A program made the position numbers and the translations under genes. DNA of 64,000 nt from Elusimicrobiota bacterium. GTDB taxonomy: Bacteria > Elusimicrobiota > Elusimicrobia > UBA1565 > UBA9628. The notes beneath the pieces were generated by a model. The model searched no databases, had not been told where the DNA came from, and was given only the letters and a program-made list of their open reading frames with translations. Shown in pieces: positions 1 to 64,000 of the stretch. Position 1 is the first letter of the stretch. Each line of letters opens with the position of its first letter. Location: NCBI GenBank assembly GCA_030696455.1, contig JAUYSH010000042.1, forward strand, positions 1-64,000, in the 5' to 3' direction.

Positions 1-73
1 CGCCGCCCGGACCGCGCGGGCCGCTCGCCGCGGCGCGCGGCCCGCGCCGGCCCGGCGGGGGGAGCGTTAACTC
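1..73. other. G/C-only leader upstream of giant ORF
   Basis: Almost pure G and C with short self-complementary runs such as CCGCGC and GCCGGCCC. It could be the end of an upstream gene, a structured leader or a terminator. No promoter or complete gene can be recognised in the 73 bases available. Confidence 0.4.
57..64 (+). promoter_or_regulatory. Shine-Dalgarno-like GGGGGGAG for the giant ORF
   Basis: GGGGGGAG ends nine bases before the ATG at 74. The reading frame then encodes a convincing signal peptide straight from this ATG, so the purine run supports the start. It contrasts with several downstream genes that have no Shine-Dalgarno sequence. Confidence 0.5.
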
Positions 74-3000
74 ATGCGCTTGAACCGGCGCGCGGCTAAG
101 GCGGCGGGACTTCTCTCGGCCCTGCTCGCTTTCGTTCCGGCCGCGTACGCGGAGACCGAAGGCATGCTCGGCTACGGCCGCGTCGTCCCTGCGCCGACCG
201 TGCGCACCTTCTCCGGCGGCAACTGGGGCAATGAGGCCACCGGTTTGGCGGACTCCGCCGATCCGGGCGTCATCCAGTGGTTGAGGACGGCCGCGGCGCC
301 GTCCTGGAGCGCGCGCGCCGGCTACAAAGCGACCGTCTCCATCGACCATTTGGGCAACCTCACGATGCAGATTTACGACGGCGCCAACTGGATCGACATG
401 CAGCGCGTCATCTTGAGCCAGACCGGCCTGGCGCAGTGGCAGTGGGCGGACGTGACCTGGGTCGGCGACAAGGCGCTTGTGACCTTCAGCCGCAACGTGA
501 CCACGGCCAACCAACAGCTCGGCTTCTACACTTGGGACGCCGGTTGGAGCGGCCAGGGCCTGACGGGCTACACGGCCACGCAGGTGGCGCGCTCGGTGCG
601 CCTGGCGTCGTCTCCGGTTTATGTCTCGAGCAAGGCCGTGGTCTCGGTTCAAAACGCCGCCGGCGGCGTGGCGTCGCGCGGCTGGCACGGCACCGACTGG
701 ATGGCGACCTCGTTCGTCAACGCGACCGTGGAGAGCATCGGCAACTACCGCGGTTTCGATGTGGCCTTCACCTCCGACATCGCGCGCGTCGTTACGGGTT
801 CGGCCGACGCCTTGGACCATGACGCCTGGAACATGACCACGGGGGCGTGGTCGAGTCCCGCCGCTACCCCCGACTTCGATCCAGGCAACAACAGTACCTG
901 GTATTGGGTTCGTCTCGCGGCCGACCCTCACAGCGACTCGAATGGACGCATGATTCTCCTCACTTGGAACGAGGACAACGACATCGCGGTCGGCGTCTGG
1001 GACAACGGCTGGAAAGCGACCGGCGCCAGCGGCGATGTTTCGTTCAACGACACGCAGATCGAGACGAACGCGCAAAATCCGCTCAACCAGCTCGGCGATG
1101 TGGCCTGGCAAACCGACTCGGGCGGGACGCGCAAGGCCGTGCTCGCCTGGGCGCGCGCCAGCGAACAGCGTCCCGTATACCGGACCTACACGCCGGGCAC
1201 CGGCTGGAGCAACGCGGCGTTCGCGCCGACGGTGTCCTCCAACATCCGCGCGGTCCGCGTGTTCTGCGACATCGACACCAACGAGTTGTTCCTGTTCACG
1301 GTCAACAACGCGGGGCAACTCAATGCGGTGCAAGGCGTAGGGGACGGCACCGACCTCAACGGCGGTACGAACGAACTGATCAGCGGCTACATGACCCGGC
1401 CCATTTTGCCGACGACGACCAGCGACCCTCGCCAGGCCTTCGACGCGACCGACGGTCCCATGGTCTCCTACGGTAAAGCCTCCGACTTTCCTTATATCAG
1501 GAACTTCAACGGCACCACCTTCGCCGGGGAGACCTCGGCGCCCAACCTGGGCGGGACGCCGCGGCACATCGTCATCCAGTCCAATCCGACGCGCAACGAG
1601 AAGGTTCTCGGAGCCATCGGCAACGACGGCTTCATCCGCTTTATCGTCTACAACGGAGTCAGCGGCACCTGGGGCAACCAAAGCGTTTGGCCCTTGCCCG
1701 CGGGCTTGGCCATCGGCAACGACACGGACACCAACAACCAGGATCGCTACCGGGGTTTCGACATCGCGTTCGAGCGTTCGAGCGGCGACGCCATCGTCGT
1801 TTTTTTCGCCGGCTCGGAGAAACCTTATTATGACCGCTGGAACGGCACGAGTTGGCAGGGCGCTTCCGAGATCACGGGCTGGGTGACCGATGCGACCCCG
1901 CGGTACCCTTTCTGGATCAAACTGGCGGCGAACCCCAATCCGTCAAGCGAAGAGATCATCGCGGTGGCCGCGCACGCGCCCAATCCGACCTTCACGGCTC
2001 CCGGGGCCGACGATGTGAAGCTGCGCGCCATGGTCTGGAACGGCTCGACCTGGGGTTCGGCCCGTGAGCACGAGGCGGGCCTGGAGACCATCGCGACCCA
2101 GGCTTTCGATGTGGTTTACGAGTCCACTTATCCTTTCCGCGGCATGGTGGGTTGGGCCAACCGCGCAGACGAGACTCTGCGTTATAACCTTTGGATCAGC
2201 ACGGCGATCGCCGGCGCGCACTGGTATTACGCCACCTTCAACGCGTCGGGTGACCTTCAGGGCGGCGGCAACTCGAACACCAACATTTGGGTGCGCCTCT
2301 CCGCGGAACCGATCAGCAACCGCATCGCGGTGGCGGTTCTCAGTGACGGATTGGACGATCTGTCCATGGCGACCTTGGATCTGCCCGACACTTTCGGCAA
2401 CCTGGCCACGGTCGATGCCAATAACATCCCGACGCAGGTCAATGTTTATTTCCGTCCGTTCGACATGGCCTGGGAGCAGGCGGGCGGCGGCGGCCTGGTT
2501 TTCGCCTACGCCGATAATAATGCCCTGTTGCGATATCGGCGTTTTACGGCGAGCTTGGCCGGAGAGTTGAGCGCCGAGTCCGTGGGTACGGGCTTCGTCG
2601 CCCGCGGCGTGCAGATGGAGGCGGACCCTTACTCCAACAACATCCGCACCATCGTCACCGCCTCCGATTACTCGCTGCAACTGCAGAACTGGTCGGGGGC
2701 GGCGTGGAGCGTGCTGTTCAGCCCCACGCCCAAGATCATGTTGGGCGAGGAAGGCGCTTCCCCGCCGACCTTCGCTCCATTTTATTTCACGCACTCGCGC
2801 GACTTCACCCGACCGGTGTCCGTCGTCCAAAATCCGGTCAACAATGCCCATTACGTGACCGGCCAGCCCGCGTCGATCTCAGGCACCGCCAACGACGACC
2901 TCGTCGGCGACGGAAAAAATGTCTCCGGCCTGGTGCGGGTCAATGTCATCATCCGGGACATGAGCCTGCCCAACGAGTACTACCAGGTCGGCGCGGGCTG

Positions 3001-6000
3001 GGTGACCACGGTGACGCCCATCCGCAATCTTGCGACCGGCCTCAACAATTGGTCCATCGGCGGCCTGGGCGCCATCTGGACCAACGGCCGCACTTACCGG
3101 ATCCAGTCCGAGGCGGTCGACCGCGAGGGCAACACGCAGGCCGTGCTCTCGCAGGTGGATTTCGTCTTCGACACCTCGCGCCCGACCGGCGTGATCGTCC
3201 ATCCGCGGACGCAGGCCGGCTTCGAGGGCTACTATCGCGGCTTCCAGCTGGCCACCGTGTCGGGGACCGCGGGAGACACGCCGCCCGGTCTGGTGTCGAG
3301 CCTCGTGTTCAACTTGCGGCGCGAGTTGCCGACGGGCGTCTTCAACTGGTGGAACCGCGAGACGGAGACCTGGCAGGGCTCCGAGATCTACTACTCGACG
3401 GTGGCCTGCGGCATCAACTGCTGGAACTCGGGCACCGGCGTCTGGAAGTCGACGATGCCCGCCGCGGCCTGGACCGACGGCGCCACCTACTACCTCGGGT
3501 TGAACGTTCAGGACCGGGCCGGCAACTGGCACCTCACGGCCACCACGAACACCTTCGTCGTCGATGAGACGACGCCCACCGTGACGGTGGGCCTGCCCGG
3601 CGTGGAGGAAGGCGTGTACCGCGGCTTCAGCCAAATCACCGGCCTGTCCGCCGACGACTTCCAGCTGCGCATGAGCTCGGTCTCCATCCGCGACCTGGGC
3701 ACCGGCAACTGCTGGGGCGGCGCGGCCTTCAACCAGGGCTGCCCGTTCTGGATCAACAGCGCGACGACGCACGCGTGGTCGTATCCCTTCGCGTCGGGGG
3801 TCTTCAACAACGCCCGCATCGAGATCTCGGCCAGGGCCCAGGACGCCGCGGGCAATCTCACGGCGACGCCGACGACCCGCATCTTCCGTGTGGACAGCAC
3901 GACGCCGACGACCACCGTCGCGGTGCCCGTCTCCAACTCCACGCGCACGACTTTGACCTTGATCACGGGCCTCGCGACCGACAACAGCAACGGCTTCCTC
4001 GAGGGCGTGAAGCTGCGCATCTTCCGGCCGAAGGACGGCCTGTATTGGACCGGCGCCGGCTGGGGCGGCCAGACCGAGATCAACGCCAACGACACGCGCG
4101 ACGGCAACTCCAGCTTCGCCGACCCGACGGAGACCTTCTCGCAGGCCTGGAGCCTGCCGTTCAACGACGTGAACTGGGGCGCCAACAAGGAGGGCACGGC
4201 GACGCCCTACACCCCGGACGAGATCAGCGGCTCGTCGTTCACGATCATCGTGACCGCGCGCGACCGGGCCCGCGACGCGAACAACGCCCTGCAGCCGCAC
4301 GAGTTCGACTGGACCACGGTGAGCCAGCACCGCTTCTGGTGGGACGTGGTCAAGCCGACGACCACCGTGGATTTCCCGGGGCACCTGGGTACGCTCGGCC
4401 AGGGGGCCACGACCTTCCACGGCGGCAAGTACGACGCCCATAGCGGCGTCAACCGCGTCGAGTACCAGCTCCAGCGCCAGTCCGACGGCCTGTTCTGGCT
4501 CGGCGGCACGAACTGGGGTTCGATGCCCGCGAACTGGCCCGACGCCCAGCTGTGGGCGTCGTCCTGGACCTTCACCAGCCCGGCCTTCGCTCCGTCGGAC
4601 TCGGGCATCTCCTATGTGATGTACACGCGCGCGTGCGACAACGGCGGCGTGCTGGCCGACACGGACTGCGCCTCGCCGACCAAGCTCGCCAACGTGCAGA
4701 CGGACTGGACGGTGGGCGTCGACTCCGTGACGTTCGCCGTCGACGCGGTCAATCCCCTCTCGGGCGTGACGGTGCCCAACCAGAACCAGATCAACCGCCT
4801 GCCCACGATCTCCGGCACGGCGACGGACTTCTCGGCGATCGCGCTGACCGAGGTCGCGATCGCGAGCAGCGCCGGCGGCTCCTGCGCGGGCGGCTCCCCG
4901 GACGGCACCTGCCGCTGGTGGAGCCACGCGAATTCGAACTGGGTCTCCTTCGCCACCTTCACGAACACGACGGTGCAGGGCTCGCCGTGGTCGTACACGG
5001 TGCCCGGGGCGATCGGCTTCGTGGACGGCCGCGATTATCAGATCATCCCCCGCGCGCGGGACTTGGTCGCCAACCAGGCCGAGGGCACGCCCCGCACCTT
5101 CACCTGGGATGTCACGGCGCCCTTGGGCAACCTGACCGTCCCGTCGAGCGGCACCGCGGTCACCGCGCTCAACGCCATCTCGGGCACGGCGTCGGACGTC
5201 GCGCCCGGCCTGCCCAACCAAGCCGAGATCTATATCCGTCGCGTCGGAACTCCCTTATATTGGGACCCCAACGGCGTGGCCGGCGCCGCGGGCCAGTTCA
5301 ACCCGTCGGGCGCCGTGATCTGGTTCCTGCTGGCCGACAGCCCGTCGGACGGGCTGTGGACCTACAACAGCTCGCCGGTGCCCTGGACCAACGGCCTTTA
5401 CTACGAGATGAGCACGCGGATCCGCGACTTCGCGACCAACGAGACCGGCCAGCCCTCGCCCGGCACGCCCGGCGCCGGCGCGCTGCCGACGCCGGTGTTC
5501 TTCGACCTCGACCGCCCCACGGCGACCATCGACAACATCGTCAACGCTTCTTTCGTCAGCGCGGTCGCCGCGGCCTCGGGCAAGGCGTCGGATATCGGCA
5601 CGGGGCTCAACGGAGGGCGCGTCTCGAATGTCTACCTGCATGTATACCGCCAGGGCCTCAACCAGACCTGGAATTGGAACACGACCACCTGGGTGGCGGG
5701 CGACCAGCAATCCGCCATCGCCGACCCCTCTTCTCAGCCCAACTTCTGGAAGTCGGTCCCCTATACGCCGGACCCCGTGGACCCCTCGAGCGGGACCTGG
5801 TCGGAGCCGCTGGCCTTCCTGGCGGGGCAGTCCGGCGAGACCTTCCGCGTCGTCGCGCGCGCCCGGGACTGGGCCAACTCGATGCAGGTCACACCCTCGA
5901 CCGTGACCTTCACGCTCGACGAGTATCAGGCCTCGCCGGAGCGGCCGAGCGCCACGGTCGCCGCGCCGGTCGACGGGCTCCACACGCGCCCGATCTTCGC

Positions 6001-9000
6001 GTTCGCGTCGGGCTCCTCGCTCGACAACACCGGCGGTCAGATCGCGGCCGTGCGCGTGAGCCTGCGCCGTTTCAACGGCCCCGTCAACTACTGGACGGGC
6101 CTGGCGTGGTCGGCCGTCGAGCCCGTGCCCTGGCCGAACGCGGCCGCGGCGGACGGGAACTTCAACTCGGACAGCGAAGGCTGGCAGTTCGCCATGCCGC
6201 CGCTGGCCGAGTGGACGGACAACGTCGCCTACGACGTGCGCGCCCAGGCGGTGGACGCCGCGGGCAACTTCTCGGTGATCCAGTGGTCGACGAAGAACTT
6301 CGTCTACGACACCTTCAAGCCGACGGCGACGATCACCTTGCCCATCAACGCCGGCTACATCTCGCAGACCGGCTTCGTCAGCGGCGGAGCGGTCGACACG
6401 GGCGCGGGCGTGGTGGACTTCGTCCAGGTGCGCGTGCGCCGCGCCTCGGACGGCCGCTACCTCGACCTGTCGGTCGGGCCGAACGGGGATTGGGTGGTGG
6501 GAGGGCCGGAGATCTGGAATAACGCGACGATCGGGGGCGCCGGCCCGTGGACCTTCTCGCTGTCGAGCGCGGCGTGGGAAACAGGCATCAACTACGAGGC
6601 GCAGGCGCGCGGCATCGACCGGGCGACCAACATGCAGGTCACCTACTCGAGCGTGACCTTCTCGGCCGACTTTCAGGTCCCGTCGTCGGTGGTCCAGGTC
6701 CCGATCCACGCCACGACGCCGGACAACATCACCGACATCACGGGCACGGCCGTCGACGCCGGCCCCTCCGGCGTGGGTAACGTCTTCGTCGCCTACTGGC
6801 GCGCCTCCCCGGCGAACTGGTGGAACAGGACGACGATGGCCTTCGACCTGCCCGACGCGGCCGTGCCGCCCGACGCCCCGGGCCTGGCGTCGAACTACTG
6901 GGTCAAGGCGAGCACGAACAACACCCCGACCGTCGCCTGGGTCGTGACCGGCGCCTCGACGCCGTCGTTCGTCGGCGGCGTGACCTACCACGTGTTGTCG
7001 GCCGTCAGCGACCGCGCGACGAACCTCGAGGGCCGCCCGTCGGCCGCGGCGCTGGGCACGAACCGGATCTCGTTCACCGCGGCGTTCCCGGCCTCGCAGA
7101 TCGTCAAGCCCGACGCGACGGACCCGCACTTCCGCGCGACCTTGGCGACCTTGTCGGGCACGATCAACACGGTGGCGACCGGCGCCGAAGTCCGCATCCG
7201 GGACATCACCAACAACCTCTACTGGAACGGCGGGGGGTGGGCCGCGCCGATCGTCTTCATCCCGGCGACGGTCGGCGGCCTCGATTGGTCCTACACGATC
7301 CCGGCCGTGAACTTCACGAGCCTCAACCGCTACTCGGTGGAGTCCCGCGCGACCGGCGTGCCGGTCGAGGCCCCGCCCAAGGGCCCGCGCGAGTTCTACA
7401 TCGACGACGGCGTGCCGACGGCGGGGGTCAGCATGCCCGACGTCCTTTATAAGGTGAGCCTGCCGGCCCTGTCGGGCACCGCGGCCGATGACGCGGACGC
7501 GTTGGCCGGCGCGCAGAAGACGGTCTATTTCCGCCTGCGCCGCACCGAGCTCGCGCTGCCGCAATACTGGAACCCGACGGTCTCGACCTACACCTCCTCC
7601 GCGCTCGACTGCTTGAGCGGCGTGGACGCGACCTGTCTCGTTCCCAACGTGGGGGCTTTGCCGCCGAACACCTTCGCGGTGACCCACGCGAGCTTCACCG
7701 ACTCGACGGCGTACGAGGCGAACCGCGCCTACGTCGTCTCATTGATCGTCAAGGACCGCGCGGGCAACGGCACGACGGTCAACAAGAACTTCACCTGGGA
7801 CGTCGGCGCGCCCGTGTCGGGGATGACGTTGCCCAACCACTCCAACCCGATCCGCTCGATGGGCTCGCCGCAGATCACCGGCACCGCGACCGACAACTTC
7901 CTCGTTCACGCCACGAGCGTCGCGGTCCGCTCCCTGCGCAACGGCCTGTGCTATAACCCCGGGACCTTGTTCTTCACCGAGACCTGCCCGTACTGGCTCG
8001 CCACCTCGAGCAATCCCGCGGCGGACTGGACCTTCAGCGACGCGAACCTCAACTCCGCGCTCGGCGCCTTCAGCACCTACTACACCATCCTCTCTCGCGC
8101 GGCGGACGTCGCGGGCAACGAGCAATCCGGCTTCACGGCGAACGTCTCCTCGCGGACCTTCCTGTTCGACATCGTGCCGCCCGTCTCCGCGATCACCTAT
8201 CCAGCGCACCTCGCCGCTTACCGGGGCTCTCAGGTCAGCGGCGTGTTCAACCCCTTCGCCGGAAACGCCTCGGACCCCGGCGCGCCGTGGAACGCCGGCC
8301 TGCGCCGCGTCGAGATCCGCCTGTCCTACGTGGCGGCCCCGGACACCTGGTACTGGCAGTCCACGCAGTTCTCCTCGGGCACCGGGGTGAGCAACGGCGG
8401 CTGGTTCGCCACCACGGACAACCTGTGGAGCTCGATCGGCGCGATCACCTGGCGGGCGGCCGACACGTCGTACCGCCTCGAGAGCCGGGCGGAGGACGCG
8501 ACCTTCCTTAAAGACGGCACCGCGGTCGGCAACATCGGCACGCCCGCCACGGTGGGCGGGGACATCGTGGACTTCATCGTCGACGACACGATCCCGACGG
8601 TCCTGCTCCAGCAGCCGAGCGGGGCGAATGTCGGCGCGCTGACCATGATCTCCGGCACGGCGCTCGGAGACGGCGCCGGCCTGTCCGAGGTCGCCCTGCG
8701 CATCCAGCGCACGAACGGCGGACCGCTCGAGGATTGGACGGGCTCCTCCTGGACCGCGCTCAATACCCACTACTCGACGGCGACGCTCGGCGGGGTGTTC
8801 GGCAATCAGACCTGGACCTACGACGACGTCGTGGGCGCCTTCGTCAGCGGCGAGCAGTACCGCCTGTTCCTGCGCGTCACCGACCGCGCGGGCAACGTCC
8901 GCGCCGCGCCGGGCGGGGGGGACCTGACCTTCGTCTACGACTCGGTCGCGCCGAACCTGGCGATCAACTTCCCGTACTCCCCGCCGACCGTGCCGCCGTA

Positions 9001-12000
9001 CTCGAACCGCGCGGAGTCCTCGCGCCAGGTGATCCTGGCCTCGGGCACGGTCAGCGATCCGGGAGCGGTGGTCTCCGGCGTGACCCAGGTCTGGGTCGCG
9101 CTCTCGTCGGGCTCGGCCGAGGATGTCTGGTGGAACGACACGACGCGGCTCTTCGACACGAGTCAGCCGACCGTGTTCTGGGCCGCGCAGGTGTACGTGG
9201 GCGGCTCCGATTGGACCTACCAGCCCGCCGAGTTCGCCACGACCGCGTTCCAGGACGGCGTCATCTACCGCCTGCACGTGCGCGCGCGCGACGCGGCGGG
9301 CAACTGGACCAACAACGTGACCAACCCGGTCCTGTCGGCGGCCGCCCAGTCCCAGTCCCTGCGCTACGACCTCTCGCGCCCGACCTCGACGGTCTCGGTG
9401 CCGGTCAACGGCACGAAGATCAACTCCTTGCCTGCCTTCTCGGGCGCCATGACCGAGACCGGCGCCGGCGGCTCCGGCGTGCTGCGCTCCTACCTCGCGG
9501 TGCGCCACGACGACGGCGGAAGCGCCGCCAACGGCTGGTGGAACTGGGGCACGGGCGCCTTCGACGGCGCGATCAGCGACCCGCCGCCGGCGCCGCCGGG
9601 CCCCGCCTGGACGCAGGTGTCGAGCACGCCGGTGCAGAACCTCGGGACCTTGTCCTGGTCGACCGCGACGCCGGCGGGCATGCTCGAGTCGAGCGCCACT
9701 TACCGCGCCGTGGTCGTGGCCCTCGATCAGGCGACGAACATCCAGCAGAACCCGGCCGCCGCGGGCGCGGGCGCCGCGTTCCGCTACGACACGCAGGCGC
9801 CGACCGCGACCTTGACCAACCCGCCTTACGCCGCCTTCGTCAACGCGGCGGGCCTCGGGCTCATCGCCGGCACCGCCACCGACGAGACGAGGGGCGCCTC
9901 CGGACTGCAGACGATCCAGATTCTCCTCAAGCTCCAGAACGCGGAGGCGTACTGGAACGGCGGGACGACCGGGGTGTTCGCCTCGGACTACGACAACACC
10001 GGGAGCAAGTTCGGCCAGTGGCGCACGGTCCCGACCGGCTTCAACTGGAGCCTGGCCTTCCCGCCGATGGCCCCGGCCGAGTCGCGCGCCCTGCGCCTGT
10101 GGGTCCGCGCGACGGACCAGGCCGGCAACCAGAGTGCTACGCCCAGCAACGGCCAGCTCGACGCCAACCTCAACGCGGACGGCACGCCCGCGCGCTCCTT
10201 CATCTACGACAACACCCCGCCCACGACGCTCGTGACCGCGCCCGCGCCGTTCGTCAACTTCGCGCCGGCGACGATCACCGGCACGGCCGAGGACGCCTTC
10301 CCCGCCTTCAACCCCAGCGGCGTGATCGACGTGCGCCTGCGCATGGCGCGCAGCACCGGCGAGTACTGGGACCTGTTCGGGAGCACCTGGACCGCGAGCA
10401 ACGCCTTCTCCAATACCAGCCTCACGGGCCTCAACCCGTGGACGTTCTCGGCCTTCAACGGCGCCTTCAGCGACGGCTACCGCTACGACGTCAACTCCCG
10501 GGGCGAGGATGCGGCGGGCAACCTGGAGACGGGCTTCGGGACCTATTCCTTCATCGTGGACCGCAGCACCCCGCTGAGCTCCATCGAGTGGCCCCACGCG
10601 AGCGCCTTCGTCAGCTCCGCGGCGGTCGTCATCCGCGGTATGGCCGACGACTTCTACTGCACGCAGCAGCCGGCCCTGTGCAACGCGTCGCGCAACTCCC
10701 AGTCCGGCCTGACGGCGACGGGCGTGACGGTCGCCGTCGCCGAGGTCGTGGTCTCGACGAATTGGTGGGACGGCGCGAACTTCGCCTCGGCGGTCCCGGT
10801 GTGGCTGCCCGCTTCCTTCGCCGGCGCCTCGAGCGGCACCTGGACCTTCCCGCTGCCGGCCGGCAAGCTGACCTCGACCAAGGTCTACCGCGCCGTGGTG
10901 CGGGCCCAGGACCGGGCCGGCAACCTCGACATCGTCACCTCGACGAACAGCTTCATCTACGACGCGGCCGCGCCTGTGTCGCTGGCGACTTCCCCGGTCC
11001 TGTTCAATGGCTCGATCTCCGGGATCTACGGCACGGCGAGCGACGCCTCGCCGGGCGCGCTGTCGGTCGTGCGCCTGACGATTCGCAAGACCGCCCCGCT
11101 CAACGAGTACTGGAACGGCGTCGCCTGGCAAGGCGCGCCCGTCGAGCTGTCCTCGGGCGTCGTCGGCGCCTTCATCGCCGGCACGACCTACGGCTGGTAC
11201 TACGACACGTCGGCGACGAACTTCACCAACGCGTCGACCTACACGGTCACCGCGCGCGCGGTGGACCAGGCGGGCAACGTCGAGCCCGCGCATGGCTCCC
11301 ACGACATCGAGTTCTACCTCGAGGCGCCGACGCCGACGGTGGTCCTGACCCAGCCCACGGCCCCGGACCTCAAGCATTACGGGCCGAACTCGGCCGGAGG
11401 CGTCACCACCCTCATCGGCACGGGCCAGAACCTCCGCCTGACCAACGGCGTGCGCGTCGCGCTGCAGCGCCTGAGCGAGCCCACGAGCTACTGGTATGAC
11501 CCGACCGCCTCGTGGACCAACGATCCCTCGACGTACACCGCGATCAATGTTATCGCCGGTACTCCCCAGACCTGGAGCCTCGGGCTCAATGCGCCGTATG
11601 TCGTCGACAATGCCTCCTACAGCCTGACCGTCACCCCGGTCAACGCCGCGGGCCTTCTCGGCACGGCGGTCTCGCGCACCTTTGTCTTCGACAAGACGGC
11701 GCCCGTTTCAGCCTTCACCAACCCAGCCGTCGTCGCCTGCGCGGGCGCCGACGCGTGTTTGAGCGCTTTGCCGGCCATCGCGGGCACCTCGGCCGACACG
11801 ACGAACACGAACCCGCCGTCGGTCCAGTTCACGGGCGTGAAGCTGCGTCTGAAGAACTCCGTCACCGGCGACTACTGGAACGGAACCGCCTTCGCGCCGG
11901 GATTGTCCGAGATGTCGATCGAGGCGCCGAACTTCTCGGGGGCCGGGCCCTACGCCTGGAGCACGACGACCTTGGCCGGCGCCGGCCTTCTCGACGGCGA

Positions 12001-15000
12001 GGACTACACCTTGTTCGCCTACGCGGCGGACCGGGCCGGCAACGCCCAGAGCGTCGAGGCGCAGATGGCCCAGTTCACCTTCGTCTACGACACCTCCCCG
12101 CCCGTGGGCATCCTCAGCCAGCCGTCGTCGGGGCAGGTGTACCTGAACCTGGCCACGATCTCGGGCACCTCGGTGGATCCGGGCGGCGCCAACCCGAACA
12201 ATAAATTCTCCGGCGTGCAGCGCGTCGAGCTCCAGATCCGCAACCCGCAAAGCGACATCTGCTGGAACCACGGCGCCTCGGCCTTCGATCTGAGCTGCGC
12301 GGCTCCCGCGAGCTTCTTCACCGCGACGGGCATCAACCCTTGGACCTACTCGAACGCGAACCTGACGACCGCCTTGGTCACGGGCGGCCATTACACGATC
12401 ACCGCCCGCGCCGTGGACTTCGCCGGCAACGTCCAGTCCGTGTACACCGTCCCGGTGTCGAGCCGCACGCTCCAGGTCGACAAGGTCGCGCCGGCGACGG
12501 CCTTCACCAAGCCGCTCTCGGGCGTCTCCTATCGTCCGTCCCAGCTCAACGGCGGCTCGGCGCTGACCGGGAACGCCTCCGACGCGGAAGCCATGCTGTA
12601 TCCTCCGCCGCTCAACGACGCGATCCAGTCCGTCGACACGGTGATCTGGTACCTCGAGGGGGGGACCAGCTACTACTACACCGGCGTCGTCGACCTTTTC
12701 CCGAGCGGCAACGGCACGAAGTTCTCCTCGAACACGATCGAGTCGGCGCAGTGGAAGCCGGTGACGACCGGCACGGCGACCTGGTCCTCCCTGTTCACCG
12801 ACGCCGACTGGATCAGCGACAAGCCCTATCGCGCGAAGTCCCGCGCGCGCGACCGCGCGCGCGACGCCGGCGGGGCGATCGTCGGCAACCTCGGAACGAC
12901 CTTCGTGCAGAACGTCAGCCTCGTGGACTTCAAGGTGGACGCCACGCCGCCCGTCTCCACGGTCCACACGCCGGCCGGCACGGGCTTCCTTCACGACCTC
13001 GAGACGATCGCCGGCACCTCGAACTCGGACCTGTCGCTGGCCAACACCTACTACCTGCGCGTCTGGTACGTGGTCGGCACGAGCAGCATCTACTGGAACG
13101 GCAACGCCTGGAACACCGGCCTGCCGGACGTTCCCACCCAACTGCCCGTCGAGGTGGCCGGCTCGACGGGCGTCGTCGCCTGGACCTTCCCCGGCTCCAT
13201 GCCCGGCTACACCTTCCCGACCATCACCCAGCCGGACAACACGGCTTACGGCATCGCGATCCACGCCCGAGACAACGCCGGCAACCTCGAGGTCCCGACG
13301 ACCGCGCAGTTCATCCTCGACCAGGTCGGCCCGAACGTCATCATCTCCACGCCGATGCAGACCTCCCAGAACTACGGCTCGGCGCGGCCGCTGGTGACCT
13401 TGCGCGGCACCTCCAGCGACTCGCCCGCCGGCGTGCTGCGCGTCGACCTCGAGATCAAGCAGGTGTCCGACACGCCCAACCTGTTCTGGGACGGCTTCGT
13501 CTGGACCGCGGTCTCGAGCGTCGTGCCCGCGATCTCCACCAACCCGTGGACCTACGCCGCGCCGGCCTGGATCGACAACAAGCAGTATCAGATCCGCGCG
13601 AAGGCGGTCGACATGGCGGCCAACGACTCGGGCTTCGGCCTGGCGGTGCCCTTCAAGTACGACGTGAACAAGCCTTCGACCACCATCCTGGTCCCGAACC
13701 AGCCCTTTTACCCGCTGTCCTGGGCGGGCACCCCGCTGTCGGGCACCGCGCTCGATTGGGTGCATTACCCCTCCACCCAGGCGAAGTCGGGCCTGACGCG
13801 CGTCGAGATCCAGATCCACGACAACGTGGCCAACCTCTACTGGCAGGGCAACGGCTGGAACCCCGCCCCGGCCTTCCGCGCGGTCTCGACGACCACTCTC
13901 GATCCCTCGTCGTGGACCTACCCGCCGTCGAACCCGCCCGGCGACACCTTGCCGGGCTGGAACGACAACAACGACTACACCATCGACCTGCGCGCGACGG
14001 ACCGCACCGGCAACATCGAGAACCTGGTCAGCTACACCTTCACCTTCGACTCGTTCGCGCCGACGACCACGATCACGGCGCCGCTCGACGACAACTATGC
14101 GACCGCCTTCGCGCTGTCGAGCGGCACCTACTCCTCGGTGCCCGCCGGGATCGCGCAAGTGCTCGTCGCCGTCCGCAACCCTCTCGGCTCGTTCTGGGAC
14201 GGGACGAATTTCGTGTCCTTCAACCCCGCCACCTGCTGGCTGCCGGCGCAGATCCATCCGTCGTCGTGGTCGTTCACCAACGCGGCGCTGGCGGCGAACA
14301 TCAACACGACCCAGTCGGTGCCGATCACCTATGAGTTCTTCGTGCGCGGCGTGGACGGAGCTGGAAACGACAACCGCGGCTCGGGCCAGCCGACGGCCGG
14401 CACGGGCACCCGTCTGCGCGTGGACTACTTCGCGCCGACCTCGGGCTTCACTCACCCGCTCGACAACGCGGCGCTGACGGGCGGCGTCGCGCCTCTGACC
14501 GGCACCGCCGGCGACCAGGCGCTGGCGGCCACCAAGGGCATCGGCCTTTTCGAGGTGCGGCTCAAGGCGGTCCGGATCGACTCCGTCAACGCCCGCCGTT
14601 ACTGGGACGGCGTGAGCTGGAACGCCGCCGACCAGGGCTTCAACCTGCCGACCACGCTCGGCGGCGCGCCGCAATCGGTGCAGACCTTCGCCAGCCAGGG
14701 CGCGGCCATCGGCGACAACAACTTCGAGGACAGCTACCGTTATCAGGTCACCGCGCGCGCCGAGGACCTGCTCGGCTTCCAGGACCCGGTGTACTCCACG
14801 ACGACCTTCATCGTCGACCGCGCCACGCCGACCGCTTCCCTCCTGCGCCCCATGCACGGCAACTTCATCAGCACGGCGACCTTGTCTCTTTCCTCAGGCA
14901 CCTTCAGCGAGCCGGTCGGCCCCGGCGGCATCACCTCGGGCCTGGCCGAGGTGCGTCTCCAGATCGAGGACATTTCAGACCAGGCGACGGTCCCGCACGC

Positions 15001-18000
15001 GATCCCCGGCGGCAACCAGCGCTTCTGGAACGGCACGGCCTGGCAGGCGGCGCCGATCAGCACGACCGCGGTCGTGTACTCGAGCTCGTGGACCTTGTTC
15101 AACTTCCCGACGGGCGCGGACATCGTGCGCGGCGACCCCTCGCCCAACGGCCGCCAGTATGCGATCCGCGCGATCGCCAGCGACCTCGCGGGCAACGCGG
15201 GCTCCTTCCCGAACTATTTCGTGGCGCGGGCCACCATCTCCTTCGACGGCACGCCGCCGGTCTCGGGCGTGACCACGCCGCCGGACGGCCTCGACACGAC
15301 GAACCTGGGCACGATCACGGGAACGGCCTTCGACCCGCTGGTCAACGCGTCCTCGTCCGACGTGCGCGCCGTCTACGTCAGCATCCAGAACGACCCGGGC
15401 AACCTCGGCGACCCGAACAACTCGGCCTACTGGAACGCCTTGAGCAACACCTGGGTCCTGGGCACCCCGGTCTGGAACCCGACGGTGTACAACGCCGGCT
15501 CCGGCGTGTGGCAGTTCGTCTCCGGCACGATCGACTCGAACCTGTTCGTCGGTTCGTACTACGTCATCCACTCGAGCGCGGTCGACAACGCCGGCAACAC
15601 CACGCCTCTTCCTCTGGCGGGTCAGCCGGCCTACAGCAAGGTCCGCTTCCAGCCGCCGCCCGCGGCCACGGCGATCACCGGGCCGACGAGCCTGCAGTAC
15701 TACAACCAGCTTCCCGGCGCGGCGGGCACGGCCAACGGCGTGACGACCTCCATCGAGATCAAGCTGCGGCGCTTCGACACCGATCAGTGCTGGGGCGGCG
15801 GCGCGACCGGCTTCGGCTGGGTGAACTGCCTCCCGGCCGACGGCACCAACACCCGCGTCGTCTATCCCGCCGCCGGCAACTGGACCTACCCGCCCGGCGG
15901 CGAGAACATGCCCGACTGGTCCTTGGTCAACAACACCACCTTCAGCCTGCAGTCGGTCGGCATCAACTACGCGGCGGTGCGCGAGAGCCCGCCCCAGATC
16001 ACGCAGTTCTTCATCGACCGGTCCTCGCCGGTCTCCTCGGTGAGCTTCCCGGCCAACGGCGCGTTCCTGGCCAGCACGCCGACCTTGAGCGGCGCGACGC
16101 TCGATCCGTTCGGCATCAACGGCGCGGGCGTCAAGACGGTCAAGATCACCTTGCAGCGCCTCGACAACAACTTCTACTGGAACCAGCTGGTCAGCACCTG
16201 GACGGCCGCCGTCGCGCAAAGCACGGCGGCCCATCAGGCCGGGCCCAACACCTGGAGCTTCTCCTCGATCGTCTCGACCTTGACCTGGCAGAACGGCCTC
16301 TCCTACACGCTCGCGGTGTTCTCCGAGGACAAGTCGCTCGGCTCGGCCAACGGCAACACCGAGGTGCCGGCCGCGCCGATCACCTTCAACTTCGACGCGA
16401 CCTTGCCGACGGTGGCGATCCAAGCTCCGGCGGCGGCGCCTTTGCGCCAGGGCCAGGTCACTTTGGCGACGATCTCCGGCACCGCTGCGGCGACGGCCCC
16501 CAACACCATCCGCAAGGTCCAGGTCCGCGTCCAGCAGCAAGCCGGCTCCATTTACGCGAATCCGGGCGTGCCTCCGCTGTCGTTCAGCCAGCTCAACGGC
16601 GACTTGGCGTGGTTCGACGCCACGAATACGGTGGACTGGACGAACTGGCATACATCGACCGGGTTCCTTTATACCAACGGCAGCACCTACACGATCGTGG
16701 CGCGCGCAGAGAACCAGTCGGGGACTTACACCGTCCCGTACGCGAGCACGACCATCGTCTACGACACCTTGGCGCCGTTGTCGGGCGTGAGCGTGCCGGC
16801 AAACCTCGCCATCGTGCCGTCTTTGCCCGCGATTACCGGCACCGCGGCCGATTTGCCCGTCGGCAACCCCGGCGTGGTGAGCGTCATGCGCGCGCGTCTG
16901 AAGCGCCTATCGGATAACACCTATTGGGACGGCTTCAGTACCTGGAACGCCGCGATCCAGACCTTGGGCCCGGGCCAGGGCGTCTCGGTGTATCCGTCCA
17001 CCTGGGCATTCTCCGCGATCAACATCCCGACCGCCGGCGACCTGACCTCGAGCGTGTCCTACTACCTGACCGTCTCCGGCATCGACGACGCGGCCGGCGG
17101 CGGCAACATCGAAATCTGGGACTCGCCGCGCGGCTCGACCTTCACCTTCGACAACACCCCTCCGTTGGCGAGCATCGTGAGCCCGATCAACGACTCGTTC
17201 CGCAACGCGGTGCCGTCGTTCTCGGGTATTTCGACCGACGATGTCCTGGTCTCGACCGTTCAACTGTCTTTGCAGAACGCCTCGATCGTCGCACCCAACT
17301 GCTACAACCCCGCGGTCAACGCGTTCAATGCGGCCTGCCCGGCGTGGTTTGGCGCGCAGGGCACAAACGCCAACTGGACCTTCGCCTTCCCCGTCCAGCC
17401 GTGGCTCCAGGCGAACCAGTATGTGCTGCGTTCCTCGGCGACCGATGTCGCGACGAACATTCAGACCGCCCTGTCTTCGGCTGCGTTCACTTACGACCGC
17501 AACGCGTCCACCGCGGGCGTGACGGTGCCTTCGGCGGGCGCGTTGGGGCCGTTCCTGGGAGACATCACAGGCACCGGGCTTGACGCCCCGGCCGGCATCT
17601 CGAGCCTGCGTCTGGCGATCTCCTCGGGCGCGGGCCTTGGGAACTGGTACAACGGCTCCGTGTTCACTGGCGGCGCGCCGACCTTCTTTGCGACGAGCGC
17701 CTATGTCGTGGGCGCGCCCGACACCTGGGCGTGGGCGTACCCGGTCCTGACCGACGGCCAGTTGTACACCTTGCGCGCGCGCACAGTGGACTTCGCGTCC
17801 AATCAACGCGATCAGGATTTCAACTTCCGTTTCGATTCGTCGAGCCCGACGGCGTCCGTGGCCGATCCCGTCCAGGGCGCGTTTAAGACGGCGAGCTTCA
17901 CGATCTCAGGCGGTTCGAGCGATTTCGACCCCGACGGCGCGGGCCCGCTCGGCGGGACCGTGATTTCGACCGTGGCGGTCTCTATCGAGCGGCTGGGCAC

Positions 18001-21000
18001 GGGGCTGTGTTACACCTTGGGCGTGGGTTTCAACGCGCCCTGCCCGAACTTCATCCCAGCCGAGGGCGCGCCCGGCGCGTGGACCTTCACGGCCTTGCCC
18101 AACCCGTATCTGACGAGCGAGAGTTACACGGTCGTGGCACGGGCTTTGGACGCCGCGGGCAACACGCAGGATGTGTTCACTCCCGCGACCAGCTCCAACA
18201 CCTTCACTTACGACACCACCGTGCCGGTGGTCTCGATCATCACGCCCATCCCGGGCCGCGTGAAAGCCGTGGCCGGCGGTTTGGTGGGCACGGGCACGGC
18301 CGCCGCCGGTGTGCCGACGGGCTTGGCCTTGGTCGACCTGCGCGTACGGCGTGAGGGCGTCAATGTGTTCGCCGACCCGAACTCGGGCCTGAACTTCAGT
18401 CAGGCCGACGGGGACCTGGCCTGGTTTAACGCCGCTACGGTCTCGGTGCCGCCGTGGACGAACTGGACGGTGTCGAGCGCGGTGCCGTTCACGGGTCTCG
18501 ATGGCAGCACCTTCTCCTTCATCGCACGCTCCCTTAACAAGGCGGGCGTGTACTCGACGACCTATGCGACGAGCACCTTCGTTTATGACTCGCGCCCGCC
18601 TGAGACCGGCGTGACCGTGCCGGCCAACGGCGCCTTCATCAACACCTTGGCTTCTCTGACCGGGACCGCGGTCGACTTCCCTTTGATTAATCCGGGCATC
18701 ACCGCTTCGGTCGGCGTTCGCTTCAAACGCCTATCCGATGGAAACTTCTGGACCGGCTTCGGAACCTGGAGCGGCACGCTTGCGACGATGGGGGCGGCGC
18801 AGGGCGTACAGGTGTTCCCGTCTTCGTGGGTGGTCTCGCCTGCCAACCTGCCCACTCCGGCCGACCTGACCTCGGGCGTGTCGTATTATGTCACTACCTC
18901 CGGTCTCGATGACGCCACGCCCGGCGGCAACCCCGAGTTGTACGACTCGCCGCGCGGCTCGACCTTCACCTTCGACAACACCGTGCCGGTGACGGGCATC
19001 GTTAGCCCTGTCGACGGCTCCTTCCGCAACACCGTGGCGGCGGTCAACGGCTCCGGCTTCGACGCGGTGTCGATCTCGACCGTCCAATTGTCTTTGGAGA
19101 ACACCTCGATCGCCGCGCCCAACTGCTATAACGCGGCGCTCAATGTGTTCAACGCGGCCTGCCCGGCGTGGTTCGCGGCGCAGGGTTCGACCATCGCCTG
19201 GTCGTACGCGTTCCCCGTTCAGCCCTGGACCCAGGCGCAGTCGTATGTTCTGCGCTCGTCCGCCACCGATGTCGCGGCGAACGCGCAGCTCACGCTCTCC
19301 TCGGCGGCGTTCACTTACGACCGCAACGCGGCCACGGCGGCGGTGACCGTCCCCGGCCTCGGCGCGCTCGGACCGTTTATGGGGAACATCGCGGGCACCG
19401 GGCTCGACGCCCCGGCCGGCGTGTCGAGCCTGCGCCTGGCGGTCTCCTCCGGGGCGGGTCTGGGCAACTGGTATGACGGCGCGGTGTTCACGGGCGTTTC
19501 GCCGGTCTTCTTTACGACGAGCGCGTATGTGTACGGCGCTCCGGACACCTGGTCCTGGTCGTATCCGACCTTGACCGACGGTCAACTCTATACCATGCGC
19601 GTGCGCACGCTCGACCGGGCGGGCAACCAGCGCGACCAGGACGCGAGCTTCCGCTTCGACTCGTCGAGCCCGACCGCCGTCGTGACGAATCCGGTCCAGA
19701 ACGCCTTTAAGACCGGCAACTTCGCGATCGCCGGCAACTCGAGCGATCCCGACCCCGACGGCGCGGGCCCGCGCGCGGGGACCTTGGTGTCTACGGTCGC
19801 GGTGTCGATCGAGCGGCTGGGCTCGGGAATGTGTTACACCTTCGGCGTCGGTTTCAACGCGCCCTGCCCGAACTACATTCCGGCTTTCGGCGCGCCCGGC
19901 GCGTGGACCTTCACGCCCGCGCCCAACCCGTACATCACCGGCGAGACTTACATCGTCAGCGTGCGGGCCGGAGACAACGCGGGCAACACTCAGGATGTGT
20001 TTACGCCCGCTACGAGCTCGAACACCTTCATCTATAACACCGCGGTGCCGACCGTGGGCATCGCTTACCCCGCCCAGCCGCGTCACCGCGATCTGCTCAC
20101 GCTTTCGGGCACGGCGAACGATGCGATCCCGACCTCGCTCGCGAAGGTCCAGGTCCGCGTGCGGCGCCTGTCGGCCCCGGCGCGTTACGCCGACCCGCTC
20201 GACTTCGGCACGCCGCACGCGTTCTCCGTCCTCGTTGCCAACGCCGACAGCGCCTGGTTCGACGCCGCTACGGTCTCGAACCCGCCGTGGACGAATTGGA
20301 CCTTGTCGAGCGGCGTGCCGTTCGTGAGCAGCGAGCAGTACAGCATCGAGGCGCGCGCGCTCAACCAGGCCGGCACTTACTCGACGATCTACGCGTCGCA
20401 CACCTTGATCTTCGACACGAATCCGCCTCTGACGACGGTGCTGCTGCCTGTGCACCTCTCGACGGTCTCGGCCCTGCCGCTGCTGACCGGCGCCTCGGCC
20501 GATCAGCCCGCGGGCAACGGCGGCCTCGTCTCCGACATCCGCCTGCGGCTGGTGCGCCTCGACCTCAATCAGTTCTGGACGGGCTCGGGCTGGTCCGGCT
20601 CGGTCTCCCAGCTGACCAAGGACGAGGGCGTCGAGATCCACGTCTCGAGCTGGACCCTCTCGACCAACCTGCCCGCGATCGGCCAGCTGACCAACGGAGT
20701 CTCCTATTATCTGACGACCTCAGGCCTGGACGACGCGGCTCCGCCGACCGGCAACGCCGAGGCGTTCAACGACCCGGTGCGCGCGTCCACCTTCACGGTC
20801 GACCTCGTCGGCCCGGTCGCGGGCTTCACGGCGCCGAGCAACCTCTCCGTGATCTCGACGCTCGCCAAGATCCGCGGCACGGCGGCGGACGCGCTGGCCG
20901 GCGTCTCGACGGCCGGCCAGATCGAGATCGCGATCGCCGAGGACGGCCCCAACAACGGCTGCTGGAACGGCACGATCGCGGGCGGCACGTTCACGCTCGC

Positions 21001-24000
21001 GGGCTGCCCGATCTACTATCCGATCACGGGCGGCGACCGCGGGGGCGAGTTCTCCCAGGTGTCGACCTTCTGGGAGGTGAACGCGCCGCCGCCGACGACA
21101 CAGTTCGGCTACAAGGTCTGGGTGCGCGCGCGTGATAACGCGACGCCTTCCGGAAACGTCACGGCGCCCGCGACGATCTCCTCGATCACCTTCGTTTACA
21201 ACACGAGCCTGCCGGCCGCGGCGATCCTCGTGCCTCCGTCCTTGCCCGCCCCGGGAGGCAACCTGGCGGCCGCGTTCACGGTCTCCGGCACGGCCTCGGA
21301 CACCTTCGGCATCACCGGGACCTCGGTCGCCTATCAGGAAGCGGACACGAACATGTATTGGGACGGGGTTTCGACCTTCTCGTCCGTGACGCCGGTCTGG
21401 ACCAACGCGCCGTTCGCGGGCATCACGCCGAGCTTCACCTTCTCGACGCCGGCGCCCGTCCCGGCGGCCTCGACGGGCCGCAATTACAACCTCTACGTCA
21501 AGGCGATCAACAGCGCCGGCCTCGAGCAGGCGGCTTCGGCGAACACGGTCAAGTGGGACACCACCAAGCCCGCGGCCTCCGTCAACCTCCCTCTCAACAA
21601 TGCCTACGGCCGGACCTTGCCGAGCGTGACCGGCGTCGCCTCCGACCCCGGCGCCGCCGCGTCGGGCGTGGGCGGTACGCAGATCCAGATCAAGCGCGTG
21701 CTGGCCAGCGACTGCTGGGGCGGCGGCGCGTGGGGCGTCAACTGCACCACCGCGTCGTCCTGGCTGACCCCGATCGCGGGCACGCCGTGGACCAAGAACA
21801 CCCAGCTGCCGCCCGCGAACAATCTTCCCGGCGGCCTCGAGGACGGCAAGGAGTACGAGATCTCGGCGCGCGCCTTCGACCTGGCGGGCAACACGCAGAC
21901 CGCGACGACCGCGAACACCTTCCGCTTCGACGTGTCTTCTCCGTCGGTCGCCGCCGTGCTGCCGGCCCACGGCAGCCGCTACGCGTCGCTGACGATGATC
22001 AGCGGCACCGCGGCCGACCAGCTCCCGGGCGAGTTCAACGTGACCTTCCCCCGCGTGCGCGTCCACGACATCCCGCTCAACCAGTACTGGGTCGCCGGCA
22101 CCGGCTGGGTGACCTCGGCCTTCCCCGGCTTCCCGGATCTGTGGAACACGGCGATCGACTCGACCTCGGTCGCCGGGACCTTCACCTGGCATTACGACGC
22201 GGCGGCCGGGGCTCCCGCTCTGAGCGCCAACTGGCCCGACCGCGACAACGGCCTGCGCGTCGAGGTGCGGGCGCTCGACGCCGCGGGCAACTACACGATC
22301 GCCTCCTCGACCTTCAGCTTCGACGCGACGCGCCCCGGCTCCTACGTGCTGTACCCGCCGATGGACGGGGTGACCTATTCGACGATGGCCGTCATCGGCG
22401 GGACCTCGACCGACAACACCTCGCCGATCACCGACGTCGGCATCAAGATGTGGTACGTCACGGGCCCCACGACCTACTACTGGAGTCCGGCGACGCCGCA
22501 CTGGAACCCGATCGACTCCGGCTTCTGGTCGATCGGCGGCTCGGCCGGCCCCGCGGCCACGATCAATCCTTGGGCCTACAACTCGACCCAGAACCCCGAC
22601 TTCGCCAACCCGGGCACCTTGAACTACGCCTGGAAGGAAGGCACTCACGACGGCGGCAACGGCAAGCTGTTCCACATCATCACGCGCGGCGTCGACGGCG
22701 CGGGCAACGCGCAGACCGTCTTCTCGACGCGGACCTTCCGCTTCGACAACGTGCCGCCTTTCTCGCAGCCCGTGGCGCCCATCCATAACGCGGCTTACCG
22801 CACGCTGACGACCCTGTCCGGCTCCTCGACCGACGACGTCGGCTCGGTCGTCTCGCTGTCGGTGTCCATCTACGACGAAGAGGCGGCGCGCTACTTCGAC
22901 GGCACGGGCTTCGGCTCGATCCCCGAGGTGTGGCTGCCGGTCCTGCCCGCGAACCTGCACCAGACCTCGTGGACCTTCACGAACGGCTCCCTGGCGTACC
23001 TCACGGAGCATCACTACGTCATCAAGTCGTCGGCGACCGACAACGTGGGCAACGTCCAGTCCGCGATCGGCTCCGCGCGCTTCCTGTTCGAGACGGACCC
23101 TCCGAACTCGACGGTGGTCAACCCGTCGAACCTGACGACCTACGACGACACGAAGATCCTCATCGGCGGCTCGACGGACCCGAACTTCCTGGGCGGCATC
23201 ACCGGCAAAGGCTCGGGCGTCGTGCCCACGCTCGGCTGGCATCAGGGCGCGATCGACATCGCGGTGTTCCGCGACACCGCGCCCCTGGTCGCCGGCGGCC
23301 CCGTCCCGTACGGCGGCTGGGACTCGACCGGCTATTTCTGGAACGGCTCGACCTGGGTCGCGAGCTCGGGCGGCCCGCTGTTCGTCCCGGCGACCTTCGT
23401 GGACGCCTTCGGCAACTGGCAGTACGACAAGCTCACCTGCCCGCGCCCGAGCCCGACGGATCCCTGCTGGGTGCGCGGCGACCCGTACGTCGCCTGGACG
23501 CGCGCGACCGACAACGCCGGCAACCAGCAGGTCGTCATCCAGGACGGCCCTCGCTTCTTCATCTCCGGCGTGGCCCAGAGCTTCGAGATCGTGACCTCCT
23601 CCAACCCGAGCACGGTCGGCAACGACATCACGGTCACGGTGACCGCGCGCGACGGCCCCGGCGGCACGGGCGGCGTCGCGTCGAGCTACAGCGGCACGGT
23701 CCGGTTCCTGATGGTGGACGGCGCGGGCGGCCCGGAGAGCTCCGACGACGACCTGGTGTCCGACAGCCTGCACGGCCTGCCGAAGGACTTCCCTTTCACC
23801 ACCGGCACGCTCGGCGAGAACGGCGTGAAGGCGTTCACGATCCGCATACGCAAGGCCGGCTCGCGCCTGCTCCGCGTCCAGCAGGTCGACAACGCGGCCC
23901 TGTTCGGCATCCTGAACCTGACCGCGCACCGCAAGACCGGCACCCAGGTGCAGCTGATCGCGGACTGCGACCCGCTCGGCCAGCAGCCGGGGCCGGGCGT

Positions 24001-27000
24001 CGTCACGCCGGGGTCCCAGGGCCGCACCGGAACGCCCCGCACGCGCACGGCCGGGCAGACCGTGGCCTATTGCGCCCGGGTCACCGACGAATTCTACAAC
24101 GTGGACACCGATTCGACGACGACCGTCTACGTGACCGACTCGGACGTTAACAACGAGTCCGTCAGCCCCGACCAGTACCTCGTCATACCGGGCGGATCGG
24201 TCGGCTTCAACCGCGTGTTCGTGACCGCCGACGTGGTCGGGCAGGTCGTGCAGTCCACGGGCTCGGGCGTATTCCCCAACGCGTCCAACCCGGCGACCTC
24301 GGTCGTCGTCATCGGCCAGCCGGCGGACCGCCTGGTGGCGCTGCTCCCCAATGAGACTCGGGTGCAGGGTAAATTCTCCGTTCCGCCCTTCGGCAAGACG
24401 CTCGGTGCGACGGACGAGGTCCAGGCCGGCTCGACCATCTCGCTGCGGGTATTCGCCGTCGACCCGTTCTACAACGACGACGCCTCGGTCGCCTTCCCCG
24501 TGACCGCGCGACTGTGGAGCGATTCTTTCACCGGCTCGTTCACCCAGTCCTTGCAGGGGGGAGCGACGACCTTCGTCTTCACCCCGGTCGTCGCCGGGAC
24601 CCAGAGCTTCGCCGCCCAGTCCGCGTCCTTGCCGGCGGCGACCTCGAACTACTACACGCCGACGCCGGCCAGGGTCTGGTGGGCGCCGCCCGTGAAGTTC
24701 CAAATGCTCGTCGCCGGCCAGACGGCCGGGCCCGGCAAGCCGCCCTACGACGCGAACCCCACGACCGGCGGCCGCGCCGTCGCGGCCCCCGCCCTGCTCA
24801 CGGCGGGCGTGACCACGGCGATCACGATCAATCTCGTCGACCCCTACTTCAACGTCGTGAAGGCGACCACGCCGTTCATGCCGCTCGTGGCGAGCGTGAC
24901 GAAGCCGCTGGCCCAGCTCGACTTCCAGAACGACCCGAACATCCAGCTGCGGGGCCTGTCTCCCAGCCCGTTCCAGCGGACCTTGGTCGCCGGCACGACC
25001 TCCTTCTCCTTCATACCCGTCACGCGCAACGCCGCGATGCAGCTGCGCGTCACCGACACGAACCTGACCGGCACCTTCTACAGCACCGACACCGTCTCCA
25101 ACGCGGCCGTCCAGGCGAATACTCCGCTGTCGCTGCTCGTGCAGATGCCCGGCGAGACCTACGCGGAAGGCACCGTGGCCGGCAAGACGGGGGTCCCGTC
25201 GACCTTGACCGCGGGCGACTCCTACGGCGTGACGGTGCGCGCGGTCGACCTGTACAACAACCTCGCTAACGACGGCCGCTCGGTCCGCCTCACCACGAAC
25301 GACCCGTACGCCGTCGTGCCGGCGCCTCAGTCGCTGGCGCTCGGGCAGACGCCTTTCGCCGGCTTCCTGCCGAGCGCGGCGACCGGCAACCTCGTGGTGA
25401 CCGGCGTGGACAACGACGTGGAGGTGCCCGCGTTGACCGGACAGTCCGTGTCCGGCATCACGGTCGTCCCGGGCGCCCCGGACCGCATGATCGTCGTTCT
25501 CAACGGGGAAACCTTGGTCCCGGGCAAGACGGTCGCGCCCTTCGGCGTCTCGGGCATCCCGATGCAGTCCACGGCCGGCGTGTTCTTCGGCGCGAACGTC
25601 TACGCGACCGACGCTCGCTACAACGTGGTCAACACGGTGGCCAAGCCGGCCATCGTCATGACCTCCAACGATCCGTTCGTCCCGGCCCTCGGCTCGGTGG
25701 CGATGGCCGCGGGCGCGGCCTCGGTGCCGTCGATCCTGCTGCGCACGGCCGGCAATCGGACCCTGACGGCCGCCGACGGCGGCGGAGGCGGCCCCGCGCT
25801 CTCCAACGGCGTCTCCAATACCCTGGGCGTGCTGCCGAACAGCCCGACGCGCCTGCGCACGATGACGCCCGTGGAGACCCGGGTGCCCGGCTCGACCGCG
25901 AACGGGCGCACGGGTGCCGCGTACACGGCCCAGGCCGGCTTCGTGTTCAACGCGACCGTGGACATCACCGACGCGTTCTGGAACCTGACGCCGGGCGTCA
26001 CCCAGCAGATCCGCCTCGTCGCCGACGACCCGTTCGCCGTGATCGTGCCGACGACGCAGGTCGTGACGACCTCGGCGACCTACTCGGTCACGCTCAAGCG
26101 CGCGGGCACCACGATCCTGCGCTCCGAGCTCGTCGACGGGCTGTCGTACCCTTCGCTCACGGCGGACGACTCGACTCCGATCACGGTGATGCCCGGGACG
26201 CCGTCGCGCCTCCTGACCATCATGCCCGGCGAGACCTTCAGCCAGGGCTCTCCGACCGGCAAGGGGGGAACGCCGATCGCCCAAAGCGCGGGCACGGGCT
26301 TCAGCGTGCAGGTCGGCGTGGTCGACAACTTCTTCAACCTGGTGCCCGGCCGGGCCGCCGACGCGCTCCTGACGCTTCCGACCGACCCGTACGCGCCCTC
26401 GGTGTCCACGGCCGCGGTCAACACGGCGGCGGGCTTCACGCCGCCGATGGCCGTGAGCCTGCGCCGCGCGGCGACGGGGCATTACCTCGTGGCCTCGGAC
26501 TTCGGCGCCTCGGGCCTCTCCAGCGACCCTCAGTCCTCGACCTTCACGGTGCTGCCGGCGGCGCCCATGGGGCTGCAGCTCCTCCTGGCGGGCCAGATCC
26601 CGGTCCCGGGGTCGGGCGATTACCCCAACGGAGGCGTCACGGGCGTGATCTCGACGCCGACGGCGGGCGTGCCCTTGCTCGGCACGGTCAACCTCGTCGA
26701 CCGGTACATGAACGTCTCGCCCGCCGGCGCGCGGCCGCTCGTGTACCTGAACACGAACGACGCCTACGACATCGACCCGGCCACCGCCGCGCTGATCGGC
26801 GGCTCCTTGCCCGTCGGCCCGATCCTGGTGACGAAGTCCTCGGCGGCGGTCGTGCGCGTCTCGCCGCAGGACTCGGCGCCCGATCAGGTCTGCACGGCCA
26901 ACGCGCCGACCAACATCTGTCTGGCGTCGGCCCCCGCGGCCGTGTCCGTGCCGTTCCGCGTCTTCGCCTCCACGGCCATCGGGCTGCAGGTCGTCCTCCC

Positions 27001-30000
27001 GGGCGAGACGCAGAAGCCGGGCAAGTGCGATTACCTGCCGAGCGTGGTCTGCCGTCTGCTCGATCCGGCCGAGGGCGCGCCGGGCAAGGACGGGACGCCG
27101 ACCCCGTATGTCGTGACCTCTCCGGCGATGAACGCCGACGTCTGGCTCGTCGACCAGTTCTACAACCCGGTCAGCGACCTCGCGGTCGGCCCGAACCAGG
27201 ATACCAACCCGCCGGCCGTGATGCCGACGGTGCGCCTGCGCTTCCCGTACGACACGGCCGCGGGCGTGCCGCCCTCGGCCGCCCTGATCCTGGGCAACCG
27301 CCAGTTCAACTTCACGCCGCTGACGGCCGCGACGGCCTACACCGTGGTGGCGGGCACGACCTCGGCCTCGGCCTCGACCTGGGCGAACGCCTCGTCGGCC
27401 GAGTTCCCGGTGTACCCCGGCGCCTCTCATCACATGCACTGGGCCGGCCTGCCGGCCACGATCACCGCGGGCACCGCGTTCAGCGGCACGCTCTCGGTCC
27501 ACGACCAGTTCCACAACACGCTGTCCACCGGGCCGAACGCCTACAACAAGAACGTGACCTTCATCGCCGAGACCTTCGGCGGCAACCAGGACCCCGCGTT
27601 CATCCCCTCGAGCAACGTGACCTTCTCCTCTTCGACCGACCAGGGCGTGCGCGCCCTGACCAGCTTCGCCCAGCTCAAGAAGGCGGGCGTGCGCACCTTG
27701 CGGGCGCAGGAGACCGGGAACGCGGCGGTCAACAGCGAGGTCGCGGGCTTCACGACGCCGACGACGATCACCGTCACGCCGGCGGCGCCCGACTCGATGA
27801 AGGCCGGCCCCGCGGACGACACGAGCGTCTCGGCCGGCTCGCTCGTCCCCAACAGCCCCGGCAACAAGGCGATCACCGGCCAGCTGACGGACGCGTTCGA
27901 CAACCCGATCACCGCGGGCGCCTCGGTGTACATCGAGATCGTCGGCGTTTTCGGCTCGACCGGCTCGCTCGCTCTCGATTACGGCGCGGGCCAGATCAAC
28001 GTCGGCGTCTCCACGATCGTGCTCAGCGACGCTCTCGGCCGCGTCGGCGTCAACCCTCAGATCTTCTACTACGTCTCGTCGACGGCCGGCGACCACGCGC
28101 GCATCTGGGTGGGCACCACGACCGCGCAGCCCGGCCTCGCCCCTTTCATCGCGGCGAAGAAGAACGTCACGGGCGCCTTGGTCACGGTCGGCGGCCTGCC
28201 CAGCCAGCTCGTCTTCGTCTCGAGCCCGACGGCCGCGACGGTCGGCGTCAACGACGTGGCCGGCGCCGGCGGCCGGTACGTGATCCAACGCCTCGACGAC
28301 TTCAACAACGTCACGCGTCAAGGCGACACGCCCGTGATCCTCGACTTGCCCGCCGGCGACAAGGCGATCCACACGGCTCGGGGCTACGCCTTGGGCCTGT
28401 TCGGCGCGGCGGGCGACTACGGCTTCCGCGACGATTCGAACACGAACTTCATCACCGGCTTCACCATCTTCGACGGCTTCTCCGGGGCCGAGACGCCCTT
28501 CCGTTTCCACAGCCGCATGAGCTCGTACTCGGGCGCCTCGCCCGCGGCCAACACGGCCGAGGCGGCCCGTCCCGGCCGCTGGACGGTGCAGGTCTTCCTG
28601 CCCGGCCCTTCGCTCGCCCTGACGAGCCAGCTGCGCATGGACCCCGACTCGGTGCGCACGGTCGGCTTCGCCAACCCGCTTCGCACCGAGGTCGCGGGCA
28701 AGGTCGTCGACTTCGCGAGCACCTTCGCGAAGTTCACGCCGCAGCTCCAGGACATCTTCAGCAACCCCGTGGTCGCGACCCAGACCTACGTCGTCACCCT
28801 GGCGACCGTCACGCGCGCCGCCTCGCGCCACAACGACTACGTCGCGTTCTCCCGCTCGAGCGACTCGGTCTCCGGCTCGCGGGTGAGCGCTCCGTTCTTC
28901 ATGGCCTCGACGCAGACCGTGGACATCCCGATCGGCCAATACCAGGCCACCTTCTACTATCTCGACACGAACGCGACGACGAACTATTCGCTCGTCGGCG
29001 GCACGAAGCCCGTCATTCAGCTCTCGGCGACGGGCCTGTTCTCGAGCCAGCAGGGCGTGTTCATCTTGCCCGACAGCATCGACCGCGTCGCGATCTCGAA
29101 GGGCGCCGGGCAGACCTTGCTCGCCGGCACGACCTCGCTGCCGTTCTTCATGGAGACGCGCGACTTCTACGGCAACCCCTCGCCGGTGCGGCCGGGCTCG
29201 GATTTCGGCCTCGGCTACGTCCAGCTCGGCCTGGCCAGCAACTCCTCCGGCCAGGTCGCCTTCTCGACGGGCGGCGCGCCCGGCGGCTTCGTCGACTCGA
29301 CGGCCGTCGTGTATCTGCCCGTGAACCAGTCCGCGACCTCCTTCTACCTGATCGACACTTTGCTCACCGTGGGCGGCGGGTCGCACACGCTGAGCGCGGC
29401 GGGCCTCACCTACCCGACCTGGGAGGTCGGCTACGCCACCTACGGCGTCAACCCCGGCCCGCCCGCGCAGATCGGCTGGGCCACGCCGCCGCGCCGCCTG
29501 ATCGCCGGCACCACGCTCCAATACGAACTGGGCGTGCCGACGAACACGGTCGTCGCCGCTCAGCTCCTCGACCAGTACGGAAACGTGACCTCGACCTCGT
29601 CGACCTTCATCATCCGCTACAACACGATCCTGACCCAGGACCTTTACGCCGGCATCGATCCGACGGCGGTCATCGTGGCTACCGCGCCCTCGGGCTTCTG
29701 GACGCCGCTGTTCGGCAACCAGATCGACGTCATCATCCCGGGCGGCGCCGGGCTCACTCAGGCGCCGTTCTACCTGTGGGGACGCCTGTCGGGCGGGGCG
29801 ACGGTGCAGGCGCAGGCGCAGTTCGGCGGCTCGCCGGTGTTCCCGCAGATAACGCAGGTCCACCAGATCACCCCCGGCCGCGCGACCTACCTGACGGTCA
29901 ACCACCCCTACACGGCGTCCAATCCGCTCAAGGTCGGCGTGCCCGGCACGCTCAGCATCAAGGCCCGCGACCTGTTCGGCAACGTGGCCTCGGGAGATCC

Positions 30001-33000
30001 CCTCAACGGCAACGTCTACGCGGGCGCCGTGAACTTCGGCTCCAGCGGGTCGACGACGACGGTCACCTTGCTCGATCTCACGAACTCGGCGACCTACCAC
30101 AATTTCACGGCCGGGGAGGCCGGCGTCTTCAACAACCTCCTGCTGCAGGACAACCTGATCGAGACGCTGAAGGTCTCCGCCACGGATTATCAGAACCCGT
30201 CCGTATTCGGCTTCACCAACGACATCTCGCGCAGCGGCCTGCCGGTCAATCCCGCCCTGCGCTCGGACCCCGACGTGGTGCTGGCCGGCATACTCGTGAC
30301 CCCGACCGACTTCGCCCCCGAATCGGTGCCTCCGACCAACCTGCCGCCGCCGTCCAAGCAGGCGTTCGGCATCACCCGGCCCTCGCTGAGCCAGGGCGAC
30401 GGCAATGTCCCGACCTCCCCCGATCCGATCCCCATGCTGCGCATGGACATGCGCGTCTTCCCCGCCGGCCAGCCGTTGATCGCCGAGCTCCAGAGCCTGC
30501 GCGTGCAGAGCCGCTCGGAGGGGAACTTCGACAATACCAAGGTCACCGAGGTCGGCCTGTGGCTGGACGATCCCACGGCGCAGAACGGCCGCTTCGACCC
30601 CGTGACCGACATGTTCGTGGCCTCGGCGGCGTATAACGGCGCGGGCGCCTGGTTCTTCGGCAGCGGGCTGTTCGCCCAGACGCCGCTGAACACGCTGCCT
30701 CCTCCCGTGCTCGGCAACATGACCATCAACAGCGCCCAGAGCAAGTTCCTCTTCGTGACGGTGCGCATCTCGTCCTACGGCTACGCCAACGGCGAGCTGC
30801 CGGCGGACTTCGGACTGGAGATCCCGAACCCCAACGACATCACCTTGGCCCCGGGCAACCAGGTCGGCGTCGCGGCCAACAACTTCCCGGTCAAGACCTC
30901 GACCACCTCCGTGGTGCGCGAGCCCGCGCAGATCAACGTTCTGACCTCGACCGCCGAGGACTACGACATCAACGCCTGGTGGCAGCCGCCGTTTCTGTCC
31001 TTGTCCAGCTACAGCTACGTCAATCAGGGCACGCTCAACGTCGGCGTCATGCAGCTCAAGATGTGGACGGACGGCTTCACGGGCGCGCTCTCCAAGATCA
31101 CGGTCAACCACAGCGGCAGCGGCCTCGACACGGCGATCAGCAAGGTGAAGCTGTACCTCGACACGCAGTCCGACCAGGTGACGACGCCGGGCGACGGCAT
31201 CTTCAACTTCTCGATCGACCGCTTCGTCGCGGAGACGACCTTCCCCGTGGGCGAGACCCGCCTGGCCGCGATCAACATCCCCAACCCGACCGGGGTCAAC
31301 GGCACCATCGACGTCACGACCCGGACCTACTACTTGGTGTTCGATTACGATCCCTCCGCCGAGCCCGGCCAGACGCACGGCCTCAGCCTGTCGGCCGCCA
31401 ACGTCGTGCCGCTGGCCGGCAACGGCGTCGTCAAGACCTTCTCGCCCATCGCCTCGACCCAGGTCGTCATCCAGGCCACGCCCGACCAGGTCGTCCTGAC
31501 GGACTGGAACCGCCAGGGCAGCAGCGCGACCGTCCCGACCGACGCGATCCCGTCCAAGGTCACCCAGAACGACAAGAACCAGCCCGTGGCCAAGATCACC
31601 TTGCGCGTCAACTCCGGCGCGGCCGAGTGGTCGGGCCTCAAGCTCGACCGCTGGGTGCCTTCGATGATGCTGACCGGCGTGGGCGGCCTTCCGGGCGCCC
31701 CCAACTCCCTGCTGGCGCTCAACAACAAGGCCTCGGACGTGACCAACGTGAAGGTCTGGGTGGACAAGGACGGCGACGGCCTGCTCAGCGTCTCCTCGGA
31801 CTCGCAGGTGAGCCCCCTCAACGCGGTGGTCCACAACTTCCCGACCGCTCCGCTCGCGATCCCGCTGTATGCGACGGGCACGCTGACGAACGCGACGATC
31901 CCCGTGCTCGGCATCGCCACCATGTTCCCGTCGGACAACCCGTTCCCGAACGACCAGCTCAGCCGCCTGGTGCTCAACGACGAACAAACCGACGAGTCGC
32001 TCAAGGAGGTCGTCTACTGCTACGGCCTGGATCAGGCCAACAATCAGTTCACGAACTGCGATCGCGCGCGGGAAGGAACGGCGGCGCGGGACTACGCGGC
32101 GGGCGTCCTCCTGTCCGGGCCGGCGCGCGTGCCGATCAACAGCCTGATCGGCGGCGGCGGCCAGACCATCGACACGAGCAAGAAGGATTATTTCGTGACC
32201 TTCGACATCAGCCCGCTGGCCACGGTCTCGCCGCAGGCCAACGTCGGCATCGCGATCCCGACGACGGGCTACTTCAAGATCACTTCGCCGAAGACGATGT
32301 CCACGCTCAACGTGGGCCTCCAGCCCCCGGGCCGCACGATCTCCTTCGTCGCCAACCTTTCCGAGTACCCCGACCTCGTGCGCGTGTCCGCCATCGACTC
32401 GGTGGACAGCGCGCTCGGGCCGTTCCTGCAGCAGAAGAGCACCGTCGCCGTCGCCGTGATCAACAGCATCCAGACCGACGTGGCGGACGCGTCGTGGCGC
32501 TGGATCCTGGTCTACGCGACCGGCACGGCCACGCTGGGCGGCTCCATCGCGGGCGACGTCGACGAGACCCAGCTCTGGTACGACACCAACAACGACGGCA
32601 TCTTCAACGCGACCAACGACCTGCTCGTGGGCACGGGCACCTTCGGCAACTACCAGGGCCTGCCCTTGGTGTCGCAGATCAACCTGTACCCGGCGCGCAA
32701 GATCGTGACCCCGGGGCTGGCGCCCCAGGCCCAACGCTACTTCATCGCCTACCGCATGTCGGCCACGGCCCAGCCGGTGGACCCCTTCACCTTCCAGCCG
32801 CGCACGTTGGGCGTGGATCTGCGCCCGACCTCGCTGCCCTCCTTGTCGCCCGTCACCGACAATCCCTTCCTGAACTCGCTCGCCTTGCCCAACGTGTACG
32901 ACCCGTCCTCGCCGATGCCCTTCGGCGGCAAGGTGCGTCCGATCATCGCCGCGCCGCAGGTCATGTCGGTCAAGGCCACGCCGTATTTCTCGACTTCGAG

Positions 33001-36000
33001 CGGCACCTTCCCGGCGCCGACGCTCGAGACGGTCATCGGCGTCAACCCGGCCGGCACGGTCGAGCCCGTGTGGCTCGTGAGCTCCACCCAGGGCCTGCCC
33101 TCGCCCGCGGCCGGCGCGACGGCGTACATGCTCATCGACGGCGAGATCGTCGGCTACCGCGGCTTCAGCCCGGGCAGCAGCGGCATCATCGATGTCATCC
33201 GCGGCTACCTTAACACCACGCCCGCGGCGCACTCCACCGGCACCTACCTGGCGCCGCAGATCAGCCAGGGCCAGACCAACCTCGCGGCCCTGCGCCTCGA
33301 TCTGTGGTCCTCGCAGTTCCAGGTCCAGCTCAGCGAGATCCGCTTCAACCGCTCCCTGCCGCTCGGCCTCAACGGCGACGATCCCGACCTGTCGTCGGTG
33401 AAGATCTACAAGACCAACGACGGGGTCTTCCACCGCGACGCCGCGAGCGGGCTCAATGTCAGCGATGTCCTGCTCGGTTCGTCTTACTTCGGGGGGACGA
33501 CGAGCGGCCAGGCGCACATCGCGATCAACGACCCGCAGATCGGCTCGCCGGGCTACACCTTGATCACCGCGACGCCGACGGTGCTTTATGTCGCGATGGA
33601 TGTGTCCGTGGCGGCCCGGTTCTCGCACCCGAGCTTGAATCCGCCCAATGAGGTCACGGGCGTCCGCGTCGCCGACCCCTCGCGCTTCACGCTCACCCCG
33701 GCCAACGCCGGCCACGCGACGGTGTTCGTGGGCACGACTCCGGTCGCCAGCCCGACCTTCGTCGTGGCCCCCACGGTCAACACCGTCAACGTCGAGTTCG
33801 ACCAGGTCTCCGGCAACACCGCCTTCCAGAACGCGAGGAACGTGGCGATGCTGCGTCTGCGCATGCGCACGGACCGCAACACCGCGATCGTGACCCGGGT
33901 CCAGGTGGACCGCACCGGCGCCGCGGGCGCGCTGGACAGCGACGTCAACGTCATCAAGCTCTGGAAGGACGCCGACGGCAACGGCAACTTCACGATCGCC
34001 GACTCGACGGCGGGGCCGCTCGGGGACTACCCGCACCTGGTGTCCTTCGGCAACGAGACCTTCAGCTCCGCGACCGTCACGCTCGCGCTCAAGAAGCCGA
34101 TCATGGTCAGCACGACCGCGGCGGACTACTTCCTGACCTACGACATCTCCCAGTTCGCCGCGGAGGGCAACAAGCTCGGCGCGGCCATCCTGAGCCCGAC
34201 GTACTTCACGGTGCAGGTGCCCAACGCCGTCTCCTTCTCGACGCCGACCTTCTCCTCCAACCCGCTGCTCACGGTCGCCAAGACCGTCTCGCAGGTGACG
34301 CTCGGCACCAGCGACATCGCCGCCGGCATCGGCGGCGTCACCCAGGCGCAGTCCAACGTCGGCATGCTGCGCCTGAACCTCGTCACCGACATCGCGCTGG
34401 CGCCGTGGCGCTCCCTGCGCGTCGAGCGCGGCGGCGGCTCGCAGGACACGAACAAGCCGCTGGGCCGCAACACGAACGTCAAGTTCATCCGGATCTTCAA
34501 GGACATCAACCAGAACGACCTGCTGGACGGCAGCGACATCAACATCTCGGAAGTGAACACGACCCTCGTGACCGCGCTGTCGAGCAGCGTCGTCACGGTG
34601 CCGTTCGACCTCGTCGTGGCCTCGACGAAGGGCTTCCCCGTGGACAACTCCGGCGCGCCCGTGGGCGGCAAGATCTTCGTCAACAACGCCGAGCTGATGA
34701 CGTTCTCCGGCCCCGGCTGCCAGACGGCCTTCACCCCGGGCGTGGACAACATCACCGGCAAGCCGTGTCTGAGCATCAGCTCGCGCGGGGACCTGCTCGG
34801 CACCGCGGCCAGCCCGGCGCTCAACCACTCGGTCGGCGTGAGCGTGCGGAAGGTCGACGCGTTCAACCAGGGCAACGACTCCGACGTCCAGGCGCTCATC
34901 ACGCTGAACGCCGACCAGTTCGTCGGGCCGACGGCCCAGGCCTTCTTCGTGGCCTACGACATCGGCGACGCGGCCGTGCAGAACGACCTCATCAACCTGA
35001 CGATCCGCGACACCTCCTGGATCGGGATGCCGCGCGGCGACGCCGTGCAGCCGCTCCTGCTCACGGGCGTGACGCGCATCAACCCGCTGGGCACCGGGAG
35101 CACGAGCTATCCGTACGTCGGCAGCAACGTGGCGATCAACCCGATCACCCTCACCGTGTCCGGAGTGTCGTTGGCCCCCGCCGGCGCCGGCCAGGGCGAC
35201 GCCAATGTCCCCGTTCTGCAGATCGACATGAAGACGAGCTCGGACTTCGTCTCGATCGCCCAGCTCCGGCTCCGGCAGACCGGCACGATCCTGACCTCGT
35301 TGGTCGCCCTGACCGGCGACGGCGACGCGTCTTTCGTCAAGATCTGGCTCGACAACGGCGACCGCGTGTTCACCTCGAACCTCGACACTTTGCTCGGCGC
35401 GGTCGCGGTCTCGACCTCCGGCCCGTTCTCCAACGGCGTCGCGCTCGTCAGCCTCGTCCAGGGCGCGATCCCTTACGTGCGCGTGACGACGGGCACGGCG
35501 ACCTTCTTCGTCAGCGCGGACATCGGCTTCACCGACCGTGCCGGCGGGACGACCTTGACGCACACGCTCGGCTTCACGCTCGCGGGCTTCTCCGACATCA
35601 TCGCCCCCGACGGCGCGCCCATCGTGGCCGCCGCGGATCCCATCAAGCAGCCGCCGCTCGCCTCGAAGACTTTGCTCATCGCGCCGCTGACCGTGCCCGG
35701 CGTCTCCGTGAGCTCGATGACGCCGCCGATCATCGTCACGCGCGCCGTCACCGGCGTGCCGGGCGAGGCCGTCGGGTATCCGGCCTACGCGCTGGTCGAC
35801 TCCGTCAATTGCAACAACGGCAAGGACCCGGTCAACCCGCGCAACAACATCTGTTACGACGGCGCCGCCAACCCGAGGCCCGACCAGACGAAGTGGATGT
35901 GCCAGAACGGCCTGCCGTGGCCGTTGAACTGCGCCGGCTCCCCGCCGCTCATCGACGTCAACGGCGACGGCTCTCCCGACAACTTCAAGGTCGGCGAGAG

Positions 36001-37468
36001 CACCCGCCCGACCTCGATTTCGCTCCTCGGCGACGGCAACCCGACGACCGACCTGACCGGCACCGGCATACTCGACGTGGACATCAACAAGGACGGCATC
36101 GTCGACCTCGTGCTTTTCGCGCCGGGCTCGAACAAGCCGCAGTTCCGCATCGGCCTCGACATCGCCGACCAGGGGAACCTCGCCAAGACCGCGCCCGACC
36201 CCGGCCAAGGCCTGGCTCCCTCGGCCTGGGCCCGCAGCGCCGGCTCGCTCTCCTTCAACCTGCCCATCACGGGAACCTCCGGCTACTACCAGGTCGCCGC
36301 CGGCGCCTATTACGACGACCCCATCGGCATCACGCACAAATGGTCCTCGGTCACGGCCGTCGATGTCGCCCGCCTCTCGGCCGCCGCGTTCGGCGTCCTG
36401 GCGGGCAGCGCGCCGATCACCGGCGCCACGCTCACGAACCTGGTGCTCGAGATCCCCAATGTCACGCGCCTGACCCAGGTTCTGACGCAGGAGACGACGT
36501 TCTTCACCGTCGTGAGCAACACCGGCCTGCTGGGCAAGACCGACGGCTCGGGCCTGGTCTACATCGGCTCGGAGATCATGCGCGTCAAGCGCGGCCCGAC
36601 GGCCAACACCTTCGAGGTCATCTTCCAGGACGGCGACCCCGCCCCGTTCAACGGCCGCGGCCTGCGCGGCTCGGCGCCGATCATCCACACCAGCGGCGAG
36701 CTCGTCTCCGACGCCGGCGCCATCCTCTTCGCGCAGTTCGTCTCGGCTACGGGCGCCACCTCGCCGCCTCAGCCCATGTGGGTGTACCGCGTGGACCCTT
36801 CGGCTCCGACCACCCCCGGCGCGGCGATCCCGCTCGAGCAAGGCAAGCCGACCTACGCGGTCAAGTGGGCCGCGTCGCAGCAGTTCGTCTCCGGCGTGTC
36901 CGCCTACGAGGTGCAGGAGCGCGGCGGCGACCCGAAGAACCTGTCTGAAACGGTGATCTGGCGCACGATCAACGTCATCCCGTCGCGGCTGACCACCTAC
37001 AACGTGGGCGACCCGAGCTTCGCGGGCGAGGGCGCGCGCAAGCCGGGACATTTCTTCAGCTACCGGGTCCGCGCGATCAGCGGCGCCGGCGTGGCCTCGA
37101 GCTGGTCGCCGCTGGCCGCGAGCGCGGGCACCGGCATCACCTCCGAGATCATCACCGGCGTCAGCAACTTCCCCAACCCCTTCGACTCGCGCAAGGGCGG
37201 AGACCTCGGCCTGACGAAGATCACCTACATCCTCAACAGCGACTCCGACGTGACGATCACGATCTACGACGCTTTGGGCTACCTGGTCAAGACCATCTCC
37301 TGCCCGCCCGGCTCCGAGGGCGGCAAGCTCGGCCAGAACTTCGTCCCGTGGAACGGCCGCAACGACGCCGGCGTCAACGTCTCCAAGGGCGGCTACACGG
37401 CCCGCATCAAGGTCAAGGCGTCCGGCGGCTCGGCCACGGTCATCCGCAAGATCGGCGTGATCCACTGA
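74..37468 (+). CDS. Giant multi-domain exported repeat protein (12,464 aa)
   Basis: A single uninterrupted frame begins with a signal peptide (two Arg-rich turns, a hydrophobic LLSALLAFV core and an A-Y-A cleavage site near residue 26). The order of parts is: W-rich propeller-like repeats (about 27-910); 54 tandem Ig-like units of about 128 residues (911-7829) with the cores ISGTAxD, YWNGxxW, RAxDxAGN and FxYDxxxP; about 16 units with a VxDxFxN signature (7830-10070); eight units with Asp/Asn-rich Ca-loop-like motifs (10070-11890); a linker with EF-hand-like DVNGDG and DINKDG; and a FlgD-like Ig domain (about 12360-12464). The architecture suggests an exported, fibre-like adhesin, S-layer or predation protein, but no function is shown. 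The absence of any stop over 37 kb, and codon bias matching the neighbours, argue that it is expressed. No catalytic domain was recognised. The next gene has its own promoter-like sequence. Confidence 0.93.
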   Translation: MRLNRRAAKAAGLLSALLAFVPAAYAETEGMLGYGRVVPAPTVRTFSGGNWGNEATGLADSADPGVIQWLRTAAAPSWSARAGYKATVSIDHLGNLTMQIYDGANWIDMQRVILSQTGLAQWQWADVTWVGDKALVTFSRNVTTANQQLGFYTWDAGWSGQGLTGYTATQVARSVRLASSPVYVSSKAVVSVQNAAGGVASRGWHGTDWMATSFVNATVESIGNYRGFDVAFTSDIARVVTGSADALDHDAWNMTTGAWSSPAATPDFDPGNNSTWYWVRLAADPHSDSNGRMILLTWNEDNDIAVGVWDNGWKATGASGDVSFNDTQIETNAQNPLNQLGDVAWQTDSGGTRKAVLAWARASEQRPVYRTYTPGTGWSNAAFAPTVSSNIRAVRVFCDIDTNELFLFTVNNAGQLNAVQGVGDGTDLNGGTNELISGYMTRPILPTTTSDPRQAFDATDGPMVSYGKASDFPYIRNFNGTTFAGETSAPNLGGTPRHIVIQSNPTRNEKVLGAIGNDGFIRFIVYNGVSGTWGNQSVWPLPAGLAIGNDTDTNNQDRYRGFDIAFERSSGDAIVVFFAGSEKPYYDRWNGTSWQGASEITGWVTDATPRYPFWIKLAANPNPSSEEIIAVAAHAPNPTFTAPGADDVKLRAMVWNGSTWGSAREHEAGLETIATQAFDVVYESTYPFRGMVGWANRADETLRYNLWISTAIAGAHWYYATFNASGDLQGGGNSNTNIWVRLSAEPISNRIAVAVLSDGLDDLSMATLDLPDTFGNLATVDANNIPTQVNVYFRPFDMAWEQAGGGGLVFAYADNNALLRYRRFTASLAGELSAESVGTGFVARGVQMEADPYSNNIRTIVTASDYSLQLQNWSGAAWSVLFSPTPKIMLGEEGASPPTFAPFYFTHSRDFTRPVSVVQNPVNNAHYVTGQPASISGTANDDLVGDGKNVSGLVRVNVIIRDMSLPNEYYQVGAGWVTTVTPIRNLATGLNNWSIGGLGAIWTNGRTYRIQSEAVDREGNTQAVLSQVDFVFDTSRPTGVIVHPRTQAGFEGYYRGFQLATVSGTAGDTPPGLVSSLVFNLRRELPTGVFNWWNRETETWQGSEIYYSTVACGINCWNSGTGVWKSTMPAAAWTDGATYYLGLNVQDRAGNWHLTATTNTFVVDETTPTVTVGLPGVEEGVYRGFSQITGLSADDFQLRMSSVSIRDLGTGNCWGGAAFNQGCPFWINSATTHAWSYPFASGVFNNARIEISARAQDAAGNLTATPTTRIFRVDSTTPTTTVAVPVSNSTRTTLTLITGLATDNSNGFLEGVKLRIFRPKDGLYWTGAGWGGQTEINANDTRDGNSSFADPTETFSQAWSLPFNDVNWGANKEGTATPYTPDEISGSSFTIIVTARDRARDANNALQPHEFDWTTVSQHRFWWDVVKPTTTVDFPGHLGTLGQGATTFHGGKYDAHSGVNRVEYQLQRQSDGLFWLGGTNWGSMPANWPDAQLWASSWTFTSPAFAPSDSGISYVMYTRACDNGGVLADTDCASPTKLANVQTDWTVGVDSVTFAVDAVNPLSGVTVPNQNQINRLPTISGTATDFSAIALTEVAIASSAGGSCAGGSPDGTCRWWSHANSNWVSFATFTNTTVQGSPWSYTVPGAIGFVDGRDYQIIPRARDLVANQAEGTPRTFTWDVTAPLGNLTVPSSGTAVTALNAISGTASDVAPGLPNQAEIYIRRVGTPLYWDPNGVAGAAGQFNPSGAVIWFLLADSPSDGLWTYNSSPVPWTNGLYYEMSTRIRDFATNETGQPSPGTPGAGALPTPVFFDLDRPTATIDNIVNASFVSAVAAASGKASDIGTGLNGGRVSNVYLHVYRQGLNQTWNWNTTTWVAGDQQSAIADPSSQPNFWKSVPYTPDPVDPSSGTWSEPLAFLAGQSGETFRVVARARDWANSMQVTPSTVTFTLDEYQASPERPSATVAAPVDGLHTRPIFAFASGSSLDNTGGQIAAVRVSLRRFNGPVNYWTGLAWSAVEPVPWPNAAAADGNFNSDSEGWQFAMPPLAEWTDNVAYDVRAQAVDAAGNFSVIQWSTKNFVYDTFKPTATITLPINAGYISQTGFVSGGAVDTGAGVVDFVQVRVRRASDGRYLDLSVGPNGDWVVGGPEIWNNATIGGAGPWTFSLSSAAWETGINYEAQARGIDRATNMQVTYSSVTFSADFQVPSSVVQVPIHATTPDNITDITGTAVDAGPSGVGNVFVAYWRASPANWWNRTTMAFDLPDAAVPPDAPGLASNYWVKASTNNTPTVAWVVTGASTPSFVGGVTYHVLSAVSDRATNLEGRPSAAALGTNRISFTAAFPASQIVKPDATDPHFRATLATLSGTINTVATGAEVRIRDITNNLYWNGGGWAAPIVFIPATVGGLDWSYTIPAVNFTSLNRYSVESRATGVPVEAPPKGPREFYIDDGVPTAGVSMPDVLYKVSLPALSGTAADDADALAGAQKTVYFRLRRTELALPQYWNPTVSTYTSSALDCLSGVDATCLVPNVGALPPNTFAVTHASFTDSTAYEANRAYVVSLIVKDRAGNGTTVNKNFTWDVGAPVSGMTLPNHSNPIRSMGSPQITGTATDNFLVHATSVAVRSLRNGLCYNPGTLFFTETCPYWLATSSNPAADWTFSDANLNSALGAFSTYYTILSRAADVAGNEQSGFTANVSSRTFLFDIVPPVSAITYPAHLAAYRGSQVSGVFNPFAGNASDPGAPWNAGLRRVEIRLSYVAAPDTWYWQSTQFSSGTGVSNGGWFATTDNLWSSIGAITWRAADTSYRLESRAEDATFLKDGTAVGNIGTPATVGGDIVDFIVDDTIPTVLLQQPSGANVGALTMISGTALGDGAGLSEVALRIQRTNGGPLEDWTGSSWTALNTHYSTATLGGVFGNQTWTYDDVVGAFVSGEQYRLFLRVTDRAGNVRAAPGGGDLTFVYDSVAPNLAINFPYSPPTVPPYSNRAESSRQVILASGTVSDPGAVVSGVTQVWVALSSGSAEDVWWNDTTRLFDTSQPTVFWAAQVYVGGSDWTYQPAEFATTAFQDGVIYRLHVRARDAAGNWTNNVTNPVLSAAAQSQSLRYDLSRPTSTVSVPVNGTKINSLPAFSGAMTETGAGGSGVLRSYLAVRHDDGGSAANGWWNWGTGAFDGAISDPPPAPPGPAWTQVSSTPVQNLGTLSWSTATPAGMLESSATYRAVVVALDQATNIQQNPAAAGAGAAFRYDTQAPTATLTNPPYAAFVNAAGLGLIAGTATDETRGASGLQTIQILLKLQNAEAYWNGGTTGVFASDYDNTGSKFGQWRTVPTGFNWSLAFPPMAPAESRALRLWVRATDQAGNQSATPSNGQLDANLNADGTPARSFIYDNTPPTTLVTAPAPFVNFAPATITGTAEDAFPAFNPSGVIDVRLRMARSTGEYWDLFGSTWTASNAFSNTSLTGLNPWTFSAFNGAFSDGYRYDVNSRGEDAAGNLETGFGTYSFIVDRSTPLSSIEWPHASAFVSSAAVVIRGMADDFYCTQQPALCNASRNSQSGLTATGVTVAVAEVVVSTNWWDGANFASAVPVWLPASFAGASSGTWTFPLPAGKLTSTKVYRAVVRAQDRAGNLDIVTSTNSFIYDAAAPVSLATSPVLFNGSISGIYGTASDASPGALSVVRLTIRKTAPLNEYWNGVAWQGAPVELSSGVVGAFIAGTTYGWYYDTSATNFTNASTYTVTARAVDQAGNVEPAHGSHDIEFYLEAPTPTVVLTQPTAPDLKHYGPNSAGGVTTLIGTGQNLRLTNGVRVALQRLSEPTSYWYDPTASWTNDPSTYTAINVIAGTPQTWSLGLNAPYVVDNASYSLTVTPVNAAGLLGTAVSRTFVFDKTAPVSAFTNPAVVACAGADACLSALPAIAGTSADTTNTNPPSVQFTGVKLRLKNSVTGDYWNGTAFAPGLSEMSIEAPNFSGAGPYAWSTTTLAGAGLLDGEDYTLFAYAADRAGNAQSVEAQMAQFTFVYDTSPPVGILSQPSSGQVYLNLATISGTSVDPGGANPNNKFSGVQRVELQIRNPQSDICWNHGASAFDLSCAAPASFFTATGINPWTYSNANLTTALVTGGHYTITARAVDFAGNVQSVYTVPVSSRTLQVDKVAPATAFTKPLSGVSYRPSQLNGGSALTGNASDAEAMLYPPPLNDAIQSVDTVIWYLEGGTSYYYTGVVDLFPSGNGTKFSSNTIESAQWKPVTTGTATWSSLFTDADWISDKPYRAKSRARDRARDAGGAIVGNLGTTFVQNVSLVDFKVDATPPVSTVHTPAGTGFLHDLETIAGTSNSDLSLANTYYLRVWYVVGTSSIYWNGNAWNTGLPDVPTQLPVEVAGSTGVVAWTFPGSMPGYTFPTITQPDNTAYGIAIHARDNAGNLEVPTTAQFILDQVGPNVIISTPMQTSQNYGSARPLVTLRGTSSDSPAGVLRVDLEIKQVSDTPNLFWDGFVWTAVSSVVPAISTNPWTYAAPAWIDNKQYQIRAKAVDMAANDSGFGLAVPFKYDVNKPSTTILVPNQPFYPLSWAGTPLSGTALDWVHYPSTQAKSGLTRVEIQIHDNVANLYWQGNGWNPAPAFRAVSTTTLDPSSWTYPPSNPPGDTLPGWNDNNDYTIDLRATDRTGNIENLVSYTFTFDSFAPTTTITAPLDDNYATAFALSSGTYSSVPAGIAQVLVAVRNPLGSFWDGTNFVSFNPATCWLPAQIHPSSWSFTNAALAANINTTQSVPITYEFFVRGVDGAGNDNRGSGQPTAGTGTRLRVDYFAPTSGFTHPLDNAALTGGVAPLTGTAGDQALAATKGIGLFEVRLKAVRIDSVNARRYWDGVSWNAADQGFNLPTTLGGAPQSVQTFASQGAAIGDNNFEDSYRYQVTARAEDLLGFQDPVYSTTTFIVDRATPTASLLRPMHGNFISTATLSLSSGTFSEPVGPGGITSGLAEVRLQIEDISDQATVPHAIPGGNQRFWNGTAWQAAPISTTAVVYSSSWTLFNFPTGADIVRGDPSPNGRQYAIRAIASDLAGNAGSFPNYFVARATISFDGTPPVSGVTTPPDGLDTTNLGTITGTAFDPLVNASSSDVRAVYVSIQNDPGNLGDPNNSAYWNALSNTWVLGTPVWNPTVYNAGSGVWQFVSGTIDSNLFVGSYYVIHSSAVDNAGNTTPLPLAGQPAYSKVRFQPPPAATAITGPTSLQYYNQLPGAAGTANGVTTSIEIKLRRFDTDQCWGGGATGFGWVNCLPADGTNTRVVYPAAGNWTYPPGGENMPDWSLVNNTTFSLQSVGINYAAVRESPPQITQFFIDRSSPVSSVSFPANGAFLASTPTLSGATLDPFGINGAGVKTVKITLQRLDNNFYWNQLVSTWTAAVAQSTAAHQAGPNTWSFSSIVSTLTWQNGLSYTLAVFSEDKSLGSANGNTEVPAAPITFNFDATLPTVAIQAPAAAPLRQGQVTLATISGTAAATAPNTIRKVQVRVQQQAGSIYANPGVPPLSFSQLNGDLAWFDATNTVDWTNWHTSTGFLYTNGSTYTIVARAENQSGTYTVPYASTTIVYDTLAPLSGVSVPANLAIVPSLPAITGTAADLPVGNPGVVSVMRARLKRLSDNTYWDGFSTWNAAIQTLGPGQGVSVYPSTWAFSAINIPTAGDLTSSVSYYLTVSGIDDAAGGGNIEIWDSPRGSTFTFDNTPPLASIVSPINDSFRNAVPSFSGISTDDVLVSTVQLSLQNASIVAPNCYNPAVNAFNAACPAWFGAQGTNANWTFAFPVQPWLQANQYVLRSSATDVATNIQTALSSAAFTYDRNASTAGVTVPSAGALGPFLGDITGTGLDAPAGISSLRLAISSGAGLGNWYNGSVFTGGAPTFFATSAYVVGAPDTWAWAYPVLTDGQLYTLRARTVDFASNQRDQDFNFRFDSSSPTASVADPVQGAFKTASFTISGGSSDFDPDGAGPLGGTVISTVAVSIERLGTGLCYTLGVGFNAPCPNFIPAEGAPGAWTFTALPNPYLTSESYTVVARALDAAGNTQDVFTPATSSNTFTYDTTVPVVSIITPIPGRVKAVAGGLVGTGTAAAGVPTGLALVDLRVRREGVNVFADPNSGLNFSQADGDLAWFNAATVSVPPWTNWTVSSAVPFTGLDGSTFSFIARSLNKAGVYSTTYATSTFVYDSRPPETGVTVPANGAFINTLASLTGTAVDFPLINPGITASVGVRFKRLSDGNFWTGFGTWSGTLATMGAAQGVQVFPSSWVVSPANLPTPADLTSGVSYYVTTSGLDDATPGGNPELYDSPRGSTFTFDNTVPVTGIVSPVDGSFRNTVAAVNGSGFDAVSISTVQLSLENTSIAAPNCYNAALNVFNAACPAWFAAQGSTIAWSYAFPVQPWTQAQSYVLRSSATDVAANAQLTLSSAAFTYDRNAATAAVTVPGLGALGPFMGNIAGTGLDAPAGVSSLRLAVSSGAGLGNWYDGAVFTGVSPVFFTTSAYVYGAPDTWSWSYPTLTDGQLYTMRVRTLDRAGNQRDQDASFRFDSSSPTAVVTNPVQNAFKTGNFAIAGNSSDPDPDGAGPRAGTLVSTVAVSIERLGSGMCYTFGVGFNAPCPNYIPAFGAPGAWTFTPAPNPYITGETYIVSVRAGDNAGNTQDVFTPATSSNTFIYNTAVPTVGIAYPAQPRHRDLLTLSGTANDAIPTSLAKVQVRVRRLSAPARYADPLDFGTPHAFSVLVANADSAWFDAATVSNPPWTNWTLSSGVPFVSSEQYSIEARALNQAGTYSTIYASHTLIFDTNPPLTTVLLPVHLSTVSALPLLTGASADQPAGNGGLVSDIRLRLVRLDLNQFWTGSGWSGSVSQLTKDEGVEIHVSSWTLSTNLPAIGQLTNGVSYYLTTSGLDDAAPPTGNAEAFNDPVRASTFTVDLVGPVAGFTAPSNLSVISTLAKIRGTAADALAGVSTAGQIEIAIAEDGPNNGCWNGTIAGGTFTLAGCPIYYPITGGDRGGEFSQVSTFWEVNAPPPTTQFGYKVWVRARDNATPSGNVTAPATISSITFVYNTSLPAAAILVPPSLPAPGGNLAAAFTVSGTASDTFGITGTSVAYQEADTNMYWDGVSTFSSVTPVWTNAPFAGITPSFTFSTPAPVPAASTGRNYNLYVKAINSAGLEQAASANTVKWDTTKPAASVNLPLNNAYGRTLPSVTGVASDPGAAASGVGGTQIQIKRVLASDCWGGGAWGVNCTTASSWLTPIAGTPWTKNTQLPPANNLPGGLEDGKEYEISARAFDLAGNTQTATTANTFRFDVSSPSVAAVLPAHGSRYASLTMISGTAADQLPGEFNVTFPRVRVHDIPLNQYWVAGTGWVTSAFPGFPDLWNTAIDSTSVAGTFTWHYDAAAGAPALSANWPDRDNGLRVEVRALDAAGNYTIASSTFSFDATRPGSYVLYPPMDGVTYSTMAVIGGTSTDNTSPITDVGIKMWYVTGPTTYYWSPATPHWNPIDSGFWSIGGSAGPAATINPWAYNSTQNPDFANPGTLNYAWKEGTHDGGNGKLFHIITRGVDGAGNAQTVFSTRTFRFDNVPPFSQPVAPIHNAAYRTLTTLSGSSTDDVGSVVSLSVSIYDEEAARYFDGTGFGSIPEVWLPVLPANLHQTSWTFTNGSLAYLTEHHYVIKSSATDNVGNVQSAIGSARFLFETDPPNSTVVNPSNLTTYDDTKILIGGSTDPNFLGGITGKGSGVVPTLGWHQGAIDIAVFRDTAPLVAGGPVPYGGWDSTGYFWNGSTWVASSGGPLFVPATFVDAFGNWQYDKLTCPRPSPTDPCWVRGDPYVAWTRATDNAGNQQVVIQDGPRFFISGVAQSFEIVTSSNPSTVGNDITVTVTARDGPGGTGGVASSYSGTVRFLMVDGAGGPESSDDDLVSDSLHGLPKDFPFTTGTLGENGVKAFTIRIRKAGSRLLRVQQVDNAALFGILNLTAHRKTGTQVQLIADCDPLGQQPGPGVVTPGSQGRTGTPRTRTAGQTVAYCARVTDEFYNVDTDSTTTVYVTDSDVNNESVSPDQYLVIPGGSVGFNRVFVTADVVGQVVQSTGSGVFPNASNPATSVVVIGQPADRLVALLPNETRVQGKFSVPPFGKTLGATDEVQAGSTISLRVFAVDPFYNDDASVAFPVTARLWSDSFTGSFTQSLQGGATTFVFTPVVAGTQSFAAQSASLPAATSNYYTPTPARVWWAPPVKFQMLVAGQTAGPGKPPYDANPTTGGRAVAAPALLTAGVTTAITINLVDPYFNVVKATTPFMPLVASVTKPLAQLDFQNDPNIQLRGLSPSPFQRTLVAGTTSFSFIPVTRNAAMQLRVTDTNLTGTFYSTDTVSNAAVQANTPLSLLVQMPGETYAEGTVAGKTGVPSTLTAGDSYGVTVRAVDLYNNLANDGRSVRLTTNDPYAVVPAPQSLALGQTPFAGFLPSAATGNLVVTGVDNDVEVPALTGQSVSGITVVPGAPDRMIVVLNGETLVPGKTVAPFGVSGIPMQSTAGVFFGANVYATDARYNVVNTVAKPAIVMTSNDPFVPALGSVAMAAGAASVPSILLRTAGNRTLTAADGGGGGPALSNGVSNTLGVLPNSPTRLRTMTPVETRVPGSTANGRTGAAYTAQAGFVFNATVDITDAFWNLTPGVTQQIRLVADDPFAVIVPTTQVVTTSATYSVTLKRAGTTILRSELVDGLSYPSLTADDSTPITVMPGTPSRLLTIMPGETFSQGSPTGKGGTPIAQSAGTGFSVQVGVVDNFFNLVPGRAADALLTLPTDPYAPSVSTAAVNTAAGFTPPMAVSLRRAATGHYLVASDFGASGLSSDPQSSTFTVLPAAPMGLQLLLAGQIPVPGSGDYPNGGVTGVISTPTAGVPLLGTVNLVDRYMNVSPAGARPLVYLNTNDAYDIDPATAALIGGSLPVGPILVTKSSAAVVRVSPQDSAPDQVCTANAPTNICLASAPAAVSVPFRVFASTAIGLQVVLPGETQKPGKCDYLPSVVCRLLDPAEGAPGKDGTPTPYVVTSPAMNADVWLVDQFYNPVSDLAVGPNQDTNPPAVMPTVRLRFPYDTAAGVPPSAALILGNRQFNFTPLTAATAYTVVAGTTSASASTWANASSAEFPVYPGASHHMHWAGLPATITAGTAFSGTLSVHDQFHNTLSTGPNAYNKNVTFIAETFGGNQDPAFIPSSNVTFSSSTDQGVRALTSFAQLKKAGVRTLRAQETGNAAVNSEVAGFTTPTTITVTPAAPDSMKAGPADDTSVSAGSLVPNSPGNKAITGQLTDAFDNPITAGASVYIEIVGVFGSTGSLALDYGAGQINVGVSTIVLSDALGRVGVNPQIFYYVSSTAGDHARIWVGTTTAQPGLAPFIAAKKNVTGALVTVGGLPSQLVFVSSPTAATVGVNDVAGAGGRYVIQRLDDFNNVTRQGDTPVILDLPAGDKAIHTARGYALGLFGAAGDYGFRDDSNTNFITGFTIFDGFSGAETPFRFHSRMSSYSGASPAANTAEAARPGRWTVQVFLPGPSLALTSQLRMDPDSVRTVGFANPLRTEVAGKVVDFASTFAKFTPQLQDIFSNPVVATQTYVVTLATVTRAASRHNDYVAFSRSSDSVSGSRVSAPFFMASTQTVDIPIGQYQATFYYLDTNATTNYSLVGGTKPVIQLSATGLFSSQQGVFILPDSIDRVAISKGAGQTLLAGTTSLPFFMETRDFYGNPSPVRPGSDFGLGYVQLGLASNSSGQVAFSTGGAPGGFVDSTAVVYLPVNQSATSFYLIDTLLTVGGGSHTLSAAGLTYPTWEVGYATYGVNPGPPAQIGWATPPRRLIAGTTLQYELGVPTNTVVAAQLLDQYGNVTSTSSTFIIRYNTILTQDLYAGIDPTAVIVATAPSGFWTPLFGNQIDVIIPGGAGLTQAPFYLWGRLSGGATVQAQAQFGGSPVFPQITQVHQITPGRATYLTVNHPYTASNPLKVGVPGTLSIKARDLFGNVASGDPLNGNVYAGAVNFGSSGSTTTVTLLDLTNSATYHNFTAGEAGVFNNLLLQDNLIETLKVSATDYQNPSVFGFTNDISRSGLPVNPALRSDPDVVLAGILVTPTDFAPESVPPTNLPPPSKQAFGITRPSLSQGDGNVPTSPDPIPMLRMDMRVFPAGQPLIAELQSLRVQSRSEGNFDNTKVTEVGLWLDDPTAQNGRFDPVTDMFVASAAYNGAGAWFFGSGLFAQTPLNTLPPPVLGNMTINSAQSKFLFVTVRISSYGYANGELPADFGLEIPNPNDITLAPGNQVGVAANNFPVKTSTTSVVREPAQINVLTSTAEDYDINAWWQPPFLSLSSYSYVNQGTLNVGVMQLKMWTDGFTGALSKITVNHSGSGLDTAISKVKLYLDTQSDQVTTPGDGIFNFSIDRFVAETTFPVGETRLAAINIPNPTGVNGTIDVTTRTYYLVFDYDPSAEPGQTHGLSLSAANVVPLAGNGVVKTFSPIASTQVVIQATPDQVVLTDWNRQGSSATVPTDAIPSKVTQNDKNQPVAKITLRVNSGAAEWSGLKLDRWVPSMMLTGVGGLPGAPNSLLALNNKASDVTNVKVWVDKDGDGLLSVSSDSQVSPLNAVVHNFPTAPLAIPLYATGTLTNATIPVLGIATMFPSDNPFPNDQLSRLVLNDEQTDESLKEVVYCYGLDQANNQFTNCDRAREGTAARDYAAGVLLSGPARVPINSLIGGGGQTIDTSKKDYFVTFDISPLATVSPQANVGIAIPTTGYFKITSPKTMSTLNVGLQPPGRTISFVANLSEYPDLVRVSAIDSVDSALGPFLQQKSTVAVAVINSIQTDVADASWRWILVYATGTATLGGSIAGDVDETQLWYDTNNDGIFNATNDLLVGTGTFGNYQGLPLVSQINLYPARKIVTPGLAPQAQRYFIAYRMSATAQPVDPFTFQPRTLGVDLRPTSLPSLSPVTDNPFLNSLALPNVYDPSSPMPFGGKVRPIIAAPQVMSVKATPYFSTSSGTFPAPTLETVIGVNPAGTVEPVWLVSSTQGLPSPAAGATAYMLIDGEIVGYRGFSPGSSGIIDVIRGYLNTTPAAHSTGTYLAPQISQGQTNLAALRLDLWSSQFQVQLSEIRFNRSLPLGLNGDDPDLSSVKIYKTNDGVFHRDAASGLNVSDVLLGSSYFGGTTSGQAHIAINDPQIGSPGYTLITATPTVLYVAMDVSVAARFSHPSLNPPNEVTGVRVADPSRFTLTPANAGHATVFVGTTPVASPTFVVAPTVNTVNVEFDQVSGNTAFQNARNVAMLRLRMRTDRNTAIVTRVQVDRTGAAGALDSDVNVIKLWKDADGNGNFTIADSTAGPLGDYPHLVSFGNETFSSATVTLALKKPIMVSTTAADYFLTYDISQFAAEGNKLGAAILSPTYFTVQVPNAVSFSTPTFSSNPLLTVAKTVSQVTLGTSDIAAGIGGVTQAQSNVGMLRLNLVTDIALAPWRSLRVERGGGSQDTNKPLGRNTNVKFIRIFKDINQNDLLDGSDINISEVNTTLVTALSSSVVTVPFDLVVASTKGFPVDNSGAPVGGKIFVNNAELMTFSGPGCQTAFTPGVDNITGKPCLSISSRGDLLGTAASPALNHSVGVSVRKVDAFNQGNDSDVQALITLNADQFVGPTAQAFFVAYDIGDAAVQNDLINLTIRDTSWIGMPRGDAVQPLLLTGVTRINPLGTGSTSYPYVGSNVAINPITLTVSGVSLAPAGAGQGDANVPVLQIDMKTSSDFVSIAQLRLRQTGTILTSLVALTGDGDASFVKIWLDNGDRVFTSNLDTLLGAVAVSTSGPFSNGVALVSLVQGAIPYVRVTTGTATFFVSADIGFTDRAGGTTLTHTLGFTLAGFSDIIAPDGAPIVAAADPIKQPPLASKTLLIAPLTVPGVSVSSMTPPIIVTRAVTGVPGEAVGYPAYALVDSVNCNNGKDPVNPRNNICYDGAANPRPDQTKWMCQNGLPWPLNCAGSPPLIDVNGDGSPDNFKVGESTRPTSISLLGDGNPTTDLTGTGILDVDINKDGIVDLVLFAPGSNKPQFRIGLDIADQGNLAKTAPDPGQGLAPSAWARSAGSLSFNLPITGTSGYYQVAAGAYYDDPIGITHKWSSVTAVDVARLSAAAFGVLAGSAPITGATLTNLVLEIPNVTRLTQVLTQETTFFTVVSNTGLLGKTDGSGLVYIGSEIMRVKRGPTANTFEVIFQDGDPAPFNGRGLRGSAPIIHTSGELVSDAGAILFAQFVSATGATSPPQPMWVYRVDPSAPTTPGAAIPLEQGKPTYAVKWAASQQFVSGVSAYEVQERGGDPKNLSETVIWRTINVIPSRLTTYNVGDPSFAGEGARKPGHFFSYRVRAISGAGVASSWSPLAASAGTGITSEIITGVSNFPNPFDSRKGGDLGLTKITYILNSDSDVTITIYDALGYLVKTISCPPGSEGGKLGQNFVPWNGRNDAGVNVSKGGYTARIKVKASGGSATVIRKIGVIH
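152..2803 (+). repeat. N-terminal W-rich propeller-like repeat region of giant protein
   Basis: Two half-motifs alternate here. One is F-D-[VIM]-[AV]-[FYW], seen near residues 227, 562, 678 and 796. The other is [IV]-[RK]-L-[AS]-A-[DNE]-P followed by a hydrophobic strand and W-x-G-x-x-W. The spacing and the alternating strand pattern resemble beta-propeller blades, but no named family was recognised. It is clearly distinct from the Ig array that follows. Confidence 0.55.
16391..18208 (+). repeat. Five-Ig-unit block, copy A
   Basis: Residues 5440-6045, units 36-40 of the array. The block runs from FDATLP to just before YDTTVP. Diagnostic strings recur in the same order in copy B, for example FNAACPAWF, GLGNWY, GVGFNAPCPN and TPATSSNTF. 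Confidence 0.85.
18209..20032 (+). repeat. Five-Ig-unit block, copy B
   Basis: Residues 6046-6653, units 41-45. Each unit matches the unit five places earlier far better than its neighbours, at protein and nucleotide level. For example, the tract encoding PNCYN..FNAACPAWF is nearly identical at about 17295 and 19120. The repeat period is 1,818 then 1,824 bases. Confidence 0.85.
20033..20797 (+). repeat. Partial third copy of the five-unit block (two units)
   Basis: Residues 6654-6908, units 46-47. They resemble units 36-37 and 41-42 (shared PPWTNW, NQAGTYST, GVSYYLTTSGLDDA) but are more diverged. The following unit no longer matches the block, so the copy is truncated or has decayed. Confidence 0.7.
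23561..30270 (+). repeat. About 16 VxDxFxN-type Ig-like units in giant ORF
   Basis: I counted about 16 strands of the form V-x-[AVL]-x-D-x-[FY]-[YFW]-N (for example FAVDPFYN, VGVVDNFFN, VWLVDQFYN, KARDLFGN), typical of bacterial Big/invasin-like extracellular domains. In seven successive units the strand is preceded by a [ML]-x-P-[GV]-E-T-x-x-[PE]-G segment and an A-G turn. Unit spacing is about 130-140 residues. Confidence 0.7.
30271..35730 (+). repeat. Eight large Ca-loop-containing units in giant ORF
   Basis: Eight units of about 200-250 residues share Q-G-x-x-N-x-x-[VML]-x-x-[LI], a hydrophobic strand, then [VI]-K-[LIV]-[WY]-x-D-x-[ND]-x-[DN]-G-x-[FL] and finish with Y-F-[VL]-x-[FY]-D-[IV]-S. 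The D-x-N-x-D-G spacing (DKDGDG, DTNNDG, DADGNG) resembles dockerin or EF-hand calcium loops. Calcium binding is inferred. Confidence 0.6.
37146..37468 (+). other. C-terminal FlgD-like Ig domain of giant protein
   Basis: The last 105 residues contain the N-F-P-N-P-F motif, T-K-I-T-Y-x-L, V-T-I-T-I-Y-D-A-L-G-Y-L-V and a W-N-G-R-N-D-A-G-x-x-V-S-K-G-x-Y core. This matches the FlgD-like Ig/T9SS-type C-terminal module common at the end of large exported proteins in Gram-negative phyla. It may act in sorting or anchoring, but no secretion system genes are in this window. Confidence 0.8.
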
Positions 37469-37491
37469 AGCCGCGCCGTCGCCGATTCCTC

Positions 37492-37521
37492 TTGAAGGCG
37501 GGGGGGGCGACTCGCTAGAAT
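37492..37521 (+). promoter_or_regulatory. Sigma70-like promoter, likely leaderless, for the HEAT-repeat gene
   Basis: TTGAAG (37492-37497) and TAGAAT (37516-37521) are separated by 18 bases. Only six bases lie between the -10 box and the GTG at 37528, so transcription would start at or next to the start codon. There is no Shine-Dalgarno sequence before this GTG. Confidence 0.6.
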
Positions 37522-37527
37522 CACCGC

Positions 37528-38520
37528 GTGACCCTCCGCCCGCTGTTCGCGGCCGTAGTCCTACTGGCATCCTCTATAGCGCTCGCGCAGGGCCCCGACC
37601 CGCTCAAGGCGGCCCTCGCGGGGGCCAAGGCCTCCGAGCCGATGACCCGCCGCCAGGCCGCGGAGGAGCTCGGGCGGTCGCGCAATCCCGCCGCGGTGCC
37701 CGCGCTCGAGAAGCTCCTCGGCGACGCCCACCCGTTCGTGCGCGCGACCGCGTGCGAAGCCCTGGGGCAGCTGCGCTCGGCCGGCTCGGTGCCCATGCTC
37801 GCGGCGGTGCTGTCCGGCGACGCCGATCCGCGCGTGCGCCAGGCGGCGGCGGTCGCCTTCGTCTACATCGGCGACGGCGCCGCGGCCGGCGCCCTGATGG
37901 GCGCGCTGAAGGACGGGGCCGCGCCGGTGCGCCACGCGGCGATGCGCGCGCTCGGGAAGCTGCGCGCCGCGGCCGCCGTCGAGGCGCTCGCGGCGGTCCT
38001 GACCGATCCCGACGCCTCCGCGCGGAAGGTCGCGGTGTCCGCTCTCGGTGAGATCGCCTCCAAGGAGGCCGTCCCGGCCCTCTCCTCCGCGCTGTCCGAC
38101 ACCGACGCGGGGGTCCGCGCGGAGGCGGCCAAGTCGCTCGGCCTCATCGCCGCTCCCGGCGCGGCCCCGTTCCTCGCGTCCGCCCTCAAGGACGGCGACG
38201 CCGGGGTGCGCGTTCAGGCCGCCGCCGCGCTGGCGAAGGCGGGGGATGACTCGGGCCTTCCCGTCGCGTACGCCGCCCTCAAGAGCGCGGATGCGTCGAC
38301 GCGCCAGCAGGCGGCTTCGACCGTCGGGCTCGTGGGCGACGCCAAGGGGCTCGCCGCGCTGGACGCCGCCCGGGCCGTGGAGAAGGACGCCAACACCCAG
38401 GGCATGATGGACTACGCGCGCGCGCAGCTTCGCGCCCGGCTGGGTCTTTCGGAGTCGTCGAAGGCGCCCGCGAAGAAGGCTCAGCCCAAGAAGTCCTCGA
38501 CGCCCAAGGAGTCACATTGA
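37528..38520 (+). CDS. Exported HEAT-repeat (PBS lyase-type) protein
   Basis: A 330-residue protein from a GTG start with an N-terminal signal peptide (LFAAVVLLASSIALAQG). It is followed by about eight tandem 31-residue helical repeats with the HEAT/PBS-lyase signature A-V-P-A-L-x-x-[LA]-L-x-D-x-[DA]-x-x-V-R-x-x-A-[AC]-x-A-L-G. The tail is Lys/Ser/Pro-rich. HEAT repeats form a solenoid for protein binding, so this is probably a periplasmic scaffold or partner protein rather than an enzyme. Its stop overlaps the TTG start of the cyclase gene (TTGA), so the two are translationally coupled and may work together. Confidence 0.85.
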   Translation: MTLRPLFAAVVLLASSIALAQGPDPLKAALAGAKASEPMTRRQAAEELGRSRNPAAVPALEKLLGDAHPFVRATACEALGQLRSAGSVPMLAAVLSGDADPRVRQAAAVAFVYIGDGAAAGALMGALKDGAAPVRHAAMRALGKLRAAAAVEALAAVLTDPDASARKVAVSALGEIASKEAVPALSSALSDTDAGVRAEAAKSLGLIAAPGAAPFLASALKDGDAGVRVQAAAALAKAGDDSGLPVAYAALKSADASTRQQAASTVGLVGDAKGLAALDAARAVEKDANTQGMMDYARAQLRARLGLSESSKAPAKKAQPKKSSTPKESH

Positions 38521-40574
38521 AGAACGCGAAGTCCTTTCCGAGGCGCCTGTGCCTTGCGATCTCCGTGCTGGCGGTTTTCCTCTATGTGCCGGCCACCGTG
38601 GGCCTGTTCGGGCCGCTCGAACGCATGTGGCATCGCTACTCCTTCGTCCTCCGGGCGTCTTCGTTGCCGGCCGGCGACGAGCGCCTGATCGTGGTCGCCG
38701 TCGACGACGACACCGTTCGCGCGCTGGGATTCCCCCTGCCGCGCGCCTACTACGCCAAGGCTCTTGATGAGATGACGCGGTTCGGCGTCAAGAACGTGAT
38801 TTTCGACATCCTCTTCTTCGAGCCGCGCGAGGGGGACCGCGAGCTGGCCGCGTCGATGCGGCGCCATGGAGGCGTGGTCAACCTTTACACCGCCGGCATC
38901 ACCGCGGCCTCGCAAGGGAAGGTCGAAGTCCGGCGCCCGGTGCCGCTCATCGAGAAGGCCTCGAAGGCCCTCGGCAGCCCCGTCATCGACCGCCACCTCG
39001 ACAGCGACGGCCACATCCGCACGATGGCTCTGTTCAATCCGGAGATCGAGGATCCGATCCGGGGGGGCGGCCATCCCGTGACCTCGGTGGCCGCCGCGGC
39101 GCTTTCCCTGATCACCGGCCGCAGCCTCGACGAGCTCAAGGACGCCTATCCGATCGAGGATTGGGGCTTCCTCATGCTCAATTACCGTCGTCCGATGGTC
39201 TGGCCGATGCAGCGCGACTCCACCGGAGTGCAGATCTACACGTCGCCCTACGTCCATATCTCGCTGATGAGCCTCGTCAAAGGCCTGCTGACGCCCGAGC
39301 AGAAGAAGGCGCTGCGCGGAGGGATCGCGATCGTCGGTTCCACGACCACCGGCTACTACGACCATTATCCGACGCCGTTCACGTCTCAGGCGCCGGGGGC
39401 CGAGTACCATCTCAACATCATCGACAACATCCTCAACCACGATCCTCTTCCCGCGCCGAACGTCCTCGGGTGCATCCTTCTCGTCCTCTTCATGGCCTGG
39501 GTGCCGTACTTCCTGCTGGTCTTTTCACCGATCATCGGCGCCGTCGTCGTGGCCCTGCTCCTCGCCGGGATGCAATTCGGCGCGCTGGCGCTCATGTCGC
39601 GCGGCGAGCTGATCTACCCCGTGGCGCCGGGCCTGACCTTGCTCGCCAGCTACCTCGGTCTCACCTTGCATCGCGTGCTCACGGAGGGCGCGGAGAAGAA
39701 AGCCATCAAGGCGAAGTTCGGCCAGTTCGTCTCGCCGGAGATCGTCGAGGAGCTCGCCAACGACCCCGAGAAGGCCAAGCTCGGCGCGCAGAAGCGCGAT
39801 ATGACGGTGCTCTTCCTCGACATCGCGCACTTCACGGCGATCTCGGAGAAGATGGGGCCCGAAGCGCTGATGGAGTTCCTCAATAGATACCTGTCCGCGC
39901 TGAGCTCGGTCATGCTCGACCGTCGCGGCACCATCGACAAGTACATCGGCGACTGCATCATGGCCTTCTGGAACGCCCCGCTCGAGAACAAGGCTCATGC
40001 GCGCGACGCGGTCCTCTCGGCCCTGCACTGCCAGGAGGCGATCGCCGAGCTCAACAAGAACCTCGACCCCGGGCTGCCCGAGATACCGGCGATCCGCATC
40101 GGCATCAATACGGGCCAAATGAATGTCGGCTTCACCGGGACCGAGCGCAAGCTCGCCTATACCGTGATCGGCGACGAGGTCAACCTCGCCTCCCGCCTCG
40201 AGGGCGCCAACAAGTTCTTCGGCTCGAACATCATCATCAGCGAGGCCACCTTCCAGGGCTCCAAGGACGCGATCGAGGCCCGCTACCTCGGCCGCGCCCG
40301 CGTCGTCGGCAAGGCGGTGCCGGTGCCGGTGTACGAGCCTCTCGCCGAGAAAGGGAAGTTGAAGCCCGTCTGGGCGAAAGCTCTCCCGGTATGGGAGAAG
40401 GGCGTGAAGGCCTTCTACGAAAAGAGCTACGAAGACGCGCTGGCCTCCTTCACCGAGTTCCTGGGCCTGATGCCCGAGGACGGCCCGGGCGAGCTTTACC
40501 GGAACATCTCACGAGACTACGCGGCCCTGCCCCCCGACGACTGGGACCAGGTCTTCAACCTCACGGCGAAATAG
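38517..40574 (+). CDS. CHASE2-domain class III adenylate/guanylate cyclase
   Basis: A 685-residue membrane signalling enzyme. One N-terminal membrane helix leads into an extracytoplasmic CHASE2 sensor (about residues 55-310, with VVAVDDDTVRALG and NVIFDILFFEP). Two or three membrane helices follow (about 320-390), then a cytoplasmic class III cyclase domain (about 430-590). The metal-binding aspartates are visible: D435 in LFLDIAHFT and D479 in KYIGDCIMAFW; GERKL-like TVIGDEVNLASRLE is also present. It should make cAMP (or cGMP) in response to an external signal. The start is TTG at 38517, chosen because AAGGAG lies five bases upstream and because of the TTGA overlap with the HEAT gene. The C-terminal 60 residues resemble a TPR-like helical tail. 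Confidence 0.9.
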   Translation: MKNAKSFPRRLCLAISVLAVFLYVPATVGLFGPLERMWHRYSFVLRASSLPAGDERLIVVAVDDDTVRALGFPLPRAYYAKALDEMTRFGVKNVIFDILFFEPREGDRELAASMRRHGGVVNLYTAGITAASQGKVEVRRPVPLIEKASKALGSPVIDRHLDSDGHIRTMALFNPEIEDPIRGGGHPVTSVAAAALSLITGRSLDELKDAYPIEDWGFLMLNYRRPMVWPMQRDSTGVQIYTSPYVHISLMSLVKGLLTPEQKKALRGGIAIVGSTTTGYYDHYPTPFTSQAPGAEYHLNIIDNILNHDPLPAPNVLGCILLVLFMAWVPYFLLVFSPIIGAVVVALLLAGMQFGALALMSRGELIYPVAPGLTLLASYLGLTLHRVLTEGAEKKAIKAKFGQFVSPEIVEELANDPEKAKLGAQKRDMTVLFLDIAHFTAISEKMGPEALMEFLNRYLSALSSVMLDRRGTIDKYIGDCIMAFWNAPLENKAHARDAVLSALHCQEAIAELNKNLDPGLPEIPAIRIGINTGQMNVGFTGTERKLAYTVIGDEVNLASRLEGANKFFGSNIIISEATFQGSKDAIEARYLGRARVVGKAVPVPVYEPLAEKGKLKPVWAKALPVWEKGVKAFYEKSYEDALASFTEFLGLMPEDGPGELYRNISRDYAALPPDDWDQVFNLTAK

Positions 40575-40575
40575 A

Positions 40576-41292
40576 ATGGATATCTTCTGGCGGCTGATGT
40601 TCGGCCACCTGCTCTGCGATTTCACGCTCCAGACCAACTTCATCAACCGCTGGAAGCGCACGAGCATGTGGGGCCTGCTCGCCCATTGCGGGATGCATCC
40701 GGTCGCCTACCTGATCATCACCTGGCCCTTCCTCGGCAACTACTGGATCGAGAACTCCTTCTTCAGCCTGAACGGCTGGACGTGCATCGCGATCATCTTC
40801 ATCACGCACTTCCTCGAGGACTGGTGGCGCGTCTACACCATCTTCAAGTATGGGATGCCGGACAACACCCTGTTCTTCGCGTGGGACCAGGTCATCCATT
40901 ACGCGGTGATCTTCTCCGTCGCGCCGCTCGCGGTCACGACGACCGCGACGGCCGGGTTCTTCCCGGAGAAGTGGCCCGTGCTGGGCTGCCTGTTCGTGCT
41001 CGTCACGCACGCCTGCACCGTGCTCATCTACTTCCTCGAGAAGGACTTTCACGGGGCGGATTACCCCGGCGACGACGAGAAGCATCTCGCCATGGCCGAG
41101 CGCCTCGTGCTGGCCCTCTGCTTCCTGTTCCCGACCTTGGCCGGGGCCGCGGCGCTCGCCGCCGGCTGGCTCGCGATCATGTTCTTCCTGCGCCGCCGGC
41201 GCCTGTTCGAGCTGACCGCCTTCACGTTCTACATGGGCGCCGCCGTCTCGGTGCTCTGCGGCATCGCCGCCCGAATCGTCTACTACTCCTGA
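40576..41292 (+). CDS. DUF3307 family membrane protein
   Basis: A 238-residue polytopic membrane protein starting one base after the cyclase stop. The N-terminus carries the DUF3307 hallmarks: a GHLLCDFTLQTNFINRWK segment, a histidine in LLAHCGMHPVAYL and a later THFLEDWWR and WDQVIHYAVIF. I count about six hydrophobic segments. The family has no established function. The close spacing suggests it is co-transcribed with the cyclase. The TAGAAT seen at its start is made of the upstream stop codon plus the start and is not read as a promoter. Confidence 0.75.
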   Translation: MDIFWRLMFGHLLCDFTLQTNFINRWKRTSMWGLLAHCGMHPVAYLIITWPFLGNYWIENSFFSLNGWTCIAIIFITHFLEDWWRVYTIFKYGMPDNTLFFAWDQVIHYAVIFSVAPLAVTTTATAGFFPEKWPVLGCLFVLVTHACTVLIYFLEKDFHGADYPGDDEKHLAMAERLVLALCFLFPTLAGAAALAAGWLAIMFFLRRRRLFELTAFTFYMGAAVSVLCGIAARIVYYS

Positions 41293-41302
41293 GGAGCCCG
41301 TC

Positions 41303-42448
41303 ATGAACGATATTCTCATCCTCTCCGCCTCGCGCACCCCCATCGGCTCGATCAACGGGGCCTTCGCCAATCACACCGCGCCGCAGCTGGCGGCCAAGGC
41401 CATCGCCGACGCGCTCTCGAAATCCGGCGTGAAGGGCGAGGAGCTCGGCGAGGTCGTGCTCGGGTGCGTGATCCCCGCCGGCATCGGCCAGGCCCCCGCC
41501 CGCATGGCCGCGATCGCGGGCGGCATCCCCGTCTCCGTCGGCGCCACGACGGTCAACAAGGTCTGCGGCTCGGGCATGAAAGCCGTGATGCTGGCCTCTC
41601 AGTCGATCGCCCTCGGCGAGCACGAGTACGCCCTCGCCGGCGGCATGGAGTCGATGTCCAAGGCGCCCTACCTCCTCGACAAGGCCCGCTCCGGCTACCG
41701 CTACGGCGACGCGAAGCTGCTCGACGCGGTCCTGCGCGACGGTCTGATGGATCCCTATGACGGCGTGCACATGGGCGACTGCGGCGAGCTGTGCGCGAAG
41801 GAGCACGGGCTCACGCGCGAGATGCAGGACGCCTGGGCGGTGCGCTCCTATGAGCGCGCGGCCGAGGCCGTCGCCAAGGGCTGGTTCAAGGGGGAGATCG
41901 TCGCCGTCGACGGCATCGAGCTTGATGAGGAGCCCGGCCGCGCCAAGCTCGACAAGATCGGTAAATTGCGACCCGCCTTCCAAAAGGACGGCACCATCAC
42001 CGCCGCCAACGCCTCCAAGCTCAACGACGGCGCGGCGGCGCTCGTGCTGTGCTCCGCCAAGGGCGCGGCGGGCAAGAAGCCCGTCGCCCGCGTCGTCGGC
42101 TGGGCCACGCACTCCCAGGAGCCGAAGTGGTTCACGACCGCGCCCGCCGGCGCCGTGGAGAAGCTCCTGAAGAAGGTCGGCTGGACGGTCGACTCCGTCG
42201 ACCTCTTCGAGGTCAACGAGGCCTTCGCCGTGGTCACCCTCGCCGTGGCCAAGCTCGGCAATCTGCCTCACGAGAAGATAAACGTGCATGGCGGCGCGGT
42301 GGCCCTGGGACATCCGCTCGGCGCCTCGGGCGCGCGCATCCTCGCGACCTTGATCAACGCGCTCAAGATCCGCGGCGGCAAGCGCGGCGTGGCCGGAATC
42401 TGCCTCGGCGGCGGGGAGGCCGTGGCCGTTGCCCTCGAACTCGTTTAA
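41303..42448 (+). CDS. Acetyl-CoA C-acetyltransferase (thiolase)
   Basis: A 381-residue thiolase, usual length for the family. The N-terminal active-site cysteine is C88 in NKVCGSGMK. Other family signatures are the GGMESMSKAPYLL loop, the GHPLGASGARI histidine and the C-terminal GICLGGGEAVAVALE with the second catalytic cysteine. The enzyme interconverts two acetyl-CoA with acetoacetyl-CoA plus CoA, or degrades 3-ketoacyl-CoA; the substrate range cannot be told from sequence. GAGGAG six bases before ATG supports the start. It ends 20 bases inside hutH, so the two are probably in one transcript. Confidence 0.9.
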   Translation: MNDILILSASRTPIGSINGAFANHTAPQLAAKAIADALSKSGVKGEELGEVVLGCVIPAGIGQAPARMAAIAGGIPVSVGATTVNKVCGSGMKAVMLASQSIALGEHEYALAGGMESMSKAPYLLDKARSGYRYGDAKLLDAVLRDGLMDPYDGVHMGDCGELCAKEHGLTREMQDAWAVRSYERAAEAVAKGWFKGEIVAVDGIELDEEPGRAKLDKIGKLRPAFQKDGTITAANASKLNDGAAALVLCSAKGAAGKKPVARVVGWATHSQEPKWFTTAPAGAVEKLLKKVGWTVDSVDLFEVNEAFAVVTLAVAKLGNLPHEKINVHGGAVALGHPLGASGARILATLINALKIRGGKRGVAGICLGGGEAVAVALELV

Positions 42449-43925
42449 GCTCGGCTCGGCCCTCACGCTCGAAGGCCTCGAAGCGGTCGCCGCCGGCGGC
42501 CGCAGGGCGGTCCTGCCGGGCGCGGCCCTGCGGCGCGTGGCTTCCTCGCGCCGCGCGCTCGAGGCCGCGATGGCCTCGGGCGGGACGATCTACGGCGTCA
42601 ACACGGGCTTCGGCGAATTAGCGTCCACCCGGATCTCGACGGAAAGGCTCGCGCAGGTTCAGCGGAATCTGGTGCTGTCGCACGCCTGCGGCGTCGGCGA
42701 GCCGTTGGATCCGTTGGAAGCAAGATCGATTCTTTTCTTGCGGGTCAATGAACTGGCCCGGGGTTTTTCGGGCGTCCGTCCGGCGCTTGTTCGCCACCTG
42801 GCCCGCATGCTTGAAAAGAATATTATTCCGTTGATCCCAAGCCGAGGGTCGGTCGGCGCCAGCGGCGATCTCGCTCCGCAGGCGCATATGGCGCTCGCCG
42901 TCATCGGCGAAGGCGAGGTGTTTTTCCGCGGCCGCGTCGTTCCCGCCGCGACGGCGCTCAAGGCCGCTGGTCTGAAGCCCTTCGTCCTGTCCGCGAAGGA
43001 AGGCCTGGCCCTTTTGAACGGCACCCAGGCCATGCAGTCCGTCGGGGGTTTGGCTTTGCTCGCCGCGGAGCGGGTTTACCGCGCCGCCAACCTCGCCTGC
43101 GCGGCCTCGCTGGACGCTCTGACCGGGACCCCGTCGCCGTACGACGAGGCGCTCCAGCGTTTGAAGCCGCATCCCGGCCAAATATCAGCCGCGCGTTCTT
43201 TGCGCCGGCTTTTGGCGGGCTCGGAGATTCGCAGGTCGCATGTGGTCGACGATCCGCGCGTCCAGGACTCCTACTCTCTGCGCTGCGCCCCCCAGGTGCA
43301 CGGCGCGGTCTGGGACCGCCTCGTCGAGGCGCGGCGCATCGTCCAGGTCGAGCTCGGCTCGGTGACCGACAATCCCCTCGTGGCGGGAGGGCGCGTGATC
43401 TCGGGAGGAAACTTCCACGGCCAGGCCCTGTCCTTCGCCTTCGACTCGGCGGCCGGCGCGCTGACAGCCCTCGCTAATATCTCCGAGCGGCGCACCTTCC
43501 AGGTCACCGCCGGCGCCGCGCCGCGCCTGAAGCCGTTCCTCGCCGCGGACCCGGGTGTGGAGTCCGGCTACATGATCGCCCAGTATGCCGCGGCCGCGCT
43601 CGCCTCCGAGAACAAGACGCTCGCGCACCCCGCCTCCGCCGACTCCGTGCCGACCTCCGCCAACAAAGAGGACTTCGTGTCGATGGGCATGTGGTCGGCC
43701 CTCAAATTCAAGAAGGTCGTCTGGAACGCGGCCCAGGTCGTCGCCATCGAGCTCGTCTGCGCCGCCCAGGCCATCGAATTCCACCGTCCCCTCAAATCCG
43801 GCAAGGGCGTCGAGGCGGGCCTGGCGGTCCTCCGCTCCCGCGTCAAAGCGTCCAAAGGCGACGAAGTCCTCTCCGGCAAGCTCGAAACCGCCCGTGAATT
43901 GGTCTTATCCGGCGCCTTTGATTAG
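42429..43925 (+). CDS. hutH: Histidine ammonia-lyase
   Basis: A 498-residue member of the aromatic ammonia-lyase family that removes ammonia from L-histidine to give urocanate, the first step of histidine breakdown. A144-S145-G146 in GSVGASGDLAPQAHM form the MIO electrophile. The N-terminal YGVNTGFGELA, the SYSLRCAPQVHGAVWD helix and the SADSVPTSANKEDFVSMG segment are all present. The TTG start at 42429 has GGGGAGG nine bases upstream and no better in-frame start exists before the conserved region. It overlaps the thiolase by 20 bases. Parts of the gene (about 42700-43200) look less GC-rich than its neighbours. Confidence 0.93.
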   Translation: MPSNSFKLGSALTLEGLEAVAAGGRRAVLPGAALRRVASSRRALEAAMASGGTIYGVNTGFGELASTRISTERLAQVQRNLVLSHACGVGEPLDPLEARSILFLRVNELARGFSGVRPALVRHLARMLEKNIIPLIPSRGSVGASGDLAPQAHMALAVIGEGEVFFRGRVVPAATALKAAGLKPFVLSAKEGLALLNGTQAMQSVGGLALLAAERVYRAANLACAASLDALTGTPSPYDEALQRLKPHPGQISAARSLRRLLAGSEIRRSHVVDDPRVQDSYSLRCAPQVHGAVWDRLVEARRIVQVELGSVTDNPLVAGGRVISGGNFHGQALSFAFDSAAGALTALANISERRTFQVTAGAAPRLKPFLAADPGVESGYMIAQYAAAALASENKTLAHPASADSVPTSANKEDFVSMGMWSALKFKKVVWNAAQVVAIELVCAAQAIEFHRPLKSGKGVEAGLAVLRSRVKASKGDEVLSGKLETARELVLSGAFD

Positions 43926-43934
43926 GTGTCAGGC
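43925..43934 (+). repeat. Half-site of the GGTGTCAGGC repeat
   Basis: GGTGTCAGGC, starting at the last base of the hutH stop, is identical to the outer ten bases of the inverted-repeat arm at 53336-53345. The mirror arm is missing here. It looks like a remnant of the same mobile or palindromic element. Confidence 0.5.
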
Positions 43935-43945
43935 CTTCAAATTCG

Positions 43946-43951
43946 TTAAAT
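43946..43951 (+). promoter_or_regulatory. Possible -10 box before hutU
   Basis: TTAAAT ends seven bases before the hutU ATG in an unusually AT-rich 25-base stretch (TTCAAATTCGTTAAATTCGG). The spacing would give a leaderless or very short leader. No -35 element is obvious, and hutU may instead be co-transcribed with hutH. Confidence 0.3.
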
Positions 43952-43958
43952 TCGGCAT

Positions 43959-45608
43959 ATGAGAACCATTCGAGCGGCGCGCGGACGCAAGTTGACCTGC
44001 AAGGGCTGGCAGCAGGAGGCGGCCCTGCGCATGCTGATGAACAACCTCGACCCCGAGGTGGCGGAGCGTCCGCAGGACCTCGTCGTGTACGGCGGACGAG
44101 GGAAGGCGGCGCGGAACTGGAAGTGCTACGACCAGATCGTGGCCTCGCTCAAGGTCCTCGAGAACGACGAGACTTTGCTCGTCCAGTCCGGCAAGCCCGT
44201 CGCGGTGTTCAAGACTCACGACCAGGCGCCGCGCGTGCTCATCGCGAACTCCAACCTCGTCGGCAAGTGGGCGAACTGGGACCATTTCGACGAGCTCGAC
44301 AAGAAGGGGCTCATGATGTACGGCCAGATGACGGCCGGCTCCTGGATCTACATCGGCACTCAAGGGATCCTGCAAGGCACGTACGAAACCTTCGCCGAGG
44401 CGGGGCGCCGGCGCTTCGGCGGCAGCCTCGCCGGGAGGACGGTCGTGACCGCCGGCCTCGGCGGCATGGGCGGGGCGCAGCCGCTGGCGGCCACGATGAA
44501 CGGGGCGGCGTTCCTCGGCGTCGAAGTCGACCCGACGCGGCTTCGCTTCCGGCTGAGAACGAAATATCTGGATGTCGTCGAGGAGAATCTCGACGCGGCC
44601 CTGGCGCGCGTGACGCGGGCCAAGGAACGGGGGGAGGCCCTGTCGGTCGGATTGTTGGGCAACGCCGCCGACATCATCCCGGAGCTCGCGAAACGACGTT
44701 TTCCGGTCGACATATTGACGGACCAAACGTCCGCGCACGATCCTTTGTACGGATATATACCGCGGGGATACGATGTCAGCACGGCCTCCCAGCTGAGGAA
44801 GAAGAATCCGCAGGAGTACGTCAAAAAGTCTATTTCATCGATGGGACGCCACGTCGAAGGGATGCTCGCCCTCAAGAAGCAAGGCGCGGTCACCTTCGAC
44901 TACGGCAACAATATCAGGGCGCGCGCCGTCGAGGCGGGCGTCAAGAACGCATTCGACATCCCCGGCTTCGTGCCCGAATACATCCGTCCGTTGTTCTGCG
45001 AGGGGAAAGGGCCGTTCCGCTGGGCGGCGCTCTCGGGTGATCCGGAGGACATCCGCACGACGGACAAAGAGGTCCTCGCCGCGTTCCCCAAGAACGAAGC
45101 CCTCAAGCGCTGGATCGAATTGGCCGGGAAGAAGGTCGCTTTCCAAGGTCTGCCGGCCCGGATCTGCTGGCTGGGGTACGGCGAGCGCGCCGAGATGGGC
45201 GCCCGCCTGAACTGGCTCGTCAAGAAGAAGAAGGTCGGCGCGCCGATCGTGATCGGACGCGACCATCTCGACTGCGGCTCGGTGGCCTCGCCCAACCGCG
45301 AGACCGAGGCCATGCGTGACGGCTCCGACGCCGTGGCCGACTGGCCCATCCTCAACGCTCTGCTCAACACCGCCTCCGGCGCCTCCTGGGTCAGCTTCCA
45401 CCACGGCGGCGGCGTCGGCATGGGCTACTCGCTGCATGCCGGCCAGGTCACCGTCGCCGACGGCACGAAGGCGATGGGCGCGCGGCTCGAGCGCGTGCTG
45501 ACGAATGATCCGGGGCTCGGCGTGGTGCGGCATTTCGACGCGGGCTATCCGCAGGCCAAGGCCTTCGCGCGAAAACATAAATCTCTGAAAATCCCGATGG
45601 CGAGGTAG
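43959..45608 (+). CDS. hutU: Urocanate hydratase
   Basis: A 549-residue NAD-dependent cytosolic enzyme that converts urocanate to 4-imidazolone-5-propanoate. Full length for the family. Signatures seen: [26 protein letters not shown]-type [28 protein letters not shown], the NAD-binding glycine loop [25 protein letters not shown], the cysteine in [13 protein letters not shown] and the C-terminal [12 protein letters not shown]. It lies 33 bases after hutH and clearly belongs to the same pathway. No Shine-Dalgarno sequence precedes the ATG. Confidence 0.95.
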
Positions 45609-45610
45609 AT

Positions 45611-46108
45611 ATGGCCAGCGACTATTCCTTCGACTGCGTTTCCGACGTGGACCTGAACCTCGTCTCCGAGGTGATCGCGGTCGCGATCAAGGAGATCCAG
45701 AACCGCTTCGACCTGAAGGCCGCCAACGCGACGATCGAGCTCGTCGTGAAGGACAAGAAGATGATCATCCGGGCGATCGATGAGTTCAAGGTCGAGCAGG
45801 TCTACGACGTGCTGCTCACCCGGATGGCCAAGCGCGGCCTGCCCATCAAGAACCTGACCAAGAGCAAGCCCGAGGCCGCCCTCGGTCAGACCTCGCGCAT
45901 CGACGTGACCATCCAGAGCGGGATCCCGACCGACAAGGCCAAGCTGATGCAGGCCGCGATCAAGGAGAACAAGCTCAAGGTCAACGCCCAGATCCAGGAC
46001 GGTCAGCTGCGCGTGACGAGCAAGTCCAAGGACGAGCTCCAGTCCACGATGAACGTGCTCAAAGCCGGGAAGTTCGACCTCGACCTCCAGTTCAAGAACT
46101 TCCGCTAG
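45611..46108 (+). CDS. yajQ: YajQ family nucleotide-binding protein
   Basis: A 165-residue protein of normal length for the UPF0234/YajQ family. It begins with the SFDCVSDVDLNLV motif and holds EIQNRFDLK, VYDVLLTRMAKRGL and the closing V-L-K-A-G-K-F-D-L-D-L-Q-F-K-N-F-R. Members bind nucleotides, and some act as cyclic di-GMP effectors; which applies here is unknown. It starts two bases after hutU and has no evident link to histidine breakdown. Its TAG stop overlaps the stop codon of the convergent gene within a shared CTAG. Confidence 0.92.
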   Translation: MASDYSFDCVSDVDLNLVSEVIAVAIKEIQNRFDLKAANATIELVVKDKKMIIRAIDEFKVEQVYDVLLTRMAKRGLPIKNLTKSKPEAALGQTSRIDVTIQSGIPTDKAKLMQAAIKENKLKVNAQIQDGQLRVTSKSKDELQSTMNVLKAGKFDLDLQFKNFR

Positions 46109-47742
46109 CGCCAGTGCTTGAAGGCGCGGTTGGCGTCGGCGGCGACGTCTTCCTGGTACATCTTGGCGAGCGCCTCCCAGGTGATCTGGTCGGCGGGGCG
46201 GGGCGGGGCGGGGCGAGGGGGCGCGGGCGGCGCGGCGTTGGCCATGGTCTCCAAGGCCTTGCCGAGGCGAGCGGTGTCGGCGCTGAGGCGCTCGAAGAAG
46301 GGGTGCGCCGAGGCTTCCTTCAAGTATAGCTCGGAGGCGCGGTCGGGCTCGGCCGCGATCCGCTCGATCAGGCCCGAGACCTCGCGCACGATCGACTCGG
46401 CGTTGACGACCTCGTTCTGGTAATGGGCCTCGAGGTCCGAGAGCTCCTTGCGCAGCAGGCCGAAACGTCCGGCGGGGATGCCGTGATCGCGGGAGAAGTG
46501 ATCCAGCACGGGCAGCCAGGTCTTCTGCGAGGCTAGGTTGCTCCGGGCGCGCATGACCTCGGCCTCGGCGGAGGCCAGGCGCGCGCGCAGGGTCGCCAGA
46601 GGTTTGGCCATCTCGGACTGACCGAAGGTCACGGCGTAGTAGGGCAGGCGCATCTTCAGGTTCGAGAGGTAATGAGCGGGGTCGGCGAGGTAGTTCCAGG
46701 CTCCCGCCTCCTCGAAGCGGCCGTCCAGCTCGTGATCGATGGCCCAACCGACGAGGCGCGCCAAGGTCTCGTTGAGCTCGTGATAATGGAAGGCGAGGTA
46801 GAGGTTCTCCTTCGTGGCGCGGCCGTACCAGAGGCCGTGGCCGAGGAGCTCGTGGCCGATGATCGAGGGCAGGGACTCGCGCATGAATTCGGGGTCGCCG
46901 TCGACGTAGTGGCGGTTGAGGCGGATCTCGGCGTAACCTTCCGGGCGCCAGTCGGTGTAGGCCTGGGCGGCGTAGAACCTCTTGCGGCCGTCGATGAGGA
47001 AGAGCTGGGAGTCGGCGAAATCGTCGAAGCGCACCACCGCGGTCAGGCCTTCGGCGAGGAACTCCTCGGCGTAGCGGCGGCCGGTCGGGGTCTCGAGCAG
47101 GCGTTTGAAGGACTCTTCGAGCGCCTTCTTCTCGTCGGCGCGCCCGCGGTCGTCGAGGCGGACTCGTTCGAGCATGCGGGTCAGCAGCGGGCGGGCGTCC
47201 GCGGACGGGGCGACGTAGGCCCCGTCGCCGACGGGAGGCACGAGGGGTTCGTCGCCGAGGGCCGCCGCCGACATGAAATTGCGTTCGAGGGCGGCGGCGC
47301 CCGCTTCGCCCTTGAGGCCCGCGAGACTCTGGGATCGGGCGCCGTACTCGCGGAGGGTGTCGATGACCGCGGCGAGTTGGCGCGCCCGGATCGGTTCCTC
47401 GGCGAGAGTTCGCTTGAAGGGAAAGGGAATGTCCGCGAGCTTCATCGGCGCGGCGATGGCGGAGTCGGGCAGGCCCGAGAGGTTCAGCGGGAGAGGTTGG
47501 ATCGGCGCGCGCAGGTTAACGGATGGGATCGGGACGGCGTTGTGCGGGTGGAGTACAGCCGGAGCGTTTAGGGTCGGGTTCCAGGGGGTCAGCGCGAGCG
47601 GGAAAGTCTGCGCCAAAGGCGCGACGGCGGGGCCGGCGATGCTGGGACGCGGCGAGAGGGGGACTTCGAGGGAAATGCGCTGAGCCCCCGCGTCGAGCGC
47701 GGAGGCCGCCAGGAAAAGGGCCGCCAGAATCCGTCGGTTCAT
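46105..47742 (-). CDS. Exported protein with HELLGH motif, putative metallopeptidase
   Basis: A 545-residue protein with a signal peptide (ILAALFLAASALDAGA), a Pro-rich stretch, then a globular region. The central motif S-I-I-G-H-E-L-L-G-H (H297, E298, H302) looks like the HExxxH zinc site known from M49 dipeptidyl peptidases, but the surroundings do not resemble that family. A candidate third ligand is E325. After it come W-N-Y-L-A-D-P and a coiled-coil-like helical segment (about 375-480), a run of APPRPAPPRP and a C-terminal ITWEALAK...HW tail. It is a paralogue of the gene at 48375-50009, to which it aligns with almost identical motif positions. Substrate unknown; the zinc role is inference. 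Confidence 0.75.
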   Translation of the reverse strand: MNRRILAALFLAASALDAGAQRISLEVPLSPRPSIAGPAVAPLAQTFPLALTPWNPTLNAPAVLHPHNAVPIPSVNLRAPIQPLPLNLSGLPDSAIAAPMKLADIPFPFKRTLAEEPIRARQLAAVIDTLREYGARSQSLAGLKGEAGAAALERNFMSAAALGDEPLVPPVGDGAYVAPSADARPLLTRMLERVRLDDRGRADEKKALEESFKRLLETPTGRRYAEEFLAEGLTAVVRFDDFADSQLFLIDGRKRFYAAQAYTDWRPEGYAEIRLNRHYVDGDPEFMRESLPSIIGHELLGHGLWYGRATKENLYLAFHYHELNETLARLVGWAIDHELDGRFEEAGAWNYLADPAHYLSNLKMRLPYYAVTFGQSEMAKPLATLRARLASAEAEVMRARSNLASQKTWLPVLDHFSRDHGIPAGRFGLLRKELSDLEAHYQNEVVNAESIVREVSGLIERIAAEPDRASELYLKEASAHPFFERLSADTARLGKALETMANAAPPAPPRPAPPRPADQITWEALAKMYQEDVAADANRAFKHWR

Positions 47743-47802
47743 TCCTATAGCAAGTGTACGGCGGATCGGGCGATACGCCCAGGGTCCTCGGGGCCGATCG
47801 GG

Positions 47803-48378
47803 CTAGGTCTTCCGGCCAGGGAGTTTGACGGTCTTTAGGAAGACCTTCCAGGCCTCCTCGCCGCGGCGCTCCAGGTCAGGGGCGGGGGTCTCGCGGGCGT
47901 AGGAAAGCACGACGAACCGGCCTCCCGATACGGGCAGAACGCAGAAGAATTCCTTGCCGAGCATGGGCGGGCCGGACGGCGCGTGCGGGTCTCCGAGGTT
48001 GATGGGGAAGCCGCGCTGATAGACGGTCAGTCGGCGGCCGGCGACCTCGGCGCTTCCGACGGATTCAGGCTTGCGCCCCATCGTGCTCGCCGCCGCTCCC
48101 GTCAGGAAGCCGGCCGGTTTCTTGTAAGCGCTGCCGGGTCCGCCGAAGGCGCGAATCGCGATGCGGTCCACGCCGTCGACGAAGGCTTCGACCGGATCGG
48201 CGCCGCCGGCGTTCGTGTACTCCTCGACTTTCCACCCTTTCGGGGGCCGGCGGCTGATGAGCGCGGCGATGGCCTGAGACGGGGTAGGGGCTTCTTTCAC
48301 GGTTTTCGAGACCTCCGCGGGTTTTTCGGCCGAGGCGCCCGCCGACAGCGCGAGGACGACGGAAAGGATGAAATTCAT
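47803..48378 (-). CDS. Small exported protein of unknown function
   Basis: A 191-residue protein. I prefer the ATG at 48378 to the TTG five codons upstream because the ATG forms an ATGA overlap with the stop of the gene before it, has GGAGAAG upstream, and leads directly into a signal peptide (FILSVVLALSAGASA). The mature part has no recognised domain; it holds PPKGWKVEEYTN, a G-G-P-G-S turn and a C-terminal strand-rich half ending in a Lys-rich helix. The overlap places it in one operon with the upstream HELFGH protein, and it sits between the two paralogues. Confidence 0.75.
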   Translation of the reverse strand: MNFILSVVLALSAGASAEKPAEVSKTVKEAPTPSQAIAALISRRPPKGWKVEEYTNAGGADPVEAFVDGVDRIAIRAFGGPGSAYKKPAGFLTGAAASTMGRKPESVGSAEVAGRRLTVYQRGFPINLGDPHAPSGPPMLGKEFFCVLPVSGGRFVVLSYARETPAPDLERRGEEAWKVFLKTVKLPGRKT

Positions 48379-50009
48379 TTCTTCTTCTCCCAATGATCGG
48401 GATGGTTCTTTTGATCCCGCTCGAACAGGCGGTGCAGGTCATCCCAGGTCAGCTTGCCCGGCACGGGCGGAATGGTGGTCTCCCGCGTGCGGCCGCCGAC
48501 GATGCCGCGCAGGCGTTCGGCGCGCGCGGCCAGGCGCGCCTCGGACCGGCGCAGGTAGGCGGAACGGGAGGCCGCGGCGAGCTCCGCCTTCAGCGCGTCG
48601 GATTCCGGCTTTTTCCAGCGGGTGATCGTGCCGGTCAGGTGGGCGTGGATGTTGTTGAGGCTCGCCTGCTGAGAGTTGTTCCAGACGACGGCGGCGGCGA
48701 TGTCCTCCGTCAGCGAGGAGAACTGCGCCTGGTCCATGCCGTGCGCCGCGACGAAGTGTGCGATGCGGGGGGTCCAGGCGACCATCGACGCGGCGTAGGC
48801 GTTACCGCTCTTGCGGGCGGTGTCGATGGCGGCGACGCGGCTCTCGAGGGTCGCCACCGGGGCGCGCATCTCCTCGAGGCTCAAGGTCGTGGCGTAATAA
48901 GGGAGGTTGGTCTTGAGTCCGGAGTGGTAGCGCTCGGGGTCGGCGAGGTAGTTCCACATGTGGCCGTTGTCCAGGCGCCCGCCCAGCTCGGCGTGCACCA
49001 GCCAGCCGATCAGGCCCGAGCCGGCCTCGTCGCCGCGGTAATGATACAGGGTCTGCCGGGAGACGCCTTCCTTCTTCGCGCGCTGGACCTCGAAGGCGTG
49101 GCCGAACAGCTCATGGCCGAGGGTCGCGGTCATGTCCACGCGGCGGAAGTCCGGGTCCGTGACGAGATAATCGCGGTTGAGCACCACGCGGGGAGGATCC
49201 TCGTTCGGATGGGTGTGGCCGCCCGAGGCCCGCAGGATGCGCCGGCCGTTCATCATGATCGTCGTCGAGTTCGGAACTTCTCCGAACTCCAGCTTCGCGC
49301 GCGAACCGGAGGCGGTGAATTCGAGTGCGAGTTCGCGGCCGGTCGGGGTGCTCACCAGGCTGACGAGGGCCGCGTCCATGGCTGCGACGGCGCGGGGATC
49401 GGTGTTGGGCGCGATGTCGAGGGAGGCGCGAAGGCTGCGCAGGATGTCCGCGGCTTGCGCCGCCGCGGCGGCGGCGGCCGAGGCGCCGCCGGCCGCCGTG
49501 ACCCCATCCGGCGGCTTGGCGCCGGCCTCGAGCGCCCCGGGTCCCGCCGGCTCGCCCTCGGGCAAGGTGGCCGCGCGCAGGAAATCGCGGTCCTCGGGGG
49601 AAACCAAGGATCCTCGCAGCCAGAACAGGGCGACGGCTTCGCCGCGAACTCCCTCGGGCAGGCGGCCGTTCTTGGCCAAGGGCCGCAAGGCGGCGGTGCG
49701 CTCGGTGGCGCGGCGGCCGAGCAGGGCCCAGGCGGCGGAATTGGGGAGCAGATGCTCGCCGGCGGGGGCCTTGCGGTCGGAGAGGCGTCCGTTGACCTCC
49801 TCGTAGCGGCCGTCCTCCAAGGTGAGGAGCCATTCGCGCTCCTCGGCGAGCAGCGCCCCGGGGGCCGCCGCCTCGAAAGGCGCCTGGGGAGGCGGGTCGG
49901 TCTCGAGCGCGGACGCGGGCGGCGCGTCGCAGGTGACGCAGGCGGGCGCGGAGGTCCCCAGCATCAGGACGGCGCCGAGGACGAGGGGGGCGAGGAGGCG
50001 TCGGGACAT
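48375..50009 (-). CDS. Exported protein with HELFGH motif, paralogue of 46105-47742
   Basis: A 544-residue protein with a signal peptide that ends near an ACVTC segment, possibly a lipoprotein-like or Cys-containing N-terminus. An Ala/Pro/Gly-rich region follows, then the motif L-G-H-E-L-F-G-H (H299, E300, H304). D327-E328 align with N324-E325 of the paralogue. Shared blocks are W-N-Y-L-A-D-P, L-P-Y-Y-A-x-T, E-M-x-x-P-x-A-T-L-x-x-R and the tail L-T-W-D-D-L...H-W. The pair looks like an uncharacterised family of putative zinc metallopeptidases. A TATACT -10 box sits upstream and is divergent from the hutI promoter. Confidence 0.75.
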   Translation of the reverse strand: MSRRLLAPLVLGAVLMLGTSAPACVTCDAPPASALETDPPPQAPFEAAAPGALLAEEREWLLTLEDGRYEEVNGRLSDRKAPAGEHLLPNSAAWALLGRRATERTAALRPLAKNGRLPEGVRGEAVALFWLRGSLVSPEDRDFLRAATLPEGEPAGPGALEAGAKPPDGVTAAGGASAAAAAAAQAADILRSLRASLDIAPNTDPRAVAAMDAALVSLVSTPTGRELALEFTASGSRAKLEFGEVPNSTTIMMNGRRILRASGGHTHPNEDPPRVVLNRDYLVTDPDFRRVDMTATLGHELFGHAFEVQRAKKEGVSRQTLYHYRGDEAGSGLIGWLVHAELGGRLDNGHMWNYLADPERYHSGLKTNLPYYATTLSLEEMRAPVATLESRVAAIDTARKSGNAYAASMVAWTPRIAHFVAAHGMDQAQFSSLTEDIAAAVVWNNSQQASLNNIHAHLTGTITRWKKPESDALKAELAAASRSAYLRRSEARLAARAERLRGIVGGRTRETTIPPVPGKLTWDDLHRLFERDQKNHPDHWEKKK

Positions 50010-50026
50010 AGGGGGGCCTCTTCGCC

Positions 50027-50032
50027 AGTATA
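50027..50032 (-). promoter_or_regulatory. -10 box for the minus-strand HELFGH gene
   Basis: TATACT on the minus strand lies 17 bases before the ATG at 50009, giving a short leader containing GAAGAGG as a weak ribosome site. It is back to back with the hutI -10 box, about 36 bases away. Confidence 0.5.
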
Positions 50033-50068
50033 GCCCCGGGAAGCCCGCCGTGCCAGGGGTTCTTTTCG

Positions 50069-50074
50069 TAGAAT
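50069..50074 (+). promoter_or_regulatory. -10 box of a leaderless-type promoter for hutI
   Basis: TAGAAT followed by six bases (ACCGCC) and the GTG start of hutI. The same TAGAAT-six-start layout occurs at 37516 and 55883. No -35 box is evident; a T-rich run (TTCTTTTC) precedes it. Confidence 0.55.
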
Positions 50075-50080
50075 ACCGCC

Positions 50081-51331
50081 GTGGCGACCTTGATCCTCAA
50101 TGCCTCCGAGATCCTGACCATGGCGGGCCCCGACGGGCCGCGCGCGGGCCCGGACAAAGGCGGCCTCGGCCTGCTGCGCGACGGCGCGGTGCTCATCGAC
50201 AAGGGCCTCATCGTCGCGGCCGGCCCCAAGGCGCGTGTCCTGGCCGAGCCGCTGGCGAAGGGCGCCAAGATGCTGAGCGCGGAGGGCCGCGTGCTGCTGC
50301 CCGGCTTCGTCGACGCCCATACGCATCCCGTGTTCCACGGGATGCGCTTGGAGGATTTCGAGGGCCGCATCGCGGGCAAGACCTACGCCGAGCTCGCCCA
50401 AAAAGGCGGCGGCATCCTGTCCACGGTCAACGGGGTGCGCGGCTCGAAGGAGGCGGACTTGGCGGCGGGGCTGCGCCTGCGGGCCCTCGACTTCATCTCC
50501 TCGGGCACGACGACCATCGAGGCCAAGTCCGGCTACGGCCTCGACCTCGACAACGAGCTCAAGCTCCTGCGCGTGATGCGCACCGTCTCCTCGCGCGGCC
50601 CGCTCGAGATCGTGCCGACCTTTCTCGGCGCGCACGCCGTCCCGCCCGAGTACAAGGGACGAAAGGCCGAGTTCGTCGAGCGGATCTGCGAGACGATGAT
50701 CCCGCGCGTGGCCGAGGAGAAGCTCGCCGCCTTCGTGGACCTGTTCTGCGAGCAGGGCTACTTCGACCTCGACGACCTCCGGGCGATCGCCTCGGCGGGC
50801 GCCAAGGCCGGGCTCAAGCTCAAGGTCCACTCCGAGCAGCTTTCGAGGATGGGGTCCCTCGACGCCGCGCTCAAGCTCGGCGCCGTCACCGCCGACCATC
50901 TCGACTGCGTCACGGAGGACGACATCCTCGCGCTCGCCGCCTCCGGCACCGTCGCCTGCCTCGTGCCCGGCTCGAACTACTTCCTCGGCAAGCCCTACCC
51001 GCCCGCCCGCCGCCTGCTCGACCTCGGCGCGGCCGTGGCGCTCGCCACCGATTTTAATCCCGGCACCTGCCCTTGCTTCGACATGCGCATGATCGTCTCG
51101 ATCTCCTGCACGCAGATGAAGATGAGCCCCGCGGAGGCGATCGTGTCGGCGACGATCAACGGCGCGCACGCGCTCGGCTTGGGCGCCACGCACGGCTCGT
51201 TGGAGGCCGGTAAAATCGCCGATATCGCCTGCTTCGACGCCGAGGATCACCGCGAGCTCGCCTACTGGTTCGGCGCCCCCAAGACCCGCTGGACCATGAA
51301 GCGCGGCGAGGTCGTCTGGAAGATGAATTGA
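50081..51331 (+). CDS. hutI: Imidazolonepropionase
   Basis: A 416-residue amidohydrolase that opens imidazolone-5-propanoate to N-formimino-L-glutamate. The metal-binding motif DAHTHPVF lies at about residue 72, followed by the family pattern GGGILSTV, SGYGLDLDNELK, a further histidine in LKVHSEQL and ADHLDCVTEDD, and the aspartate in ALATDFNPGTCP. Length is typical. GTG start without Shine-Dalgarno; the upstream TAGAAT implies a leaderless mRNA. It is separated from hutU by yajQ and three minus-strand genes. Its stop overlaps the next start (TTGA). Confidence 0.95.
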   Translation: MATLILNASEILTMAGPDGPRAGPDKGGLGLLRDGAVLIDKGLIVAAGPKARVLAEPLAKGAKMLSAEGRVLLPGFVDAHTHPVFHGMRLEDFEGRIAGKTYAELAQKGGGILSTVNGVRGSKEADLAAGLRLRALDFISSGTTTIEAKSGYGLDLDNELKLLRVMRTVSSRGPLEIVPTFLGAHAVPPEYKGRKAEFVERICETMIPRVAEEKLAAFVDLFCEQGYFDLDDLRAIASAGAKAGLKLKVHSEQLSRMGSLDAALKLGAVTADHLDCVTEDDILALAASGTVACLVPGSNYFLGKPYPPARRLLDLGAAVALATDFNPGTCPCFDMRMIVSISCTQMKMSPAEAIVSATINGAHALGLGATHGSLEAGKIADIACFDAEDHRELAYWFGAPKTRWTMKRGEVVWKMN

Positions 51332-52023
51332 AAGTTTTGCTTTTCGACATCGACGGGACCTTGATCCGCGGCGGCGGGGCGGGGCGCAAGGCGCTCAACC
51401 GCGCCGCGTACGAGCTTTACGGCAAGCAAAACGCATGTTCGGAGCTTTCTTTGGCGGGAAGAACCGACCTTTACAATTTTGCCCAGACCTATCGCTTCGC
51501 GACCGGAAAAAAACCCAGCCGCGCGGCCGTCGAACGGCTCCATCAGGAGTACCTTAAACATTTGCCGTTTTACGTCAAATCGGCGATTCGAAGCCGGACC
51601 TACCACATCCCGCCGGGCCTGAAGGTGCTTCTCAAGCATCTCAGCCGCGACAAGCGCGTCCTGCTCGGCCTGGGAACGGGAAACATGGAGAAGGGCGCGC
51701 GCATCAAGCTCGAGCCCTCGGGCTTCAACGCCTACTTCCTGTTCGGCGGCTACGGCTCCGACGCCTTCCACCGCCACGCCTTACTGAAGAAGGCCGTCGC
51801 GCGCGCCAAGAAGCTGGCGCACGCGTCCTTCACCCCCAAAGATGTGTATGTTATCGGCGACACCCCGTTCGACGTGCTCGCGGGCCGCAAGGCGGGCTAC
51901 AAAACCGTCGGCGTCGGCACCGGCTACGCCGACTGGAAGGCGCTCAAGGATTCACGGCCCGATCATCTGGCGAAGGACTTCAGGGACATAAAAACATGGC
52001 TGACATGGTTCGAGTTGAGCTGA
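51328..52023 (+). CDS. HAD-superfamily hydrolase (phosphoglycolate phosphatase-like)
   Basis: A 231-residue HAD phosphatase with motif I DIDGTL at residues 7-12 (nucleophile D7, acid D9), a helical cap (about 15-95), motif II in LLGLGTGN, and motif III VIGDTPFDVLAG supplying the metal-binding aspartate. It removes phosphate from a small metabolite that cannot be identified here. The TTG start overlaps the hutI stop as TTGA, the same arrangement as at 38517, so it is translated with hutI. The first 200 bases are less GC-rich than its surroundings. Confidence 0.85.
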   Translation: MKVLLFDIDGTLIRGGGAGRKALNRAAYELYGKQNACSELSLAGRTDLYNFAQTYRFATGKKPSRAAVERLHQEYLKHLPFYVKSAIRSRTYHIPPGLKVLLKHLSRDKRVLLGLGTGNMEKGARIKLEPSGFNAYFLFGGYGSDAFHRHALLKKAVARAKKLAHASFTPKDVYVIGDTPFDVLAGRKAGYKTVGVGTGYADWKALKDSRPDHLAKDFRDIKTWLTWFELS

Positions 52024-53333
52024 CCGACGAGAAGTCCGCGGCCGCCGTCGCCGCGCGCTGCGCCGCCGCGGCGGGCAAGGCGGCCTTGCCCGCGCACGCT
52101 CGCGCCAAAATCCTCCTCAAGGCGGCCGAGGCGCTCGAGGCCTCGGCCGAGGATTTCGCCCGCCTGATCTGCGCCGAGGTCGGCAAACCTCTTAAAGAAG
52201 CCCGCCGCGAGGCGACTCGCGCGGCTTTCACCTTGCGCTGGGCCGGCGAGGAGGCGCGCCGCGTGGTCGGCGAGCTTCTGCCTCTCGATCTCGACGCCAA
52301 CTCCGAGGGACGCTGCGCCATAGTCAAGCGCGTGCCGCGCGGGCCGGCGCTGTTCATCACCCCGTTCAACTTCCCCTTGAACCTCGTGGCGCACAAGGTC
52401 GCCCCGGCCGTCGCGGTCGGCCTGCCCTTCGTGCTCAAGCCCGATCCCCGTTGTCCTAAGAGCGCCGAGAAGCTCATCGGCCTGCTCATCGACGCCGGTT
52501 GGCCCGCGGAGGCCGCCATCGTCATCGGCGGGCCGCTGCCCGCCGCCGAGGCCCTCGTCCGCGACGAGCGCTTCCGCATCTTCTCCTTCACCGGCTCGAC
52601 CGCGGTGGGCTGGAAGCTCAAGGCGCTGGCCGTGAAGGCCCACAGCTGCCTCGAGCTCGGCGGCAACGCCGCCGTCTTCGTCGGCAAGGACGCCGACCTG
52701 CCCTGGGCCGCCGCCCGCTGCGCCTGGGGCGCCTTCTGCTACTCCGGCCAGACCTGCATCTCGGTCCAGCGCATCTTCGTCGAGCAGGAGGTCCACGCCG
52801 AGTTCCGCCGCCTGCTCGTCGAGAACATCAAGCTCCTCGTCGTCGGCGATCCCGCCGACGAGAAGACCGACATCGGACCGCTGATCGACGAGAAGTCCGC
52901 GATCCGCGTCGAGGAGTGGCTCAAGGAAGCCGTCGCCAAGGGCGCCAAGCTCTGGGCCGGCGGCCCCCGCAGCGGACTCGTCATCCCGCCGTCCTTGCTC
53001 GAAGGCGTCCCCGCCGGCTGCCGCCTCTCCTGCGAGGAGGCCTTCGGCCCCGTCGCGACGCTGGACGCCGTTTCCAGCCGCGAGGAGGCCCTCGAGCGCA
53101 TGGCCGATTCCCGCTACGGCCTGCAGGCCGGCGTCTTCACCAACGACCTGGCCTTCATCCACCGCGCCTTCGAGCGCCTCCCCGTGGGCGGCCTCATCGT
53201 CAACGACATCCCGACCTTCCGCTCCGACGCGATGCCCTACGGCGGCGTGAAGGACTCCGGCACCGGCCGCGAAGGTGTGCGCTACGCCATGGAAGATTTC
53301 ACCGAGCAAAAAACGTTGGTCCTCAAATCTTAG
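51996..53333 (+). CDS. NAD(P)-dependent aldehyde dehydrogenase
   Basis: A 445-residue protein of the aldehyde dehydrogenase superfamily, slightly shorter than the usual 480-500. Cofactor region FITPFNFPLNLVAHKVAPA, FTGSTAVGWKL, the general base E220 in LELGGN and the nucleophile C254 in SGQTCISVQRI are all present, so it should be active. It oxidises an aldehyde to the acid; the substrate is not evident. The ATG start overlaps the HAD gene by 28 bases, suggesting one hutI-HAD-ALDH transcript. It does not belong to the standard histidine pathway. Confidence 0.88.
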   Translation: MADMVRVELTDEKSAAAVAARCAAAAGKAALPAHARAKILLKAAEALEASAEDFARLICAEVGKPLKEARREATRAAFTLRWAGEEARRVVGELLPLDLDANSEGRCAIVKRVPRGPALFITPFNFPLNLVAHKVAPAVAVGLPFVLKPDPRCPKSAEKLIGLLIDAGWPAEAAIVIGGPLPAAEALVRDERFRIFSFTGSTAVGWKLKALAVKAHSCLELGGNAAVFVGKDADLPWAAARCAWGAFCYSGQTCISVQRIFVEQEVHAEFRRLLVENIKLLVVGDPADEKTDIGPLIDEKSAIRVEEWLKEAVAKGAKLWAGGPRSGLVIPPSLLEGVPAGCRLSCEEAFGPVATLDAVSSREEALERMADSRYGLQAGVFTNDLAFIHRAFERLPVGGLIVNDIPTFRSDAMPYGGVKDSGTGREGVRYAMEDFTEQKTLVLKS

Positions 53334-53334
53334 A

Positions 53335-53399
53335 TGGTGTCAGGCATTCCACTATTTTCACTTTCCAGCAAAATGAAAATAGTGGAATGCCTGACACCA
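53335..53399. repeat. Perfect 26-bp inverted repeat (REP-like palindrome)
   Basis: The arms 53335-53360 and 53374-53399 are perfect reverse complements (TGGTGTCAGGCATTCCACTA... and its mirror) with a 13-base loop. It starts one base after the aldehyde dehydrogenase stop. It could act as a terminator or as a REP/RAYT-type mobile palindrome. The half-site GGTGTCAGGC recurs at 43925. It is AT-richer than the surroundings. Confidence 0.9.
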
Positions 53400-53407
53400 A
53401 TTATCGC

Positions 53408-53413
53408 AAGGAG
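53408..53413 (+). promoter_or_regulatory. Shine-Dalgarno AAGGAG for the FTCD gene
   Basis: AAGGAG lies five bases before the ATG at 53419. This classical site, right after the palindrome, shows that the gene is translated from a leadered mRNA, unlike hutI. Confidence 0.7.
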
Positions 53414-53418
53414 CTCAT

Positions 53419-54906
53419 ATGAAGCTTGTTGAATGCGTGCCCAATTTCTCGGAAGGACGGGATAAGGCCAAGGTGCAGAAGGTGGTGGACGCGGCGAAGT
53501 CGGCCGGGGTGACGATCCTCGACGTCGAGACGGACGCGGACCACCATCGGTGCGTGCTTTCGTTCGTGGGCGCGCCGCAGGCGTGCGTGGAGGCGTGCTT
53601 TCGCGTGGCGAAGACGGCCATGGAGCTCATCGATCTCAACACGCACAAGGGCGAGCATCCGCGCATGGGGGCCGTCGACGTGATCCCGTTCATCCCGGTC
53701 GCCGGCGTGACCATCGAGGACTGCGTGAAGCTTGCCGAGAAGCTCGCCGCGCGCATCGGCGGCGAGCTCAAGATCCCGACGTACCTGTACGATCACGCCG
53801 CCCGCCGGCCGGAGCGCAAGGACCTCGCCGCGGTGCGCAAAGGCCAGTTCGAGGGCTTGAAGGAGCTGATCGGCAAGGACGAGACACGTACCCCCGATTT
53901 CGGGCCCAACGCCATCCACCCGACGGCCGGCGCGGTCGCGGTCGGGGCGCGCCAGCAGATCGTGAACTTCAACCTCAATCTCGACACGCATGACATGGCC
54001 GCCGGCAAGGACATCGCCAAGCGCGTGCGCGCGTCGGGCGGGGGGCTTCCCGCCGTGCGCGGCAAGGAGATCGATCTCGCGGCGCGCAAGCAGGTGCAGA
54101 TCTCGACGGTTCTGACCGATTACAAGAAGAGCTCGATGGCGAAGGTCCTCGCGACGACGATGGGTCTCGCCGACGAGCACAAGGCGAAGATCACGAGCAC
54201 CGAGATCGTCGGCCTCCTGCCGCGCCAGGCCCTGGTTGATTTTGCGATCGAGACGCTCCAGCTCGAGAATTTTCACCCCGAAATCCAAATTCTTGAGAGC
54301 CGCCTCGAGGCCGTGGGCGCCTTGGGCGGCGGGACGGATTGGATGTCGGCGGGGCGCATCGTCGCGGAAGCGATGTCCAACACCGACGCGACGCCCGGCG
54401 GCGGCTCGGCGGCGGCGATCTCGGGAGCGATGGGCTGCGGCCTGGGCGAGATGGCGATCGGCATCACGCTGAAATCCAAGAAGCTCGACGAGGCCAAGCG
54501 CGCCCCGTTGACGTCCGCTCATAAGGCCTTGGGCGAGCTGCGCGCGACGTTCGACCGGCTCGCGGCGGACGACGCCGCGGCCTTCGACCGGTTCATGGAG
54601 GCGATGTCGCTGCCGAAGGACGACGCGTCGCGTCCGGCGAGGATGCAGGCGGCGCTGATGCACGCGGCCGAGGTGCCCCTGAAGACGGCGCAGATGGCGG
54701 CTGGGGCGCTCGCGGTGGCCAAGCAGGCGGCGCCGCTGGCCGGCGCGGCGGTGGCCTCCGACATCAACTGCGCGCTCCATCTGCTCAAGGCGGCGGCGCT
54801 GTGCGCGGCGGAGAACGTGCGTATCAATATCGCGGGCATAAAGGATGCCGGCGCGTCCGCGGAGCTGGGCACGCGCCTCGAGAAGACGCTGGCGGCCTGC
54901 GCCTAG
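53419..54906 (+). CDS. ftcD: Fused glutamate formimidoyltransferase / formimidoyl-THF cyclodeaminase
   Basis: A 495-residue two-domain enzyme, close to the layout of animal FTCD. The formiminotransferase part (about 1-290) holds MKLVECVPNFSEGRD, the active-site segment KGEHPRMGAVDVIPF and FGPNAIHPTAGAVAVGAR. The cyclodeaminase part (about 300-495) holds the glycine loop ATPGGGSAAAISGAMG and a helical bundle ending in NVRINIAGIKD. It moves the formimino group from formiminoglutamate to THF, giving glutamate, and then releases ammonia to give methenyl-THF. This completes the histidine pathway of hutH, hutU and hutI. Preceded by AAGGAG and the palindrome. Confidence 0.94.
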   Translation: MKLVECVPNFSEGRDKAKVQKVVDAAKSAGVTILDVETDADHHRCVLSFVGAPQACVEACFRVAKTAMELIDLNTHKGEHPRMGAVDVIPFIPVAGVTIEDCVKLAEKLAARIGGELKIPTYLYDHAARRPERKDLAAVRKGQFEGLKELIGKDETRTPDFGPNAIHPTAGAVAVGARQQIVNFNLNLDTHDMAAGKDIAKRVRASGGGLPAVRGKEIDLAARKQVQISTVLTDYKKSSMAKVLATTMGLADEHKAKITSTEIVGLLPRQALVDFAIETLQLENFHPEIQILESRLEAVGALGGGTDWMSAGRIVAEAMSNTDATPGGGSAAAISGAMGCGLGEMAIGITLKSKKLDEAKRAPLTSAHKALGELRATFDRLAADDAAAFDRFMEAMSLPKDDASRPARMQAALMHAAEVPLKTAQMAAGALAVAKQAAPLAGAAVASDINCALHLLKAAALCAAENVRINIAGIKDAGASAELGTRLEKTLAACA

Positions 54907-54908
54907 CG

Positions 54909-55304
54909 ATGCTCGATTACGCCCGCCTGTCGGCCGATTACGCGTCCCAGCACCGGACCGCCGGCAACCGGCGTTCCCATATGATCGGCATCCCGCTGAT
55001 CGTGTTCGCGGTGGTGAAATGGACGCAGATCGGGTCTTTCTTCCCGCTCGCGGCGCTGGTCCTGCCGGTCTACTTCGTCTGGAACCGCCGCGTCGGCTGG
55101 ATCATGACGGCCTTCATCGCGGCGTGCGCGGCCGTCGGCGCGTTCACGTCGATGCGGGTCTCCATCGTCGCGTTCGTCGCCGGCTGGATGTTCCAGATCT
55201 ACGGCCATGCGATGCACGAGAAAAACCGCCCCGCTTTGCTCGACAATCTGGCGCACGCTTTGGTCGGGCCGGCCTTCATCGTCGAGAAATTGTTTTCGCG
55301 ATGA
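54909..55304 (+). CDS. Mpo1-like (DUF962) membrane protein
   Basis: A 131-residue protein with about four hydrophobic segments. The DUF962/Mpo1 pattern is visible: H-x-x-x-x-N-x-x-x-H-x-I-G-I-P-L at residues 15-30, then GWMFQIYGHAMHEKNRPAL and LVGPAFIVEKLF. The yeast member Mpo1 is an Fe2+-dependent dioxygenase in fatty-acid alpha-oxidation; a similar activity here is inference. I use the ATG at 54909 rather than the ORF-track start at 54801, which would lie inside the FTCD gene and add non-conserved sequence. It overlaps the next gene as ATGA. Confidence 0.82.
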   Translation: MLDYARLSADYASQHRTAGNRRSHMIGIPLIVFAVVKWTQIGSFFPLAALVLPVYFVWNRRVGWIMTAFIAACAAVGAFTSMRVSIVAFVAGWMFQIYGHAMHEKNRPALLDNLAHALVGPAFIVEKLFSR

Positions 55305-55855
55305 TGACGCCGGCGATCCGCCGCGCGGAGCAGCTGGACTGGACCGCGATCAAGGAGCTGTGCGCGGACACCGGCCGCCAGGGCAGCCCCGTGGACGAGG
55401 ACGAGCGCGAGGCGTTCGGCGAGCATTGGATCGGGCCCTATCGCGAGCTGCGTCCGGACTGGACCTGGGTCGCGGTCGACGACAGGAAGGTGGTCGGCTA
55501 CCTGACGGGCTGCCCCGACACCCTTTCCTTCGAGAAGGAGCGCCGCCGCGTGTTCGCGCCCCGTCCCGACTCGCGGGAGTTCTTCCCGCTGCCGGTCCGT
55601 CTGAAGCTGTGGACCGAGCATCCGGCGCACGCGCACATGAACGTCTCGTCGGACTACCGCGGCTTCGGCACGGGCGGCGCTTTGCTGAAGGCATATTTCG
55701 CCGCGCTCAGGAAGGCGGGGGTCCCCTCGGTGCACGTGATCTGCGGGCCGAGCGCCGCGTCGTTCTGGGAGCGCATGGCCTTCCGCGTCGAGGCGGTCGT
55801 CGAGGCCGCTCCGGGCGTCGTGCTCAGCGCGATGGCTCGCCCCGTCGAGCCTTAA
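55301..55855 (+). CDS. GNAT-family N-acetyltransferase
   Basis: A 184-residue protein with the GNAT fold. Strand pair TWVAVDDRKVVGYLTG, then HAHMNVSSDYRGFGTGGALLKAYF, in which the Y-R-G-F-G-T-G-G loop binds the acetyl-CoA pyrophosphate, and the C-terminal SAASFWERMAFRVE strand. It transfers an acetyl group to an unknown amine or protein; the layout resembles the hydrolase-linked acetyltransferases of the OGA type. ATG overlaps the upstream stop (ATGA), so it is coupled to the Mpo1-like gene. Confidence 0.87.
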   Translation: MMTPAIRRAEQLDWTAIKELCADTGRQGSPVDEDEREAFGEHWIGPYRELRPDWTWVAVDDRKVVGYLTGCPDTLSFEKERRRVFAPRPDSREFFPLPVRLKLWTEHPAHAHMNVSSDYRGFGTGGALLKAYFAALRKAGVPSVHVICGPSAASFWERMAFRVEAVVEAAPGVVLSAMARPVEP

Positions 55856-55882
55856 CCCGGGACGGGCGCGCGCCCTTTTAGC

Positions 55883-55888
55883 TAGAAT
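55883..55888 (+). promoter_or_regulatory. -10 box of a leaderless-type promoter for the Mrp operon
   Basis: TAGAAT followed by CGCCGC and the ATG of mrpE at 55895, exactly six bases apart. It lies in the only gap between the acetyltransferase and the nine-gene operon and probably drives the whole operon. Confidence 0.6.
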
Positions 55889-55894
55889 CGCCGC

Positions 55895-56383
55895 ATGGTG
55901 CTGGGTTTTTCGCTGTTCATCTTCTGGTGCGCGCTCTCCGGCAAGGGTGACGCGTTCCACCTCGCCCTCGGCGCGGCCTCCGCGGCGGGGACGGCCTGGG
56001 CCGCGCGCCGCCTGTGGCGCCTCGACCCGGAAATGACGCCGATCTCGCTGCGCGCGTGGCCGCGCTGGCCCGGCTACCTCGCCTGGCTCGCGGTCGAAGT
56101 CGTCGTCTCGAGCGCGCAGGTCGCGTGGATCGTGCTGCATCCGCGCCTGCCGATCAGCCCGCGTCTGCTGCGCTTCCGGCGGCGCCTGCCTCACCCGATG
56201 GCGTATCTGACCTTGTCGAGCTCGATCACGCTGACGCCGGGAACCGTCGTCGTCGACTTCGAGGACGGGGAATACACCGTCCACGCCCTGACCGAAGGCG
56301 GCGCGCGCGGCCTTTCCGACGGCGGCCGCGAGGGCGAGATGCCGCGGCGCGTCGCCGAGCTGTTCGGCGGAGAGGGAGCGTGA
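55895..56383 (+). CDS. mrpE: Na+/H+ antiporter subunit MrpE/MnhE
   Basis: A 162-residue membrane subunit. The N-terminus has two hydrophobic helices; the C-terminal cytoplasmic domain carries the family signature SSSITLTPGTVVVDFEDGEYTVHAL. It is part of the multisubunit cation/proton antiporter complex and has no ion path of its own in known systems. It is the first gene of the operon and ends in a GTGA overlap with mrpF. Confidence 0.9.
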   Translation: MVLGFSLFIFWCALSGKGDAFHLALGAASAAGTAWAARRLWRLDPEMTPISLRAWPRWPGYLAWLAVEVVVSSAQVAWIVLHPRLPISPRLLRFRRRLPHPMAYLTLSSSITLTPGTVVVDFEDGEYTVHALTEGGARGLSDGGREGEMPRRVAELFGGEGA

Positions 56384-56652
56384 ACGGCTTTCTGGACGGC
56401 GTTTCCGTCGCGCTCGCGCTGTCGCTGTTCCTCCCTCTCTATCGGGTCGTCAAGGGCCCCACCCACTTCGACCGCCTGACGGGGCTCGGTCTTTTCGGGA
56501 GTTCGACGGTCATCCTGCTCGTCCTGATCGGCCTGCGCCAGGGGCGGCTCGACCTTTTCGTGGACATCGCGCTGAGCTACGCCCTCATCGGCTTCGTCGG
56601 AATATTGGCGCTGGCCAAGTACTTCGAGAGCGTGCGCGGGGAGGCGCGATGA
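56380..56652 (+). CDS. mrpF: Na+/H+ antiporter subunit MrpF/MnhF
   Basis: A 90-residue small hydrophobic subunit with three helices and the family segments YRVVKGPTHFDRLTGLG, LLVLIGLRQGRLDLFVDIALSYALIGFVG and a final K-Y-F. The GTG start is set by the GTGA overlap with mrpE and by the length of the family. The ORF track reports it only as the tail of a longer frame. ATGA overlap with mrpG. Confidence 0.9.
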   Translation: MNGFLDGVSVALALSLFLPLYRVVKGPTHFDRLTGLGLFGSSTVILLVLIGLRQGRLDLFVDIALSYALIGFVGILALAKYFESVRGEAR

Positions 56653-56963
56653 GCGCGCGCGAGGCGGCGGCGGCGGCGCTGATGCTGTCCGGACTTTTCT
56701 TCACCGTCGTGGCGTGCGTGGGCATCCTGCGCTTGCCCGACTTCTACACCCGGCTGCACGCGCAGAGCAAGTGCGACACCTTGGGCGCCGCGCTGATGCT
56801 GGGGGGCGCGGCGATTTTGGAAGGCTTCACGTTGGTCGGCGCCAAGACCGCCCTGATCGTGGTCTTCATCGCGCTCACCAGCCCGCTGGCGGCGCACGCG
56901 CTGGGACGCGCGGCTCTGCGCTCCGGGCTCAAGCCCTGGACGAACGGCGGGGAGGACCGGTGA
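56649..56963 (+). CDS. mrpG: Na+/H+ antiporter subunit MrpG/MnhG
   Basis: A 104-residue three-helix subunit. It holds LSGLFFTVVACVGILRLPDFYTRLHAQSKCDTLGAALMLGGAAI, the typical MrpG core in which the RLPDFYxRLHAxxKxDTLG motif is diagnostic. The start is fixed by the ATGA overlap with mrpF; it ends in a GTGA overlap with the next gene. Confidence 0.92.
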   Translation: MSAREAAAAALMLSGLFFTVVACVGILRLPDFYTRLHAQSKCDTLGAALMLGGAAILEGFTLVGAKTALIVVFIALTSPLAAHALGRAALRSGLKPWTNGGEDR

Positions 56964-57511
56964 TCCCGCCGCTGGACGCCGTCCTGCTCGTGCTGGTCGT
57001 CGCGAGCGCGGCCGCGGCGCTCGAAGGGAGGGATCCGCTCGCCGCCCTCATCCTCTTCGGCGTGTTCAGCTTTCAGTGCGCGGCGTTCTACGCGCTGGAG
57101 GGAGCGCCGGACGTCTCCTTCACCGAAGCGGCGCTGGGTGCCACGATGGCGACGGTGTTCTTCGTGGCCGCCATACACGGCACGACGCCGATGCTCGGGC
57201 CGCGGCACCCGCCCAAGGGCGGACGCTTTTCCCTGGCCGTTCTGCTGGCCGCCGGGGCCGCGCTCGGCCTGGCCGCGCGCGGCCTGCCCGTGACGGGCGA
57301 CCCGGAGGCACCCGCCGCCGCGCACGTCTCGCCGCGCTACATCGAGCGCGGAGCCGAGGAGACCGGGGCGCGCAACCTCGTGACCGGCGTCGTCGTCGAC
57401 TACCGCGGCTACGACACCTTGGGCGAGGCCTTCGTCTTGCTGACCGCCGGCCTGGCCTGCCTGCTCATCATCCCGGCCGCCTGGCTCGGCCGCCGCGAGG
57501 ACGCGTCATGA
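56960..57511 (+). CDS. MbhD/MbhE-like (DUF4040) antiporter subunit
   Basis: A 183-residue membrane protein. The first half has MbhD-type helices with LEGRDPLAALILFGVFSFQCAAFYALEGAPDVSFTEAALGA, which corresponds to the C-terminal region of MrpA. The second half (about 130-183) has an MbhE-like NLVTGVVVDYRGYDTLGEAFVL motif. In classic Mrp complexes these segments are the tail of the large MrpA; here they form their own small protein. GTG start in a GTGA overlap; ends in ATGA with mrpB. Confidence 0.85.
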   Translation: MIPPLDAVLLVLVVASAAAALEGRDPLAALILFGVFSFQCAAFYALEGAPDVSFTEAALGATMATVFFVAAIHGTTPMLGPRHPPKGGRFSLAVLLAAGAALGLAARGLPVTGDPEAPAAAHVSPRYIERGAEETGARNLVTGVVVDYRGYDTLGEAFVLLTAGLACLLIIPAAWLGRREDAS

Positions 57512-57936
57512 GGCTGCGCTTCGGCAGCGCCATCCTCGACACCGGCGCGCGCGTTCTCATTCCGTTCATCCTGATCTTCGGCCTCTACGTGCTTTTTCAC
57601 GGCCACGACAGCCCCGGCGGCGGTTTTCAGGCCGGCGTGATCCTGGCGACGGCCTGGATCCTGCTGCGCCTGGTGCGCGGCAACGACCCCGGCTGGGGGC
57701 CCGAGGCGCGCGGCGCGCTCGTGATGGCCATCAGCGGCGTCGCGATCTACGCGGGCACGGGCTTCGGCGCGCTCGCCTTCGGCGGCGCCTTCCTCGACTA
57801 CGCCGCCTTCCCTTTACCGCTGCCGCCCGCAGGGACGCGCGCCGCGGCGACCTTCGTCGTCGAGTCGGGCGTGGGCCTGGCCGTGGCCGGGGTGATGCTC
57901 ATCATCTACGAGGCGCTGATCGCGCCGGAGTCATGA
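57508..57936 (+). CDS. mrpB: Na+/H+ antiporter subunit MrpB/MnhB
   Basis: A 142-residue four-helix subunit. Signature LIPFILIFGLYVLFHGHDSPGGGFQAGVI and a C-terminal GTRAAATFVVESGVGLAVAGVMLIIY match MrpB. ATGA overlap on both sides, so translation is coupled to the DUF4040 gene and mrpC. Confidence 0.92.
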   Translation: MRLRFGSAILDTGARVLIPFILIFGLYVLFHGHDSPGGGFQAGVILATAWILLRLVRGNDPGWGPEARGALVMAISGVAIYAGTGFGALAFGGAFLDYAAFPLPLPPAGTRAAATFVVESGVGLAVAGVMLIIYEALIAPES

Positions 57937-58289
57937 GCGCGTTCCATTACGCCGCCTGCGGTGCCCTGTTTCTCTTGGGGCTTCACGGTCTCCTTTTCAG
58001 GCCGAATCTGCTTCGCAAGCTCATGGCCCTCAACGTCCTGCAGGCCTCGGTGGTCCTCTTCTATATCCTGCTGGCCGCCAAGCGCGGCGCCTCGCCGCCC
58101 GTGCTCTCCGGGCCCGGGCCGGTCGAGGCCGCCGCCTTCATCAATCCGCTGCCGCACGCGTTGATGCTCACCGCGATCGTGGTGAGCGCGGCGACCACCG
58201 GCGTGGGGCTGGCTTTGCTCATCCGCATCCACCGCCTCTTCGGCACCTTGCAGGAGCCGGAGATCAGGGAGAAGACGGGGCTCTCATGA
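57933..58289 (+). CDS. mrpC: Na+/H+ antiporter subunit MrpC/MnhC (NuoK-like)
   Basis: A 118-residue three-helix subunit related to NuoK. It shows LFLLGLHGLLFRPNLLRKLMALNVLQASVVLFYI and INPLPHALMLTAIVVSAATTGVGLALLIRI, the typical MrpC second half with PxxALxLTAIVVxxAxT. ATGA overlaps on both ends. Confidence 0.92.
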   Translation: MSAFHYAACGALFLLGLHGLLFRPNLLRKLMALNVLQASVVLFYILLAAKRGASPPVLSGPGPVEAAAFINPLPHALMLTAIVVSAATTGVGLALLIRIHRLFGTLQEPEIREKTGLS

Positions 58290-59758
58290 ACGCGCTCCCG
58301 GTGCTCATCGTGGCGACGCCCCTGGCCGCGGCGCTGGTGCCTCCGCTGCTGGCGCTGGCCTCCGTGCGCGCCGCGAAGGCTTGGTCCTTGGCCGCCCAGG
58401 CGCTGTGCCTGGCGCTCTCGATCGCCGCCTTGCGGGCGGTGCTCGCCGGCGGTCCCCTGCGCCACGCCTTGGGCGGCTGGCCCGCGCCGTGGGGCATCGA
58501 GTGCGTGCTCGACGCGTTCTCCGCGGCGCTGGCGGTCCTCGTCGCCGGGCTGGCGGTGCTGACCACGGTTTACGCGTGGGACTGGGAGGACCGGCGCGGC
58601 CCCGTGCGCGAGGGCGCGTTCCAGTCGCTGTTCCTGCTCCTGCTGGCGGGCCTGCTGGGCATGCTCGCCGCCGGCGACCTGTTCAATCTCTACGTGTTCC
58701 TCGAGATCGCTTCCCTCTCGTCCTACGCGCTCGTCGCCGCCGGACCGGGACGCGAGGCGCCGTTGGCGGCCTTCCGCTATCTCATCCTCGGCGGCGCGGG
58801 CGCCACCTTCTGGGTGCTGGGCCTGGGGTATCTCTACGCGCTGACGGGCACGCTCAATATGGCCGACCTCTCCTCGCGTTGGCCCGCGATTTCCGCCTCG
58901 CCCGCGGCCGCGGCGGGCCTCGGCCTGATGGTCGCGGGCCTGGCGCTCAAGATGCCCGTCTTTCCGCTTCACGGCTGGCAGCCGGGCGCCTACGCGGCCT
59001 CGCCGCCGCAGCTCATGCCCTTCATCGCGTCCGCCGGCTCCAAGGTCATGGCTTACGCGATCTTCCGCCTTCTGGCCGGCACGCTCGGCTCCGAGGGCCA
59101 GGCCGGGCGCGTCCTCGAGGCGCTCGCCCCCGTGGGCCTGCTGTCCGTCGCGGCGGGCTCGATGCTCGCTCTCACGCAGACCGACGTGCGGCGCATGCTC
59201 GCGTACTCGAGCGTGGCCCAACTGGGTCTTCTGTTCGTGGGCTTCTCCCTGGGCGGACGCTGGGCCGTGATCGGCGTGTTCTGGCACATGCTCGCCCACG
59301 CCGTGCTCAAGTCCTGCCTGTTCATGGCCGCCGGCTCGGTCGCGCGCCGCCGCGGCTCCTGCGAGATCGACGACTTCGCGGGCCTGGGGCGCACGGCGCC
59401 GCTGACGGCGTTCTGCTTCGCCTCGGCGGGGCTGGCCTTGATCGGCCTGCCGCCGGCCGCGGGCTTTTTCGGCAAGTGGTATCTGCTGCGCGGAGCGCTC
59501 GACGCCGGGGCCTGGGTCTCGCTGTCCGTCGTCGCGGCGTCGGGGCTCATGACCGCGCTGTATGTTTTCCGGCTGCTCGAGCGGATGTACCTCGCGCCGC
59601 CGCCCGAATCGAAGCGCGTCGAGCCGATGGGGCCTTGGGGCGCGGCGCCGATGCTGGCGCTCGCCGTCGCCGCGATCCTGCTCGGCGTGTTCAATCAGCC
59701 GCTCATCGCCGCGTTCATCGAGCCCGCCCGGCTCGCGGCGACGGGCGGGAGGGGCTGA
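58286..59758 (+). CDS. mrpD: Antiporter subunit MrpD/MnhD (NuoM/NuoN-like), first copy
   Basis: A 490-residue, roughly 14-helix ion-translocating subunit. Family signatures are FLEIASLSSYALVA (the conserved Glu in helix 5), LALKMPVFPLHGWQPGAYAASPP with the helix-7 lysine, QTDVRRMLAYSSVAQLG, and AFCFASAGLALIGLPPAAGFFGKWYLL. It should form a proton or sodium half-channel. Ends one base before the next start. Confidence 0.92.
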   Translation: MNALPVLIVATPLAAALVPPLLALASVRAAKAWSLAAQALCLALSIAALRAVLAGGPLRHALGGWPAPWGIECVLDAFSAALAVLVAGLAVLTTVYAWDWEDRRGPVREGAFQSLFLLLLAGLLGMLAAGDLFNLYVFLEIASLSSYALVAAGPGREAPLAAFRYLILGGAGATFWVLGLGYLYALTGTLNMADLSSRWPAISASPAAAAGLGLMVAGLALKMPVFPLHGWQPGAYAASPPQLMPFIASAGSKVMAYAIFRLLAGTLGSEGQAGRVLEALAPVGLLSVAAGSMLALTQTDVRRMLAYSSVAQLGLLFVGFSLGGRWAVIGVFWHMLAHAVLKSCLFMAAGSVARRRGSCEIDDFAGLGRTAPLTAFCFASAGLALIGLPPAAGFFGKWYLLRGALDAGAWVSLSVVAASGLMTALYVFRLLERMYLAPPPESKRVEPMGPWGAAPMLALAVAAILLGVFNQPLIAAFIEPARLAATGGRG

Positions 59759-59759
59759 C

Positions 59760-61238
59760 ATGGGCGAGGGGCGCCTGTTCGCCGTCGTGCTCGCGCCGCT
59801 GGCCGCGGCCGCGCTCAGCCTGCTGCTGCGCCGCGTCCCGCTGGGGCCACCCGCCGTCTCGGTGCTCGCCGCCGCCATCCAGTTCTCGATTTTGCTTTCC
59901 CTTCTGCCGGGCACGTTGTCGGGCCTTCCCGCGGAGACCGCGGCCTTGCCGCTGGCGGCCGGGGCGTCTTTGCGTCTGCGCGCCGACGCGCTGGGCCTGC
60001 TCTTCGCCTTGGTCTCCTCGGGGCTGTGGGCGGTGACCGCCGTTTACGCCGCGGGCTATCTCGGCGCCACCGGTGAGAAGCGCCTTGGGGCCTTCTATGC
60101 TTATCTCGGCGTGTGCCTGTCCGCCGCCGCCGGCATCGCGCTGTCGGCCGGGCCGCTGTCCTTCCTCGTCTTCTATGAGATCCTGACGCTCGCCACGTAT
60201 CCGCTGGTGGTCTTCACGGGCAAGCCGGCGGCGGTCGCGGCGGGACGCAAATATCTGGTTTACGCTTTGGGCGCGGGCCAGCTCCTGCTCGTCGCGACGG
60301 TCTGGGCGCTGTGGCTGGCGCCGGGGGCGGAATTCACGCCGGGCGGCTTCCTCGCCGGTCGCGCCTCGCCGGCCGCGCTGTCCGCGCTGTTCTTTCTCTT
60401 CGCCGCCGCCTTCGCCGTGAAGGCCGCCGTGATGCCGCTTCACGGCTGGCTGCCCTCGGCCATGGCCGCCCCGGTCCCCGTCAGCGCTTTGCTCCACGCG
60501 GTCGCCGTGGTCAAGGCCGGCGCCTTCGGCTTCCTGCGCCTGACCGGCTTCGTTTTCGGCCCCGCGCTCACGGGGGAGCTGGGCGCGGGCCGGGTCCTGG
60601 CCTGGGCGGCGGCGGCGACCATCGTCATCGCCTCCCTTCGCGCGTTGGGGGAAACGAACCTCAAGCGCCGCCTCGCCTACTCCACCATCGGCCAGCTCTC
60701 CTACATCGTGCTCGGCGCCGCGCTGGGCTCGACGGCGGCGTTCGCCGCGGCGGCCTTCCACATCGCGGCCCACGGCCTCATGAAGATCACGCTTTTCTTC
60801 TGCGCCGGCGGGCTGTACGCGCACGCGCACGTCGAGGACGTCTCGGAGATGAACGGCATCGGCCGGCGCATGCCGCTGACCATGGGCGCTTTCGCCTTGG
60901 CCGCTTTGGGGCTGGCGGGCATGCCGGCGCTGGCGGGCTTCCTCGTGAAATGGAACCTGGGGTGGGGCGCGGCCGACGCCGGACGACCGCTGTTCATCGC
61001 GGTCCTCATCGTCAGCGCGGTGCTCAACTTCGCCTATTTCTTCCCGATCGTGCACTCCGCCTTCTTCGGCAAGGGCGGGGGGAACCTGCGTCTCGAGGAG
61101 CCGTCGGCGGCGCTGTGGGGTCCGCCCGTCTTGACCGCTTTGGGCGCGCTGGCCGTCGGCCTGTTCCCCGACGCGGGAGCTTCGCTGTATCGATTGGCCT
61201 GGGCCGCGGCGCGAGCCTGCGCGGGGGGCGCGCCGTGA
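59760..61238 (+). CDS. MrpD/NuoL-like proton-translocating subunit, second copy
   Basis: A 492-residue polytopic protein. It holds LVFYEILTLATYPLVV with the helix-5 glutamate, FAVKAAVMPLHGWLPSAMAAPVPVSALLHAVAVVKAG, the L-x-x-R-R-L-A-Y-S-T-I-G-Q-L-S-Y motif and GLAGMPALAGFLVKWNLGW. It resembles MrpA/MrpD-type and complex I antiporter-like subunits but lacks the C-terminal extension of MrpA. I chose the ATG at 59760, just after the mrpD stop, because the ORF-track start at 59562 would run inside mrpD. Confidence 0.88.
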   Translation: MGEGRLFAVVLAPLAAAALSLLLRRVPLGPPAVSVLAAAIQFSILLSLLPGTLSGLPAETAALPLAAGASLRLRADALGLLFALVSSGLWAVTAVYAAGYLGATGEKRLGAFYAYLGVCLSAAAGIALSAGPLSFLVFYEILTLATYPLVVFTGKPAAVAAGRKYLVYALGAGQLLLVATVWALWLAPGAEFTPGGFLAGRASPAALSALFFLFAAAFAVKAAVMPLHGWLPSAMAAPVPVSALLHAVAVVKAGAFGFLRLTGFVFGPALTGELGAGRVLAWAAAATIVIASLRALGETNLKRRLAYSTIGQLSYIVLGAALGSTAAFAAAAFHIAAHGLMKITLFFCAGGLYAHAHVEDVSEMNGIGRRMPLTMGAFALAALGLAGMPALAGFLVKWNLGWGAADAGRPLFIAVLIVSAVLNFAYFFPIVHSAFFGKGGGNLRLEEPSAALWGPPVLTALGALAVGLFPDAGASLYRLAWAAARACAGGAP

Positions 61239-61363
61239 GCGCCCCGCACGGCGTCGGCGCGGAGTTCCTCTTCGGCTTGATCGGAGCGGGCCTGCTCGTC
61301 TTGCTGGCCAAGCTCCTGAAGGCGCTGGGCCTGCGCGTCGCGGAAAAAGAGGAGGACGCGTGA
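61235..61363 (+). CDS. 42-residue single-helix membrane protein in the Mrp operon
   Basis: A GTG-started ORF that overlaps the previous stop as GTGA and whose stop overlaps the next start as GTGA. It encodes one hydrophobic helix (FLFGLIGAGLLVLLAKLLKALGL) and a charged tail (EKEEDA). It is too short to be listed by itself in the ORF track. The coupling on both sides is the same as between all recognised subunits, so it is probably a real small subunit or assembly factor. No homologue is recognised. Confidence 0.7.
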   Translation: MSAPHGVGAEFLFGLIGAGLLVLLAKLLKALGLRVAEKEEDA

Positions 61364-63027
61364 GCGAGCTCCATCCCGCCTTCCTGCTCTGGCCCGCCGC
61401 CGTCCTCGCGGTGTTCCTGCGCGGCCGCGCGGGAGCCGCGCTCGCGGTCGCCGCCCCGCTCGCCGCGCTGGCGTTTCTGCCGCAGGCCGGCGCCTCCGCC
61501 GGCGTTTGGACCATGGCGGGTTTCTCGCTCGAGCCGCTGCGCGTCGACGCGCTCGCGCGCTTGTTCGCCGCGGCCTTCTGCCTGGCCGCGGCGCTGGGCG
61601 GCCTCTACGCGTTCTCCGAGGAGAGCCCGCTCGAACGGGCCGCGGGGCTCGCGATGGCGGGGGCGGCCGCGGGCGTGTGCTTCGCGGGCGACTGGGTGAC
61701 GCTTTTCTTTTGCTGGGAAGCCTTGACCATGGCTTCGCTCGCCCTCATCTGGGCGGCGGGGCCGCGGGCGCGCGGCGCGGGCCTGCGCTACCTGCTCGTG
61801 CACGCCGCCGGCGGCGGGGCGCTGCTGTCGGGCCTGCTTCTTCTGCGCGCCGCCGGGGCGCCCATGGCTCTGTCCTCTCTCGTGTCGGGCGGCGCGCCCA
61901 TGAGCCCCGCGGCCTGGCTGATTCTCGGCGGCGTCGCGCTCAACGCCGCGGTCCCGCCCCTTCACGCCTGGCTGACCGACGCCTATCCGCGCTGCAGCCC
62001 GGCGGGCAGCGTCCTGCAAAGCGCCTTCACGACCAAGGCGGCGGTGTACGTCCTCCTGCGCGTGTTCCCCGGCGCCGACGTTCTCGTCGTGCTCGGCTCG
62101 GTCATGGCCGTCTACGGCGTCATTTACGCCGTGATGGAAAGCGACGCGCGCCGCCTGCTCTCGTACCACATCATCAGCCAGGTGGGCTACATGGTGGCCG
62201 GCGCCGGGCTCGGCACCGAGCTGGCCGTTTCCGGCGCGTCCGCGCACGCCTTCAGCCATATCCTTTATAAGGCCCTGCTCTTCATGGGCGCCGGGGCGCT
62301 GGTCCATTGCGCCGGCACCGCGCACTTAGCCGAGCTCGGCGGGCTTTACGGCCGCCTGCGTCCGGTGTTCTGGCTGTACATGGCCGGGGCGCTGGCCATC
62401 TCCGGGGCGCCGGGGTTCAACGGCTTCATCAGCAAGCCGCTCATCGGCCTGGCCGCCGAGCAGGCCGGCTGGAATTTCGCGGCGACCATGCTCCATCTCG
62501 CCTCCGCGGGCACCTTCCTCTCGGTCGCGCTCAAGCTTCCTTATCTCGCCTTCTTCGGCGCCGAACGCGGGAAGGTCTTGCGTCAGCCCTCGGCCGGCAT
62601 GCTGCTGGCGATGGGCGCCGCGGCGGTCCTCTGCGTGGCGACGGGCCTCTATCCCGCCTGGCTTTACGCGCGCCTGCCGTTCCCCGTGGACTATCATCCC
62701 TTTGCCTTCAGCCATGTGCGGGGGACGCTGGAACTGCTGGCCGGGATCGGCCTGGCCTTCTGGCTGCTGCGCCGGGGCATGAAGGGGGAGAAGGGGCTGA
62801 CCCTCGATTTCGACTGGTTCTATCGCGTGCCCCTGGCGGCCGTCGTGACCGCGGCGGCGGGCGCGCTTCAGGCCGCGGGCGCCGGGGCCTCCGCCGCGGC
62901 GGCCAAGACGATCGCCGGCGGCGCCGCGCTTCTGCGCGAACGCCGGCCGGAGGCTTTCCCGCCCGTGGGCGGCAGCCTGATGTGGCTCGCCGCGGCCTTC
63001 GCCCTCGCGGTCCTGCTCGCGCGCTAG
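61360..63027 (+). CDS. MrpD/NuoL-like proton-translocating subunit, third copy
   Basis: A 555-residue polytopic subunit with the GTG start set by the overlap. It contains TLFFCWEALTMASLALIW (helix-5 glutamate), LNAAVPPLHAWLTDAYPRCSPAGSVLQSAFTTKAAVYVL, ESDARRLLSYHIISQVGYMVAG and ALAISGAPGFNGFISKPLIG. The C-terminus adds a hydrophobic tail (about 460-555) ending in two helices. Such extra antiporter-like subunits occur in Mrp/Mbh-type complexes with several D-like proteins. Residue K in helix 7 is replaced by L-N-A-A in the first part of the motif (LNAAVPPLHAW instead of LKMPVFPLHGW), so its pumping ability is uncertain. Confidence 0.87.
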   Translation: MSELHPAFLLWPAAVLAVFLRGRAGAALAVAAPLAALAFLPQAGASAGVWTMAGFSLEPLRVDALARLFAAAFCLAAALGGLYAFSEESPLERAAGLAMAGAAAGVCFAGDWVTLFFCWEALTMASLALIWAAGPRARGAGLRYLLVHAAGGGALLSGLLLLRAAGAPMALSSLVSGGAPMSPAAWLILGGVALNAAVPPLHAWLTDAYPRCSPAGSVLQSAFTTKAAVYVLLRVFPGADVLVVLGSVMAVYGVIYAVMESDARRLLSYHIISQVGYMVAGAGLGTELAVSGASAHAFSHILYKALLFMGAGALVHCAGTAHLAELGGLYGRLRPVFWLYMAGALAISGAPGFNGFISKPLIGLAAEQAGWNFAATMLHLASAGTFLSVALKLPYLAFFGAERGKVLRQPSAGMLLAMGAAAVLCVATGLYPAWLYARLPFPVDYHPFAFSHVRGTLELLAGIGLAFWLLRRGMKGEKGLTLDFDWFYRVPLAAVVTAAAGALQAAGAGASAAAAKTIAGGAALLRERRPEAFPPVGGSLMWLAAAFALAVLLAR

Positions 63028-63152
63028 GAGCCTGAGCAAATAGTCCGGCCGCCTTCGGCGCCGCGTCGAGCATTCATGGTGGAGCGGTCAATTTGAAAAG
63101 TTCACAGGCTCTCCATGGCGCTCGTACGGAGACCGGTTAAACTTTATGGACC
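63028..63152. other. Intergenic region after the Mrp operon
   Basis: This holds a short CGCC-TTC-GGCG stem (near 63050) that could be a weak terminator, an AT-rich TCAATTTGAAAAG tract near 63090, and TAAACT (63138-63143), a possible -10 box for the small ORF downstream. No RNA gene was recognised. Confidence 0.4.
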
Positions 63153-63332
63153 ATGAGGCAGATCAAGAAGCGACGGACAGCCCGGTTGATCCCGGACCAA
63201 AGGCGCGATGCTTTGGGCCAGGAGCCGTTCTACGATCCGATGCAGGAGAAGGACCGCGAGATCGAGCGGCGAGAAAAGCCTCGGAGACGCCGCCGCCCGC
63301 GGCCCCCGGCTGCTTCCCGGCCCTCTCGTTGA
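63153..63332 (+). CDS. Possible small basic protein (59 aa)
   Basis: The frame from ATG 63153 encodes an Arg-rich peptide with MRQIKKRRTARLI, GQEPFYDP and an RREKPRRRRRPRP tail. A TAAACT box ends nine bases upstream and there is no Shine-Dalgarno sequence. I prefer this frame to the 65-residue frame from 63146 in the ORF track because it looks more like a coding sequence (charged helix, mostly G/C-ending codons). It is convergent with the P-type ATPase gene, eight bases away. It may equally be random high-GC sequence. Confidence 0.35.
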   Translation: MRQIKKRRTARLIPDQRRDALGQEPFYDPMQEKDREIERREKPRRRRRPRPPAASRPSR

Positions 63333-63348
63333 GCGCCGCTTAGCGCTC
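63331..63348. terminator. Short bidirectional hairpin between convergent genes
   Basis: GAGCGC-CGCTTA-GCGCTC forms a perfect 6-bp stem with a 6-base loop across the ends of the small ORF and the convergent ATPase gene (it contains the ATPase stop codon). No T-run follows, so termination activity is doubtful. Confidence 0.3.
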
Positions 63349-64000
63349 GCCGGCTTCGCTCCGGCGCGAGCGGAGCCATTTCTCCGCTTCCACCGCCCCG
63401 TGGATGCCGCCGCTCACCAGCACGATCCAAACCCAGGCCGACCACGAGATGGGGGCCGTGTGGAAGAGCCGGTTCATCACCGGCGAATAGGTGAACAGCA
63501 TCTGCAGCCCGGCCATCAGCACCGCGCCTCCCAGCGCCGCGCGGTTGCTGAGCAGCCCCACCGCGAACACCGAGCGGCGCAGCGAGCGGCAATTGAAAAG
63601 GTAGGCCAGCTCGACGAACACGATGAGGTTGACGACGATCGTCTGCGCCTCCGCGATCGGCAGCCCGATGCTTTTCGCGCGCAGGAAGGCCCCGAAGCCG
63701 CCCAGAGCCATCAGCGCGCCGACGAGCGCCAGCCGGCCGACCAGCTCCGGGGTGAGGATGGGCAGGTCCGCCTCCCGGGGCGGCCGCCGCATCGTGCCCT
63801 GCTCCACGGGCTCGAAGGCGAGCATCAGCCCTAGGCACAGCGCGGTCGTCATGTTGATCCAGAGAATCTGCACCGGCTGGACCGGAAGCTGCGCGCCCAT
63901 GAAAACGGCCGCGAGGATCAGAAGGCCCTCCCCCAGGTTCGTCGGCAAGGTCCACAGGATGAACTTCGTGAGGTTGTCGAAGACGCCGCGCCCCTCCTCG
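63340..64000 (-). CDS. P-type cation-transporting ATPase, C-terminal part (truncated by window)
   Basis: About 220 residues of the C-terminal membrane domain are visible; the gene continues past 64000. The frame reads GRGVFDNLTKFI, then LPTNLGEGLLILAAVF, LPVQPVQILWINMTTALCLGLMLAFEP and several further helices, matching the Cation_ATPase_C region of P2-type (Ca2+ or Na+/K+-like) pumps. The phosphorylation and nucleotide domains are outside the window. The ion cannot be told from this part. It ends in TAA at 63340. The ORF-track start at 63948 is an internal TTG, not a real start. Confidence 0.9.
   Translation of the reverse strand, partial: EEGRGVFDNLTKFILWTLPTNLGEGLLILAAVFMGAQLPVQPVQILWINMTTALCLGLMLAFEPVEQGTMRRPPREADLPILTPELVGRLALVGALMALGGFGAFLRAKSIGLPIAEAQTIVVNLIVFVELAYLFNCRSLRRSVFAVGLLSNRAALGGAVLMAGLQMLFTYSPVMNRLFHTAPISWSAWVWIVLVSGGIHGAVEAEKWLRSRRSEAGER

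Follow-up and report, generated by a model that had tools for sequence, protein, structure and literature searches.

The window analysed here is a 64,000-bp stretch of DNA, the first 64,000 bp of a 110,836-bp contig in an Elusimicrobiota genome (G000; 4.01 Mb, 97.9% complete), which we compared with 58 relatives (the other G numbers; C numbers denote contigs). The features discussed below are as follows.

74 to 37468, plus strand: gene for a giant exported protein of 12,464 aa, recognised by its open reading frame, orthologues, GC3, repeats, and dN/dS
74 to 151, plus strand: predicted Sec signal peptide, aa 1-26 (MRLNRRAAKAAGLLSALLAFVPAAYA), by inspection of the sequence only
152 to 2794, plus strand: N-terminal head, aa 27-907, of no known family, also an N-terminal head in G043 and G051
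2795 to 23617, plus strand: 54 tandem Ig-like units of the Big_13/Big_3 type, aa 908-7848 (Pfam and self-built profiles)
23936 to 30253, plus strand: 16 tandem VxDxFxN units, aa 7955-10060, predicted Ig-like sandwiches (profiles and model)
30263 to 35722, plus strand: nine Ca-loop units, aa 10064-11883, predicted all-beta and Ig-like (profiles and model)
36782 to 37141, plus strand: FnIII-like domain, about aa 12237-12356 (gp130/contactin FnIII matches)
37151 to 37465, plus strand: sorting-type C-terminal domain (CTD), aa 12360-12464, FlgD_ig, with seven predicted strands, ending in IRKIGVIH
37528 to 38520, plus strand: HEAT-repeat protein with an apparent signal peptide, the conserved next gene within the same family
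38517 to 40574, plus strand: CHASE2 adenylate/guanylate cyclase, overlapping the HEAT gene, a conserved neighbour

The giant frame stays open for 12,464 codons and its sole stop is the terminal one. An in-frame TAA two codons (6 bases) before the ATG shows that nothing is missing from the 5′ end of the frame, despite the start of the contig 73 bp upstream. A GC-rich imperfect palindrome occupies the very start of the contig (window 3-58) and perhaps caused the assembly to stop there. GC3 ranges from 0.85 to 0.97 along the entire frame, with the lower value in the head (0.85), and in each of the seven regions for which G016, a relative, served as comparison, dN stays below dS, a sign of purifying selection. 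Intact orthologous frames span 11,265 (G016), 11,356 (G013), 12,462 (G012), 14,139 (G029), and 14,030 (G040) codons, and several further ones are interrupted only by contig ends. Judged by these coding statistics and orthologues, the ORF is confirmed as real, being neither a chance frame nor a GC-rich shadow, and the claim of the sequence-only reading that no stop interrupts 37.4 kb holds. Its remark that the gene is among the larger bacterial ORFs is right as to size (12,464 aa), but size alone is not exceptional in this phylum, where proteins of more than 5,000 aa are enriched (PMC11573180). The longest exact repeat within the gene measures 39 nt, which makes the array resolvable with ordinary short reads; this, together with the intact orthologues, led us to reject a misassembly or collapsed repeat as unlikely. 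An apparent segmental duplication of ~608 aa in the Ig array (window 17120 and 18944; aa ~5440-6050 and ~6050-6660) contains the 39-nt repeat. We also discarded an antisense ORF of 5,616 aa (20720-37570) as a GC-rich codon shadow.

The high-identity named homologues are Elusimicrobia MAGs such as NC_groundwater_611, GWA2_66_18, and CP096137. Close homologues of the C-terminus occur in about half of the 58 relatives, and a close giant is absent from five same-genus genomes that are more than 90% complete, so the protein is accessory and not essential. It heads a conserved order of giant, HEAT-repeat protein, CHASE2 cyclase, DUF3307, thiolase, HutH, and HutU (G016, G013, G003, G010, and G029), which G018 shares from the cyclase onward. 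A second HEAT-type gene adjoins the giant upstream in G016, G013, G029, and G010 (Pfam HEAT confirmed for G016). In three of them (G016, G013, and G010) its stop codon runs into the start of the giant gene, which suggests co-translation; the host contig ends where this gene would lie. In G010 (CP096137, a single contig), the giant and neighbouring housekeeping genes carry frameshifts, probably uncorrected long-read indels. We did not accept those in the giant as real, since the thiolase, DUF3307, ALDH, and FTCD genes are disrupted as well. Among hutH, hutU, hutI, and FTCD, the window also encodes two similar exported proteins without HExxH on the minus strand (46105-47742 and 48375-50009).

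From its N-terminus, the giant consists of the signal peptide, a head of ~880 aa, 54 Ig units, 16 VxDxFxN units, nine Ca-loop units, the FnIII-like domain, and a CTD of 105 aa. Self-built profiles delimit the repeat units and tile the protein almost without gaps, bearing out the distinct repeat families seen at first sight for the Ig, VxDxFxN, and Ca-loop blocks. The VxDxFxN profile also picks up parts of the Ig block, as related folds would lead one to expect. Pfam assigns the Ig block to Big_13/Big_3, and a Pfam scan places the VxDxFxN and Ca-loop blocks in no family. A model of aa 9795-10480 (22 homologues, pLDDT 89.6) is all-beta, and its best PDB match is to the Ig-like domains of PrgB (8beg, E 3e-14); from such models, both the VxDxFxN and the Ca-loop blocks are predicted to be Ig-like. 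The modelled folds of the Ig array match the S-layer proteins SbsB and SbsC and mastigonemes, among many others. The "propeller-like" N-terminal part of the sequence-only reading, in contrast, was not confirmed: the head has no Pfam or PDB match. The signal peptide that it placed at one end is visible by inspection (aa 1-26), relatives bearing other heads also start with one, and homologues with the same block order occur in independent Elusimicrobiota assemblies, so that the lack of such homologues, which the sequence-only reading named as grounds for refutation, does not apply. With tandem beta-sandwiches from residue 908 to the end, these observations favour its proposal of one long exported fibre.

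The last 105 residues score above the Pfam cut-off for FlgD_ig, as the FlgD-like label first given to the C-terminus implied. That label is incomplete, however, because the domain is homologous to CTDs encoded beside PorV-family barrels. A role as flagellar FlgD was dismissed: only the Ig part matches, the protein is 12,464 aa long, and no flagellar gene was recognised in the window. The CTD gives weak matches to the PorU, PorZ, and Por_Secre_tail models and, in the PDB, to FlgD and the PorU CTD. Its predicted structure has seven strands within the last ~105 residues, the number known for T9SS CTDs of the RgpB type (PMC4804311, PMC11285876). The model suggests an Ig-like sandwich with the D-x-x-G turn between strands 3 and 4 that is characteristic of T9SS CTDs. 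This turn reads D-x-L-G without exception in the 11 giants aligned first (D110/G113 in A1), with a spacing equal to that of RgpB D696/G699. A Sec signal, seen by inspection, and a CTD at the extreme C-terminus are likewise the combination expected of a T9SS cargo. In its C-terminal position, its predicted seven-stranded Ig-like fold, and its D-x-x-G turn, the domain thus resembles type A CTDs (TIGR04183; RgpB, PorU, PorZ), but its TIGR04183 score of 14.8 bits falls below the curated cut-off of 23. A profile built from 27 CTDs encoded beside PorV-family barrels, with the giants excluded, finds the C-terminus of 13 of 13 giants (E<=1e-14) and nothing else within them; none of 818 other tiles or shuffles matched (best 0.05). 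This homology to PorV-adjacent sorting-type CTDs suggests a route of export and anchoring. The C-terminal region is also the most constant part of the giant, 92% identical to that of G016 compared with 56-80% for the stalk. Elsewhere in the host genome (C106, L145:2815-6306), a 1,164-aa protein has several internal FlgD-like domains, a match to the OmpA-like Lsa66, and a CTD that scores 29.5 bits, above the TIGR04183 cut-off.

Candidate genes for such a route are present in the host genome. A SprA-like protein of ~1,850 aa (C96) has homologues in 54 of the 58 relatives and matches TIGR04189 (Sov/SprA) with E 4.8e-48 and 163 bits; five more distant relatives' proteins match likewise (111-166 bits overall, cut-off 200). 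With both the giant's CTD and the SprA-like protein under their curated cut-offs, neither is a formal family member. The NCBIfam match to the host's SprA-like protein is accompanied by nothing from Pfam and nothing meaningful from a PDB sequence search. Matches to SprA_N pass the cut-off in 12 of 58 genomes, the host not among them, and two giant-bearing genomes, G013 (72% complete) and G038 (95% complete), yielded no SprA match. PorV_fam lies over its cut-off in 20 of 20 genomes, with 32 matches in the host. Of 33 PorV genes examined, 27 stand directly after a CTD gene (11 of 13 in the host, 16 of 20 in G036 and G040). This pairing is far above background, as CTDs stand at only 4 of 451 ORF ends in 105 kb of other host sequence, and one of these four is again beside a PorV gene. 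The giants themselves share the arrangement in sister families, where the profile finds a PorV-family gene shortly downstream in G040, G042, G045, and six further loci; the three giant-adjacent genes examined score over cut-off and are fused to TPR repeats. Within the host's own family, at loci with enough downstream sequence, the giant is followed by the HEAT gene and not by PorV. An alpha-solenoid thus stands beside the giant in both groups, as PorV-TPR at L079, L082, and L093 and as the HEAT protein in the window's family. A second giant in the host genome, with a frame of 5,443 aa and a CTD, has a PorV-family gene directly after it (C22, L162/L144).

Comparison of the giants shows that their N-terminal parts are exchanged. 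The head (aa 27-907) has no full-length match in same-genus genomes, where one marginal partial match was found (G002, E 5e-5), and reappears as the head, again N-terminal, of large G043 and G051 proteins with about 27-32% identity. Same-genus relatives bear an unrelated head that is absent from the host genome. The mismatch continues into the stalk: in residues 2000-3000, identity amounts to 46-56% with another family and ~30% with the host's own genus, which becomes the closest from residue 3000 on. The exchanged part thus comprises the head and Ig aa ~914-3000, the first ~3,000 residues, and in G043 a single frame contains both the head and the distal Ig block. These sequence relationships are most simply explained by recombination of a distal block. 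The exchange between relatives had escaped the sequence-only reading, as had the predicted Ig-like nature of the VxDxFxN and Ca-loop blocks.

We propose, with a probability of roughly 60%, that the giant is a surface-anchored adhesive fibre with a swappable tip that is exported by a type-9-like pathway. Exchange of the head and the distal ~2,000 residues, with conservation of the remaining stalk and above all of the CTD, fits a constant stalk that carries a binding tip. From these comparisons we infer how the giant may be transported and anchored, how far it may reach, and that it may adhere to a target. The Sec signal peptide would take it across the inner membrane, and the CTD, seated on a carrier of the PorV family, would direct it through a Sov/SprA-like translocon of the outer membrane and, remaining uncleaved, retain it there (by analogy with PMC10994853 and PMC9143113). 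Within the SprA pore of Flavobacterium, it is the loops of PorV to which CTDs bind (PMC10994853). The giant adhesin SprB is retained there by SprF, a carrier encoded beside it (PMC9143113). Cleavage of the CTD and attachment to A-LPS are not expected for the giant, since no PorU sortase was found: NF033707 matches only its CTD part, in a search run without a positive-control genome. At ~4 nm per domain, ~80 beta-sandwich domains would form a stalk of roughly 0.3 µm, presumably holding the exchangeable head away from the cell for adhesion.

The closest known parallel is the T9SS adhesin SprB (type B CTD) from Flavobacterium johnsoniae, likewise a giant repetitive surface protein with a Sec signal and a C-terminal sorting domain, and served by a SprA-type translocon (PMC9143113), for which the host has a candidate. 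A putative carrier barrel is encoded next door in the sister families but not in the window's own. The comparison implies neither sequence kinship nor a gliding role, and the carrier is of the PorV family and not PorP/SprF. GldM (TIGR03517) of the T9SS motor was not found in any of the Elusimicrobiota genomes searched, whereas the same search detects it in three of four Bacteroidota. That no PorU sortase was found also sets the giant apart from cargoes with type A CTDs. With PrgB and other Gram-positive Ig-stalk adhesins it shares a tandem Ig-like stalk, as the match to 8beg indicates, but it differs from PrgB in phylum and has 8% sequence identity to it. Adhesins of the PrgB type are anchored to the Gram-positive cell wall.

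The giants described from Omnitrophota and Elusimicrobiota are, like this one, very large and apparently exported (PMC10066038, PMC11573180). In Omnitrophota, a related phylum, and in Elusimicrobia, such proteins have been read as surface weapons of a predatory or parasitic lifestyle (PMC10066038; PMC12057145), and the window's giant might by extension grip or degrade prey envelopes. We consider this unlikely. A fragment of the Aureispira grappling hook does match the C-terminal model (rank 22), amid hundreds of generic FnIII/Ig matches, but family scans of all 12,464 residues detect no hydrolase, lyase, protease, or toxin domain, and adhesion is common to a weapon and a fibre. The Omnitrophota giants described so far carry transmembrane helices or discoidin, laminin, or dockerin domains and are poorly conserved (PMC10066038), whereas the window's giant is conserved across families, all-beta where modelled, and accompanied by a CTD and candidate export genes.

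A tipless coat of the matrix, sheath, or S-layer kind, either released or built up around the cells, would suit the size and repetition of the protein and the SbsB/SbsC and mastigoneme folds among its many matches. The slow evolution of the C-terminal region noted above suggests a conserved partner at that end, however, and exchange is confined to the N-terminal block, which together make a coat decidedly unlikely. More improbable still is a periplasmic or envelope-spanning ruler or scaffold that uses the Sec signal only and carries the FlgD-like domain as a generic Ig fold: the conserved HEAT-repeat and CHASE2 cyclase neighbours and the sub-threshold TIGR04183 score would accord with it, but the CTD groups with those beside PorV-family outer-membrane barrels, the giant adjoins PorV-TPR in sister families, a stalk of ~80 domains far exceeds the periplasm, and distal exchange fits external exposure. 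Least probable is that chimeric metagenome assembly joined the N-terminal ~3,000 residues, as the missing same-genus homologue of residues 27-907, the foreign affinity of residues 2000-3000, the lower GC3 of the head, and the nearby contig start might suggest, given that the junction is in frame inside a homologous array, a single G043 frame likewise joins this head to the distal Ig block, codon usage is continuous, and the alternative head is absent from a 97.9% complete genome.

Beyond the adhesive fibre itself, we tentatively suggest, at somewhat less than even odds, that Elusimicrobiota have a divergent type-9-like system without a GldM motor or PorU sortase, in which many cargoes have their own adjacent PorV-family carrier and the giant would be the largest cargo seen in the host genome. 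T9SS genes have been reported as absent outside the Fibrobacterota-Chlorobiota-Bacteroidota group (2024; PMC11285876), and Elusimicrobiota giants are known as a statistical class (PMC11573180, PMC12057145). The literature searched, with preprints and most subscription papers outside its scope, contained no T9SS-like pathway in Elusimicrobiota, and both type-9-like export and cargo-carrier pairing in the phylum appear to be undescribed. PorV-family genes in its genomes have probably been labelled already by automatic annotation, which is our expectation only. If the proposal is right, the presence of SprA-like, PorV, and CTD components without a recognisable GldM would alter views on the origin and powering of the T9SS, and it would explain how giant proteins are delivered to the surface in an almost uncultured phylum. 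Tip exchange on a conserved stalk would also offer a testable handle on what Elusimicrobiota hosts bind. At three loci (L171 on C87 of the host genome, L192 on C10 of G036, and L204 on C13 of G040), the PorV-family gene follows a gene for a proline-rich protein instead of a CTD gene. No motor gene was recognised on reading the neighbourhood of this pair, and the proline-rich protein is itself a candidate for coupling a GldM-less system to an energy source. It has one N-terminal membrane helix, a TonB-like look, and a conserved GPVWPV end.
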